Positions 1 through 52,945 of a DNA stretch of 52,945 nt are shown piece by piece. The stretch comes from Ramlibacter sp. (GTDB lineage Bacteria; Pseudomonadota; Gammaproteobacteria; Burkholderiales; Burkholderiaceae_C): contig JALHLO010000003.1 of NCBI GenBank assembly GCA_022844525.1, positions 1 to 52,945 of the forward strand, written 5' to 3'. Position 1 is the first letter of the stretch. Every line of letters begins with the position of its first letter. A program made the translations under genes and the position numbers. Below the pieces are notes generated by a model. That model did not search any database. It had not been told where the DNA came from and was given only the letters and a program-made list of their open reading frames with translations.

Positions 1-588
1 CAGGCCCAACCGCAGCTTGCGCGGCCGGCGGCAGCTGCGATCGTGGCCGCTTGCGGTGTCATGTTCGCGCGCATGGCCGTGGTGATTGCGGCACTGCAGC
101 CAGGCGGCGCGGGAGCGTTGATCGGGCTGCTGGTGCTCCTTGCCGCCGCCTCGTTCGCGGTTGCAGCGTGGCAGTGGCGCCGAAGCAGCGATCCCTCGGC
201 GGGGCGTGCCTCGGACGCGCCCGATGGCAAGGTGTTCGGCCTGGGCACCGCGGTCGCTTTCGGTGCCGCGCTCGCCATAGTCGCAGTCCTTTCGCGGGCA
301 GCCAGGGACGCGTTCGGCACAGCCGGGCTTTATTCGGTGGCCTTTGTCTCCGGGCTGGCGGACGTCGATGCCATCGTGATCTCCAGCGCGGAACTGCTGG
401 GGCAGGGACAGTCGGCAAGCTCGGTGGTCACGACCGCCGTGCTGCTGGCCGCAACCGCCAACATGCTTGTGAAGGCGGGCATGGCTCGCGTGGTAGGCGG
501 CCTGGCTGTGGGCGCCGCCGTCGCGCGCGGCTACAGCGCGGTCGTGCTGTGCGGAGCCGCGGCGCTGGCGATCAACATCCTGCGCTGA
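1..588 (+). CDS. C-terminal part of a DUF4010/MgtC-type integral membrane protein (truncated by window start)
   Basis: ORF frame open to the window edge; hydrophobic helices with SGLADVDAIVISSAEL motif typical of DUF4010. Confidence 0.6.
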   Translation, partial: QAQPQLARPAAAAIVAACGVMFARMAVVIAALQPGGAGALIGLLVLLAAASFAVAAWQWRRSSDPSAGRASDAPDGKVFGLGTAVAFGAALAIVAVLSRAARDAFGTAGLYSVAFVSGLADVDAIVISSAELLGQGQSASSVVTTAVLLAATANMLVKAGMARVVGGLAVGAAVARGYSAVVLCGAAALAINILR

Positions 589-607
589 CACGCGAGCTCC
601 TCGCTTT

Positions 608-625
608 CATTGCAAAACTGTAATG
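608..625. promoter_or_regulatory. CopR/CusR-like operator CATTGC-AAAACT-GTAATG
   Basis: Imperfect inverted repeat upstream of the copper operon; TAGACT (-10-like) starts 33 nt after the box. Confidence 0.6.
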
Positions 626-763
626 AAGCCGTCCGGTTCTGCTTGGCCGGAAAAAACTAGACTTCGTTAGGTATTTGCGTCGGGCACGTCAAGCACGCGC
701 GTCAACATCGTGCGCTGCCCGCCGTCGCGTGACACACCCCGTTTCCTTCTTCACGAGAGTCGC

Positions 764-1115
764 CATGTCCCGTCTGAACTGGCTCTGGCCATGGGCCGCA
801 GCCGCACTCGCCGTCTCGGCAGCAGCCCAGTCGCCGGGCCCAACGACCGCCGTCGGCGCTGCAGCGCCGGCACAGCCGCCTTCCTATCGCTCCGCGCTGG
901 ATGCGTATCGCCCGTTCACCGAGGAGGAGTTGATGCCCTGGAGGGAGGCCAACGACACGGTGGCGCGCATCGGCGGCTGGCGCGAGTACGCGAGGGAGTC
1001 GCGCGAGCCGGCAGGCCCGGCGCCGGCATCCAGTGTTCCTGCTGCACCGGCAGCACCGGCGGCACCAGCGGTGCCGGCGGCGTCCACGCCTCGTGGCGGT
1101 CACGGTCACCACTGA
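764..1115 (+). CDS. small exported protein with Ala/Pro-rich region and His tail (HGHH)
   Basis: Signal peptide MSRLNWLWPWAAAALAVSAAAQ; immediately precedes the TolC-like gene. Confidence 0.6.
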
Positions 1116-1124
1116 AGAGGCAGC

Positions 1125-2546
1125 ATGACGATGCAAGGAAAGTTCCGCACTTTCGCTGCGGCTGCAGCAGTGCTGGCGCTCGCCGGCTGTGCCTCCATCG
1201 ACATCGATGACGCCGTCGCGGACACCAACCAGGCGCTTCCCGGATTCACCGGCGGCAAGCTGGAGTTCACTCGCACCGCGGAGCAGCGCGAGGCCCGCCA
1301 GAAGCTCGCCGCCGAACTGCTGGCCAAGCCGCTGTCGCGGGAAGACGCCGTGCAGCTGGCGCTGGCGAACAGCCCCGCAGTGCAGGCGCTCGTGGCCGAG
1401 TCCTGGAACGACATGGCGCTGGCGAACCAGGCCGGGCGGATCGCCAATCCAATCTTCACCTTCGAGCGAGTGCGATTTGGAGATGAGCTCGAGATCGGCC
1501 GACTGCTGTCCATCGGGCTCCTCGACCTGCTCACGCTGCCGCAGCGGCAGGTCATCGCGCGCAACCAGGTGGCGCAGGCGCGCGTGCAGCTTGCCACGCG
1601 GGTCGTCGAGCACGTCAACCTGGTGCGCCAGGCATGGACTCGCGCGGTCGGCGCGCAGCAGGCGCTCGCCTACGCGGAGCAGGTGAACCGTGCCGCGGAA
1701 GCCAGTGCGGAACTGGCCAGGCGCATGCAGCAGGTAGGCAACTTCACCAAGTTGCAGCGCGCCCGCCAGCAGGCGTTCTACGCCGACGCCTCCGCGCAAC
1801 TGGCCGCAGCCGTCCATGCCCGCACTGCGGCGCGCGAGGAACTGGTGCGGCAGCTGGGACTGAGCGCCGAACAGGCAGCCGAATTGAAGCTGCCCGAGCG
1901 TTTACCCGACCTGCCGCAGCAGCCGCGGCCCGCCTCCGAGATCGGCACGTTCGCATCGCAGCAGCGCCTCGACGTGCAGGCGGCGCGCCTCCAGCTGGAT
2001 GTCGCCGGCCGCGCCCAGGGCCTCAACCTGTTGAACAGCCTGCTCGATGTGGAGCTTGGTGGCCGGCACGACACGATCTTCGACAACGGCGAGCGCGGCA
2101 ACCGCAATGGCTTTGAACTCGCAGTGCGCATTCCGCTGTTCGATTTCGGCGGTGCGCAGCGCGCGGCCCTGAATGCGCAGTCGCTCGCGGCGGCGAACCG
2201 CTACGACGCGGTGGTCCGGGGCGCTTCCTCCCAGCTGCGCGAGAGCTATTCGGCCTACCGGACCGCCTACGACATCGCGAAGCATCACCGCGACGAGATC
2301 GTGCCGCTGCGCAAGACGATCTCGGAGGAAAACCAGCTGCGCTACAACGGCATGCTGATCGGCGTGTTCGAGCTCCTGGCCGACGCACGCGACCAGATCG
2401 CGACCGTCAGCGCCTCGATCAGCGCGCTGCAGCAGTTCTGGCTGGCCGATGCAGGGCTCGCATCGACGCTGGTCGGCAAGCCCGTGGCGGCAGGGTCCAC
2501 CCCCGTTTCCACCAGCGCCGGTGGCGGCCGGGACGCCGGCCACTGA
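1125..2546 (+). CDS. TolC-family outer-membrane efflux lipoprotein (CusC-like)
   Basis: Lipobox LALAGC; coiled-coil OEP-type repeats; 473 aa. Confidence 0.85.
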   Translation: MTMQGKFRTFAAAAAVLALAGCASIDIDDAVADTNQALPGFTGGKLEFTRTAEQREARQKLAAELLAKPLSREDAVQLALANSPAVQALVAESWNDMALANQAGRIANPIFTFERVRFGDELEIGRLLSIGLLDLLTLPQRQVIARNQVAQARVQLATRVVEHVNLVRQAWTRAVGAQQALAYAEQVNRAAEASAELARRMQQVGNFTKLQRARQQAFYADASAQLAAAVHARTAAREELVRQLGLSAEQAAELKLPERLPDLPQQPRPASEIGTFASQQRLDVQAARLQLDVAGRAQGLNLLNSLLDVELGGRHDTIFDNGERGNRNGFELAVRIPLFDFGGAQRAALNAQSLAAANRYDAVVRGASSQLRESYSAYRTAYDIAKHHRDEIVPLRKTISEENQLRYNGMLIGVFELLADARDQIATVSASISALQQFWLADAGLASTLVGKPVAAGSTPVSTSAGGGRDAGH

Positions 2547-2573
2547 AACCCGCACAAACCTCTGGCAAGACTC

Positions 2574-3992
2574 ATGACAAGCAGACGAGATTTCCTGGCC
2601 GGCGCCAGTGCCATCACCGGTGCCGTTGCCGCCGCCGCGGTGAGCAAGGTGGCGATGGCTGCCCTGCCCGAGCCGGTGACCCAAAGCAAGCCCGAGACGA
2701 TGCCGCCGCTGGTGCCGAACACCGGCCGCCCCTACAACCCGGTGGTCACCCTCAACGGCTGGACCCTGCCCTGGCGCATGAACAACGGCGTCAAGGAGTT
2801 CCACCTGGTGGCCGAGCCCGTGGTGCGCGAAATGGCGCCCGGCTTCAAGGCCCACCTCTGGGGCTACAACGGCCAGTCTCCCGGCCCGACCATCGAGGTC
2901 GTGGAGGGGGACCGGGTGCGCATCTTCGTCACCAACAAACTGCCGGAGCACACCAGCATCCACTGGCACGGGCAGCGCCTTCCCAACGGCATGGACGGCG
3001 TCGGGGGATTGACCCAGAAGCACATCCCCACGGGCAAGACCTTCGTGTACGAATTCGTCGCCCGGCGCCCCGGCACCTTCATGTACCACCCGCACGCCGA
3101 TGAGATGGTCCAGATGGCCATGGGCATGATGGGTTTCTGGGTGACCCACCCCAAGGGGAAGCACCCGCTCATCGACGAAGTGAACCGCGATTTCGTGTTT
3201 TTACTGAGCAACTACGACGTCGACCCCGGCGCGTACACGCCCAAGATCATGACGATGCTGGATTTCAACCTGTTCACGTTCAACAGCCGCATCTTCCCCG
3301 GCATCGACTCGATGAACGTGCGGCACGGGGACAAGGTGCGCATCCGCATCGGCAACCTGACCATGACGAACCACCCCATGCACCTGCACGGTCATGAGTT
3401 CCTGGTGACCGGTACGGACGGCGGCCCGACGCCGAAGAGCACCCGCTGGTACGAGGTCACCACCGATGTCGCCGTCGGCCAGATGCGCCAGATCGAGTTC
3501 CTGGCCGACGAGGAAGGGGACTGGGCGTTCCATTGCCACAAGAGCCACCACACCATGAATGCCATGGGTCATGACGTGCCCACCATGATCGGCGTCGACC
3601 ATCGCGGCGTGGCCAAGCAGATCACCAGCCTGGTGCCTGACTACATGGTCATGGGAGAGCGCGGCATGGCCGACATGGCGGAGATGGAGATGCCGCTGCC
3701 GGACAACACCGCACCCATGATGAGCGGGGTGGGACCTTTCGGCGCGCTCGAGATGGGTGGCATGTTCACCACCGTCAAGGTGCGCCGGGACCAGAAACCG
3801 GGCGACTACCGCAACCCGGACTGGTACCAGCACCCTGCGGGAACCGTCGCTTACGAGTTCACCGGCACGTTGCCTGCGGCCCCGCGGGCCAACGTATCCG
3901 GGACGGGCTCCGCTCCGGCGCGGGTCGCCCCCAAAAGCAAGGAAGTCGAAGTGCAGATCCGCAAACCCGGCTCCGGGCATTCGACGCACTGA
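2574..3992 (+). CDS. Tat-exported multicopper oxidase
   Basis: SRRDFLAGA Tat motif; HWHG, YHPH, HPMHLHGH, HCHKSHH copper ligand motifs. Confidence 0.93.
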   Translation: MTSRRDFLAGASAITGAVAAAAVSKVAMAALPEPVTQSKPETMPPLVPNTGRPYNPVVTLNGWTLPWRMNNGVKEFHLVAEPVVREMAPGFKAHLWGYNGQSPGPTIEVVEGDRVRIFVTNKLPEHTSIHWHGQRLPNGMDGVGGLTQKHIPTGKTFVYEFVARRPGTFMYHPHADEMVQMAMGMMGFWVTHPKGKHPLIDEVNRDFVFLLSNYDVDPGAYTPKIMTMLDFNLFTFNSRIFPGIDSMNVRHGDKVRIRIGNLTMTNHPMHLHGHEFLVTGTDGGPTPKSTRWYEVTTDVAVGQMRQIEFLADEEGDWAFHCHKSHHTMNAMGHDVPTMIGVDHRGVAKQITSLVPDYMVMGERGMADMAEMEMPLPDNTAPMMSGVGPFGALEMGGMFTTVKVRRDQKPGDYRNPDWYQHPAGTVAYEFTGTLPAAPRANVSGTGSAPARVAPKSKEVEVQIRKPGSGHSTH

Positions 3993-4030
3993 TCACGACA
4001 CCCGAATCGTTTACCCAAGAAGGACCAGAG

Positions 4031-4558
4031 ATGAATCGTATCCATGCCCTCCTCGCCAGCGTGCTGCTTGGCGCTTCGATCAGTGCTGCCGCCCACGGCG
4101 AGGCCCCGTCGCGGGACGCCGCTCCCGTCAGGAAGGAGCAGAAGGAATGGGGGATCGCCGGGGATGCCAGGGCCGCCACGCGCACGATCGAGATCACCAT
4201 GAGCGACAAGATGCGCTTCTCGCCGGACCGCATCGAGGTCAAGCAGGGCGAAACGGTGAAGCTGGTGGTCCGCAACTCGGGGAAGATGCTGCATGAGCTG
4301 GTGATCGGCACCCGCACGGAACTGGACGAACATGCCGCGCTGATGGCGAAGTTCCCGAAGATGGAGCACGACGAGCCCTACATGGCGCACGTCGCGGCCG
4401 GCAAGACTGGCGAGCTGGTATGGACCTTCAACCGGCCGGGTGAATTCGACTTCGCGTGCCTGATTCCCGGTCACTACCAGGCGGGCATGGTCGGAAAGAT
4501 CCGCGTGCTGTCCGAGCAGGCGCAGGACGGCAGCCGTGGCCCATCGGCCAGGCAGTGA
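4031..4558 (+). CDS. cupredoxin-domain periplasmic protein
   Basis: Signal peptide; plastocyanin-like C-terminus with FDFACLIPGHYQAGM. Confidence 0.88.
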   Translation: MNRIHALLASVLLGASISAAAHGEAPSRDAAPVRKEQKEWGIAGDARAATRTIEITMSDKMRFSPDRIEVKQGETVKLVVRNSGKMLHELVIGTRTELDEHAALMAKFPKMEHDEPYMAHVAAGKTGELVWTFNRPGEFDFACLIPGHYQAGMVGKIRVLSEQAQDGSRGPSARQ

Positions 4559-4584
4559 ATTGGACGGCCAGGCCGCGTACTGCC

Positions 4585-4773
4585 ATGACACACGAAATGC
4601 TCGCCCTGCAGCGCGCATCCGAACAGAGCCTCGACCTGGCCATGCTCGGCGTGGCCGGCGGCCTGATCGTCATGATCGTCGGCCTTGCATTTCTCATGTG
4701 GCACGGGAAGCGACGGCAGCCGGACAAGCCGGCGGCTCGTCGTGAACGTGCGCGAAAGCCCCGCAGACGGTAA
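4585..4773 (+). CDS. small single-TM protein
   Basis: In-frame ATG at 4585; one hydrophobic helix followed by a basic tail. Confidence 0.5.
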   Translation: MTHEMLALQRASEQSLDLAMLGVAGGLIVMIVGLAFLMWHGKRRQPDKPAARRERARKPRRR

Positions 4774-4922
4774 CAGGCCGCAGAGGGCTCCGGACAAGTG
4801 AGTGGGTGAGCCGCGAGGCGGCGCCTCCAGGGGAGAAGGGCAGCCACCGGCGCACTGCGCCGCCGCAGCCGCATGGCTGCCTGTTCGCCGGCTCGACCGG
4901 CAGGCCCACCTGGAGAAAATCC

Positions 4923-5252
4923 ATGCCCCACGAGAGATATTCGAATTGCATCGCCGCGTGTTACGCGTGTGCCGAAGCTTGCAACCATTGCGCCGCGTCC
5001 TGCCTGCGCGAACAGGACGTGAAGATGCTGGCCCGTTGCATTGCACTGGACGTGGACTGCGCCCAGGCTTGCGAGTTCGCCGCCGCCGCCATGGGGCGGG
5101 CCAGCGAAAGCGCCAAGGCGTTCTGCAGCATGTGCGCGCAGGTCTGCGACCTGTGCGCGCAGGAATGCGAGTGCCACAAGATGCAGCATTGCCAGGAGTG
5201 TGCACAGGCCTGCCGACGATGCGCGCAGGAGTGTCGCCAGATGGCCGCCTGA
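4923..5252 (+). CDS. four-helix-bundle copper-storage protein (Csp/DUF326-type), no signal peptide
   Basis: About 20 Cys in 109 aa, mostly CxxxC/CxxC (NCIAACYACAEACNHCAASC...). Confidence 0.9.
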   Translation: MPHERYSNCIAACYACAEACNHCAASCLREQDVKMLARCIALDVDCAQACEFAAAAMGRASESAKAFCSMCAQVCDLCAQECECHKMQHCQECAQACRRCAQECRQMAA

Positions 5253-5331
5253 TCCGGACACCGTGCGCGCAGCAACTCCGCAGAGCGACCTCGCCGGGAG
5301 CTGCTGTCGAGGCACGGATCCCGCTGCCCAA

Positions 5332-5349
5332 GATCACCGTTTTGTAATC
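5332..5349. promoter_or_regulatory. CopR/CusR-like operator GATCAC-CGTTTT-GTAATC
   Basis: Same geometry as the 608 box; TAAAGT (-10-like) starts 33 nt after the box, upstream of the CusF-like gene. Confidence 0.5.
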
Positions 5350-5432
5350 TTCAGGTCACGGCAGCGTCCCTGCCATCCCTCTAAAGTACTTGCATGCCGC
5401 CATGAGGCGGGCTCAACTTGAGAGGAATACCG

Positions 5433-5780
5433 ATGAAGATGAAGACCAACCTGCTGCTGGCCGCCGGCTTGCTGTCGCTCGCCCTGGGCACGTCTTTCGC
5501 TGCGGAGACTGTCTCCCAGCCGACCCCAGCTACCGCCACGGCCGGTGCAGCTTCGATGGCCATGACCGCCGGCGAAGTCCGCAAGGTCGACCTGGCGCAA
5601 GGCAAGGTGACCCTGAAGCATGAGGCGATCGCCAACCTCGACATGCCTGCCATGACGATGGTGTTCCGGGTCCAGAGCGCCGACATGCTGAAGAACCTGA
5701 AGCCCGGCGACAAGGTGCAGTTCCACGCGGAGTCTTCCGCTGGCGCGATGCTGGTGACGCACATCGAGGCTGCGCGCTAA
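5433..5780 (+). CDS. cusF: CusF-like periplasmic copper-binding protein
   Basis: Signal peptide; G(E)VRKVDLAQGKVTLKHEAIANLDMPAMTMVFRV CusF signature. Confidence 0.9.
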   Translation: MKMKTNLLLAAGLLSLALGTSFAAETVSQPTPATATAGAASMAMTAGEVRKVDLAQGKVTLKHEAIANLDMPAMTMVFRVQSADMLKNLKPGDKVQFHAESSAGAMLVTHIEAAR

Positions 5781-5799
5781 GCGACCTCCTCGACGGCGA

Positions 5800-5841
5800 A
5801 AGCCTCCGGCCCCGCGAAGCGGCGCCGGAGGTTTCTTCTTT
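5800..5841 (+). terminator. rho-independent terminator-like hairpin downstream of cusF
   Basis: CCTCCGGC...GCCGGAGG stem followed by TTTCTTCTTT. Confidence 0.75.
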
Positions 5842-5939
5842 GGTGAGACCGAATCGCGCCTCCCACGGCTGGGCCGCGCGACAGAAACGTCATCCGCCGG
5901 TCAGCGGCCCGTCGACGGTCCACGCCTACATTGCCTTCA

Positions 5940-5962
5940 CGCGATGCAAGTGCTGCATCGCG
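5940..5962. repeat. 9-bp inverted repeat CGCGATGCA-AGTGC-TGCATCGCG
   Basis: Perfect arms read directly; lies in the leader of the 6010 gene. Confidence 0.6.
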
Positions 5963-6009
5963 CGCGGCTCGCTGGAGTCGCTGCTTCCCGAAATCGACAG
6001 GAGTACAGA

Positions 6010-6372
6010 ATGAACTTGCGCAAAACCTTGCTGGCGCTTTGCGTTGCTGCGGCCGCCACGCCGTCCGTCTACGCCGACAACTTCGTGGGTGGTGAACTCG
6101 GCTACGAGAGCCATCCCGCCACCAGCCGCCTGACCCGGGAACAGGTCCGGCTCGACTACCTGGACTTCCGTGCCCATCCCGTTCTGGCCGATGGCACCGT
6201 GATGCTGCAGGGCGAGTTGGGCTATGTACCGGCCATCCAGGGGGCCTTCGCCGACCGTGTTCCCGCCGCACCGCACAGCCATGTGCTGGGCGGCAACGCC
6301 GGGCCGAGCACCGCCAAGGCTGCGCCGACTGACGCCGAGCGCCGCGCCTATCGGGACCAGTACATCAACTGA
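6010..6372 (+). CDS. small exported hypothetical protein
   Basis: Signal peptide MNLRKTLLALCVAAAATPSVYA; DUF4148-like style, function unknown. Confidence 0.6.
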   Translation: MNLRKTLLALCVAAAATPSVYADNFVGGELGYESHPATSRLTREQVRLDYLDFRAHPVLADGTVMLQGELGYVPAIQGAFADRVPAAPHSHVLGGNAGPSTAKAAPTDAERRAYRDQYIN

Positions 6373-6377
6373 CGCCA

Positions 6378-6677
6378 TCAGCGCCCGCAGCAGCAACCGC
6401 CTCCCGTCTTGTCGCCCGATGCGCAACCGCCGGTCAACGGCAGGGCAGTGTCGGAGGCGGACGCTGCAAAGGCCTCGTATCCCGCCCCCGCGAGTGCGGT
6501 GATCATCGCCGGGACTCGCTTGCCGACGTCGTGCCCCCGAACGCTCGCAGTCCCGGTGTCCAGCCGGACGTCGACCGCATCCACGCCGGGAACCCCGGAC
6601 AAGGCGCGCGTGGCGGCCTTCACGCAGGAGCCGCACGTCATGCCATTGACCTGCAATTGAACCGCTTCCATGATCAT
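6378..6677 (-). CDS. stand-alone HMA (CopZ-like) domain protein with Cys-rich tail
   Basis: GMTCGSC metal motif; C-terminal GGCASGDKTGGGCCCGR. Confidence 0.85.
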   Translation of the reverse strand: MIMEAVQLQVNGMTCGSCVKAATRALSGVPGVDAVDVRLDTGTASVRGHDVGKRVPAMITALAGAGYEAFAASASDTALPLTGGCASGDKTGGGCCCGR

Positions 6678-6724
6678 CCTTTCGACCTTGCTGAAGCAAG
6701 GCTGCAAGAGGTACATGGGACGCG

Positions 6725-6738
6725 TTGAGCCACGTCAA
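6725..6738. promoter_or_regulatory. FNR/ANR-type box TTGAGCCACGTCAA
   Basis: Exact TTGA-N6-TCAA; centre 6731.5; CATGAT (-10-like) at 6760-6765 gives class-II spacing to the 6786 gene. Confidence 0.7.
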
Positions 6739-6785
6739 CCGTGCAGCAGTGCAACGGCCCATGATCGGGTAAAAAAGGGAACGCC

Positions 6786-9230
6786 ATGAACCAATCTGCC
6801 ACATTCGAAGTGGGCAACCTCCTGTCGCCGCTGTCCGCTCGCGGGGTAGAAAAACGGTTGAAAGCCCTTCCCGGCGTTGCCGAAGCCACGGTGAACCCGG
6901 TTGCTGGTAGCGCCACTGTTTCCTTCGACGCGGCCATCGCGAGCCCGGAACGGATCCGCACCGCCATCGAGGAGTGCGGATACCACTGCGCGGGCGAGCT
7001 CCAGCCGCTGCATGTATGCGACCAGGGGGCAGCAGCGGGACACACGCATCATGGCCACCGCCCGCCGCCCACGATGCCCGAGAGCCACGCGATGCATGAC
7101 GGCCACGCGGCGCACGGCGGAGACGCTTCCCAGGGCGCCGCTTCGGTGGCCAAGGGCGGCGGAGCCGCCGATCACCACGACATGATGCATGACATGGGTC
7201 ATGCGCCCGGCCAGTCGATGGACGACATGGTGCGCGACATGCGCAACCGCTTTTTCATCGCACTGGCGTTCGCGATCCCGGTGTTCCTGTACTCACCGAT
7301 GGGCGCGATGATCGGCCAGTTCGACGTGCCCTTCGGCATGGACCGCAAGCTGTTCCTGTTCCTGGTGGCTTCCGGCGCCATCCTCTATCCCGGCTGGCCG
7401 TTCTACATCGCGGCCTGGCGGGCGCTGCGCAACCGCGTCGTCAACATGGCGACGCTGGTGGCCCTGTCGGTCGGCACCGGCTACGTCTTCAGCCTCGGCG
7501 CGACCTTCGTGTACGAAGGCGATGTCTTTTACGAGGCCGCCGCCACCCTGCTCGTCTTCATCCTGCTCGGACACTGGCTGGAGATGCGCGCACGCGCCGG
7601 CGCCTCGGACGCCATCCGGTCCCTGATGAACCTGGCGCCGCCGATGGCCACCGTCCTGCGCGGCGGCGTCGAGCAGAAGCTTGCCACTTCGGAGGTGGTG
7701 CTCGGCGACACCGTGATCGTCAAGCCGGGCGACAAGGTGCCAGTGGACGGCGTGGTGACGGAGGGCGCTTCGCAAGTGGACGAGTCGATGCTCACCGGCG
7801 AGTCGATGCCGGTGAAGAAGGTTCCGGGCGACGCGGTGATCGGTGCGACCATCAACAAGAGCGGCAGCTTCCGCTACCGCGCTACCAAGGTCGGCGCCGA
7901 CACCGCGCTGGCGCAGATCGTCAAGCTGGTCCAGGAAGCGCAGAACTCCAAGGCTCCGGGGCAGTTGCTCGCCGACCGCGCCTCGCAATGGCTGGTGCTC
8001 GCCGCGATCGGCATCGGCCTGGCCACCTTCGTCGTCTGGTACTGGGTGCTCGGCCAGCCGCTGCTGTTCGCGCTGACGCTCACCATCACCGTGTTCGTCA
8101 TCGCCTGCCCCGACGCCCTGGGCCTCGCGACCCCCATGGCGGTGATGGTCGGCACGGGCCTGGGCGCGATCAACGGCATCCTGTTCAAGAACGCAGCGGC
8201 GCTGGAAAACGCGACCAAGCTGAATGTGGTGGTCTTCGACAAGACCGGAACCCTCACGGTGGGGCAACCGGACGTGGTGGACGTCGTCACGGCCCCGGAT
8301 GTTCAACCGGGTGAACTGATCGCAACGGCGGCAGCGGTCGAGAAGTTCTCGGAACACCCCCTCGCGCTCGCCATCCTCAAGCGCGCCGGCGACGTTCCCA
8401 TCCAGCAGGCGCAGGAGTTCACCAACATCGACGGCCAGGGCGCGCGCGCTTCGCTGGCGGGCGACACGGTCCTCCTGGGCAACCGACTGCTCATGCAGGC
8501 CAACGGCGTGGACCTCTCCGCCCTGGAGCAGGAGGCCGCACGGCTGCAAGGCGCCGGCCGCACGGTGGTGCACGTCGCGCGGGGTGGGCGGCTGATGGGG
8601 CTGATCGCGATCGCGGATGCCGTACGCCCGAGTTCCCGCGACACCATCCAGGCCCTGCAGAAGCGCGGCGTGAAAGTAGCCATGCTCACCGGGGACAACC
8701 AGGCGACGGCCGAGCGCATCGGCCGCGAGCTGGGCATCGACATCGTGCTGGCCGATGTGCTGCCCGGACAGAAAGCCGACAAGATCAAGGAACTGCAGGC
8801 GCAGGGCCACAAGGTCGCCATGGTCGGCGACGGAATCAACGACGCGCCGGCACTCACGCAGGCCGACGTCGGTTTCGCCATCGGTGCGGGCACCGACGTG
8901 GCCATGGAAAGCGCGCAGGTCGTGCTGATGAAGAGCGATCCGTTCGATGTCGTCGGCGCCATCGAACTGTCGCGCGCGACGCTGCGCAAGATGCACCAGA
9001 ACCTGTGGTGGGCCGTGGGTTACAACACCATTGCGTTCCCGCTGGCAGCGGGAGTGTTCTATCCGTTCACGCTCTCGCCGGAAGTCGCGGCACTGTCGAT
9101 GTCCGGCAGTTCAGCCATCGTCGCCATCAACGCGCTGATGTTGAAGAGGACCCGGCTGACCGGGATCCATCGCTCGAAGCCGGGGCAGGAGCCCCAGCCC
9201 GCTGCCGGGGAACTCGCGGCGCAGGCGTAG
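6786..9230 (+). CDS. P1B-type heavy-metal ATPase with CPD motif and degenerate N-terminal HMA domain
   Basis: [28 protein letters not shown]; His/Met-rich linker [10 protein letters not shown]...[10 protein letters not shown]. Confidence 0.93.
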
Positions 9231-9260
9231 CCATCCGCCCTTCGAACCTGGAGCATCGAC

Positions 9261-10310
9261 ATGGAAACGGGAACGCGAGGGCAGCGCCTGAGGGTCGCCG
9301 TCGTCGGCTACGGCGTGATCGGCAAGCGGGTGGCGGACGCCGTGCGCCTGCAGCACGACATGCACCTGGCGGGCGTCGCGGACGTGGCGACCGACTGGCG
9401 ACTGCAAGTCGCGGCGAGCCTGGGGCTTCCGCTCTTCGCTGGCGACGATGCTTCGCTCGCCGGGATGAAGGCAGCCGGGCTGCCCGTGGTCGGCGCGCTC
9501 GACGCGCTGCTGCAGCTGGCCGATGTCGTCGTCGACTGCACACCCAAGAAGGTGGCCGCCGGGAACGTGGCACGCTACCGCGCGGCCGGCATCCATTTCG
9601 TCCTGCAAGGCGGCGAGAAACACGAGACCGCCGGCCACTCCTTCGTGGCAGAGAGCAACTACGCGCAGGCGGTAGGCCGCACCTCCACGCGGGTGGTCTC
9701 CTGCAACACGACCTCGATCGTTCGCACCTTCGGCGCGCTGCGCCGCGCCGGCCTGCTGGTCCACGCCAGGGGGACGCTGATGCGGCGCGCCACCGATCCG
9801 GTGGACAGCCACCGCGGTGGCCTGATGAACACGCTGGTGCCGGAAGACAAGATCCCCAGCCACCAGGGGCCGGATGCCCGCACGGTGGATCCCGCACTCG
9901 ACGTGGTGACCATGGCAGTCGCCGTGCCGGAAACGCTTGCGCACCTGCATTCCTGGGCCGTGCGCATGACGCGCGCGGCCAGCCGGGAGGAAGTGCTCGC
10001 CGCTTTCCGCGCGTCCACGCGGATCGCGCTGCTGCGCGCGGACAAGGGGCTGGGCGCGATCAATGTCGTCAAGGAAATGATGGCCGACCTCGGCCGCCCC
10101 CGCGCGGATCTCTACGAAGTGGGGCTGTGGGAAGACCTGGTGACCGTCGATGGCGATGAGCTGTTCTTCACCTACGTGGTGGACAACCAGGCGATCGTGA
10201 TTCCGGAAACGATCGACGCGATCCGCGCGCTCGGCGGACTCGAACCGGACGCGCAGGTCTCGATCGCCGCCACGGACTTCTGCCTGGGCATTCCGCTGCG
10301 TCTCGGCTGA
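9261..10310 (+). CDS. type II (archaeal-type) glyceraldehyde-3-phosphate dehydrogenase
   Basis: VAVVGYGVIGKRVADAV Rossmann start; VSCNTTS catalytic motif; overall type II layout. Confidence 0.85.
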   Translation: METGTRGQRLRVAVVGYGVIGKRVADAVRLQHDMHLAGVADVATDWRLQVAASLGLPLFAGDDASLAGMKAAGLPVVGALDALLQLADVVVDCTPKKVAAGNVARYRAAGIHFVLQGGEKHETAGHSFVAESNYAQAVGRTSTRVVSCNTTSIVRTFGALRRAGLLVHARGTLMRRATDPVDSHRGGLMNTLVPEDKIPSHQGPDARTVDPALDVVTMAVAVPETLAHLHSWAVRMTRAASREEVLAAFRASTRIALLRADKGLGAINVVKEMMADLGRPRADLYEVGLWEDLVTVDGDELFFTYVVDNQAIVIPETIDAIRALGGLEPDAQVSIAATDFCLGIPLRLG

Positions 10311-10462
10311 GCCTCCTGAAGCTGTGTCAGCGAACTGAGCCGGCGCCCGTGGTGGCGTGCCGAGTGCGCAGACGCGAAGTTGCCACGCGCAACATCAGCA
10401 TGCGCCTACAAAGTGCACTCCGCGGTCCCCTAGGATGGATCCACACTTACGGAGAATCGCAG

Positions 10463-10867
10463 ATGAAAAATACCCTTCGCAAGCTGCTCGCAGCAACCGC
10501 CGTGCTCGGCATGGCTTCCCTGGCGTCCGCTCAAACTCACCCGGGTCATTCGGTCCCCATGCAGCACGGAGCAACCATGCAGCACGGGCAGATGATGGGC
10601 AACGCGCCGGCCGACGCCGGGTCCCGGCAGTTGCACCAGAGCATGATGGCAGGCATGCAGGACATGCAGCGGCGCCCGATGACGGGAGACGTCGACAAGG
10701 ACTTCATCCGGATGATGCGCCAGCACCACCTGCAGGGCATCGAGATGGCGCGCATCCAGCTGCAGAATGGCGACGACCAGGAAGCCAAGCGCATGGCGCA
10801 GAAGATCATCGAGGAGCAACAGAAGGAGGTTGCGCGCTTCGACAGCTGGTTGCAGAGCCACCAATAA
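10463..10867 (+). CDS. DUF305-family exported Met/His-rich protein
   Basis: Signal peptide; DKDFIRMMRQHHLQGIEMARIQLQNG motif. Confidence 0.85.
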   Translation: MKNTLRKLLAATAVLGMASLASAQTHPGHSVPMQHGATMQHGQMMGNAPADAGSRQLHQSMMAGMQDMQRRPMTGDVDKDFIRMMRQHHLQGIEMARIQLQNGDDQEAKRMAQKIIEEQQKEVARFDSWLQSHQ

Positions 10868-10879
10868 GGCTGCCGACCA

Positions 10880-12088
10880 TCAGTGAGGCGGCTGCTTCGC
10901 CTCTGGCAGGGGCGGCTTCTGTGTGGCGGCCGCCAGCAGGGCGCCCGCCAGCAGCAGCGCGCCGGCCAGCAGGAAAGGTACCCAGGACGCCACGGTGAAC
11001 AGCACTCCCGTCAAACCCGCGGCCGCCGCCTGCCCCAGGTTGGCCGCGGCGGCCTGGGTTCCCATCGCGCGGCCCTGGCGCGGCCCCGCGGCCAAGGAGA
11101 TTCGTACCGCCAGTGCCGGGATGAGCACGCCGAGGCCTCCGGCAGCAAGCGCGAAGGAGACGGCAGGCGTCCACGGTGTCCTCCACGCCAGCAATGTCAC
11201 GGCGAACGACATCACGGCAAGGGATGACAGGACCAGGCGAGCCTCGCCCAGCCAGCGCTCCAGCAGCGGGTAGCCCAGCAACTGAGTTGCCACCATGACC
11301 GCGCTGCACAAGGCGAAGTACGCGGCCACGCCGCCTCCAAACAGCGTCAGGCCCACCTCGGCAACCGTGATGCCGAAGACCACGAGCCCGGTGAGCAGCA
11401 GGGATTCCCGCAGGCAGCGCACATCCGCCGACCGGCTCGCGTGATCGCCTGCTGCTCCTGTGGGCGGCGTGTCATCCATGGTGGGCAAAGCGCTCGCCGC
11501 GACAGCGAGTGCCAGGCACAGGACGCTCGCGAGCTGCAGTCCGGTCAGCGCCCCGCCCAGCGCGGCGGCCGCCGTTCCGGCGATCGGCCCCAGCAGGAAC
11601 CCCAGGGCGGTCGCAGAGGCGATCCAGGCGAAACGGCGCTGCCGTCGCGCCTGCACCGTGGTCTCCACGATATAGGCGAACACCGCGGGAAGCACGGCGG
11701 CAGAAAGCGCACCTGCAGCGACCCGGCTTGCATAGACCAGTGGCAGGGTAGGCGCCATTTCCAGCAGCAACAGGGTGATCGCCGCGCCGGCCAGCCCGCC
11801 GGAGATCACCCATCTCCGCTGGATGCGGTCCGACACGGCACCCCACACCGGCGAAAACACGAACAGCGCCGCGGTGTACACGGCGGTGAGCCAGCCGGTG
11901 TGCCGGGCGGCTCCCGCAGGGTCGCCGGGCTGCAGTGCCAGCACGATGGCGGGCAGCAAGGGCAGCGTCACGCCATAGGACATGGACACCGCGAGCCCCG
12001 CGCCCAGGAGGAGCAGGAAGGAACCTCCAGACAATGTGCGGCCGCGCCCGGTCAACGTCACCGTCCCGCCTTGGTCGCAAGGCTGCAT
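10880..12088 (-). CDS. MFS transporter
   Basis: 402 aa, ~12 hydrophobic helices, VWGAVSDRIQRR MFS loop. Confidence 0.85.
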   Translation of the reverse strand: MQPCDQGGTVTLTGRGRTLSGGSFLLLLGAGLAVSMSYGVTLPLLPAIVLALQPGDPAGAARHTGWLTAVYTAALFVFSPVWGAVSDRIQRRWVISGGLAGAAITLLLLEMAPTLPLVYASRVAAGALSAAVLPAVFAYIVETTVQARRQRRFAWIASATALGFLLGPIAGTAAAALGGALTGLQLASVLCLALAVAASALPTMDDTPPTGAAGDHASRSADVRCLRESLLLTGLVVFGITVAEVGLTLFGGGVAAYFALCSAVMVATQLLGYPLLERWLGEARLVLSSLAVMSFAVTLLAWRTPWTPAVSFALAAGGLGVLIPALAVRISLAAGPRQGRAMGTQAAAANLGQAAAAGLTGVLFTVASWVPFLLAGALLLAGALLAAATQKPPLPEAKQPPH

Positions 12089-12198
12089 CTGTCCGCGACG
12101 ACGACGATGCTTCTGTACATTCGGGTTCCTGCTGTCCTGGTCTTTCGTGCGCCGGTGACGGCGGCCATTGCAGGTTAAGTTCGCTCCAGGCCGACGAG

Positions 12199-12212
12199 TT
12201 GAGGCACATCAA
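12199..12212. promoter_or_regulatory. FNR/ANR-type box TTGAGGCACATCAA
   Basis: Exact TTGA-N6-TCAA in the intergenic region upstream of 12297. Confidence 0.6.
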
Positions 12213-12296
12213 GCGCGGGCACGCAAGGCCAACCGACGCCGCACCTCGACCCTGCGCCCGTGGCACCATGCCGAGGGGTCCCTACCGAGAACGCGA

Positions 12297-14726
<2,430 letters not shown>

Positions 14727-14749
14727 CGGAGGACAGCTCGCGAGCGCGC

Positions 14750-14763
14750 TTGCGTTTCATCAA
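14750..14763. promoter_or_regulatory. degenerate FNR/ANR-type box TTGCGTTTCATCAA
   Basis: One mismatch to TTGA-N6-TCAA; TACCAT (-10-like) at 14786-14791 at class-II spacing. Confidence 0.45.
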
Positions 14764-14817
14764 GCAGCGGCACCTGGCGTGCGCCTACCATGGTCGTATC
14801 ACCCAAGGAAGACTCGC

Positions 14818-15282
14818 ATGACATCCCTCACGACCCGGCGCGCCCTGCTCCTTGCGCTCGCTGCCGCCCCGCTTGCAGGCATGGCCCAGGCGCCCAAGGT
14901 CGCCGTTGAAGTCTGGAAGGATCCCAGCTGCGGCTGCTGCAAGGATTGGGTGACGCACCTCGAGCAGAACGGCTTTTCCGTCCAGGTCCACGAAACCGGC
15001 AACTCCGCGATCCGTGCCAGGCTGGGCATTTCGCAAAGGCTCGGCTCCTGCCACACGGCGGTGGTCGGCGGCTACGCACTGGAGGGGCATGTTCCGGCAC
15101 GCGAGGTGCAGCGGCTGCTGAAGGAAAAGCCGGCGGCCATCGGGCTCGCCGTCCCCGGCATGAAGGTCGGCTCCCCAGGCATGGATGGGGCCGCGTACAA
15201 GGGCCGGCGGGATGCCTACGACGTGCTGCTGGTCCTGAAGACGGGCGAGCCGCGCGTGTTCGCGTCCTACGGCAAGGCCTGA
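14818..15282 (+). CDS. DUF411 metal-binding protein
   Basis: Signal peptide; VWKDPSCGCCKDWVTHLEQNGF ... LGSCHTAVVGGYALEGHVPA. Confidence 0.92.
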   Translation: MTSLTTRRALLLALAAAPLAGMAQAPKVAVEVWKDPSCGCCKDWVTHLEQNGFSVQVHETGNSAIRARLGISQRLGSCHTAVVGGYALEGHVPAREVQRLLKEKPAAIGLAVPGMKVGSPGMDGAAYKGRRDAYDVLLVLKTGEPRVFASYGKA

Positions 15283-15957
15283 TTGACGGCCATGGCCACG
15301 GTTCATCTCAATCGGCGCAAGGAACTCGCGCGGCGACTGCGCACGCTGGCCGTGACGGTACCCTCCTTGCTGAATCGTCACCTGCGCCCTCCTCTCGGTT
15401 GGCGCAGGTTTCCTTTCATACTCCGCATGCTCGTGCGCGCCCCTGCGTACAGGGCGACATTCGCACGCGCCCCGGACGACCCGCAGCTGCGCGGCGTCAA
15501 GGCGACTTTCCTGCTGGTTGGCGTGCTCCATAGCGACCTTGCGCAACGGCTCGGAAAGGATGAGGCATTGCGCATCGCCACCGCCTTTCTTTACGATCTC
15601 GGGTGTGCGGTCCAGCGCAGCGCCTACTTTCCGCCGCGAGGCTCACCTGCGGGCTGGGACGCATTTCACGCGGCGCACGAGGCACAGATGGCCGAGGGCT
15701 TCATCAGCGCCAACGAGAACGACGGCATCGTTCATACCGACGCCCAGGTTCGCCTGAACATCACGCGCTGCCGCTTCCATGAATGTTTCCGGGACATGGG
15801 AGCACCCGGACTGACGCAGGCGTTCTGCCGCTCGGACGAGACCGTGTTCAACGCGTACTCTTCTTCCATGCGCTTCCATCGCGGGTCCGTCGCGCCTGAC
15901 ACGATCGCGCGGGGAGCTTCGCGCTGCGTCTTCATCTACGACAGGCCGGATCGATAG
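15283..15957 (+). CDS. L-2-amino-thiazoline-4-carboxylic acid hydrolase-like protein (ATC_hydrolase family), possible ATG at 15292
   Basis: C-terminal NITRCRFHECFRDMG...CRSDETVFNAY...GASRCVFIYDR pattern. Confidence 0.6.
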   Translation: MTAMATVHLNRRKELARRLRTLAVTVPSLLNRHLRPPLGWRRFPFILRMLVRAPAYRATFARAPDDPQLRGVKATFLLVGVLHSDLAQRLGKDEALRIATAFLYDLGCAVQRSAYFPPRGSPAGWDAFHAAHEAQMAEGFISANENDGIVHTDAQVRLNITRCRFHECFRDMGAPGLTQAFCRSDETVFNAYSSSMRFHRGSVAPDTIARGASRCVFIYDRPDR

Positions 15958-16014
15958 ACGGACGCGCGGGCGAGCGCGGGTCGAAGCGCGCCCGCACTCA
16001 CCGCCAGGAACCGT

Positions 16015-16278
16015 TTACTGGTTCTTGTGGATCTTGCCGTGGTCGTGGCCCTGGACACCGGTCTTCTTGTCCGCCTTCGCGACCTTGGCCTTCTTCGCAA
16101 GCGGCTTGCACCCGGACTTGCTGCTCGGCGTGCCCCGGTCCGCGCCGTGATCGTGGCGGGCCTTGGCGCACTCCTGTGCGGACGACGCCGCGTCAGCGGG
16201 CGCGGCTGCCTGTTGTGCGAACGAGGCGCTTGCGCAGAACCCGAGGAGAACTGCGAGGGTGAGAGTACGGATCGACAT
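16015..16278 (-). CDS. small exported Lys/His-rich protein
   Basis: Signal peptide MSIRTLTLAVLLGFCASASFAQ; GHDHGKIHKNQ tail. Confidence 0.6.
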   Translation of the reverse strand: MSIRTLTLAVLLGFCASASFAQQAAAPADAASSAQECAKARHDHGADRGTPSSKSGCKPLAKKAKVAKADKKTGVQGHDHGKIHKNQ

Positions 16279-16378
16279 GACGTTCCTTTCGGTGAATTTG
16301 CCTTCGGTACGCAGCAGGGGTGTCACTCCGGCTGCGCCCGTTGCCGAACCAATGTAGGGACGCACAAGGGGGACAGCG

Positions 16379-16392
16379 TTGACCAAGATCAA
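16379..16392. promoter_or_regulatory. FNR/ANR-type box TTGACCAAGATCAA
   Basis: Exact TTGA-N6-TCAA; TACATT (-10-like, minus) at 16351-16356 toward 16278. Confidence 0.7.
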
Positions 16393-16452
16393 GCGCCGGG
16401 ACGGGCACTTTTTCGGGGCGCCGGGCGCACCTGATCGGTGCTGAATTCGCGG

Positions 16453-17892
16453 TCAAGCGTCCGTGCGAATCGCTCGGTTGGGCCGCGCCGTTTCGGTGGG
16501 GAAGACGAGCGTGAAAACCGTCTCTCCCGATGCTGCATCGCTGCGCGCCGAAACCTTACCGCCATGCGCCTGCATGATGGAGCGCACGATGGCCAGCCCG
16601 AGCCCGGTGCCGCCGCTGAGTCGCGCGCGCGAGGCGTCCACCCGGAAGAACCGGTCGAAGATGCGCTCCAGGTTTTCGGGCGCAATGGCGTCCCCCTTGT
16701 TGGCGACCTCGAGGCGGACGGCATCGACCACGGAGGAGACGGTCACCTGCACCGCCGAACCGGCTCGCGCGTGCCGGACCGCGTTGGACATGAGGTTGGT
16801 GATGGCACGTTGCACCAGCAAGGGGTCGGCCGCGACGACCGCGCTCCCCGCGACGGTGACACTCACCTCCTTTTCGTCGGCGATGACGGAAAGATAGTCT
16901 GCAACCCGCTGCACTTCCGCCTGCAGGTCCACCGGCTCGGTCTGCAGGACGGACGGACCGTGCTCGGCCTGGGCGAGGAACAGCATGTCCGCGATGACGC
17001 GCGAGAGTCTGTCGAGTTCCTCGACATCTCCCTCGAGCACATCGCGCAACTCCAATGGTGACCGCTGCTGGGACAGCGCGACCTGGTGCCGTCCCAGCAG
17101 CGTGGCGATCGGCGTGCGCAACTCGTGCGCCAGGTCGGCGGAGAACTCCTGCAGCCGCTGGTAGCCATGATCGATGCGCTCCAGCATGGCATTGAACTCG
17201 CGTGCCAGTTCACCGAGTTCCGCCGGCAGGTCCGCCTCCGACACGCGCCGATCGAGCGACTGGGCGCCGATCGTGGCGGCGAGCCGGCGAAAACGCCGCA
17301 GCGGCTCCAGGCCGGTGCGGGCGATCAGCCAGGCGCCGAGCGCGACCAGGCCCAGGAGAACAGGCGCGCCCAGCAGGCTCGCTTGCACGAAGCCACGCAG
17401 CAGTTGCGCATCGTGCCCGCGATCCAGCGAAACGTAGTAACGCACAGGTACGCCGTCCGCCAACGGCGCCTCGCCGCGCAACGCTTCCATCGGGCCGCCG
17501 CCGCGAGGCGCCCATCGCAGCGGGAAAGCGCCCTGTGCGTTCGCATCCATGGTGGCAATCGATTGCGCCGCCACGTCCGAGAAGCTTGCCAGAAGGGTGC
17601 CGGTGCGCACGTCCACCAGGGCCAGGTGCAGATCGTCATGGCCGATCAGCACGTCGTTGAAGCGATGCCGGTTGGACACCAGCGCGGCAGTGGTCGGTGC
17701 CTCGGACAGCAAATGGACGACGAGATCGCGCTTGCCATTCAACTCGGCGATGGAGCGCGCATCGAGCTGGCGCGACAGGGCCCAGTACCCCACACCCATG
17801 CCAACGAGCATGATCAAGAGGCCGAACACGGCGCCGGCCGCCGCCAGGCGCGCAGCCAGCGAGGCCCGAACGGGCACCCGGCCGAAACTCAC
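16453..17892 (-). CDS. cusS: heavy-metal sensor histidine kinase (CusS-like)
   Basis: HAMP + EFSADLAHELRTPIATLLGRHQVALSQ H-box; GTGLGLAIV ATPase motif. Confidence 0.93.
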   Translation of the reverse strand: MSFGRVPVRASLAARLAAAGAVFGLLIMLVGMGVGYWALSRQLDARSIAELNGKRDLVVHLLSEAPTTAALVSNRHRFNDVLIGHDDLHLALVDVRTGTLLASFSDVAAQSIATMDANAQGAFPLRWAPRGGGPMEALRGEAPLADGVPVRYYVSLDRGHDAQLLRGFVQASLLGAPVLLGLVALGAWLIARTGLEPLRRFRRLAATIGAQSLDRRVSEADLPAELGELAREFNAMLERIDHGYQRLQEFSADLAHELRTPIATLLGRHQVALSQQRSPLELRDVLEGDVEELDRLSRVIADMLFLAQAEHGPSVLQTEPVDLQAEVQRVADYLSVIADEKEVSVTVAGSAVVAADPLLVQRAITNLMSNAVRHARAGSAVQVTVSSVVDAVRLEVANKGDAIAPENLERIFDRFFRVDASRARLSGGTGLGLAIVRSIMQAHGGKVSARSDAASGETVFTLVFPTETARPNRAIRTDA

Positions 17893-18563
17893 CCGCGGCG
17901 CTCCAGCACGTAGCCCACGCCCCGCACCGTATGGATCAGCTTGTCGTCGAAGGGGTCGTCAATCTTTGCCCGCAAACGACGCACTGCGACTTCGACCACG
18001 TTCGTTTCGGAATCGAAGTGGATGTCCCACACCAGGGATGCGATCTGCGTGCGCGAGAGAACCTGGCCGGCTTTCTGCGCCAGCAGCGACAGCAAGGCGA
18101 ACTCCTTGGCAGACAGGTCGACGCGGCGGCCGGAACGCGTTGCCCGGTGACGCACCGGATCGATCTCCAGGTCCGCCACCCGGACCACCGGATCCGCCGG
18201 CACCGCCTGGTTGCGCTTGAGCAGCGCGCGGACACGCGCAAGCAGCTCGGGGAACTGGAAGGGCTTGACCAGGTAATCGTCGGCCCCGAGGTCGAACCCG
18301 CGCACCTTGTCGTCCACGCGCTCACGGGCCGTGAGCATCAGCACCGGTGTCTGCCGGGACGTGCGCAACGCAGAGAGCACGGCGAAGCCGTCGATCCCCG
18401 GCAGCATCACGTCGAGGATGACCAGGTCGTGGTCGCCGTTGACTGCAACGTGCAAACCGTCCGTGCCATTGCTGGCCACCTCCACCGTGTAGCCGCTCTC
18501 CGCGAGCCCTTGCCGAAGGTACTCTGCGGCTTTCGGCTCGTCTTCCACGACGAGGATCTTCAC
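17889..18563 (-). CDS. cusR: heavy-metal response regulator (CusR/CopR-like), GTG start
   Basis: VKILVVEDEPKAAEYLRQGL; OmpR-type wHTH; overlaps the cusS start. Confidence 0.93.
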   Translation of the reverse strand: MKILVVEDEPKAAEYLRQGLAESGYTVEVASNGTDGLHVAVNGDHDLVILDVMLPGIDGFAVLSALRTSRQTPVLMLTARERVDDKVRGFDLGADDYLVKPFQFPELLARVRALLKRNQAVPADPVVRVADLEIDPVRHRATRSGRRVDLSAKEFALLSLLAQKAGQVLSRTQIASLVWDIHFDSETNVVEVAVRRLRAKIDDPFDDKLIHTVRGVGYVLERRG

Positions 18564-18573
18564 GCTTGCTCCA

Positions 18574-18591
18574 GATAACAAAACCGTAATG
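18574..18591. promoter_or_regulatory. CopR/CusR-like operator GATAAC-AAAACC-GTAATG
   Basis: Same spacing as the other boxes; sits between cusR and the 18686 lipoprotein. Confidence 0.5.
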
Positions 18592-18685
18592 TGCGGATGT
18601 TCTTGGTGTCCATGCGTGCGATGGTAGCGAAGCTGCGGGCCCGGGAGCGTTAGCATCGCACTGCAAGGCCAACTGGAGAAGATTC

Positions 18686-18937
18686 ATGAAGATTCGCACC
18701 ATCACGACCGCGGTCACCACCGCTTCCCTCTCGCTGATCCTGAGTGCCTGCGCCGCCCCGCGTGCGGCGCACGACGAACACGCCAACATGGACCCGCAAG
18801 CCATGTGCGAGATGCACAAGAAGATGATGGGTTCCATGACCCCTGAACAGCAGCAGGCCATGATGGCCGAACACATGAAGGACATGTCTGCCGACATGCG
18901 CGCCCGCATGCAGGAGATGCACGCGCGCTGCAGGTAG
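18686..18937 (+). CDS. small Met/His-rich lipoprotein
   Basis: Lipobox LILSAC; MDPQAMCEMHKKMMGSMTPEQQQAMMAEHMKDM. Confidence 0.75.
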   Translation: MKIRTITTAVTTASLSLILSACAAPRAAHDEHANMDPQAMCEMHKKMMGSMTPEQQQAMMAEHMKDMSADMRARMQEMHARCR

Positions 18938-18966
18938 GCGCGTGGAGTGCGGGAGGCCTGGTGTCC

Positions 18967-19614
18967 TCAGGCAGCGGCCCGGCCACCGTATCGCCGGTCG
19001 GCGAAATGGACGCAGACGATCACGCTCAGGACCGCAGCGAAGAAGCACCACACCGAAATGAACCAGCGCGCATAGACCAGGTAGCTCGCCACCCATGCGA
19101 CCAGTGCCGCGGCGCCGAACAGCCGCACCATGGGATGGCTGGTCAGGAGCATGCTGACGGTCGTGGATACCAGGTACAGCAGCATGACGGCCGCCGCGAA
19201 GAAATGCGGTGAGGCGTATTCGATGTGACCACCCACCGGTGACGCGGTGATCGGGAAGGCGAACATACCGTACAGCAGGAAAACGGCCACGAGCATGCCG
19301 ATGATGGCCAGCGTGCCCAGCAGCCGGTGGCGGCCGCCCGGGGGTTCGATCAAGCACGCCGCCATCGGCACATACACCGGCCACAGCACGTGTGAGAAGA
19401 AAGAGTAGAACTGCGTCACCGCAGCCGTCAGGCGCGGAGTGTCCCAGCCGAAACTGAGCCAGAGCACTCCCTCGGCAAGCTGCTGGATGGCGAACAGCAG
19501 CGGGATGGCGGCGAAGGGCAGTTCGCGCGGCGTACGGGCGAGCCGCACGGTCATCACCCCGGCGCCGAGCAGGACAGCGCCCGCGGAAAAGCTGGCGGTG
19601 GCGGAAAAGCACAT
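18967..19614 (-). CDS. DUF6629-like multi-TM protein
   Basis: MCFSATASFSAGAVLLGAGV start; about 7 TM helices. Confidence 0.7.
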   Translation of the reverse strand: MCFSATASFSAGAVLLGAGVMTVRLARTPRELPFAAIPLLFAIQQLAEGVLWLSFGWDTPRLTAAVTQFYSFFSHVLWPVYVPMAACLIEPPGGRHRLLGTLAIIGMLVAVFLLYGMFAFPITASPVGGHIEYASPHFFAAAVMLLYLVSTTVSMLLTSHPMVRLFGAAALVAWVASYLVYARWFISVWCFFAAVLSVIVCVHFADRRYGGRAAA

Positions 19615-19647
19615 GGCGCCAGATTAGTCCGTGCGATCGCCACCCGC

Positions 19648-19661
19648 TTGACCGGTATCAA
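19648..19661. promoter_or_regulatory. FNR/ANR-type box TTGACCGGTATCAA
   Basis: Exact TTGA-N6-TCAA between divergent 19614(-) and 19709(+). Confidence 0.65.
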
Positions 19662-19708
19662 CGCCGCGATGCGCCGCACGGGCAGCATGGGCGCAGCGAG
19701 GCCGCCCC

Positions 19709-20596
19709 ATGACCACCGAACTCTTTGGATCCGATGCTTATTCGCCCGCCGAAGTCGCGCGCCGGGTGGAAACCGTCGGCGTCGCGAAGGCGCAGATGGC
19801 GCTGCTGCCGCTGGCGATGCTCGGCGTGCTCGCCGGAGCTTTCATCGGCCTGGGCTCGATGTTGTTCGTGCTCGTTCGGGCCGACGCCACCCTGGGGCTC
19901 GCGGCCTCGCAGCTGGTGTCCGGACTGGTGTTCTCGCTCGGCCTCGTGCTGGTGGTCGTCGCGGGCGCGGAGCTATTCACCGGCAACAACCTGCTGGCCA
20001 TGGCCTGGGCGGACGGCCGGATCACTTCAACACAGGTGTTGCGCAACTGGGTCGTGGTGTGCGCCGCCAATTTCGCAGGCGCCGCAGGGCTCGCCCTCCT
20101 CGTCTACCTGAGCGGCCACACGGGCCTGGGCAGCGGGGCGGTCGGGCGGGCAGCGGTGCGCATCGCGCTGGCCAAGCAGGACCTGGGCGTGCAGCAGGCC
20201 TTCTTTCGCGGCGTCCTGTGCAACGTGCTCGTGTGCATGGCGGTGTGGATGGCCATGGCCGGCCGCAGTGTCGTCGACAAGGCGGTGGCGGTGATCTTCC
20301 CCGTGACGGCATTCGTCGCAGCCGGGTTCGAGCACAGCATCGCCAACATGTACCTCATGCCGCTGGCGATGCTGGTGCAGGCCGGCAGTGGCGTGGCTGC
20401 CGGCGAATCGGCAGTGACCCTGGGGGGCATGGGCGCCAACCTCGCGGTCGTGATCGCCGGCAATCTGGTCGGCGGGAGCGTTCTCGTGGGACTCACGTAC
20501 CACTTGATCTACCGCCGCAAGCCGCAGCCTGCATTGGAGGCGCGGACACGCTCGAAGCCAGCTTCAGAAGAACCACTGCGCGTAGGCGAACCATAG
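19709..20596 (+). CDS. formate/nitrite transporter (FNT) family protein
   Basis: AGAELFTGNNLLAMAW FNT motif; 6 TM helices. Confidence 0.9.
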   Translation: MTTELFGSDAYSPAEVARRVETVGVAKAQMALLPLAMLGVLAGAFIGLGSMLFVLVRADATLGLAASQLVSGLVFSLGLVLVVVAGAELFTGNNLLAMAWADGRITSTQVLRNWVVVCAANFAGAAGLALLVYLSGHTGLGSGAVGRAAVRIALAKQDLGVQQAFFRGVLCNVLVCMAVWMAMAGRSVVDKAVAVIFPVTAFVAAGFEHSIANMYLMPLAMLVQAGSGVAAGESAVTLGGMGANLAVVIAGNLVGGSVLVGLTYHLIYRRKPQPALEARTRSKPASEEPLRVGEP

Positions 20597-21715
20597 GTCC
20601 TTCCGCTGGCCGAATTCGGAGCTGCGATGGCCACCATAGAGTTGCGCGCCAGCCGCAAGGTCCAGGTTCTGGCGCACTGAGTAAGTGAGTCGAGGTGAGA
20701 CGTACCGGCTGCGGTCGTCCAGGTTGCTCGCCAGCCAGGTTTCCCACTTCAGGAGCGGCGTGAACTCGTAGCGGGCGTAGAAGCCCGCGTAGCGGCGTCC
20801 CAGGTTCTGGCGCCGGCCGAGGAGCAAGCCTGCGACGTCATAGCGCGCCGCATCCCTCGTACCGGAACCGTCGAAATACAGTTCGGCCGTCAGCGTCAAC
20901 GTGTTGGCGAACGCGTAGTCCCACCCGAGCAGCAAGCGCTGAGGCGTGCCGCCTGTGTTCTGGCGGGTCACCGTCCATTCTCCGCGGATGCCGGCACCAC
21001 CGAGCTGGCCGGCGACATCCAGTCCCAGCACGTAGCCTTCGCGGACCTGTCCGGCCGTCACGGAATAGTCCAGGCCCGACGTGTTCGCATGCCACTGCGC
21101 AAGAGCGAAGTCTCGCTCGCCGCGCACGGGCGCGTACACGAAAGAAAGGCGGGACACCGCGGAGCGCTTGTGCTCCAGCAGCAGGGCGTCGACGCCCTCC
21201 CGTTCGCCGGGCTCCAGCGCGGTGGGACTGACGGGATTCAACAAGTCCAGCGGGCTCCAGAAGCGTCCGGTGCCCCATGCGATCCGCTGGCGCCCTACGC
21301 GCAGGTCGGTGGCCCCGCGAGAAAGCGTGATCGCCGCGCGCCGGACGCGGTGGCGGCCCAGTACATCGCCGCCGCGCACATATTCGCTCTCGAGGTCCCA
21401 GTAGGTGCGGCGTGGCAATGCGGCTAGCAACGCGAACTCGCGTGTGCCGAGATAGCTGCCGAGGAGCACTTCGTTGTCGTACTGGAATTCGACGCCGACC
21501 GCGGGCCGCAGCTGGCCCTTCCACTCCAGGCGCAGCCGGTTGACGTCCAGGCTGTAGCCTTCCGGCCCGCCGAAGCTGGTGGTGGAATGGATCGCCGTGT
21601 TCTTGTAGTGCCCGGAGAATGCCACTCCATTGGCATCGGGGTCCTCGGCCTGCGCAGAGCCCGCCGCGGCCAACAATGCGATGGCAAAGCCGGCGGCACT
21701 CGCCTGCCTAGGCAT
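20564..21715 (-). CDS. outer-membrane beta-barrel protein
   Basis: Signal peptide; amphipathic strands; C-terminal aromatic WFF. Confidence 0.75.
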   Translation of the reverse strand: MPRQASAAGFAIALLAAAGSAQAEDPDANGVAFSGHYKNTAIHSTTSFGGPEGYSLDVNRLRLEWKGQLRPAVGVEFQYDNEVLLGSYLGTREFALLAALPRRTYWDLESEYVRGGDVLGRHRVRRAAITLSRGATDLRVGRQRIAWGTGRFWSPLDLLNPVSPTALEPGEREGVDALLLEHKRSAVSRLSFVYAPVRGERDFALAQWHANTSGLDYSVTAGQVREGYVLGLDVAGQLGGAGIRGEWTVTRQNTGGTPQRLLLGWDYAFANTLTLTAELYFDGSGTRDAARYDVAGLLLGRRQNLGRRYAGFYARYEFTPLLKWETWLASNLDDRSRYVSPRLTYSVRQNLDLAAGAQLYGGHRSSEFGQRKDLWFAYAQWFF

Positions 21716-24224
21716 GCCGGATCGCCTCCGCTGGCTGCAGCCGTGCCGCGCGCCAGGCGGGGTACAGCGCCGCGACCACGCTCAGGGCTAGCAGCAGGAG
21801 GGCGGGACGCACGACGCTGCCGGCCAGGAACACCGGGTAGATGATGCCGGTCAAGCCGGGAATGGCCTGCAGGCCTTTTGCATACACGGATAGGTCGAGT
21901 CCCCGCGCGCCAAGATAGCCGACCACGGGGATCCCCACGGCAAGGCCCGCGAAGATCCCGACGGTGGCGAGGACGAGCGATTCATACACCACGAGCATGA
22001 CGATGGCGCGCGGACGCGTGCCCAGGGCCATCATGATGCCGAGCTCGCGCGTGCGCTCCATCACCGACATCATCAACGTGTTCATGACGCCGATGGCCAC
22101 GACCGACAGGACGATTCCCGTGATGAGGCGCAGGACCACGCGCACGTACTCGATCATCTGGTCCAGTTCGGGCAGCAGGCTGCGCCAGGTGACAGCCACG
22201 GCGTCGGCCGACAGCAACTCGCCGATCGCGGCGCGCGCGGCGTCGAGCCGGTCGCGGTCCTTCAGGCGCACGGCAATCGTCGAGATCCGCCCCGGCATGC
22301 CAAGCAGGTTCTGTGCGGCCCCCAGAGTCACGAATCCCAGCGTCGCATCGAAGGCATCGCTGCCGGTGTCGAAAAGCCCCACAACTCGATACGCGGCCGA
22401 GCCGACGCTCCCGTCCGCTGCCTGCGCCATCACCACCACCTTCTCGCCGAGCCGCAGGCCCAGCTTCTCCGCGAGCCGGTCCCCGAGCACGATGTCCTGG
22501 TCCGCGCCGGGCTGCAGCATGCGGCCGCTGCGCACCGCACGGTCCATGAACGTGACCTGGCGTTCGGCCGTGGCGTCGATGCCGACCAGCATGAGATTTT
22601 GCGACTGCGTCGCACTGTTCGCGAGCGCCATGGACTGCACGCGCGGCGCGGCTGCCGCGACATCGGGCACGGCGCGCACCTGCCGCAGCAGCACGTCTGC
22701 ATCGGCGAGCGAGTTCGCCGGCTCCATGTCGGTGCGCAAACGCGGGTGCTGCACCTGGATGTCGCCGGTCACGTAGCCAGTGGAGTTCTCGACGATCTGG
22801 ACCAGGTAGCCGTCGACGAAGCCGATGAGGAAGACGAACGCCCCCACGCCAAACGCGGTGGCGGTCACGGTCAGGGCAGTCCGTTGCGGATTGCGGCCGA
22901 TGCCGCGCGCCGCGATCTTCACCAGCAGGGGCAAGGGCAGCCACGATGCACGGGCGGTGCGGCGTGCGCGCGCCAGGGCGCGGTCACCGCTGCGCTCGCT
23001 GGGCAGGCCGCGAATGGCCGCGATCGGCACCAGGCTGGCGGCCCGCCAGGCGGGATAGATGGCGGCGCAGACGCCGATGGCGAAGACCAGCAGCGAGATC
23101 GCCGCGGCCCGGTCCGCCCGCGGCAACGGATACACCATGGATGTCAGGCCCTGCATGGTCTCCATCGCCCGCACGTAGCGGCCGAAATCCATGCCGTTCA
23201 CTGCGTAATACTGAACCAGCGCGATGCCGGCGGCGGCGCCCAGCAGCAACCCCGCCAGCCCCAGCAGACAAGCCTCGTAGAACACCACGCGCGTCAGTTG
23301 CGCGCGGCTGGTGCCCAGTGCCATCATCACGCCGAATTCGCGCGTGCGCTCCAGCACCGCCATCAGCACGGTGTTCGTGATGCCCACGGCCACCACCACG
23401 AACAGCACCAGCAGGAGCACGTAACCGACGACTTCGTGGAACGCGACCGATTGCACCACGAGGGGCAGCAGGCGCGGCCAATCGAGGACTTCGTGGTCGG
23501 CCCCGAGCGCGGCCTGCAGCCGCGCCGTCACGGCGGGCACCTCCCCACGGTCCTTCAGGCGCGCCACCACGGTCGTCACGCCGCCTTCCGTGGCGTACAG
23601 GTCCTGTGCCGCCGCCAGCGTCATGAGCACGTAGCTGCCATCGAGCATGTCCATGCGCGTGCGGAAGATCCCCTGCACCCGGTAACGGGCAGCACCGACG
23701 GAACCGTCGGACGCCTGCGTCACCAGCACCAGCTCGCCGCCGACCCTGGCGCCCAGGGCTTCGGCGATGCGCGATCCCACCACGACTGCGTCGCGTTCGC
23801 CGGGCTGCAGGAAGCGCCCTTGCTCGATCGTCTGGTGCAGGGTGGTGACGGCCTGCTCCGCCTGCGGGTCCACTCCCAGGACCATGACACCCCGCGACTT
23901 GTCCGCCACGCTGGCCAGCGCACTGCCTTCGAGGCGCTGGCTCACGGCGGAACCTCCGGCGGCCTGGCTGACCCGGCCCGCCACCGAGCTTCCGTCGGCG
24001 AGCATCCGGTCCAGTGACTGGTCGTCGTGGTACCCCTCGCGATGGACCTGCAGGTGGCCAGACAGGTAGCGCGTGGAGTTCTCGACCATCTGCGCGTTCA
24101 CGCCGTCGATGAAGGCCCACAGGAACAGCAGCGCCACCATGCCGACCGAGATCGCAGCCACGGTGATGGTGCTGCGGCGCACGTTGCGCAGCACGTTGCG
24201 GGCCGCCAGGCGCAGGAAGATCAC
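21708..24224 (-). CDS. fused double FtsX/MacB-type ABC permease
   Basis: 838 aa with two homologous halves (FVDGYLVQIVENSTGYVTGDIQVQH vs FIDGVNAQMVENSTRYLSGHLQVHR). Confidence 0.9.
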   Translation of the reverse strand: MIFLRLAARNVLRNVRRSTITVAAISVGMVALLFLWAFIDGVNAQMVENSTRYLSGHLQVHREGYHDDQSLDRMLADGSSVAGRVSQAAGGSAVSQRLEGSALASVADKSRGVMVLGVDPQAEQAVTTLHQTIEQGRFLQPGERDAVVVGSRIAEALGARVGGELVLVTQASDGSVGAARYRVQGIFRTRMDMLDGSYVLMTLAAAQDLYATEGGVTTVVARLKDRGEVPAVTARLQAALGADHEVLDWPRLLPLVVQSVAFHEVVGYVLLLVLFVVVAVGITNTVLMAVLERTREFGVMMALGTSRAQLTRVVFYEACLLGLAGLLLGAAAGIALVQYYAVNGMDFGRYVRAMETMQGLTSMVYPLPRADRAAAISLLVFAIGVCAAIYPAWRAASLVPIAAIRGLPSERSGDRALARARRTARASWLPLPLLVKIAARGIGRNPQRTALTVTATAFGVGAFVFLIGFVDGYLVQIVENSTGYVTGDIQVQHPRLRTDMEPANSLADADVLLRQVRAVPDVAAAAPRVQSMALANSATQSQNLMLVGIDATAERQVTFMDRAVRSGRMLQPGADQDIVLGDRLAEKLGLRLGEKVVVMAQAADGSVGSAAYRVVGLFDTGSDAFDATLGFVTLGAAQNLLGMPGRISTIAVRLKDRDRLDAARAAIGELLSADAVAVTWRSLLPELDQMIEYVRVVLRLITGIVLSVVAIGVMNTLMMSVMERTRELGIMMALGTRPRAIVMLVVYESLVLATVGIFAGLAVGIPVVGYLGARGLDLSVYAKGLQAIPGLTGIIYPVFLAGSVVRPALLLLALSVVAALYPAWRAARLQPAEAIRHA

Positions 24225-24227
24225 ACC

Positions 24228-24920
24228 CTACTCCGGCACGATGCGGCCGTCGCGCATGTGGATGATCCGCCTGGCGCGCTGCATCACCATCGGGTCGTGC
24301 GTGGAGAAGACGAAAGTCACCCCCTTGCGCTCGTTGAGGGTGCGCATCAGGTCCAGCAACGCCGCGCCGGCTACGGAGTCCAGGTTCGCCGTGGGTTCAT
24401 CCGGCAGCACGATCAGCGGCTCCGAGACGATGGCCCGGGCAACCGCCACCCGCTGCTGCTGGCCGCCCGAGAGCTCGTTGGGACGCCGGTGCTCCATGCC
24501 GCCCAATCCGAGCTCCTTGAGCAGCGCCAGCGCACGGGTCCGCCGCTCGCCTTCGCCCACACCCTGGAGCAGCATCACGTATTCGACGTTCTCCAGCGCG
24601 GAAAGCACCGGAATTAGGTTGTACTCCTGGAACACGAAGCCGATGTGCCGCAGCCGCACCTGCGCCAGTTCGGCCCTGGAGAGCCGCGTCGTTTCCACGT
24701 CGCCCACCCAGATCCGTCCCGAGGTCGGACTGTCGAGGCCGCCAATCAGGTTCAACAAGGTCGTCTTGCCGGAACCGGACGGCCCCACGAGGGCGGCGAA
24801 TTCGCCACCGCGGATTTCCAGGTCTACATCGCGCACGGCCGCGACCTCGATGCCGCCGCGCCGGTAGATGCGGGAGACCTTTTCCATCCGTACGACGACC
24901 TTCTGCCCGGCATCTGTCAT
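24228..24920 (-). CDS. LolD/MacB-type ABC transporter ATPase
   Basis: GPSGSGKTTLLN Walker A; LSGGQQQRVAVARA signature; LPDEPTANLDS Walker B. Confidence 0.93.
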   Translation of the reverse strand: MTDAGQKVVVRMEKVSRIYRRGGIEVAAVRDVDLEIRGGEFAALVGPSGSGKTTLLNLIGGLDSPTSGRIWVGDVETTRLSRAELAQVRLRHIGFVFQEYNLIPVLSALENVEYVMLLQGVGEGERRTRALALLKELGLGGMEHRRPNELSGGQQQRVAVARAIVSEPLIVLPDEPTANLDSVAGAALLDLMRTLNERKGVTFVFSTHDPMVMQRARRIIHMRDGRIVPE

Positions 24921-26488
24921 CGCGAGTCCTTTCTCAGCGCCGCCCATGTGAGCCAGCCCGCCACGAGAAAGCCCACCGTGGGCAATACCGACATGCCGCC
25001 AAGACGGGGCCCCGCACCTTGCGCCAGCAGCCAAGCGGAGGCCAGATACAGGGATGCACCCGCCAGCGCTGCGGCCAGCCGGCGCGCACCTTCCTGCGAC
25101 GCCCGATGCGCTTCGCGCCCGCGGGGAGCCTGCCATCGCTGTGCGAGCTCTCGTACCTCATGCACGAGCCTGCCCAAGCTGCGCGGTGCCTGTCGCGCGA
25201 ATAGCATGCTTTCGAACTTGAGACGGTCGATCGGCGCCTGGGGCTGTCCTGCCTCCGCCTCCTGCATCACGGCACCCGCACGCGCGAACAGGCCCTCGAG
25301 CAGGTTGAACGCGGGGTCCAGCTTGCGCACCGTGCTCTCCATCAGGAAGATCGCCCGCATCAGCACCAGCAGGTGATGCGGCACGCGGACGTTGTGGCCG
25401 TGGCCGATGCGAGTGACCCGCAGGAAGGCTTCGCCGAAGGACCAGTCGCGCAGCGGCTTGCGGGCGTAGTCCTGGATCACCTCCTCGAGTCCCAGGCGCA
25501 GTTCGCGCCGGTCGATTTCGCCGGAAAGCATGCCCAGGTCCAGGAAGGCATCCAGCAACCATTCCGCATCCTGCTGTGCAAAAGCGAGCATGAACGCCAC
25601 GAGGTTGAAACGCGTCGCCCGGTCGAGAAAGCCGACCAGGCCGAAATCGTGCAGGCAGATGCGGCCGTCGGCCAGCACGAACAGGTTGCCCGGATGCGGA
25701 TCGCCATGGAACACACCCGCGCGGAAGAACTGACACAGGTAAGCTTCGACCAGCACGTGCGCGAGGCGCGGCCCTTCAGCGGCGAAGGCCGCGTCATCGA
25801 TGCGGCGGCCGTGGCTCATCTCCTGCACCATCACCCATTCCGTGTAGAGGCCGTCGATCACCGCGGGCACCGTGATGCCGGGCGCGTCCCGGAAGATCTC
25901 CGCGAACCTCTCGTTGTTCATGGCCTCCTGCCGGAAGTCGATCTCCTTGTGCAGGTTGCGCGCCAGCTCGTCGACGATGTCCAGCGGCCGCAGCCGCCCG
26001 GCGGATGGCACCACCCACAGCAGCGAATGGATGAACCACCGGAGGATGCGCACGTCCTGTTCGACGATCCTGCGGATGCCGGGCCGACGAATCTTCACGA
26101 CCACCTCGCGGCCGTCCGGCATGCAAGCGCGGTGCACCTGGGCGATGGAACCGGCGGCGAACGGCTCCGGATCGAAACTGGCGAACACCTGCTCCATCGG
26201 GCCGAAAGAGCGCTCTACCTCGAGCCGCGCCTGCAGTGCATCGAAGGGCTCGACACGGTCCTGCAAGCGCTGGAGCTCGGCGACATAGGAGTCCGGCAGC
26301 AGCTCCCTGTGCAGGCTCAAGCCCTGCCCCAGCTTGACGAAAGTGGTCCCCAGCTGCTCCAGCACGCGCGCGACCCTCTGCTCCGGTGGAACGCGTGGCT
26401 TGCGCAGTCCGGCGCGTACCAGGGACCACCAGAGCAGGTACCCCCAGAGGGCAATGTTGATCCGGAGAAGGCGCGAGCCGAGCCGCAT
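24917..26488 (-). CDS. ABC1/UbiB-family atypical kinase
   Basis: LGTTFVKLGQGLSLHRELLP; FAAGSIAQVHRA; GDPHPGNLFV; LHDFGLVG. Confidence 0.92.
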   Translation of the reverse strand: MRLGSRLLRINIALWGYLLWWSLVRAGLRKPRVPPEQRVARVLEQLGTTFVKLGQGLSLHRELLPDSYVAELQRLQDRVEPFDALQARLEVERSFGPMEQVFASFDPEPFAAGSIAQVHRACMPDGREVVVKIRRPGIRRIVEQDVRILRWFIHSLLWVVPSAGRLRPLDIVDELARNLHKEIDFRQEAMNNERFAEIFRDAPGITVPAVIDGLYTEWVMVQEMSHGRRIDDAAFAAEGPRLAHVLVEAYLCQFFRAGVFHGDPHPGNLFVLADGRICLHDFGLVGFLDRATRFNLVAFMLAFAQQDAEWLLDAFLDLGMLSGEIDRRELRLGLEEVIQDYARKPLRDWSFGEAFLRVTRIGHGHNVRVPHHLLVLMRAIFLMESTVRKLDPAFNLLEGLFARAGAVMQEAEAGQPQAPIDRLKFESMLFARQAPRSLGRLVHEVRELAQRWQAPRGREAHRASQEGARRLAAALAGASLYLASAWLLAQGAGPRLGGMSVLPTVGFLVAGWLTWAALRKDSR

Positions 26489-26498
26489 GGAGTGCGGG

Positions 26499-27401
26499 TC
26501 AGGCGCCCCGCGCCCCTTCCTGAAGCGCGCGCACACCGGCCGCGACATCTTCCAGTACATCGATCGCGTTGGTCTCATGCGGCAGCGTGTTGCAGGTCAC
26601 GATCCGTGCGGCTCCGGCCTGCTGCAGGACTTGCAGTGCATCGGGTGCGAACACCGCGTGGACACCGACGCAGACGGGCGCGCTGCCGAAGGCCGAGCGC
26701 ACCTGGCGCACCGCCACAGCCATGGTCCGGGCACTGGAAATGATGTCGTCGATCAGCACGGGCGTGCGGTCGGCGTAGGCTTCGGCGGCGGGAACGCTGA
26801 TCTCCACGCTGCGGTCGCCCAGGCGCTTCTTCTCCAGCACGATCGCGGGACAGCCGATGCGGTCCGCGACATCTCGCGCCCACTGTTCGCTCTCGGAATC
26901 CGGGCCGACAATCACCGGGCGGTTCACCTGCGTGCCGACCCACCGCGCAATTGCGGGCGCACTGGCGATTGCGCGCACCGGAACACGGTAGATCTCGGCC
27001 AGCGACGCGATCCGGTGCAGGTGGGGATCGACGGTCACCAGCCAGTCGAAGCGCTGCGAGATGAACTCGGCAAAGGTGCGTGAGGTGATTGCCTCACCCG
27101 GGTGGAAACGCCTGTCCTGGCGCATGTACGGCAGATAGGGCGCGACCAGGCCGACGCTGCGAGCGCCGAGCTCGCGCGCGGTGTCCGCCAGGTACCAGAG
27201 CCCCAGGGCCTGCGGATCGGGATCGCGGAGGGACGCAACGACCACGACGTCGGCGTCCCGCACTTCGCTGGCCAATCGCAGGTAAGACTCGCCATCGGGA
27301 AAGCGCCGCGACTCCACTGCACCGAGCGGTGCCTGCAGGTGACCGGCCAGGCCCGCCGCGGCCGCTTCGGCGCCGGGCGCGGGCAGGACCAGCAGCGTCA
27401 T
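26499..27401 (-). CDS. ribose-phosphate pyrophosphokinase family protein
   Basis: RFPDGESYLRL; YLPYMRQDRRFHPGEAITS; VLIDDIISSARTM. Confidence 0.85.
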   Translation of the reverse strand: MTLLVLPAPGAEAAAAGLAGHLQAPLGAVESRRFPDGESYLRLASEVRDADVVVVASLRDPDPQALGLWYLADTARELGARSVGLVAPYLPYMRQDRRFHPGEAITSRTFAEFISQRFDWLVTVDPHLHRIASLAEIYRVPVRAIASAPAIARWVGTQVNRPVIVGPDSESEQWARDVADRIGCPAIVLEKKRLGDRSVEISVPAAEAYADRTPVLIDDIISSARTMAVAVRQVRSAFGSAPVCVGVHAVFAPDALQVLQQAGAARIVTCNTLPHETNAIDVLEDVAAGVRALQEGARGA

Positions 27402-28927
27402 GCAGCCTCCGCGATGGACACGAGGTCCTCTTGCGCCGCGATGTAATCCTGCGCGTATTCAAGTTCGCCGAGCGTCTGCGCATGCAGGTGGAAGAGCGGC
27501 TGCCCGCGCTGCACGCGCGCGCCGAGCTGCACCTCCATGCTGACTCCCGCGGCGGGAGAGGCCGGAGCGCCCGCCAGCTTGGCCGCCATGGCGATGCGCC
27601 GGTTGTCGATGGAGGTGACCACGCCGCTCGCGCTCGCGGCGCAAGGGCGCACATGGGGCGCGACCGGCGGCTCGCGCAAGCCGCCCTGCGCCTCGCAGAT
27701 CGCCAGGAACTGCTGCCATGCGCGGCCGCTGTCCAGCACGTCGCGCGCCAGCGCAACGCCCGCGCCTTCCGCCGCCCGGCCTGCCATCTCCAGCAGGTGT
27801 CCCGCCAGCAGCAGGCCGCGCTCACGCAAGTCCTGGGGAGCGGAAGCCTGGCGTTGGAGCACGGCCAGCACATCCATGGCCTCCAGCGCCGGACCGATGC
27901 CCCGCCCCACCGGCTGGCTCCCATCGGTCTGCACGACACGCATCTGCAAACCGATGGCACTGCCGGTATCAGTCAGCGCCGCCGAGAGCGCATCAGCGGC
28001 CGCGCGACTGCGCACCTTCGCGGTGGGCCCGACCGGAATGTCGATCAGCACCCGCTGGGATCCTGCCGCCGCCTTCTTCGAGAGAACCGACGCCACCAGT
28101 TGCGCGGTGCCGTCCAGGTCCAGGGGGCGTTCGACCCGGATGAGGACGTCGTCGGCCGGGCTGAGCTGCACCGCGCCGCCCCAGACGATGCAACCGCCAT
28201 GCTGCTCGACGACGCGCCGCATCGCTTTCAGGTCCAGATTGACCGGTGCCAGGGTTTCCATCGTGTCCGCCGTGCCTGCCGGCGAAGTGATGGCGCGCGA
28301 GGAAGTCTTGGGCATCAGGACGCCGCAAGCCGTCAGGATCGGCACCACCAGCAGCGTCGTCCGGTTGCCGGGCAAGCCACCTACGCAGTGCTTGTCGATC
28401 ACCGGCGCCCTGGGCCAGGTCAGGCGTTCGCCGACATCGATCATGGCGCGGGTGAGTGCGATGGTCTCTGCGCCGCTCATGCGATCGCCGACACAGGCCG
28501 TCACGAACGAGGCGAGATGCAGGTCGGACAAGCGGTTGGCAGCAGCGTCCCGCATGATCCCGAGCAGCTTGTCGTAGTCCAGCGGAACGCCGTAGATCTT
28601 GGCGCGGATGTGCCGCAGCGATTCGAGCACCGGCGGATGCCGCACGTCCAGCACCTGGCCGTCGCTGACGCCCAGCCCGCGCCAGGCGGCCTCGGATAGC
28701 CCAGCCTCGCCTACGGCGAGCCAAGGGGCCAGCACGTGATGCACCGTTGCGATGAGACTCCGCCCGCCGACACTGAGCTCCACGCGCGCCTGTGCCTCGT
28801 AGCCTTCCGCCTTGCACACTTCGCAGTCTGCCCGCATGTAGACAACCGCGGCCTGATAGGTATCGATGCCTGCCCGCCGTGCCACGAGGCGGGCGCCGGT
28901 GCCATGGCGATGCTCTGTTGCGACCAT
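27398..28927 (-). CDS. thymidine phosphorylase / archaeal AMP phosphorylase family protein
   Basis: VIDKHCVGGLPGNRTTLLVVPI; TSSRAITSPAGTADTMETLAPV. Confidence 0.9.
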   Translation of the reverse strand: MVATEHRHGTGARLVARRAGIDTYQAAVVYMRADCEVCKAEGYEAQARVELSVGGRSLIATVHHVLAPWLAVGEAGLSEAAWRGLGVSDGQVLDVRHPPVLESLRHIRAKIYGVPLDYDKLLGIMRDAAANRLSDLHLASFVTACVGDRMSGAETIALTRAMIDVGERLTWPRAPVIDKHCVGGLPGNRTTLLVVPILTACGVLMPKTSSRAITSPAGTADTMETLAPVNLDLKAMRRVVEQHGGCIVWGGAVQLSPADDVLIRVERPLDLDGTAQLVASVLSKKAAAGSQRVLIDIPVGPTAKVRSRAAADALSAALTDTGSAIGLQMRVVQTDGSQPVGRGIGPALEAMDVLAVLQRQASAPQDLRERGLLLAGHLLEMAGRAAEGAGVALARDVLDSGRAWQQFLAICEAQGGLREPPVAPHVRPCAASASGVVTSIDNRRIAMAAKLAGAPASPAAGVSMEVQLGARVQRGQPLFHLHAQTLGELEYAQDYIAAQEDLVSIAEAA

Positions 28928-30282
28928 TACAGCTCCACCGCCTGCATCTGCTCCGCGACCACGGCCGGCCAGCCATGCTTCTCCCCGATCGCCTGGCGCA
29001 GGCTGTCCGCGGCCGCCGCTTCTCCGTGGCTGACGAAGACGCGCCTGGGGGGACGAGGCAAGCGGCCGATCCAGTGCAGAAGCTCCGTGCGGTCCGCGTG
29101 CGCCGACAGGGAGCCGAGGCTGACCACTTCGGCGCGCACCGGCACGTATTGGCCGTGGATCTTGATCTCCTTGGCCCCACCGGCCAGCGCCGCCCCGCGC
29201 GTGCCCACCGCCTGGTAGCCCGCCAGCAGGATGGTATTGCGGTGGTCCGGCGCGAACGCCTTCAGGTGGTGCACGACCCGGCCGCCCGTGGCCATCCCGC
29301 TGGCGGAGATGATCACGGCGGGGTAACGCATCTCGTTCAGCTTGCGCGACTCCTCGACCGAATTCACGATCTTCGCGGCGCGGCACATGCGCTCGCACTG
29401 CTGCGCGTCGAGACGGTGCTCCTTCTGGTGCTTGTGGTAGATCTCGGTCGCGTCGGCCGCCATGGGGCTGTTGAGGAACACCGGCAGGTCCGGGATGCGG
29501 CCTTCGCGCTTCAGGTTGGACACCATGTACATCAGTGCCTGCGCGCGCCCCACGGCGAAGGCGGGCACGACCACGATGCCTCCGCGTGCAGCCGTGCGAT
29601 TGATGGTGGCTGCGAGCAGGGTGGCGGGGTCCTCCTGCTCGTGGATCCGGTCACCGTAAGTGGACTCGATGACGACGTAGTCGGCTGCCGGCGGGGCCTC
29701 GGGGGGACGCATCACGATGTCCTCGTCGCGCCCGAGATCGCCGGAGAACAGCAGCGAGCCGCCGTCCCAGCCAACGTGCACGCTCGCTGCGCCGAGGATG
29801 TGGCCGGCCAGACTGAAGCGCACGGTGACACCGGGAATGGGCTCGAAAGCTTCTCCGTAGTCCTGTGGCTTGAACTGTTTCAAGACCGACCGGGCGTCCT
29901 CTTCCGTGTAGAGCGGCAAGGCCGGCTGGTGCTTGGAGAAGCCATGCCGGTTGGCGTAGAAGGCATCCTCTTCCTGAAGGTGACCCGAATCCGGCAGCAG
30001 CAGCGTAGCGAGAGCGCGTGTGGCGTGGGTGCTGAACACCCGTCCCTTGAAGCCCTGCTTGGCGAGCGCCGGCAGGTAGCCGCTGTGGTCGATGTGGGCA
30101 TGCGTCAGGACGACTGCGTCGATCTTCTCCGGCGCGAGGGGAAAGGCGTCCCAGTTGCGCAGTCGCAGTTGCTTGAGGCCCTGGAACAGGCCGCAATCGA
30201 CCAGCATGCGCCGGTCTCCATGTTCCAGGAGGTACTTGGAGCCGGTCACGGTGCCGGCTGCGCCCATGAATGTCAAACGCAT
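28927..30282 (-). CDS. MBL-fold beta-CASP ribonuclease
   Basis: LTHAHIDHSGYLP; SLAGHILGAASV; ISASGMATGGRVVHHLK; LSAHADRTELLHW. Confidence 0.93.
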   Translation of the reverse strand: MRLTFMGAAGTVTGSKYLLEHGDRRMLVDCGLFQGLKQLRLRNWDAFPLAPEKIDAVVLTHAHIDHSGYLPALAKQGFKGRVFSTHATRALATLLLPDSGHLQEEDAFYANRHGFSKHQPALPLYTEEDARSVLKQFKPQDYGEAFEPIPGVTVRFSLAGHILGAASVHVGWDGGSLLFSGDLGRDEDIVMRPPEAPPAADYVVIESTYGDRIHEQEDPATLLAATINRTAARGGIVVVPAFAVGRAQALMYMVSNLKREGRIPDLPVFLNSPMAADATEIYHKHQKEHRLDAQQCERMCRAAKIVNSVEESRKLNEMRYPAVIISASGMATGGRVVHHLKAFAPDHRNTILLAGYQAVGTRGAALAGGAKEIKIHGQYVPVRAEVVSLGSLSAHADRTELLHWIGRLPRPPRRVFVSHGEAAAADSLRQAIGEKHGWPAVVAEQMQAVEL

Positions 30283-30304
30283 GCTTCTGTCCTTCCGTTG
30301 CGAC

Positions 30305-31105
30305 TCAACGCTTCTGCAGGTTGCGCTGGGTGAAGATCTCTTCGTCAACACGCACGTTGTACGTGGCGTCCTTGACGAGGATGGTGGTGGAGTTGCCGGG
30401 CTTGCCCAGTGGCTTCATCTCCCATCGCGTGGGAATGGTGCGCCCGCCGACTGCACGCACGTCGCCAAAGGACATGACGCGCACCAGTTCGCCGCGGTCG
30501 CTGAAGTATTCCTGCTTCACGGGAATGAAGTCGCGCCGGACCCAGTAGACGATGCGTCCCCAGACCACCGCGGCATCGGGCTTGGGTAGGGCCTCGACCT
30601 TGTACAAGGGCTGGCCATCGACGGTTTCCTGACCGAGGACCTTCTGGCTGTAGTCGTCGATCGCGCTGCTTTGCTTGACCAGGTCGTCGTTGGTGAAGTC
30701 CGATCCCATCCAGGGCTGCAGCATCATCGAAGGGGGGATCTTGATGGTGCGCTCGACGGCCGGGAGGTAGTTCCACATCTCGTTGCCGATTCGCAGCGAA
30801 CCGATGCCCGCCTCCTTGGCCGGCGCGAGCACGCGAACGAACGAGCGCTTCGGCCGGTCCATCCAGATGCGCAGCGCCAGCGTGCGCTCCCAGCGCGGGG
30901 TGACGATGCGCATGTCGAACTCGCCTTGCATGGTGTTGGCCCACAAGAGCGACTCGACCTTCTCCACGACTTCGCGCCCCGTCGGAGCTGACGTTTGAGC
31001 AAACGCCTGCTGGCCGAGCATCGCCAGTGCCCCGGCGGCCAACAGCCCGCGGCGGCAGGCATCGACTGGCAACGAGGAAGCGTCATGAACAGGTGTGCCC
31101 GACAT
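30305..31105 (-). CDS. LolA-like outer-membrane lipoprotein-sorting protein
   Basis: MQGEFDMRIVTPRWERTLALRIWMDRPKRSFVRVLAPAKEAGIGSLRIGNEMWNYLP pattern. Confidence 0.85.
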   Translation of the reverse strand: MSGTPVHDASSLPVDACRRGLLAAGALAMLGQQAFAQTSAPTGREVVEKVESLLWANTMQGEFDMRIVTPRWERTLALRIWMDRPKRSFVRVLAPAKEAGIGSLRIGNEMWNYLPAVERTIKIPPSMMLQPWMGSDFTNDDLVKQSSAIDDYSQKVLGQETVDGQPLYKVEALPKPDAAVVWGRIVYWVRRDFIPVKQEYFSDRGELVRVMSFGDVRAVGGRTIPTRWEMKPLGKPGNSTTILVKDATYNVRVDEEIFTQRNLQKR

Positions 31106-31108
31106 GCG

Positions 31109-31765
31109 TCAGGCCGAAATTGCCAGTTGCGAGAGTTTGGGCAGGAAGCGCGGCGTCTTCGCAGCGTACTGGCGGTACTCGTCGCCGAATTGCCGGACCA
31201 TCTCCGCCTCTTCCCTCTTCGCCAGCGCCGCGTACATGATCACAAGGATCGGGAACATCACCAGCGTGATGAGAGTCGGCCACTGCAGCAGGAAGCCGAA
31301 CATGATCAGCACGAAGCCAACGTACTGGGGGTGGCGCATACGCGCATACAGGCCCGTTGTCGCCAGGCGGTGCTCGCGCTGGGCGGCGTAAAGGATTTTC
31401 CAGGCGCTCGCCAGCAGGATGAAGCCCCCGAAGATGAACACGCTGCTGAGGAGGTGGAAAGGCCCGAAATGGGGATTGTTCTTCCAGCCGAACATGACCT
31501 CCAACAGGTGGCCGGCGTCGTGCGAGAGGAAATCCACGCCGGGAAACCGCGAAGCGAGCCAGCCCGAGAGCAGGTAGATGGTCAGCGGAAAGCCGTACAT
31601 CTCGGTGAAGAGCGCCACGATGAATGCGGAGAAGGCGCCGAAGGAGCGCCAGTCGCGCGCACTCTGCGGCTTGGCAAAGCTGAACGCGAAGATGATGAAG
31701 ATCAGCGAGTTCAGGAGCACCAGGCTCCAGATGCCGTATGCGGGTGCGGTGTCGTTCATGGTCAA
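31109..31765 (-). CDS. isoprenylcysteine carboxyl methyltransferase-like membrane protein
   Basis: Multi-TM; TTGLYARMRHPQYVGFVLIMFGFLLQWPT; EEAEMVRQFGDEYRQYAAKTPRFLP. Confidence 0.88.
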   Translation of the reverse strand: MTMNDTAPAYGIWSLVLLNSLIFIIFAFSFAKPQSARDWRSFGAFSAFIVALFTEMYGFPLTIYLLSGWLASRFPGVDFLSHDAGHLLEVMFGWKNNPHFGPFHLLSSVFIFGGFILLASAWKILYAAQREHRLATTGLYARMRHPQYVGFVLIMFGFLLQWPTLITLVMFPILVIMYAALAKREEAEMVRQFGDEYRQYAAKTPRFLPKLSQLAISA

Positions 31766-32028
31766 CCTTCCTTCGTGCTGCCGGCGTTCGGAGTACCTGG
31801 AGCGTTCTTGCTTGCGTGGGTGCCGTGCCCGCCATGCCCTCCATGTCCCCCGTGGTGGAACATGTGCAACAGCGGGCAGGCGAGCAGCAGCAGGTAGGGC
31901 AGATACCCGAACAGGTGCGCCCGGTGCTCGCTCAGGAGAAAGAATGCCCCGATGGCCAGGAAGATGGCCAGCGCGATCTTCCCGCGCGAGCCGCCTGTGG
32001 ACGGCTGGGTGTAGTGGTCGTGGTCCAT
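31762..32028 (-). CDS. DUF2933-like small His-rich membrane protein
   Basis: One to two TMs then HMFHHGGHGGHGGHGTHAS tail. Confidence 0.75.
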   Translation of the reverse strand: MDHDHYTQPSTGGSRGKIALAIFLAIGAFFLLSEHRAHLFGYLPYLLLLACPLLHMFHHGGHGGHGGHGTHASKNAPGTPNAGSTKEG

Positions 32029-32080
32029 GGAATCCTCCGTTTACCTGTCACCAAGGTACCCCCCGTGTCACAGTCACTCT

Positions 32081-32094
32081 TGACGTGCGTCAAC
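32081..32094. promoter_or_regulatory. FNR/ANR-type box TTGACGTGCGTCAA
   Basis: Exact TTGA-N6-TCAA; TACCTT (-10-like, minus) at 32054-32059 at class-II spacing to the 32028->20564 operon. Confidence 0.75.
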
Positions 32095-32104
32095 CCGAAC
32101 CCCG

Positions 32105-32122
32105 CATTACCAATTCGTAATG
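32105..32122. promoter_or_regulatory. CopR/CusR-like operator CATTAC-CAATTC-GTAATG
   Basis: Near-perfect 18-bp palindrome (one mismatched pair) 11 bp from the FNR-type box. Confidence 0.65.
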
Positions 32123-32186
32123 TGACTCTCCGGAATAGAGCGGCGGCTGACCCAGAATGCGTGAGCTGCCCAACCTTGCCAAGAAC

Positions 32187-33449
32187 ATGAGTGATCCCCT
32201 CGCCTCCCTTGTCACCCGGTGGAAGTCGGACCCGCACGGCACGTACCGCACATGGTTTCTCTGGGACCAGCGTCTGAAGAACTTCCGGTCCATCCGCCGC
32301 GGCATCTCACAGGTGGTCCGCGAAATCGAGGTGGGCACCTTCGGTGTGGCCTACCGCGGATCGTCGCTGGAGACCGTAGTGAGATCCGTCGCGGAGCAGC
32401 GCCAGATCTTCAAGGGGGCAGACCACGCTTTCCTGTGGAAGCCGAAGATGCGCATCCCAGACATCTACGAAAACGCGGAGAACCAGAGGGCGTTCGGCCG
32501 ACTGCTGAATGCCTGCAACTGCTGCACGACCGCCGACGAGGTCATCGCCGCGATCCGGAAGATCGACGCCGTCGGCATCAAGGGACTCGGGCCGGCGGTC
32601 GCCAACCTGCTGTACTTCATTCACCCGACACTGGTTCCGCCATTCAACACTGCCATCGTCAATGGCTTCAACGCCCTGACCGGCGGCAACGTCAAGCTTG
32701 GCCGCTGGGATCACTACCTCACGATGCGCGAGGCCATCCTCCGGCTGAACGACACGCACCGTCAACAGCTGTCGAACGACCTGGGTGCAGTCGCCGGACT
32801 GCTGTTCGATGTGGGCAGCGGGCGCTACCCTGCCCCGCCGCGTGCGGACGATAGCGCGGCCACGGCTCGCTGGGAAGCCGACCTCCAGCGCGTGCGGGAC
32901 GAGACCGCGGCCGCCCACAAGGCCTGGACCCAGGCGCAGGAGGGGGATGCCACGCATACCGAGGTGCAGGGTGCCTTGCGCGACCTGGGGCAGTCCCTGG
33001 ATTTCGACGTCTGGATTGCCTCCAACGACCGCAGCCGCAGCTTCCGCGATGGAATGCTGGGGGACGGTTGCCTCGCGCAGTTGCCTGCCTCGGCGGGCGC
33101 CGGCCTCGACTCGGTGCGCCTGATCGACGTGGTCTGGTTCGAGCGAGGCTCGGGCCAGGTCGCCGCCGCATTCGAGGTCGAGCACTCCACCTCAATCTAT
33201 TCCGGCATTGTCCGCATGCTCGATCTGGCGCTCGGTACACAGTTTGCAGCGAGCGGCCGGCTCTTCCTCGTGGCGCCGGACAACCGGAGAGAGGAAGTCG
33301 CGCAGCAGTTGCGCAGGCCCGCCTTTTCACGTGTCTCCGAGCTGGGCATCCGGTACCTGCCGTACGGGCAGTTGACGGAGCACGCGCCGGCAATCCGGCG
33401 TTTCGGCGCCGGACTGAAGCCGCTGGTGGAGATCTCGGAAGCGCTCTGA
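32187..33449 (+). CDS. putative two-domain nuclease: HhH-like N-terminal region plus PD-(D/E)XK-like C-terminal region
   Basis: IDAVGIKGLGPAVANLLYFIHP (HhH-like); AAFEVEHSTSIYSGIVRMLDLAL with downstream RLFLVAPDNRREEVAQQLRRPAF. Confidence 0.6.
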   Translation: MSDPLASLVTRWKSDPHGTYRTWFLWDQRLKNFRSIRRGISQVVREIEVGTFGVAYRGSSLETVVRSVAEQRQIFKGADHAFLWKPKMRIPDIYENAENQRAFGRLLNACNCCTTADEVIAAIRKIDAVGIKGLGPAVANLLYFIHPTLVPPFNTAIVNGFNALTGGNVKLGRWDHYLTMREAILRLNDTHRQQLSNDLGAVAGLLFDVGSGRYPAPPRADDSAATARWEADLQRVRDETAAAHKAWTQAQEGDATHTEVQGALRDLGQSLDFDVWIASNDRSRSFRDGMLGDGCLAQLPASAGAGLDSVRLIDVVWFERGSGQVAAAFEVEHSTSIYSGIVRMLDLALGTQFAASGRLFLVAPDNRREEVAQQLRRPAFSRVSELGIRYLPYGQLTEHAPAIRRFGAGLKPLVEISEAL

Positions 33450-33467
33450 TCCATCAGGCGGCTGGAC

Positions 33468-34970
33468 CTACTTCCACATCAGCACCCGCTCCCGCGCACC
33501 GGCGATGTCCGTGAACACGAGCTGCACGTTCTTCAGCTTCTCCCCGGACAGGATGCGTTCGCCCGCGCCGTCAGCCGCGAACAGGAGCAGACCGGAGCGG
33601 TGATGCGAGTCCTCGCTGAGCGGCCGCCAGCCGACCGGCTTGAGGACGCGCCCGCTCCCATCGCGCAGCGACACGCGACTGACCAGGTCGATGCCGGTCA
33701 GGTCGACCGAATGCGTATCCAGGCTGACCAGGAATCCCCACTTGTCAGCCCCTTGGCCTTTCGCCGCCAGGAAGTCCTTGCTCGCCAGGGAAGCCTCCAC
33801 GGTCACGCCTCCCACGCCGCTGTCCCGGGCCTTCGCGGAGGCGGAGGGCGCCGGTCCCGCTCCGGAGGCGCCGGTCCGGGGACCCGCCTGGCTCGCCACG
33901 ACGAGGTCCTCCAGCGAGATCTCGTGCGGGCCCTTGCCGACGCGCAGGGTGCGCAGCGTCTTCCTCGTCCGGGAATCCACCACGAGCACTTCGCCGGTCT
34001 CGGGGTCGTCTCCCGTTCTCGTCACATACAGCTTGGCGCCGTCCGCCGAGAACCCGATGTGGTTCGGCTTACCGCCGAGCGTGACCGTCTCCTTGATCCG
34101 CAGGGTCGCGGCATCGATGATCGTCAGCGTGCCGCCCCAGTCGGATGTCCAGATCTCCGATCCATCCCGGGACACGGCGATTCCGTGCGCGTTGCGGTTC
34201 GATTTCACCGTTCCGACCACCCGCCGGCCGGGCACGTCGACGGCGAAGACGACATCCGCCACCGGCCCCACCGCGTACGCACGCTGGCCGTCGGGCGAGA
34301 TGGCCACCTCGTTGAGCGCGATGATCCCGGTGCCGGCAAGCACCGCTCGCTGTTCGTCGCTGCGCGGCGGTGGCACCAGGGGGATCGCCGCGGTCACCTG
34401 GCGGCTGGCGGTGTCCACGATCCAGACCAGGTCCACGGTGGTCGACGCGATCCAGAGCTCCTTGCCGTCCGGGGTGATCGCGTAGTGGGAGGGCACGCCC
34501 AGGCCAGTCTGCAGGACCTTCTCCACGGCGCGCGTGGCGGCATTGATCACCGCGAGTTCGGCACTCACCACCTCGTTGCGGCGCTCGCCGCCCTGACGCG
34601 CCCCCACCCACAGGAACCTGCCGTCGGGCGAGATGTCCAGCCCGTGGATGGCCATCGCGCCGCTGAAGGGAACCTGGATTCGTGCGACCACGGCCTGGCG
34701 CTCGCCGTCGATGACGACCACCTCGTTCGCACTCTCGAGCGCGGCGAAGCCGTACCGGCCGTCCGGACTGGCCGCTATGCCGTGAGCGCCCATGCGGCCG
34801 GTCTTCACCGTTCCCACGACCCGGTCATCGCTCAGGTCCAGGATGGAGACGCTTCCCTCCGCCGCATTGGACACGTATGCGTAGCGCGGGCCGGAAGCGT
34901 GGGCCAGGCCCGCGGCCAGCAGCATGGTGAGAAGGGCGCCCGATCGAAACAGGCCGACTGCAGTACGCAT
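33468..34970 (-). CDS. exported YVTN-type beta-propeller protein
   Basis: Signal peptide; repeated YVSN...GSVSILDLSDDRVVGTV / ISPDGQRAYAVGPVADVVFAVDV blades. Confidence 0.88.
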   Translation of the reverse strand: MRTAVGLFRSGALLTMLLAAGLAHASGPRYAYVSNAAEGSVSILDLSDDRVVGTVKTGRMGAHGIAASPDGRYGFAALESANEVVVIDGERQAVVARIQVPFSGAMAIHGLDISPDGRFLWVGARQGGERRNEVVSAELAVINAATRAVEKVLQTGLGVPSHYAITPDGKELWIASTTVDLVWIVDTASRQVTAAIPLVPPPRSDEQRAVLAGTGIIALNEVAISPDGQRAYAVGPVADVVFAVDVPGRRVVGTVKSNRNAHGIAVSRDGSEIWTSDWGGTLTIIDAATLRIKETVTLGGKPNHIGFSADGAKLYVTRTGDDPETGEVLVVDSRTRKTLRTLRVGKGPHEISLEDLVVASQAGPRTGASGAGPAPSASAKARDSGVGGVTVEASLASKDFLAAKGQGADKWGFLVSLDTHSVDLTGIDLVSRVSLRDGSGRVLKPVGWRPLSEDSHHRSGLLLFAADGAGERILSGEKLKNVQLVFTDIAGARERVLMWK

Positions 34971-35029
34971 GGAAAGCTCCAGGCTCGTGAACCAGTGGAA
35001 GCAGGGTACGTTCTGCAGCGATTCGGCAC

Positions 35030-35043
35030 TTGATTCGGGTCAA
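35030..35043. promoter_or_regulatory. FNR/ANR-type box TTGATTCGGGTCAA
   Basis: Exact TTGA-N6-TCAA; TACCCT (-10-like, minus) at 35003-35008 toward 34970. Confidence 0.7.
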
Positions 35044-35094
35044 GCCCAACGCGGTGGCTGCGAGCTCGCGCAGGCAGGCCCGTATCATGCCGCC

Positions 35095-35409
35095 ATGCTT
35101 CTGCTGGTAGTCAGCTGGAACACCCTGCTTGCCGTGGTCACCGCCGTCCTGTTCTACAAGGCGACGTCCGACGCTGCTCCAATTTCGCCCGCCTTCCTGC
35201 GCAGTGCCTGGGCGATTCTGGGGGGAGCCGGGGCGGGGCTACTCCCGCTGGCATTGCTCCCCCCGCTCTCATCGATCGAGCTGCTGTGGATCGCTGGTCC
35301 ACTGCTCGTCACGCTGCCCGCCGGAACGTGGTTGCTTGTTGCCGCGGTGGACGAGGCCAGATCCCGCGAAAAACAGCACCCGAAGGCGGGAAGTCGAGAA
35401 CGGAAGTGA
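35095..35409 (+). CDS. small multi-TM hypothetical protein
   Basis: ATG at 35095; three hydrophobic segments. Confidence 0.5.
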   Translation: MLLLVVSWNTLLAVVTAVLFYKATSDAAPISPAFLRSAWAILGGAGAGLLPLALLPPLSSIELLWIAGPLLVTLPAGTWLLVAAVDEARSREKQHPKAGSRERK

Positions 35410-35471
35410 CTGGCGCACGGCATCAAATGACATTGGGCCGAGCGCCCACGTTCATGGCAGTTGCGCGGACA

Positions 35472-35485
35472 CTGATCTGGATCAA
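35472..35485. promoter_or_regulatory. degenerate FNR/ANR-type box CTGATCTGGATCAA
   Basis: One mismatch; intergenic upstream of 35575; no convincing -10. Confidence 0.3.
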
Positions 35486-35574
35486 GGCGAGTGCGAGCGG
35501 CCGGGGCAGCATCCCCGTCCCGACCGCGTTCTTTGCACCTTGTCCAGAGGTGATCTCGCCAGCGCACAAGAAGT

Positions 35575-35862
35575 ATGGATCGAACCCATCTTGTCACGAG
35601 TCGAGTGCCCCCTTCCGATACCGAAGTCCTGCGCGCCCTCGTTCGCGCCGCTTCACCAACGGACGTGCCGTCGAGGCGGTTCCGCATCGGCATCCGTGAT
35701 GAGGAGGGCGCCGTCTACCGCGTGGTGCACCTCTACAGCCTTGCTGAAAAGTCCAGGTTCGCTGCCCTGATGCAAGCCCTCGGCTTCGAGGAGGAGACTG
35801 GACTTGCAGGCATGCCCCGGGAAGGCTTTCACGCAACCTGGAGGCCCGCCAGGCGGCAGTAG
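35575..35862 (+). CDS. hypothetical protein (95 aa)
   Basis: ORF in an otherwise unfilled gap; plausible composition. Confidence 0.4.
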   Translation: MDRTHLVTSRVPPSDTEVLRALVRAASPTDVPSRRFRIGIRDEEGAVYRVVHLYSLAEKSRFAALMQALGFEEETGLAGMPREGFHATWRPARRQ

Positions 35863-35867
35863 CTGCT

Positions 35868-36218
35868 TCAGAGGAGGACTCCCGCTCCGTCTGCGCCCGT
35901 CTGCTTCATGAAGTGCGCGACGCCAACGATCTTGTCGACCGGCACGACGAACGCGATTCCCTTGCCGGTTTCGTTCAGTTCGGCGGCCCGGACGATCTCG
36001 TCCAGGACGGTGCCCGCTCGATCCGCGCGCACCACGGTCAACAGGATCTCCTTCTCGGGCTCGATCGATACGCCGAAGATCTTCTCCTGTTCGTTGATGC
36101 CGCCGCCGCGGCCGAGGAGCACGGTACCGCCGCGCGCGCCGGCCTTCAGTGAGGCCTCGAGCACCGTGCTGCCCCAGCCCCTTCGAACGATACTGACGAT
36201 CAGGCACATGTTCATCAT
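35868..36218 (-). CDS. P-II family regulatory protein
   Basis: MMNMCLIVSIVRRGWGSTVLEASLKAGARGGTVLLGRG; overlaps the DUF1538 stop. Confidence 0.85.
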   Translation of the reverse strand: MMNMCLIVSIVRRGWGSTVLEASLKAGARGGTVLLGRGGGINEQEKIFGVSIEPEKEILLTVVRADRAGTVLDEIVRAAELNETGKGIAFVVPVDKIVGVAHFMKQTGADGAGVLL

Positions 36219-36955
36219 GGAGACCTCTCCTGTCGATGTTCCTTCCAGCGCACGATCATGCCCAAGGCAACGAGCGACAGGACAGGTGCCAGGGCGATCA
36301 GCGCCACCAAGCCCAGCCCGTGGATCAGCGGATCCTGACCGCCCATGGTGGAAGAGGTGCCGAACGCCAGCGCCAGGAGGAAGCTGTTCGCGAGCGGGCC
36401 CGCCGCCACGCCGCCGGCATCTGCGGCGATTGCCACGAACTTCGGCTTGCACGACCACATCGCTGCAAGCACGAGACCGTAGCCGGGAAGCAGCAGGTAC
36501 AGCAGAGGGAGCTCGTGATCGATCCTGTACAGGCCGAGACCCACCGACAGCGCCACCCCCACGCAGACCGTCACGATCACCACCGATTGCCGGATCGACC
36601 CGCCCGATGCCTCCTCCACCTGGTCGGCAAGAATGCGGACCGCCGGCTCCCCCCAGGTAGTGACGAAGCCCAGGAGGATGCCGATGGGGACGACGAGCCA
36701 CGCCTCGGAAAGCGTTCCGAGAGCCTCGCCAGTCACCCGTCCGAAAGGGAGGAACGCAATGGTCACCCCCAGGAGGAACAGGAACAGTCCCAGCGCCGCA
36801 AGCACTGTCCCGGTGAGGATGCGTGCGACCTCACGCGTGGGGATCCTGAGGAACAGCACCTGGAAGACAAGGAACACCACGGCCAAGGGCAGCACGGCCA
36901 GCACGACGCTCCAGGCGGTGGTGACCACATGCTCCAGCCCGGACGCGGTGTTCAT
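36215..36955 (-). CDS. DUF1538 membrane protein
   Basis: GILLGFVTTWGEPAVRILADQVEEASGGSI and multiple TMs. Confidence 0.82.
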   Translation of the reverse strand: MNTASGLEHVVTTAWSVVLAVLPLAVVFLVFQVLFLRIPTREVARILTGTVLAALGLFLFLLGVTIAFLPFGRVTGEALGTLSEAWLVVPIGILLGFVTTWGEPAVRILADQVEEASGGSIRQSVVIVTVCVGVALSVGLGLYRIDHELPLLYLLLPGYGLVLAAMWSCKPKFVAIAADAGGVAAGPLANSFLLALAFGTSSTMGGQDPLIHGLGLVALIALAPVLSLVALGMIVRWKEHRQERSP

Positions 36956-37743
36956 TGGCGCAACGCTCCCACCACCAGGACGGCCACGATGGGGCCTAAG
37001 GATGCGAGCCCGAGCAGCCCGAAACCATCGGCAGACGTGGACCGCCCGGCCAGCACCGAACTGACCCCCAAGGCGAGCGCCAGCAGCGCGGGAGCGGCCA
37101 GCACGCCCGTGGTGACGCTTCCGGCGTCATAGGCAAGCGGGACGAAGTCAGGCGGGGCGAACAGCGACAGAACGATCATCGCGGCGTAGCTGCACGCCAG
37201 GAGAGTCCTGAACGAAAAGCCGTAGACGATGCGCAGGAGCCCGACGGCCGCCATGAAACCCACTCCGGCCGCGATCACGTAGATGAGTTCATGGTCCGAG
37301 ATGGCGCCCTGCGAGGCCGCTTTGACTTGTCCGGCCAGGACGAGCACGTCTGGTTCCGCGGCGGTGGTGGCGAAGCCCATCGCGAATCCGACCGCGAGCA
37401 GCAGCCAGACAGATCCCTTCCGCGGCAAGTCGGCCCCGATGTAGCGCCCCATCGGCAGGATACCGATCTCGACGCCGGCAAACAGCAGCAGCATCCCCAT
37501 GATCACAAGCGCAGAGCCGGCGAGGAACTGGACGAACTGCGCGGCAGGCGCATGAACCACGGTGAACTGCAGCACGCACACCACGCCGATCAAGGGCGCA
37601 ATGGCCTTGAGCACTTCCGCAAGCCTCGCACGCAACAGCGGCACAAGACTTGTAGCCTTGGCCGGTGCCGGCGGCGGTGCCGGTGCCGGTGCCGGTGAGA
37701 GTGCTGCATCCGGGCGGCGCTCGTGAAGAAGTGGCTTTGCCAT
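36952..37743 (-). CDS. DUF1538 membrane protein (paralogue)
   Basis: AVGFAMGFATTAAEPDVLVLAGQVKAASQGAI matches the neighbour; overlaps its start. Confidence 0.82.
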   Translation of the reverse strand: MAKPLLHERRPDAALSPAPAPAPPPAPAKATSLVPLLRARLAEVLKAIAPLIGVVCVLQFTVVHAPAAQFVQFLAGSALVIMGMLLLFAGVEIGILPMGRYIGADLPRKGSVWLLLAVGFAMGFATTAAEPDVLVLAGQVKAASQGAISDHELIYVIAAGVGFMAAVGLLRIVYGFSFRTLLACSYAAMIVLSLFAPPDFVPLAYDAGSVTTGVLAAPALLALALGVSSVLAGRSTSADGFGLLGLASLGPIVAVLVVGALRQ

Positions 37744-37861
37744 GTGTTGATGCGGGCTACCGGAGATGGACAGCATGCCGGGTGCTGTCCCTCCCATCCT
37801 TGTCGGGGATCAAGCCTCCGGGGACACTGCTGCGCCGCACCCCACGGCATGGCGCGGGAAC

Positions 37862-38443
37862 TCAGACCAGCCCCAGGCCGAGGTCCACTCTCGCCAGGAT
37901 GAGGACGCCGAACACGGCAAACATGGCGGCGGCACCGAACCGCATTCTCGACAGCGGCACGTAACGGGCCAGCCGCTCGCCGAGCAGTACGGCGGGCACG
38001 TTCGCCGCCATCATGCCGAGCGTGGTGCCGACAACCACCGCCCACAGGCTCACGTACTTCGCGCCGAGCGCAACGGTCGCAAGCTGCGTCTTGTCTCCCA
38101 TTTCAGCAAGGAAGAACGCCACCAGCGTCGCGGCGAAGGCTCCGAAGCGGTGCGAACCCGTGTCCTTCTCGTCGAGCTTGTCGGGAACCAGGGCCCAGCC
38201 AGCGAACGCCAGGAATCCCAGGCCCAGCACCCACCGCATGATGTCGCTCGACACGTTCGCGGCCACCCAGTCGCCGACGAATGCCGCGGCGAAGTGGTTG
38301 GCGATCGTCGCGACAAAGATGCCGGCGATGATGGACCAATGCCTGCCGCGGAATTTCGCGGCGAGAACGAAGGAGAGGAGTTGGGTCTTGTCGCCCATCT
38401 CGGCGACGGCGACCATGGCAAACGAGGCGAGGAAGGCTTCCAT
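37862..38443 (-). CDS. mneA: GDT1/TMEM165 (UPF0016) family manganese exporter
   Basis: Two EMGDKTQL motifs; 6 TMs; preceded by a Mn-riboswitch-like leader. Confidence 0.92.
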   Translation of the reverse strand: MEAFLASFAMVAVAEMGDKTQLLSFVLAAKFRGRHWSIIAGIFVATIANHFAAAFVGDWVAANVSSDIMRWVLGLGFLAFAGWALVPDKLDEKDTGSHRFGAFAATLVAFFLAEMGDKTQLATVALGAKYVSLWAVVVGTTLGMMAANVPAVLLGERLARYVPLSRMRFGAAAMFAVFGVLILARVDLGLGLV

Positions 38444-38504
38444 CGGGAATTCCAGGGCCGGTGAGACGAATGACTGCGGCCCTCCCCGGCCACACCGGAG
38501 GGCA

Positions 38505-38618
38505 CACAGTCAAAGGTCTTGCCAGGCTGGATCAGCTGCTCGCGCCATGGCCTTGACGGCCAAGTGTGTTGACGCGAGCCCTCGCAGGTGCGAGGCGGCT
38601 ACTCCCCAATGACGGGTA
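38505..38618 (-). promoter_or_regulatory. yybP-ykoY manganese riboswitch
   Basis: Minus strand GTCATTGGGGAGTAGCCGCC...GCGTCAACACACTTGG...CCTGGCAAGACCTTTGAC; terminal GTCA..GG/CC..TGAC P1 pairing. Confidence 0.88.
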
Positions 38619-38653
38619 GAACTCGCATCATACCGGACCTCAGCGCCGGCAGC

Positions 38654-41374
38654 TCACGTCGCCACGTGCGCAGCGGCCAACGAATGCCTCAGCCGAACCG
38701 CGCCCCTGAACAGGAGCTTGCGCAGCTCCTCCAGGAAGAGGACGGACGACGCCACCGCAGTCGCCAGAGCCCATTGACGCCACGTGAGGTCCGTCGTGTC
38801 GAACACCTCCTGCGCGGGGCCCCAGTGCACCGCGAGCGCCTGCAGGCCAAGCACGCCGGCCAGCGAAAGCCAGAGCATCGGGTTGCCGAAGAACCCGCGC
38901 GTGAAGATGCTGCCGTGTTCCGAGCGGGCGTTGAAGATGTTGAAGAACTGGAACAGGACAAAGGTCGTGAAGCACAGCGTGAGCGCGGTTTCGATCGGCT
39001 CGGTCTTCATGGCGAAGTGAAGAACCGCAAGGCTCCCCGCCGCCATGGTGAGACCGAATGCCGCCACCCGGCCGACGCGCGACCATGGAAGCACCGGCTC
39101 GCCCCGTTGCCGCGGCGGCTCCTGCATCAAACCGTCGCGGGCGCGGTCCAGCGCCAGCGACACCGCGGGCGGGCCGTCCATGATCAGCGCAACCCAGAGG
39201 ATCTGGATCGCATTGAATGGTTCCGGCATCCCCAGCAGGGGGGCGGCGAACACGGTGAGGATCGCGCCTACCGTCGTGGAGAGCTGGAAGCGTACGAACT
39301 TGAGGATGTTGTCGTAAAGGGCGCGGCCCTGGCGCACCGCGCTGACGATGGTGGCGAAGTTGTCGTCGGTGAGCACCATGCTCGCGGCCTCCTTCGCCAC
39401 TTCGGTCCCCGCCACGCCCATGGCCACTCCGATGTCCGCCGCCTTGAGGGCCGGTGCATCGTTGACGCCGTCGCCCGTCATGGCCACGACCTCTCCCCGC
39501 GCCTGCAGCGCCTGAACGATCCTCACCTTGTGAGCCGGGGCGACCCGGGCGAACACGGCGATCCCATCGACCGCCGCGGCGAGTTCCTGCGGGCTCATCC
39601 GGTCCAGTTCCCCCCCTGTCAGCGCATCTCCGTGCAGACCCAGCTCGCGCGCGATCGCCAGTCCGGTCTCGCGATGGTCCCCGGTAATCATCTTGACGGC
39701 AATCCCGGCCGAGCGGCATGCGGCGATCGCCTCCCGCGCTTCCGGGCGCGGCGGATCCATCAGGCCCACCAGGCCCACGAATGTCAGGTGTTCGACCCAC
39801 GAGAGGGGCTCCGCTGCCGGCGAGAAGTCCCCTGCCTGGATGCAGCGCCTGGCAACCAGGAGGCCGCGCAGACCACGTGACGCGAGCCTGCGGTACTCCT
39901 CGGCAAGTGACAGCCTGCCGGCGTCGTCGAGGTCCGCTTCGCCTTCCGCGGTCAGCCGGCGCTCGCACCGCGCCAGCAGCACATCGGGCGCGCCTTTCAC
40001 GTACAGCCAGGCCTGCCCGCCTTCGCCATGAAAGGTCGCCATGAACTTGTGCGCGGAGTCGAAGGGGACCTCCGCCAGCCTTGCATCCGGCGTCGCGCGC
40101 TCCCGGTCCAGTCCACCCTTCGCGGCAAACGCCAGCAGCGCCGCCTCGGTCGGATCGCCAATGGCGCGCCCCTCGTGGATGCGGCTGTCGTTGCAGGCGA
40201 CGATCGGGAACAGCAGCGCGCGCAGATCTCCACGGATCACGCTGCCATCGTCAGCCCGGATTTCACCCGCGCTGCCATACCCCTCGCCGGTGACCGACAG
40301 ACGCTGGCCCGCGAAGACGGCGGCGCGCACCGTCATCTGGTTGAGGGTCAGCGTGCCCGTCTTGTCGGAGCAGATCACGGTGGTGCAACCGAGCGTTTCC
40401 ACGCTCGCCAGGCGCTTGACGATCGCGCGCTGGCGCGCGAGCTTGTGCATGCCGAGCGCCAGGGTGACGGTGACCACCGCCGGCAAACCCTCCGGCATGG
40501 CAGCAACCGCGAGGGCGATCGAATCCAGGATCGCCTGCGCGAGTTCCTCGCCACGCATCAGTTGCAGGAAGAACAGGAGCGTCACCAGGATCACTGCGAT
40601 CGTTCCGAGCCGCTTGCCCAGCCGATCCAATTGCACCTGCAGGGGACTCGCTGGTTCGCGCGCGCTTGCCAGCTGCTGGGAAAGGCTGCCCATTTCGGTC
40701 TGCATGCCAGTGGCGACGACGATCATCTCGCCACGCCCGCGCGTCACCATGGTGTTCATGTAGGCCAGGTTGGCGCGGTCGGCAACCGGCGTGTCCACGG
40801 CGCAGAGAGCGGAGGTCTTGGCCGCGGGTTGCGACTCGCCGGTGAGGGCAGACTCGTCCACTTCCAGGTTCGCCGCCACCAGCAGGCGGCCGTCCGCCGG
40901 AACACGATCCCCCGCCTCCAGCAGCACGACATCGCCCGGCACGAGCTCCTCTGCCTCGATCTGCACCTTCCTGCCGTCGCGGCGCACGTGGCAGTGCTGC
41001 GCCAGCATCTGCTTGAGCGCCTCCAGGCTTTGCTCCGCCCGATACTCCTGATAGAAGCCGACCAAGGCGTTCAACACGACCACTGCCAGGATGACACTGG
41101 CGTCCTTCACGTCGCCGACCAGGGCGGCGAGGCCCGCCGCGCCGAGCAGCACGAGGATCAGCGCGCTCTTGAACTGCGCTGCCAGGACATGCCAAGCCGA
41201 TCGTCTCGCACCGGCTTGCAGGCAATTGGGCCCGTGCCTCTTCAGTCGGAGCAAGACTTCCCGCTGGCCGAGCCCTGTGCCCAGAGTGGTGCCAAGCGCA
41301 TCCTCCAGCTGGCGCTCGTCGGTGGCGTGCCAGGTCGTTGGCGGTGAGACCTCGGTGGTGCCCGCGGGGTTCAT
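38654..41374 (-). CDS. P2-type cation-transporting ATPase
   Basis: CSDKTGTLTLNQMTV; AAMPEGLPAVVTVTLALG; MTGDGVNDAPALKAADIGVAMG. Confidence 0.92.
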   Translation of the reverse strand: MNPAGTTEVSPPTTWHATDERQLEDALGTTLGTGLGQREVLLRLKRHGPNCLQAGARRSAWHVLAAQFKSALILVLLGAAGLAALVGDVKDASVILAVVVLNALVGFYQEYRAEQSLEALKQMLAQHCHVRRDGRKVQIEAEELVPGDVVLLEAGDRVPADGRLLVAANLEVDESALTGESQPAAKTSALCAVDTPVADRANLAYMNTMVTRGRGEMIVVATGMQTEMGSLSQQLASAREPASPLQVQLDRLGKRLGTIAVILVTLLFFLQLMRGEELAQAILDSIALAVAAMPEGLPAVVTVTLALGMHKLARQRAIVKRLASVETLGCTTVICSDKTGTLTLNQMTVRAAVFAGQRLSVTGEGYGSAGEIRADDGSVIRGDLRALLFPIVACNDSRIHEGRAIGDPTEAALLAFAAKGGLDRERATPDARLAEVPFDSAHKFMATFHGEGGQAWLYVKGAPDVLLARCERRLTAEGEADLDDAGRLSLAEEYRRLASRGLRGLLVARRCIQAGDFSPAAEPLSWVEHLTFVGLVGLMDPPRPEAREAIAACRSAGIAVKMITGDHRETGLAIARELGLHGDALTGGELDRMSPQELAAAVDGIAVFARVAPAHKVRIVQALQARGEVVAMTGDGVNDAPALKAADIGVAMGVAGTEVAKEAASMVLTDDNFATIVSAVRQGRALYDNILKFVRFQLSTTVGAILTVFAAPLLGMPEPFNAIQILWVALIMDGPPAVSLALDRARDGLMQEPPRQRGEPVLPWSRVGRVAAFGLTMAAGSLAVLHFAMKTEPIETALTLCFTTFVLFQFFNIFNARSEHGSIFTRGFFGNPMLWLSLAGVLGLQALAVHWGPAQEVFDTTDLTWRQWALATAVASSVLFLEELRKLLFRGAVRLRHSLAAAHVAT

Positions 41375-42285
41375 CACTTGGGCGGAGCTCTGCGCGGCAA
41401 CACCAGGACGTCGCAATCCGAGTGGAACAGTGCGTGGCGGGTGACGCTTCCCAGAAACCAGTCCTCCAGAAGGGATCCGCTCTGCTTGAACATGACGATA
41501 AGGTCTGCTCCCATGGCTGACGCCTCGTCGGATACGAGGCTGGCGGGGTCGCCGGCAAACACCTGGGGCACGAATCGCTGGTCAGCTCTGGCCACCGAGC
41601 TCACGAGCGCGTCCAGCCGCGAGCGGGAGCGGGCCAGCACGCTCTCGCGATAGCTTTTGATCTCGTCCGGCGCCACTCCCGACAGCGCCATCTTGCCCTC
41701 GAAAGGGAAAATGGCTGCGTGGCACACGCGGCATTCGGCGCCGGGAGCGAAGCTCGACGCTGCGGCGAACTGGAGCTGAAGGTCCGCGGCATGGCTGTTT
41801 TCCAGATCCACCGGAAGCAGCACACGCCGATAAGGCTTGAGTGGAGACTTCTTGACCACCAGCATCGGACAAGGCGCCTTGCGCAGGAGGCGGTCTGCCG
41901 TCGAGCCGATGAACATGTCGCGCCAGGGATGCCGCCCTGCGGTCCCCAGCACGAGCAGTTGCCTGCCCTTTGCGGCTGCCATGATCTCCTGCAACGGAAC
42001 TCCGCGGCGAAGCGTCGTGTGCGCCTCCACGCCAAAGGTGCTTCGCAACTTCTCGGCGAGCGCGTTGAGTTCGTGCCCGCTCTCATTGGCCAACGCGTTC
42101 CACATGGCGTCCACCGCTGGAAGCTCAGGAACCTCTCCCCTGCCCTCACGCGGTGAGCCGTCAAGTACATGGAGGAGTTCGAGCGCCGAACGCTGCCCGG
42201 CCGCGATCAGGGCGCCGCGGCGCGCCGCCCACTCCGCGTGCGAAGAGAGGTCCGTGGCAACGATCACGGGGTCCGGCGAGTTCAT
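41374..42285 (-). CDS. tandem universal stress protein
   Basis: Two UspA-like halves (VLGTAGRHPWRDMFIGSTADRLLRKAPCPMLVV; IVMFKQSGSLLEDWFLGSVTRHALFHSDCDVLVL). Confidence 0.88.
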   Translation of the reverse strand: MNSPDPVIVATDLSSHAEWAARRGALIAAGQRSALELLHVLDGSPREGRGEVPELPAVDAMWNALANESGHELNALAEKLRSTFGVEAHTTLRRGVPLQEIMAAAKGRQLLVLGTAGRHPWRDMFIGSTADRLLRKAPCPMLVVKKSPLKPYRRVLLPVDLENSHAADLQLQFAAASSFAPGAECRVCHAAIFPFEGKMALSGVAPDEIKSYRESVLARSRSRLDALVSSVARADQRFVPQVFAGDPASLVSDEASAMGADLIVMFKQSGSLLEDWFLGSVTRHALFHSDCDVLVLPRRAPPK

Positions 42286-42438
42286 CTGGGTCACCTCCTG
42301 CTGTGCATCTTCGTGCATGGTGCGGCAGCTCCCTGATCCTGGTGTTGCTCCAGCGCAAGCCTTGGGACCACGCGTCCGGGCGTTCAGCCCCTGCCCCCGC
42401 GACCGCCCCTCCATTGAACACGAGCGGCGCCGCATGCA

Positions 42439-42452
42439 TTGAGGCGCGTCAA
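42439..42452. promoter_or_regulatory. FNR/ANR-type box TTGAGGCGCGTCAA
   Basis: Exact TTGA-N6-TCAA between the divergent USP genes. Confidence 0.65.
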
Positions 42453-42503
42453 GACACTGTTTCGCATTCGTGAAAGGATGCCGATGACGAACATTCACCA
42501 GAC

Positions 42504-43397
42504 ATGCCCGAAGCCAAGGTCCAGCTACTTCTTGCTTTTGACGAGTCCGAAGCAGCACTGCGGGCTTGCGAGATCGTCGCTGGGTATGGTTGCGACCGCT
42601 CGCGAATGGACGTCACGCTGCTGAACGTGCAGCGTCCTCCTGTGAGGGTCTGGGTGGAGCCGGGTGTGGAGCAGGCTGTGCTCGAGAAGGCTCTCCGGGA
42701 GGAGGGCCTGCAAATGCTCGGAAGCGGCTTGGCGGTGCTGCGGTCCGCAGGGCTGGCAGCCCGAGGTGTCGTAGCAGTGGGCGCGCCAGCCGAGGTGCTC
42801 CTGCAGTGGGCGCGAGAGAACCGTACCGACGTCCTTATCATGGGTACCGGCCGGCAGGGCATGCTCGGCGGATACGCGATCGGCTCGGTTGCTCTCAGGA
42901 TCGCGCCAGCAGCCGGGTGTCCTGTCCTGCTGGTGCCGCCGAACGCTCGATTTACTGCGAGGCCGGGAACGACATTGCGCATCACGGCCCCCGTCGATGG
43001 CTCCGAGGCCTCGTCCGAGGCGATTCGCCGGTTGGCGGGCTGGGCGCCGCTGCTCGGGGCCATGCACGTGGACCTCGTGAACTTTGGCAGCGGACTTACC
43101 TTGGCGGATGCAGTGCTTCCGCCCCACGACGATGTCCTGGCGCAATGGAGCGGTGTTCAAGCGCGAGCAGCGTTTCACACGCCTTCGGAACTCCTTTCCG
43201 CCGCAGGCATCCCGTACAGGCTGCACGGCCTGACCGGCGATCCCGGCACAGGGATCGTCAGGTTCGCACGGGACACTTCAGCGGATCTCATCGCGATGGG
43301 AACGCGTGGCATGGGAGCCATGCACCACTTCGTGCTGGGATCCGTCGCTCTGACCGTCGCCCAGGAGAGCGAGGTGCCGGTGGCACTTCTCCGGTAG
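42504..43397 (+). CDS. tandem universal stress protein
   Basis: VLIMGTGRQGMLGGYAIGSVALRIAPAAGCPVLLVP and LIAMGTRGMGAMHHFVLGSVALTVAQESEVPVALL. Confidence 0.92.
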   Translation: MPEAKVQLLLAFDESEAALRACEIVAGYGCDRSRMDVTLLNVQRPPVRVWVEPGVEQAVLEKALREEGLQMLGSGLAVLRSAGLAARGVVAVGAPAEVLLQWARENRTDVLIMGTGRQGMLGGYAIGSVALRIAPAAGCPVLLVPPNARFTARPGTTLRITAPVDGSEASSEAIRRLAGWAPLLGAMHVDLVNFGSGLTLADAVLPPHDDVLAQWSGVQARAAFHTPSELLSAAGIPYRLHGLTGDPGTGIVRFARDTSADLIAMGTRGMGAMHHFVLGSVALTVAQESEVPVALLR

Positions 43398-43427
43398 CGA
43401 TTCCACCCAGGGTCGCAAACGTCAACT

Positions 43428-43441
43428 TTGATCCTGCTCAA
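43428..43441. promoter_or_regulatory. FNR/ANR-type box TTGATCCTGCTCAA
   Basis: Exact TTGA-N6-TCAA; TCTAAT (-10-like) at 43465-43470 at class-II spacing. Confidence 0.7.
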
Positions 43442-43551
43442 AGGCTTCAGCCGCGCAGCGGGCCTCTAATGCAGAGTAGTTCCGTCCCACTGGCCGAGCG
43501 GCATCCGTGCCGACGTGCGCGGTACCAACGAGTGACCGGAGGACTCTTTGC

Positions 43552-43776
43552 ATGGTGAGACTGACGACCTGCGATTGCGGGCCGGATTTTCTGATCCGGA
43601 TGAATCGCTCCTGGTGGATGCGCCTGATTCCGGAGCGCCGCTTCTACTACTGCGCGCGCTGCGACACGGAGATGTTCCTCAGTCGCGCCGATGTAGGTTC
43701 GATCGGGGCTGAACCGAGCCGCCCGGCTCTATCTCCAGCCGCATCAATTGCGCACGACACAGGCTTGCTGCGATAG
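43552..43776 (+). CDS. small CxC/CxxC zinc-ribbon-like protein
   Basis: TTCDCGPDF...YYCARCDTEMF. Confidence 0.55.
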   Translation: MVRLTTCDCGPDFLIRMNRSWWMRLIPERRFYYCARCDTEMFLSRADVGSIGAEPSRPALSPAASIAHDTGLLR

Positions 43777-43860
43777 GTTGATTCCTGCCACGCGCGTCAG
43801 GACGTCCCAAAGACAGGGCTAACTCACGATTGCCGTGGGCATGCTCGTGCGTCCGGGTTC

Positions 43861-43920
43861 AAAAAAAAATGGTCTGAAGAACGGAGCTGGTGACCAGCTC
43901 CGCACGTCGTTCAAGACCGC
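43861..43920 (-). terminator. rho-independent terminator for the YwqK-like lipoprotein gene
   Basis: Minus strand GGTCTTGAAC...GGAGCTGG-TCA-CCAGCTCC-GTTCTTCAGACC then ATTTTTTTTT. Confidence 0.85.
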
Positions 43921-43932
43921 TCGATAAAGCCA

Positions 43933-44877
43933 CTACTGAGGCGGTAGCTTGTTTTGCCGGCAAGAATCCGCCCACTCTTGCACCTGCGGTTCATACACCG
44001 GCGCATCACGGCCCTTCTCGCGCCGATACGCAGCAATCCAGGCGTCCACGCACCCGTGCTTTCCTGCGATCGCATCGGCTTGGTACTTTGCCTCCTCGGC
44101 CGCCTTCTGCTGCGCTGCGAGATCGATATTCGTCTTGACCATGACACCGTTCTCATAAACGGTCTCTTCTACTAGAACTGCGTCCTTGGCCTGCGAGAAC
44201 GCGTAGCCGCCGCCGCCTATGAGGGCGATGTGCGGATCCCACTTGGTGAAGTCTCCCTGGCGGTTAGGAGTAATCATGTAGATCCGCTGGATTCCGTGGC
44301 GTTGCCCGTCCTTGTAGGTTTGCTCAAACTGACCCCACTTGTGGAATCCGGTTTGCTTTCCGTCCTTCCAGACCAGGTCGATCAGCAGGGTGTCGCCCAG
44401 AATATCCCAGCCCTTCTCCTCGCCGACCTTTTGCCCAGCCTGCCAGGAGATGCGCGACACGATCTTCCCGTTGCTCGGATTGAAGTGTTCCTCTACTCCG
44501 TCTTTTGTGCCATGCGCCCAAACAATACTGGCCTTGAGAGCCTTGGAGTTTGGGTCCCAGTGTTTCTCAACTCCATTCTTCTTTCCGTCGCTGTACTCCG
44601 CCGCCATGATGGTGGCACCGTTCTGCCATTTGCACGTCATCGTGCCGTGAAGCACGCCGTTCTTCAGCCCTAAGTCACAGACCCCGTAGGGCATCATCGG
44701 CGGGGCGGAAAACGAGTAGTTCGTCACCGTGCCGGTGAATGGATCGTCCGAGTTCATCTTGTAGATGAGGCCCCGAATTTCCTGCGCTTGGCGGGCGTCG
44801 ATTGTCTTGGAGCATCCCGCAAGCAGCGCTGCGCAGGCTAGTACGGGCAGCACCGCAAACTTCATCGTCTTGAGCAT
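43933..44877 (-). CDS. YwqK/MORN-repeat-like lipoprotein
   Basis: Lipobox ALLAGC; repeats of W.DG.K.G...W. Confidence 0.7.
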   Translation of the reverse strand: MLKTMKFAVLPVLACAALLAGCSKTIDARQAQEIRGLIYKMNSDDPFTGTVTNYSFSAPPMMPYGVCDLGLKNGVLHGTMTCKWQNGATIMAAEYSDGKKNGVEKHWDPNSKALKASIVWAHGTKDGVEEHFNPSNGKIVSRISWQAGQKVGEEKGWDILGDTLLIDLVWKDGKQTGFHKWGQFEQTYKDGQRHGIQRIYMITPNRQGDFTKWDPHIALIGGGGYAFSQAKDAVLVEETVYENGVMVKTNIDLAAQQKAAEEAKYQADAIAGKHGCVDAWIAAYRREKGRDAPVYEPQVQEWADSCRQNKLPPQ

Positions 44878-45032
44878 TCTTCCCTCCTGTCAGTGACGCG
44901 GGAGGCTGCCGCGTCTGGCCCAGATAGCGCGCGACTCTCGCCGCGGCCGGGAGCTCCTCCGCCTCCCGATTCCATTCTAATGAGACTTAAACACCGTGGA
45001 TTCAAACACCTCTCCTTCGCATCCTTCAAGGG

Positions 45033-45353
45033 ATGTCTCGCGACCTGCCGAACACCCGAAGGCAACTTTCACTCCGGGAAACGTTTGCCCGAAACGTAAG
45101 ACTCTTGCGCATCCACATGGGCGTTTCCCAGGAAGGCCTTGCCGACGAAGCAGGACTTGACCGCACCTTCGTGAGCTCTCTTGAACGGGGAGTGCGCAAT
45201 GTCTCGATCGACAACATCGAGTTGTTGTGCAGCGTGCTCAGGGTCCCAGCGCACGAACTGCTCGCGCCGGACTTTCCGCGCCGACACGATCTGGATGAGA
45301 CGGCCACCCGGGTCGCGCGAAAGGCGCGCCCCTACCCGGCCACTCGAAGATGA
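45033..45353 (+). CDS. XRE-family transcriptional regulator
   Basis: FARNVRLLRIHMGVSQEGLADEAGLDRTFVSSLERGVRNVSIDNIELLCSVL HTH. Confidence 0.92.
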   Translation: MSRDLPNTRRQLSLRETFARNVRLLRIHMGVSQEGLADEAGLDRTFVSSLERGVRNVSIDNIELLCSVLRVPAHELLAPDFPRRHDLDETATRVARKARPYPATRR

Positions 45354-45374
45354 AGGCCTACGCGACCCCGCGTA

Positions 45375-46028
45375 CTACAGCAGCCCACGCTCCGCCATGG
45401 AAAGCGCTTGTCCGGGCGCAACGATGATGTGATCCAGCACGCGGACGTCTACGAGGGCAAGCGCCGCCTTGATCGTCTGCGTCAGCGCTTCGTCCGCCCT
45501 GGACGGCTGGACCGTCCCGCTCGGATGGTTGTGCGCCAATATGACCGCCGCAGCCTTCAGCCTCAGCGCCTCGACAACCACCTCGCGCGGATACACCGAA
45601 GTTTGCGAAAGGGTTCCGCGGAACATGACGTTCAGCTCGATGAGACGGTTCTGCGCGTCCAGAAACATGACTGCGAACTCCTCCTGGGGTTTCCTGGCCA
45701 GGTGCAGCTGCAGATAGTTCTTGACGGCGTCAGGTGAGCCAAACACCTCTCGGCTTCGGAGTTGTTCTCCCGCAGCTCGGCGAGCGAGTTCCAGGACCAC
45801 GGCGAGTTCCGGGCGAGGGGCTCGGGGCGCTGGAGATTCCAAGTCTCCCTCCTGTATCGACAAGAGATCTGCCAGTCCACCAGCTTCGTCCAGCAACGTC
45901 CTGGCCAGCTCGGTCACCGGCATCCCAACATCACCGGTTCGCAGCAAGACAGCCAGGAGTTCCGCGTCCGTGAGGGCCCGCGGCCCATGCATGGCCAACC
46001 GACCGCGCGCGCTGCAGGCGGTCGTCAT
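45375..46028 (-). CDS. radC: RadC-like JAB/MPN protein
   Basis: [28 protein letters not shown] motif. Confidence 0.92.
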
Positions 46029-46420
46029 GATCCCCCGCCCTCCTGCAGCACCACCTGCAGCCCCGCTCCTGAAGCGCAGTCCACACCGAGCTGGTGACAC
46101 AGGGCGGCGAGTTCGCCCAGCTCCGCCATCAGGACGCCAAGGCTCTCGACGCTCTCGGACGGGATGGTTCTCTCCTCCACCTGCACAGCCGATTGCGCCA
46201 GCAGGTGCCCGATTGCGGCCAACCCAAGCTGGATCACCCGCATGCTCGCCTCGGCGTGGTCGGCAATGCGGTGGCGGCCGTAAGGCGAAGCCTCGGGCTG
46301 GTTCAGATGCATGAAGAGCGCTCGCAGCGGGCGAATGGAGACTGCCGGCCCGGTTTCGCAGAAGTTCGAATGTCGCTGGACTTTCCTGCGAGACGTGCTT
46401 TGACGTGCTTTGGATTCCAT
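46025..46420 (-). CDS. hypothetical protein of the RadC-YqaJ module
   Basis: Overlaps the radC start; in-operon ORF. Confidence 0.5.
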
Positions 46421-46511
46421 TGCTTTCCTCACAAAGAAAGACGGGCATCGGCCTGCAGCCGGTGCCCGTCCAATAACTTGGCCCAAAAAACGGGTCTGAT
46501 GAACCTGCGAG

Positions 46512-47402
46512 TCAGCCGTTGCTCACGCGACTGGCCCTACTCGCAAGCTTCTGTCCGAGAGTCGCGCTGTCCAATGCCTCCGCGCTCCCCGGGACAGCGG
46601 TGATATCGGGAAAGAACTCCTCCACCACGGCTGCGCCTTCGTCCGCAGACTCTTCAAAGGCGCCCAGTGCGAGCCCCTCCCGGGCGGCCCGGTCGAGTGC
46701 GTCCTGGTCGAAACCTGCCGCGCGTCGGTTGGCATCGAGCTCGCGCGCGTCTGCCAGGGTGGCTGCAAGGGAGCTGCCCTCCCTGGTCGTCAGGTCGACG
46801 TAGAAGATCGGTGTGCCCATGGATTGGGCGGTGGACTTGCCCCGAAGCCGAAGCTCCAGCGGCATTGCCGCCAGAAGCCCACCGGACACTGCCCTCAGGT
46901 AGTGCAGCCTCGCGGCGAGCGTGCGAATGCTGTTGAAACCCGTGGTCCGGAAGATGAAGGACCCGAGCTCGTCGTCATCGCCGATGCGCACGTTCAGCCT
47001 GGCATAGGGCCTGCATCCGCCGGATTCAGCCAAGGCACAGGCTTCCGGAGCGGGACACGGCATCGACTGCACTCCCTCGGCAGTCGACCTCCTGCAAGTC
47101 TCGCCGTTGCCGACGCAAAGGGGCCTGCCTGTCCTGCGGTCGAACATCGAATAGTTCGACCGCAGGACCAGATCTGGGTCGTTGAATGGGAGCCAGACGG
47201 GGATGGCCCGCAACTTCCCGCCGCCCGCCCCCCTGAGAGTCTCATCCACCGGGTGAGGAATCCAGCCGTCCCGTCCCTGAATCTGCGTCGTGATGGTGAA
47301 CTCGTCGTCCTTTTCGGGCAGGCGCTTGCCTCCTTTTTCGACCACCCGCCCGATGGAGATCCTTCCGAGCACCGGCGGCGTCAGTGCCAAGCCTTTGAGC
47401 AC
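46512..47402 (-). CDS. Gp3-like / 'hydrolase or metal-binding' mobile-element protein
   Basis: LRAIPVWLPFNDPDLVLRSNYSMFD...CPAPEACALAESGGCRPYARLNVRI cysteine cluster. Confidence 0.6.
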   Translation of the reverse strand: MLKGLALTPPVLGRISIGRVVEKGGKRLPEKDDEFTITTQIQGRDGWIPHPVDETLRGAGGGKLRAIPVWLPFNDPDLVLRSNYSMFDRRTGRPLCVGNGETCRRSTAEGVQSMPCPAPEACALAESGGCRPYARLNVRIGDDDELGSFIFRTTGFNSIRTLAARLHYLRAVSGGLLAAMPLELRLRGKSTAQSMGTPIFYVDLTTREGSSLAATLADARELDANRRAAGFDQDALDRAAREGLALGAFEESADEGAAVVEEFFPDITAVPGSAEALDSATLGQKLASRASRVSNG

Positions 47403-47448
47403 AATCCTTCTCCTTTGCCGCCTGGCGGCATAGAGCCGCAGGCGGGGC

Positions 47449-48453
47449 CTACGGCTTTTCGTTGATGACGAACCTGCGGGAGCCACTTTTCGGGACTGAA
47501 TACAGCCGAAACAGCTCCGGGTGGTCCTGGGCGAAGCGCTCCGCGTCGAACCGGGTGGAGTCCTTGGTACGCTTCCAGGTCACTGATCCAGCCCCGAAGA
47601 CCGCCCTGGTGGCATCAGCCATCCGTTGCTCTATGGCCTGCTTCAGCTCACTCGCCCGCCGCTCGTCCACCTCGAGCTGGGCACGCGCTGCAATCAGCTC
47701 CTGGAAGACCTGCTCCATGTACGGGTCGTCGGCCAGCACCAGGCTTTCACCGTAGTCGCGCGGGTAAAGGCGCTGCAAGGCCTGCTCTGCGGACGCACTG
47801 CCATCCGCGGGCGGTGGCGTCTTTTCCTTCACCATCCGCCAGAACTCGTGCTCTAGCTGAATCAACTGGGAAATCATGGTGTCGTCCCTGGGAATGCGGT
47901 GCACCCGAAGTTCCTGGCCGCAGATCAACACCGCCACGTCCGCGGCGTCCTTACCGGTCACCGCCAGCTGGTGCAACACCTGAAGCTGCACGTACTCGGG
48001 AACGCCATCACGCCACAGGCGCGCGCCGTTGAGCCCCGCAGTCTTGCACTCCAGGACCTGGACGTCGCCGGCGCCGACAACCTCCCGATCCAGGTTGGCC
48101 AGCATCCATGGGTGCTCCGGATGCGCGAGTACGGCGTTCACCCTGCGCACGCGGTTTCCGGTCTGGCGGGTGTAGTGCGCCGCAACGATCGGCTCGAGCA
48201 GCGTTCCCCAGTAGGTGGGACCGAACTGCGCCTGTGGGGCTGCGTCCGGCACCACCGGAGCTTCTCCGGTCTTTTCCAACCAGAGCTCCAGCATCGACTT
48301 GTACGGATTCAGTCCGACTGCGGCGGCAGCGTCCGAACTTCCGATGCCGCCCCGTCGAACCTCCAGCCACTGTTGCCGATCGAGTTCACGGGTACTCACC
48401 AGCCGAAGTGCGGGCCTGCTTCGAGCCGCAGGCTGCACAGGTGCTTCGTTCAT
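47449..48453 (-). CDS. YqaJ-family viral recombinase/exonuclease
   Basis: WLEVRRGGIGSSDAAAAVGLNPYKSMLELWLEKTG; VLECKTAG; QLQVLHQLAVTG. Confidence 0.92.
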   Translation of the reverse strand: MNEAPVQPAARSRPALRLVSTRELDRQQWLEVRRGGIGSSDAAAAVGLNPYKSMLELWLEKTGEAPVVPDAAPQAQFGPTYWGTLLEPIVAAHYTRQTGNRVRRVNAVLAHPEHPWMLANLDREVVGAGDVQVLECKTAGLNGARLWRDGVPEYVQLQVLHQLAVTGKDAADVAVLICGQELRVHRIPRDDTMISQLIQLEHEFWRMVKEKTPPPADGSASAEQALQRLYPRDYGESLVLADDPYMEQVFQELIAARAQLEVDERRASELKQAIEQRMADATRAVFGAGSVTWKRTKDSTRFDAERFAQDHPELFRLYSVPKSGSRRFVINEKP

Positions 48454-48512
48454 GGGTCCTCCAAAAGAAAAGGGCCCGGCATCACGGCCAGGCCCCAGTT
48501 GGCTTCAGATGC

Positions 48513-49481
48513 TCAGGAGATGAGCTGCAATGCCTCGTGCAGCGCGCGCTCCTTCACAGTCGCACCCACCCCGAACCAGGCGCTGTCCAGCCGGTGGTCC
48601 TGGCTGCGGGCACGGCGCTCGTGGTCCACGTACTCGGTGACGGCATTCAGCAGCCCCCAGGCCGTCTGTTTGGCCGACGGGAGCTCCGCTCCGTGCCCCT
48701 TACCGGCATAGAGCTCCTCCACCCGCTTCATGGCGCGTTCGTTCTGCAGGCGCTGCGCGGGATCGGGCTTGGCGTCGGTGCGGCACAGGACCTTGAGGAA
48801 GTACCGAGCAGCCTCCTCGTCCTTCACCTTCCTGTCCGCGAGGGCCTTCACGCGGTGCACGAAGTTGTCCCAGTGGGATACGGCGACGCCCAGCTTCTGC
48901 TTTACCGCCTGCGCGTCGAACGCAGTGCTGTGCGGCACCTTGACCGCGCCTGTGGCGTGGTCCAGCGCCATGGTCAGGGTGTTGTTGCAAACCACCCGGA
49001 TCGTGGTCGGGGTCGCTGTCGTTGCCAGGGTGCCATCGCACGACGTTGCCAGAAGCAGGTAGCCCTTGACCAGGTCGCTTCCCTTCAGGGTCGCTTCCTT
49101 GCCGATGCGCGCCAGCGCCCAGAACTTGCGCCCTTCCTTCAGGACGCCGGCCGTCTCCAGCTCGTAGCCGGAGACCTCCGTCAGGTCCCTGTAGAACTCG
49201 AGCACCGCGCGCGGCTGCACGACCTGGTAGCGTCCACCGACGACCGAGAGCGGCCGCTTGGTGTCGCTGCGAAACAGCACCTTCTGCTCGGAGAAGGTCA
49301 TGATCGAGCCGAGACTGCCGACCTGCCCGGCCATGTAGCGGACCGGCGTCTCGCAAATGTCCCAGTTCATGCCGGCCTTCTCGGCCCAGACTTCGATGGG
49401 CTGCTTCGCCGGCAGCTGGTTTCCCAGCTGGTGCCAGGGAGCTTCACCGACATAGGCCATCTGTTGAATCAGGTGTGCCAT
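48513..49481 (-). CDS. DUF932-domain protein
   Basis: PWHQLGNQLPAKQPIEVWAEKAGMNWDI...GGRYQVVQPRAVLEFYRDL. Confidence 0.9.
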   Translation of the reverse strand: MAHLIQQMAYVGEAPWHQLGNQLPAKQPIEVWAEKAGMNWDICETPVRYMAGQVGSLGSIMTFSEQKVLFRSDTKRPLSVVGGRYQVVQPRAVLEFYRDLTEVSGYELETAGVLKEGRKFWALARIGKEATLKGSDLVKGYLLLATSCDGTLATTATPTTIRVVCNNTLTMALDHATGAVKVPHSTAFDAQAVKQKLGVAVSHWDNFVHRVKALADRKVKDEEAARYFLKVLCRTDAKPDPAQRLQNERAMKRVEELYAGKGHGAELPSAKQTAWGLLNAVTEYVDHERRARSQDHRLDSAWFGVGATVKERALHEALQLIS

Positions 49482-49491
49482 TTCTTCTTCC

Positions 49492-49860
49492 TCAGGGCTT
49501 CAACGGACCGACGACCGCATTGGCGCCATCCGCTCCACCGGACTCTTCCCGGAAGGTGAAACCGCAATCCGTGCACTGCCGCTTGTCGAGCAGGTTTTCA
49601 TCGACTGCGCTGCCGATCACGGAACCGATGGCACCTCCCGCCGATCCGGCAAACAGTGCGGCCAGCGCCGCACCGGCCACACCTCCGGCCGCAGAGCCCA
49701 CCGGGCCTGCTGCCGCGCCCAGCACCAGACCCGCCTGGGTACCGCGGAGAACTGCGATGGCGCCCGTCGCAGCTCCGGTGAAGAAGCCGACGGTGGTGCC
49801 CGCCTTCTTTCCGATTTCCCGAGCAGAAACGTGCTCGGACTTGCACTTGGGACAGTTCAT
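49492..49860 (-). CDS. split zinc-ribbon protein with internal glycine-zipper segment
   Basis: MNCPKCKSEH ... GAAAGPVGSAAGGVAGAALAALFAGSAGGAIGSVIG ... CTDCGFTF. Confidence 0.65.
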   Translation of the reverse strand: MNCPKCKSEHVSAREIGKKAGTTVGFFTGAATGAIAVLRGTQAGLVLGAAAGPVGSAAGGVAGAALAALFAGSAGGAIGSVIGSAVDENLLDKRQCTDCGFTFREESGGADGANAVVGPLKP

Positions 49861-50454
49861 GACGAAGATTTCCTGAAATGGGCACGCGAAGGCACCCCGG
49901 ATGAAGACCCGCTTGCACGGCATACGATCCGACGCGCGCGGCGCCGGGCACCATGAAGGGAAGGAAACCTAGGAAGAAGCGCTCGAGCGCGCTGCGACTG
50001 CCTGCTTGGGCAATATTCGCCCTAGGTCACTTTCGTCATATGTGGTCGAAAATTTCTAGGATCCGCTTGTCAGTACGTTTGAGAAGGTGGCACATCCCGC
50101 TAAGGGATCGACGAGCGCGGAATCGCAGCGGAAAGTCGGTCGAACCTGGCCACGAGCTCTGCTTGTCGGCACCGAAGTGTCAAGGCACCAGGCTTGAACG
50201 AGTGGACGCATGTGTCAGGGGGCTGGTCCCTCGTCGCATAGGCCGCTGGTGCGGCTATCCTTCCCGCTGCTGCAGGCACGCATGGGAGACTGCGGACCGC
50301 GCACTGCAGCATGCGGTCCATCTCGTGGTTGACCAGAGTGATGCGGGCGCCCCGTTTGGTCGTTCAATCCGGTCTTCACCCTTGTGCGGCTGCCCCAGCT
50401 CGTAGCCAAGGTCACGCGACGATGCATAAAACGGAGTCAGCCTATGATTGCCGC

Positions 50455-50901
50455 ATGCCAAACATCGCCATTGCATTGAAATCTGAGATCTCGCGCATTG
50501 CCCGTAAGGAGCTCAGAAGTGAGACTGAGGCCTTTAAGAAGGCCTCCTCTCAGTACCGCTCCCAAATAGCTTCCTTGCGGCGCCGAGTCGAAATGTTGGA
50601 GCGAGAACTCAGGCGGGCAGTTGGAGCAAATGCCAAAGCAGGATCGGTCGACCCATCCCACGACGCTGGCACTGCGCAGCGAAGGTTCAGCCCGGTGCGG
50701 CTTGCAGCGACTCGCAAGAAGCTTGGGCTGTCGGCGGCCGAATTTGGAGCGTTGATTGGAGTGACGGGCCAGTCGATCTACAAGTGGGAGTCTGGCGATA
50801 CCCGCCCACGCGTCCAACAACTCGAGGCGATCGCTTCCGTGCGTGGCATCGGCAAGCGCGAAGCCGCCGCTAGGCTGGAAGCTGTTCGCGCTGCCGAGTA
50901 G
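50455..50901 (+). CDS. HTH-domain DNA-binding protein
   Basis: RLAATRKKLGLSAAEFGALIGVTGQSIYKWESGDTRPRVQQLEAIA. Confidence 0.8.
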   Translation: MPNIAIALKSEISRIARKELRSETEAFKKASSQYRSQIASLRRRVEMLERELRRAVGANAKAGSVDPSHDAGTAQRRFSPVRLAATRKKLGLSAAEFGALIGVTGQSIYKWESGDTRPRVQQLEAIASVRGIGKREAAARLEAVRAAE

Positions 50902-51004
50902 GCGCTCGATACCGCCCCTTTGGTATTTTGGCAGGCCCTCCCGGCCGAGGGTGAAAGCTGTTCCAGCCAGCTAAGATGGGGCATGGCTTCCAGGAGTCCC
51001 TGTC

Positions 51005-51223
51005 GTGTCCGGTTCTGACGATTCCACTGCAGCTGCGTGCCGTTATGTGCTGGTTGCACTCCTGCAGCGGCTAGATGCAGAGCACGCTGGCTTGGTCGAT
51101 GACCTCCGCACGGGGATTGAAGCTGATCGGGCGGCTGCCATGCAGGGTGGCATTTTGACTCCGCAGGTGGATGCGACGTTTTCCGAGGCTCTGAGGATCC
51201 TTCGGCTCGCAAGAGGTCGCTAG
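51005..51223 (+). CDS. hypothetical small protein
   Basis: 72-aa ORF, plausible helical composition, GTG/ATG starts nearby. Confidence 0.4.
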   Translation: MSGSDDSTAAACRYVLVALLQRLDAEHAGLVDDLRTGIEADRAAAMQGGILTPQVDATFSEALRILRLARGR

Positions 51224-51351
51224 GGTATTGGTGCGGGGAGCAAGGGGAAACTAGACCCGGGCAACTCGCACTGGAGGTGTCTGATATGTGAAGGGCCGTG
51301 ACTGGTGCAAGGTGTCCCTGACGCGGGCGTCCCAGTCTGTCGCCCCAGACG

Positions 51352-51765
51352 TCAACCTGCTCGGCGAGCCCGCTCCGCTAGCAACAGCGGCAAGGATTCC
51401 TCGATCCAGTCGGCCATCTCGCGCACGTGGCGCGCCGCCTGCAAGCCCAACGTGCTCAGGCTGTATTCCACGTGCGGTGCAGCGGCATCGCGCGCTACCC
51501 GGTCTACGAGCCCGTCGTTCTGCAGCCACTGCAGCGTCTGCGCCAGCATGCGCTCGCTAACCCCACCGATCGCGCGGCGCAGTTCGCTGAACCGATGCGT
51601 GCCGGATTCGAGCACCAGCAGCACCAGCACGCCCCACCGACTGGTCATGTGCATCAGCACCTCGCGCGAAGGGCAGGAGTCCGCCAGCAGGTTGCCCTTC
51701 TGGAGCAGCTTCGCCCTCGAGGGTGACTTGGGGGATGGCGCCCGGGTGGCCGTGGACTTCCTCAT
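51352..51765 (-). CDS. HxlR-family transcriptional regulator
   Basis: CPSREVLMHMTSRWGVLVLLVLESGTHRFSELRRAIGGVSERMLAQTLQWLQNDGLV. Confidence 0.93.
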   Translation of the reverse strand: MRKSTATRAPSPKSPSRAKLLQKGNLLADSCPSREVLMHMTSRWGVLVLLVLESGTHRFSELRRAIGGVSERMLAQTLQWLQNDGLVDRVARDAAAPHVEYSLSTLGLQAARHVREMADWIEESLPLLLAERARRAG

Positions 51766-51774
51766 GACGTCCGT

Positions 51775-51786
51775 GTAAGTACTTAC
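51775..51786. promoter_or_regulatory. palindromic operator GTAAGTACTTAC
   Basis: Perfect 12-bp palindrome between divergent HxlR and NmrA genes, followed by AAAAGTAAG. Confidence 0.65.
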
Positions 51787-51848
51787 CAAAAGTAAGCTGG
51801 AATCCTACACTGCCTCTTTTCGCAGTGCCAAACGAAGGGATTTCAATC

Positions 51849-52694
51849 ATGGCAGTCGCCGTCACCGGCGCCACGGGGCAGCTCGGGCGCATCGTCATCA
51901 GCAAGCTCCGGGCGAAAGTCCCGACCCAGTCCATCGTCGCCCTGGCCCGCTCGCCGCACAAGGCAGCCGGCCTGGGCGTGGAGGTCCGGCCCGGCGACTA
52001 CGGCCGCCCTGACGAACTCGTTTCCTCGCTTGCCGGCATCCGCACGCTGCTGCTGATCTCCTCCAGCGAAGTTGGCCAGCGCACCGTACAGCACCGCAAC
52101 GCGATCGAGGCGGCCAGGAAGGCGGGCGTGCGCCGCATCGTCTACACGAGCCTGCTGCGGTCGGATACGTCACCGCTCAGCCTGGCACCCGAACACGTCG
52201 AAACCGAGGCGATGGTGCGCGCCAGCGGCATCCCGTTCACCATCCTGCGCAACGGCTGGTACATGGAGAACCACACGCAATCCGCGAAGGCCGCCGTGGC
52301 CGCGGGCGCCCTCATCGGCAGTGCGGGCGATGGGCGCATCGCGGGAGCCCTGCGGGACGACTACGCCGAGGCCGCCGTGGCGGTGCTCACCGGCGCCGGC
52401 CACGAAGGCAGGATCTACGAGCTGGCCGGCGACGAGCCCTACACGCTCGCGGAGATGGCGCGGGAGATCTCGACCCAGGTGGGGAAAGAGATCCCGTACC
52501 GCAACGTCCCACCGGCCGAGTACGCAAGCATCCTCGAGCGCGCGGGCCTGCCCGGCTGGCTGGCCGCCGCGCTATCGGCCTGGGATGCGGATGCAGCGCG
52601 CGGCGCGCTGGACGACCAAGGTCACGTGCTGTCCAAGCTGATCGGCCGGCCCACCTCGCCGCTGTCGGTGGCAGTGCAACGCGCGTTGGCGTGA
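51849..52694 (+). CDS. NmrA-like NAD(P)H-binding oxidoreductase (QOR2-like)
   Basis: MAVAVTGATGQLGRIVISKL; LRNGWYMENHTQSAKAAVAAG. Confidence 0.92.
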   Translation: MAVAVTGATGQLGRIVISKLRAKVPTQSIVALARSPHKAAGLGVEVRPGDYGRPDELVSSLAGIRTLLLISSSEVGQRTVQHRNAIEAARKAGVRRIVYTSLLRSDTSPLSLAPEHVETEAMVRASGIPFTILRNGWYMENHTQSAKAAVAAGALIGSAGDGRIAGALRDDYAEAAVAVLTGAGHEGRIYELAGDEPYTLAEMAREISTQVGKEIPYRNVPPAEYASILERAGLPGWLAAALSAWDADAARGALDDQGHVLSKLIGRPTSPLSVAVQRALA

Positions 52695-52904
52695 GGCCGC
52701 ACCTAAGCGGCACATCCGCGACGAGAAGGCCGCCCGTGACAGAGGCTGCGTGGAATCTCGGCGGAATCCTGGGAAGCGGCCAGACCGTCGTGGCGGGCGT
52801 ACCTACAGCGGATTGTGAGACCGGCTCCCACCGATGATGTATTCATAGACCCTCGGTCTATCCGACTGTCCCGACCTGACTAGCTGCAGCTCAGGAACCC
52901 GTAG

Positions 52905-52941
52905 CCGGCGCTCCGAAGCTCTTTAAGCTTCGGAGCGCCGG
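52905..52941. repeat. 16-bp perfect inverted repeat (CCGGCGCTCCGAAGCT-CTTTA-AGCTTCGGAGCGCCGG)
   Basis: Arms read directly at the window's right end. Confidence 0.85.
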
Positions 52942-52945
52942 GGCT

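What the first reader, a model, noticed from the sequence alone, without database searches (positions are those of the whole stretch)
6725..43441. Recurrent FNR/ANR-type palindromes suggest a hidden oxygen-responsive regulon spanning the metal island
Exact TTGA-N6-TCAA occurs at 6725, 12199, 16379, 19648, 32081, 35030, 42439 and 43428, all between genes and mostly in divergent or promoter regions. Degenerate copies occur at 14750, 35472 and 37800. For a GC-rich 53-kb sequence a rough expectation is well below one exact copy. Genes behind these boxes include two P1B ATPases, the DUF411 protein, the FNT channel, the 10-gene minus operon, a beta-propeller and two USPs. No FNR/CRP-family gene is in the window, so the regulator would act in trans. 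Limit: coding sequence was not exhaustively scanned.
Basis: partly seen in the sequence, partly recalled or inferred. Interest (0 to 1): 0.85.

Follow-up and report, generated by a model that had tools for sequence, protein, structure and literature searches.

The report
FNR-controlled copper and stress island
A 53-kb stretch of a Burkholderiales-like bacterium packed with copper-handling and stress genes carries an unusually dense set of what look like genuine binding sites for the cell's oxygen-sensing regulator FNR, and a separate set of copper-regulator sites on other genes; it is a new example of a known kind of low-oxygen gene cluster.

Summary
TTGA-N6-TCAA occurs 9 times (0.30 expected). 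The genome has 52 copies; window density is about 16 times the rest (Poisson P about 1e-8), and only spacing 6 is enriched. Of 50 copies read in context, 44 are intergenic, many ahead of standard anaerobic genes (ccoN, nirK, hemN/fnr, nrdD). A -10 hexamer TAnnnT sits 21-22 nt after the box, where class II FNR promoters need it, in relatives too. Two FNR proteins with all four cluster cysteines are encoded elsewhere. The -10s correct some targets: 12199 points to the MFS gene and 19648 to DUF6629, not to the second P1B ATPase or the FNT channel. New here: four CopR-type boxes mark a separate set of promoters. Relatives lack the copper-ATPase box (0 of 9), so that wiring looks local. Closest known: the B. 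cenocepacia lxa locus. Oxygen-dependent expression is untested.

The parts
6725..6738 (+). FNR box 1, TTGAGCCACGTCAA, 48 bp before the copper P1B ATPase (6786-9230); -10-like CATGAT at 6760-6765 (21 nt after the box)
12199..12212 (-). FNR box 2, between MFS (10880-12088, -) and the second copper P1B ATPase (12297-14726, +); -10 TAACCT at 12172-12177 points to MFS
14750..14763 (+). Degenerate FNR box TTGCGTTTCATCAA with -10 TACCAT at 14786-14791, before DUF411 (14818-15282)
16379..16392 (-). FNR box 3, before a small exported-looking protein 16015-16278 (-); -10 TACATT at 16351-16356
19648..19661 (-). FNR box 4, between DUF6629 (18967-19614, -) and the FNT channel (19709-20596, +); -10 TAATCT at 19621-19626 points to DUF6629
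29870..29883 (+). Ninth exact match, inside the MBL-fold coding gene; judged chance
32080..32093 (-). FNR box 5, best-scoring site; -10 TACCTT at 32053-32058 faces the 10-gene minus operon
20564..32028 (-). Ten-gene operon: DUF2933, ICMT/PEMT-like methyltransferase, LolA-like, beta-CASP MBL nuclease, thymidine/AMP-phosphorylase-like, PRPP-synthetase-like, ABC1 kinase, ABC ATPase, FtsX/MacB permease, unknown
35030..35043 (-). FNR box 6, before the beta-propeller gene (33468-34970, -); -10 TACCCT at 35003-35008
35472..35485 (+). One-mismatch FNR box CTGATCTGGATCAA, intergenic (0.13 expected by chance at this score)
42439..42452 (.). FNR box 7, between two divergent tandem-USP genes (41374-42318, -; 42504-43397, +); no clear -10 (weak TTCAAT on the minus side)
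43428..43441 (+). FNR box 8, before a small Cys-containing ORF (43552-43776); -10-like TCTAAT at 43465-43470 (23 nt)
609..625 (+). CopR-type box ATTGCAAAACTGTAATG, upstream of the OEP / multicopper oxidase / azurin-like genes
5332..5348 (-). CopR-type box ATTACAAAACGGTGATC, upstream of CusF (5418-5780)
18575..18591 (+). CopR-type box ATAACAAAACCGTAATG, upstream of copRS
32106..32122 (+). CopR-type box ATTACCAATTCGTAATG, upstream of unknown gene 32157-33449, 12 bp from FNR box 5
16453..18563 (-). CopR/CopS-type two-component system (TIGR01387 and TIGR01386, both above cut-off)

Best explanation
The boxes are functional binding sites of the host cell's oxygen-sensing FNR/ANR-type regulators, encoded elsewhere in the genome. 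When oxygen falls, [4Fe-4S]-FNR dimers bind the boxes. At six to seven of them FNR activates a sigma-70 promoter in the class II position (box centre near -41.5, -10 hexamer 21-22 nt after the box). This would switch on a copper-exporting P1B ATPase, an MFS transporter, DUF411, DUF6629, a small exported protein, a 10-gene operon (RNA nuclease, nucleotide salvage, ABC export) and a beta-propeller, and probably the universal stress proteins. The island's CopRS system has its own boxes on a different set of promoters (oxidase/efflux genes, CusF, copRS, gene 32157). Shown by sequence: the boxes, their enrichment, intergenic placement, promoter geometry, the FNR proteins, the genome-wide regulon, the CopR-type boxes. 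Inferred: actual binding, oxygen dependence, activation rather than repression, and the physiological reason (export and repair must replace oxygen-dependent copper oxidation when oxygen is absent).
For: Nine sites against 0.30 expected. N6 only: 52 of 93 over spacings 3-9 genome-wide; 9 against 0 in the window. 44 of 50 own-genome sites intergenic in DNA that is 12% intergenic. Downstream genes include ccoN, a CcoI-like ATPase, nirK, hemN, fnr, nrdD and a NarX/NarQ-like kinase. TAnnnT at 21-22 nt in 15 of 69 site-gene orientations, usually 0-1 at other distances; independently 12 of 64 in relatives. A matrix trained outside the window ranks the eight window sites first. FNR proteins: L102 passes the NCBIfam Fnr cut-off (241.7 against 228), and both align to FNR crystal sequences (5cvr/5e44 group) with CxxCx5C, the central Cys and ETVSR conserved.
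Against: No expression or binding data. Box 7 and the plus-strand sides of several boxes lack a good -10, so the USP, FNT and second-ATPase assignments are weak. Copper ATPase and DUF6629 orthologues in relatives lack boxes (0 of 9, 0 of 10), so on those genes there is no phylogenetic footprint. The genome is a draft with 384 contigs, 92% complete and 5.4% contaminated; that this contig shares a cell with the FNR genes is assumed.
Confidence: 0.85

Rival explanations
1. The boxes are real but read mainly by another E-x2-S-R Crp/Fnr regulator such as an NO-responsive DNR-like protein, so the island answers nitrosative/denitrification signals rather than oxygen itself.
For: A regulator without the Cys cluster and with helix EYFSR, DNR-like by eye, is encoded (L006), and a nirK-type nitrite reductase is present with a box. 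DNR and FNR/ANR boxes are known to be nearly identical (general knowledge).
Against: Two oxygen-sensing-type FNR proteins are present, and many box-bearing genes (hemN, ccoN, nrdD) are classic FNR/ANR targets. Both regulators may share sites.
Confidence: 0.12
2. Some boxes act as repressor or non-productive sites: FNR binds, but the copper and stress genes are governed by CopRS or other factors.
For: Boxes at 42439 and on the plus side of 12199, 19648 and 35030 have no -10 at the class II distance. CopR-type boxes exist in the island.
Against: Five window boxes have an exact TAnnnT at 21-22 nt and one a CATGAT at 21 nt. The CopR-type boxes lie at other promoters.
Confidence: 0.1
3. The sites are chance or arise from composition or repeats.
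For: The one coding site scores at chance.
Against: 0.30 expected; other spacings empty; intergenic bias; promoter geometry.
Confidence: 0.01

Closest known systems
lxa (low-oxygen-activated) locus of Burkholderia cenocepacia, BCAM0275-BCAM0323 (PMC6127331, PMC3759415)
   Same: Large accessory cluster in Burkholderiales with USPs and an MBL-superfamily protein (BCAM0300, about 51 kDa, about the size of the window's MBL protein); associated with low oxygen.
   Different: lxa is reported with six USPs, a heat-shock protein, phosphofructokinase and others, and its low-oxygen induction is measured. The window has two tandem-USP genes, a copper resistance set and CopRS, and no expression data.
FNR/ANR regulon with class II promoters (E. 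coli FNR, PMC3688515)
   Same: Consensus TTGATnnnnATCAA, centre about -41.5 at most activated promoters.
   Different: Target set includes copper exporters and stress genes on an island rather than core respiration only.
[quoted passage not shown]
   Same: Burkholderiales accessory element without its own fnr, with a class II box read by the host's FNR.
   Different: One gene there; at least six boxed promoters here.
CopR/AgrR-type metal regulons (PMC7380067, PMC11195947)
   Same: Boxes match the 6-4-6 inverted repeat ATKACANNNNTGTMAT; a CopRS-type system is present.
   Different: Here they sit beside, and apart from, FNR-boxed promoters.

Membership tests
FNR/ANR regulon | TTGA-N6-TCAA palindromes, spacing-specific, intergenic | tested here: met
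FNR/ANR regulon | Box centred near -41.5 (correctly spaced -10) | tested here: met
   for 12199, 16379, 19648, 32080, 35030 (and 6725 with a weaker hexamer); not seen for 42439
FNR/ANR regulon | FNR with four cluster cysteines and E-x2-S-R helix in the genome | tested here: met
FNR/ANR regulon | Oxygen- and FNR-dependent expression | not testable with these tools
   needs RNA-seq or reporters
FNR/ANR regulon | Boxes conserved at orthologous genes | tested here: inconclusive
   Near MBL/TP/PRPP in some relatives; absent at P1B ATPase (0/9) and DUF6629 (0/10)
lxa locus | MBL-superfamily gene and USPs in one cluster | tested here: met
   lxa content
lxa locus | Six USPs plus heat-shock protein and phosphofructokinase genes | tested here: not met
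   Two USP genes, no Hsp20 or phosphofructokinase found among the window genes scanned
lxa locus | Sequence orthology and FNR boxes in lxa itself | not tested
   The lxa sequence was not retrieved; the 2013 source paper is not held
CopRS regulon | CopR/CopS family proteins and 6-4-6 ATTACA-type boxes at copper promoters | tested here: met

The most novel reading that the evidence does not exclude
The island's copper defence is split by two non-overlapping regulatory codes. The oxygen-dependent part (multicopper oxidase, outer-membrane efflux, CusF) is under the island's own CopR boxes. The oxygen-independent part (P1B ATPase, MFS, DUF411) and repair/stress genes are under the host's FNR, newly recruited in this lineage, so that copper export is armed in anticipation of anoxia, when Cu(I) toxicity rises and the oxidase fails.
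Probability: 0.35. Interest if true: 0.6.

Novelty: new member of a known kind. Interest (0 to 1): 0.45.

Why it matters
It gives a sequence-level case, testable promoter by promoter, of an accessory copper/stress island plugged into the host's oxygen-sensing network while keeping its own copper-sensing network. If the split is real, it says how bacteria may re-divide metal detoxification between oxic and anoxic life, and it names conserved unknown genes (DUF6629, DUF2933, DUF411, the MBL-TP-PRPP operon) as candidate low-oxygen genes in Burkholderiales.

Tried and rejected
The named-genome scan with the phosphorylase gave only two Polaromonas MAGs at about 62%, so the organism is not identified beyond a likely relative of Burkholderiales. 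Footprinting on the beta-propeller failed: no homologue at E<=1e-80 among 300 other family genomes. USP2 has two homologues and neither has a box nearby. The same-genus genome G273 has no N6 site in 40 kb around its orthologue of the phosphorylase. Literature searches for FNR or Anr control of copper efflux returned nothing directly on point. Considered and rejected: chance, compositional artefact, site 29870 as functional, and 37800 as a confident site.
Full report
Observation. Exact TTGA-N6-TCAA occurs nine times in the window; dinucleotide shuffles give 0.30, at most 3. The ninth, 29870, is inside the coding gene 28927-30282. The window is the whole of contig C3 of a 4.20-Mb draft genome. 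That genome has 52 such sites; the reversed control pattern has 16. Outside the window the density would give 0.55 sites per window, so nine is far beyond chance (Poisson 7.6e-9).

Spacing control. Among spacings 3 to 9 the genome has 93 sites, 52 of them N6, so the other six spacings average about 7. The window has only N6. In 752 kb around homologues of the thymidine-phosphorylase-like gene in relatives, N6 has 43 sites and other spacings 1 to 11.

Coding against intergenic. A simple codon-based gene caller was applied to the window and 31 fetched stretches: 44 of 50 N6 sites are intergenic although only 12% of this DNA is. These stretches were chosen because they hold sites, which does not bias the coding/intergenic split. 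In relatives 32 of 43 are intergenic in DNA that is 13% intergenic.

Promoter geometry. For 69 site-to-gene orientations in this genome, TAnnnT occurs 10 times at 21 nt and 5 times at 22 nt after the box, and 0 or 1 times at nearly every other distance. Relatives repeat this: 6 and 6 of 64 orientations. This is the class II position: in E. coli 19 of 23 directly activated promoters with a known start have the box at -41.5 +/-4 (PMC3688515). In the window it holds for 12199(-), 16379(-), 19648(-), 32080(-) and 35030(-), nearly for 6725(+) (CATGAT), and for the degenerate 14750(+) (TACCAT). It therefore assigns direction: the MFS gene rather than the second P1B ATPase, and DUF6629 rather than the FNT channel. 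A class I effect on the other side is not excluded.

Independent scoring. A matrix built from 38 sites outside the window puts the eight intergenic sites first in the window; 35472 follows with 0.13 expected; 37800, 14750 and 29870 fall into the noise by score alone.

The regulators and the rest of the regulon. No Crp/Fnr gene was found in the window. The genome has 18 HTH_Crp_2 matches above cut-off. Two proteins carry CxxCx5C, the central Cys and the ETVSR helix, and align over most of their length with FNR of known structure; one passes the NCBIfam Fnr cut-off. That gene is divergent from hemN with a box between them. Other boxed genes include ccoN, a CcoI-like P1B ATPase, nirK, nrdD, a nitrate sensor-like kinase, a ferredoxin, a globin, Hsp20 and another CopA-type ATPase. 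A gene read by eye as nirS (L112) found no NCBIfam match at 1e-40 and is not claimed. So the boxes belong to an ordinary anaerobic regulon of a denitrifier-like bacterium; the window is its densest stretch, with a second cluster (six sites in 20 kb) on contig C22.

The island. Genes include outer-membrane efflux, multicopper oxidase, azurin-like, CusF, two copper P1B ATPases, DUF411, CopRS, FNT, the ten-gene operon (gaps -8 to +22 nt), a beta-propeller, PII-like/DUF1538, GDT1, a cation P-type ATPase and two USP genes.

A second code. Reading the intergenic DNA showed a 17-nt motif ATTACAAAACnGTAATG: four copies in the window with up to three mismatches, none in shuffles. The motif was derived from copies in the window, so that shuffle count is not an independent test; the genome count is the better one: elsewhere in 4.15 Mb there are only two weak copies. 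It matches the ATKACANNNNTGTMAT box of the CopR relative AgrR (PMC7380067), and the window's two-component pair passes the CopR/CopS family cut-offs. The four copies precede the oxidase/efflux genes, CusF, copRS and gene 32157; none of these genes has an FNR box with a class II -10 facing it, although at 32080/32106 the two codes stand 12 bp apart in one divergent region. Binding was not tested; the match is by sequence.

Conservation. Boxes recur just upstream of the MBL gene or its operon in several relatives (G101, G135, G202, G163 exact; G213, G057, G199 near-exact). They do not recur at orthologues of the copper ATPase (0 of 9) or DUF6629 (0 of 10). The FNR wiring of the copper genes therefore looks lineage-specific.

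Comparison with known systems. The nearest in kind is the B. cenocepacia lxa locus, which shares USPs and an MBL protein but not the rest, and was not compared by sequence. A Burkholderiales precedent for an accessory element read by the host's FNR is cld of Ideonella dechloratans (PMC7349173). The claim made is: works like an FNR/ANR-regulated low-oxygen cluster (strong); is an lxa locus (not claimed).

Limits. No expression data; draft genome with some contamination; gene calls from a home-made caller; DNR-like regulators may share the boxes.

Noticed in passing
609-625, 5332-5348, 18575-18591, 32106-32122: Four CopR/AgrR-type boxes (ATTACA-N4-TGTAAT type), nearly confined to this contig in the genome.
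   Followed up: yes
32157-33449 (+): 430-aa protein without Pfam or NCBIfam match, 70-74% identical in copper islands of several relatives, behind a CopR-type box.
   Followed up: partly
27398-30282 (-) and G000:C173:4623-5969: MBL (beta-CASP) plus phosphorylase plus PRPP-synthetase-like module recurs in relatives; a second MBL copy 80% identical sits on contig C173, where a glycogen-phosphorylase-like gene also has an FNR box.
   Followed up: partly
33468-34970 (-): Beta-propeller gene with a class II FNR promoter but no homologue at E<=1e-80 in 300 family genomes; possibly a recent acquisition.
   Followed up: partly
45375-49481 (-): RadC, Gp3-like, YqaJ and DUF932 genes: plasmid, phage or integrative-element type genes at the island's edge.
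   Followed up: no
35868-37797 (-): PII-like protein next to two tandem DUF1538 membrane proteins.
   Followed up: no
19614-19661: DUF6629: the predicted start of transcription falls about at the ATG, suggesting a leaderless mRNA.
   Followed up: no
L087 (G000:C22:1-20000): Second FNR-box cluster, six sites in 20 kb, with ccoN, a CcoI-like ATPase, USP, a nitrate sensor-like kinase and nirK.
   Followed up: partly
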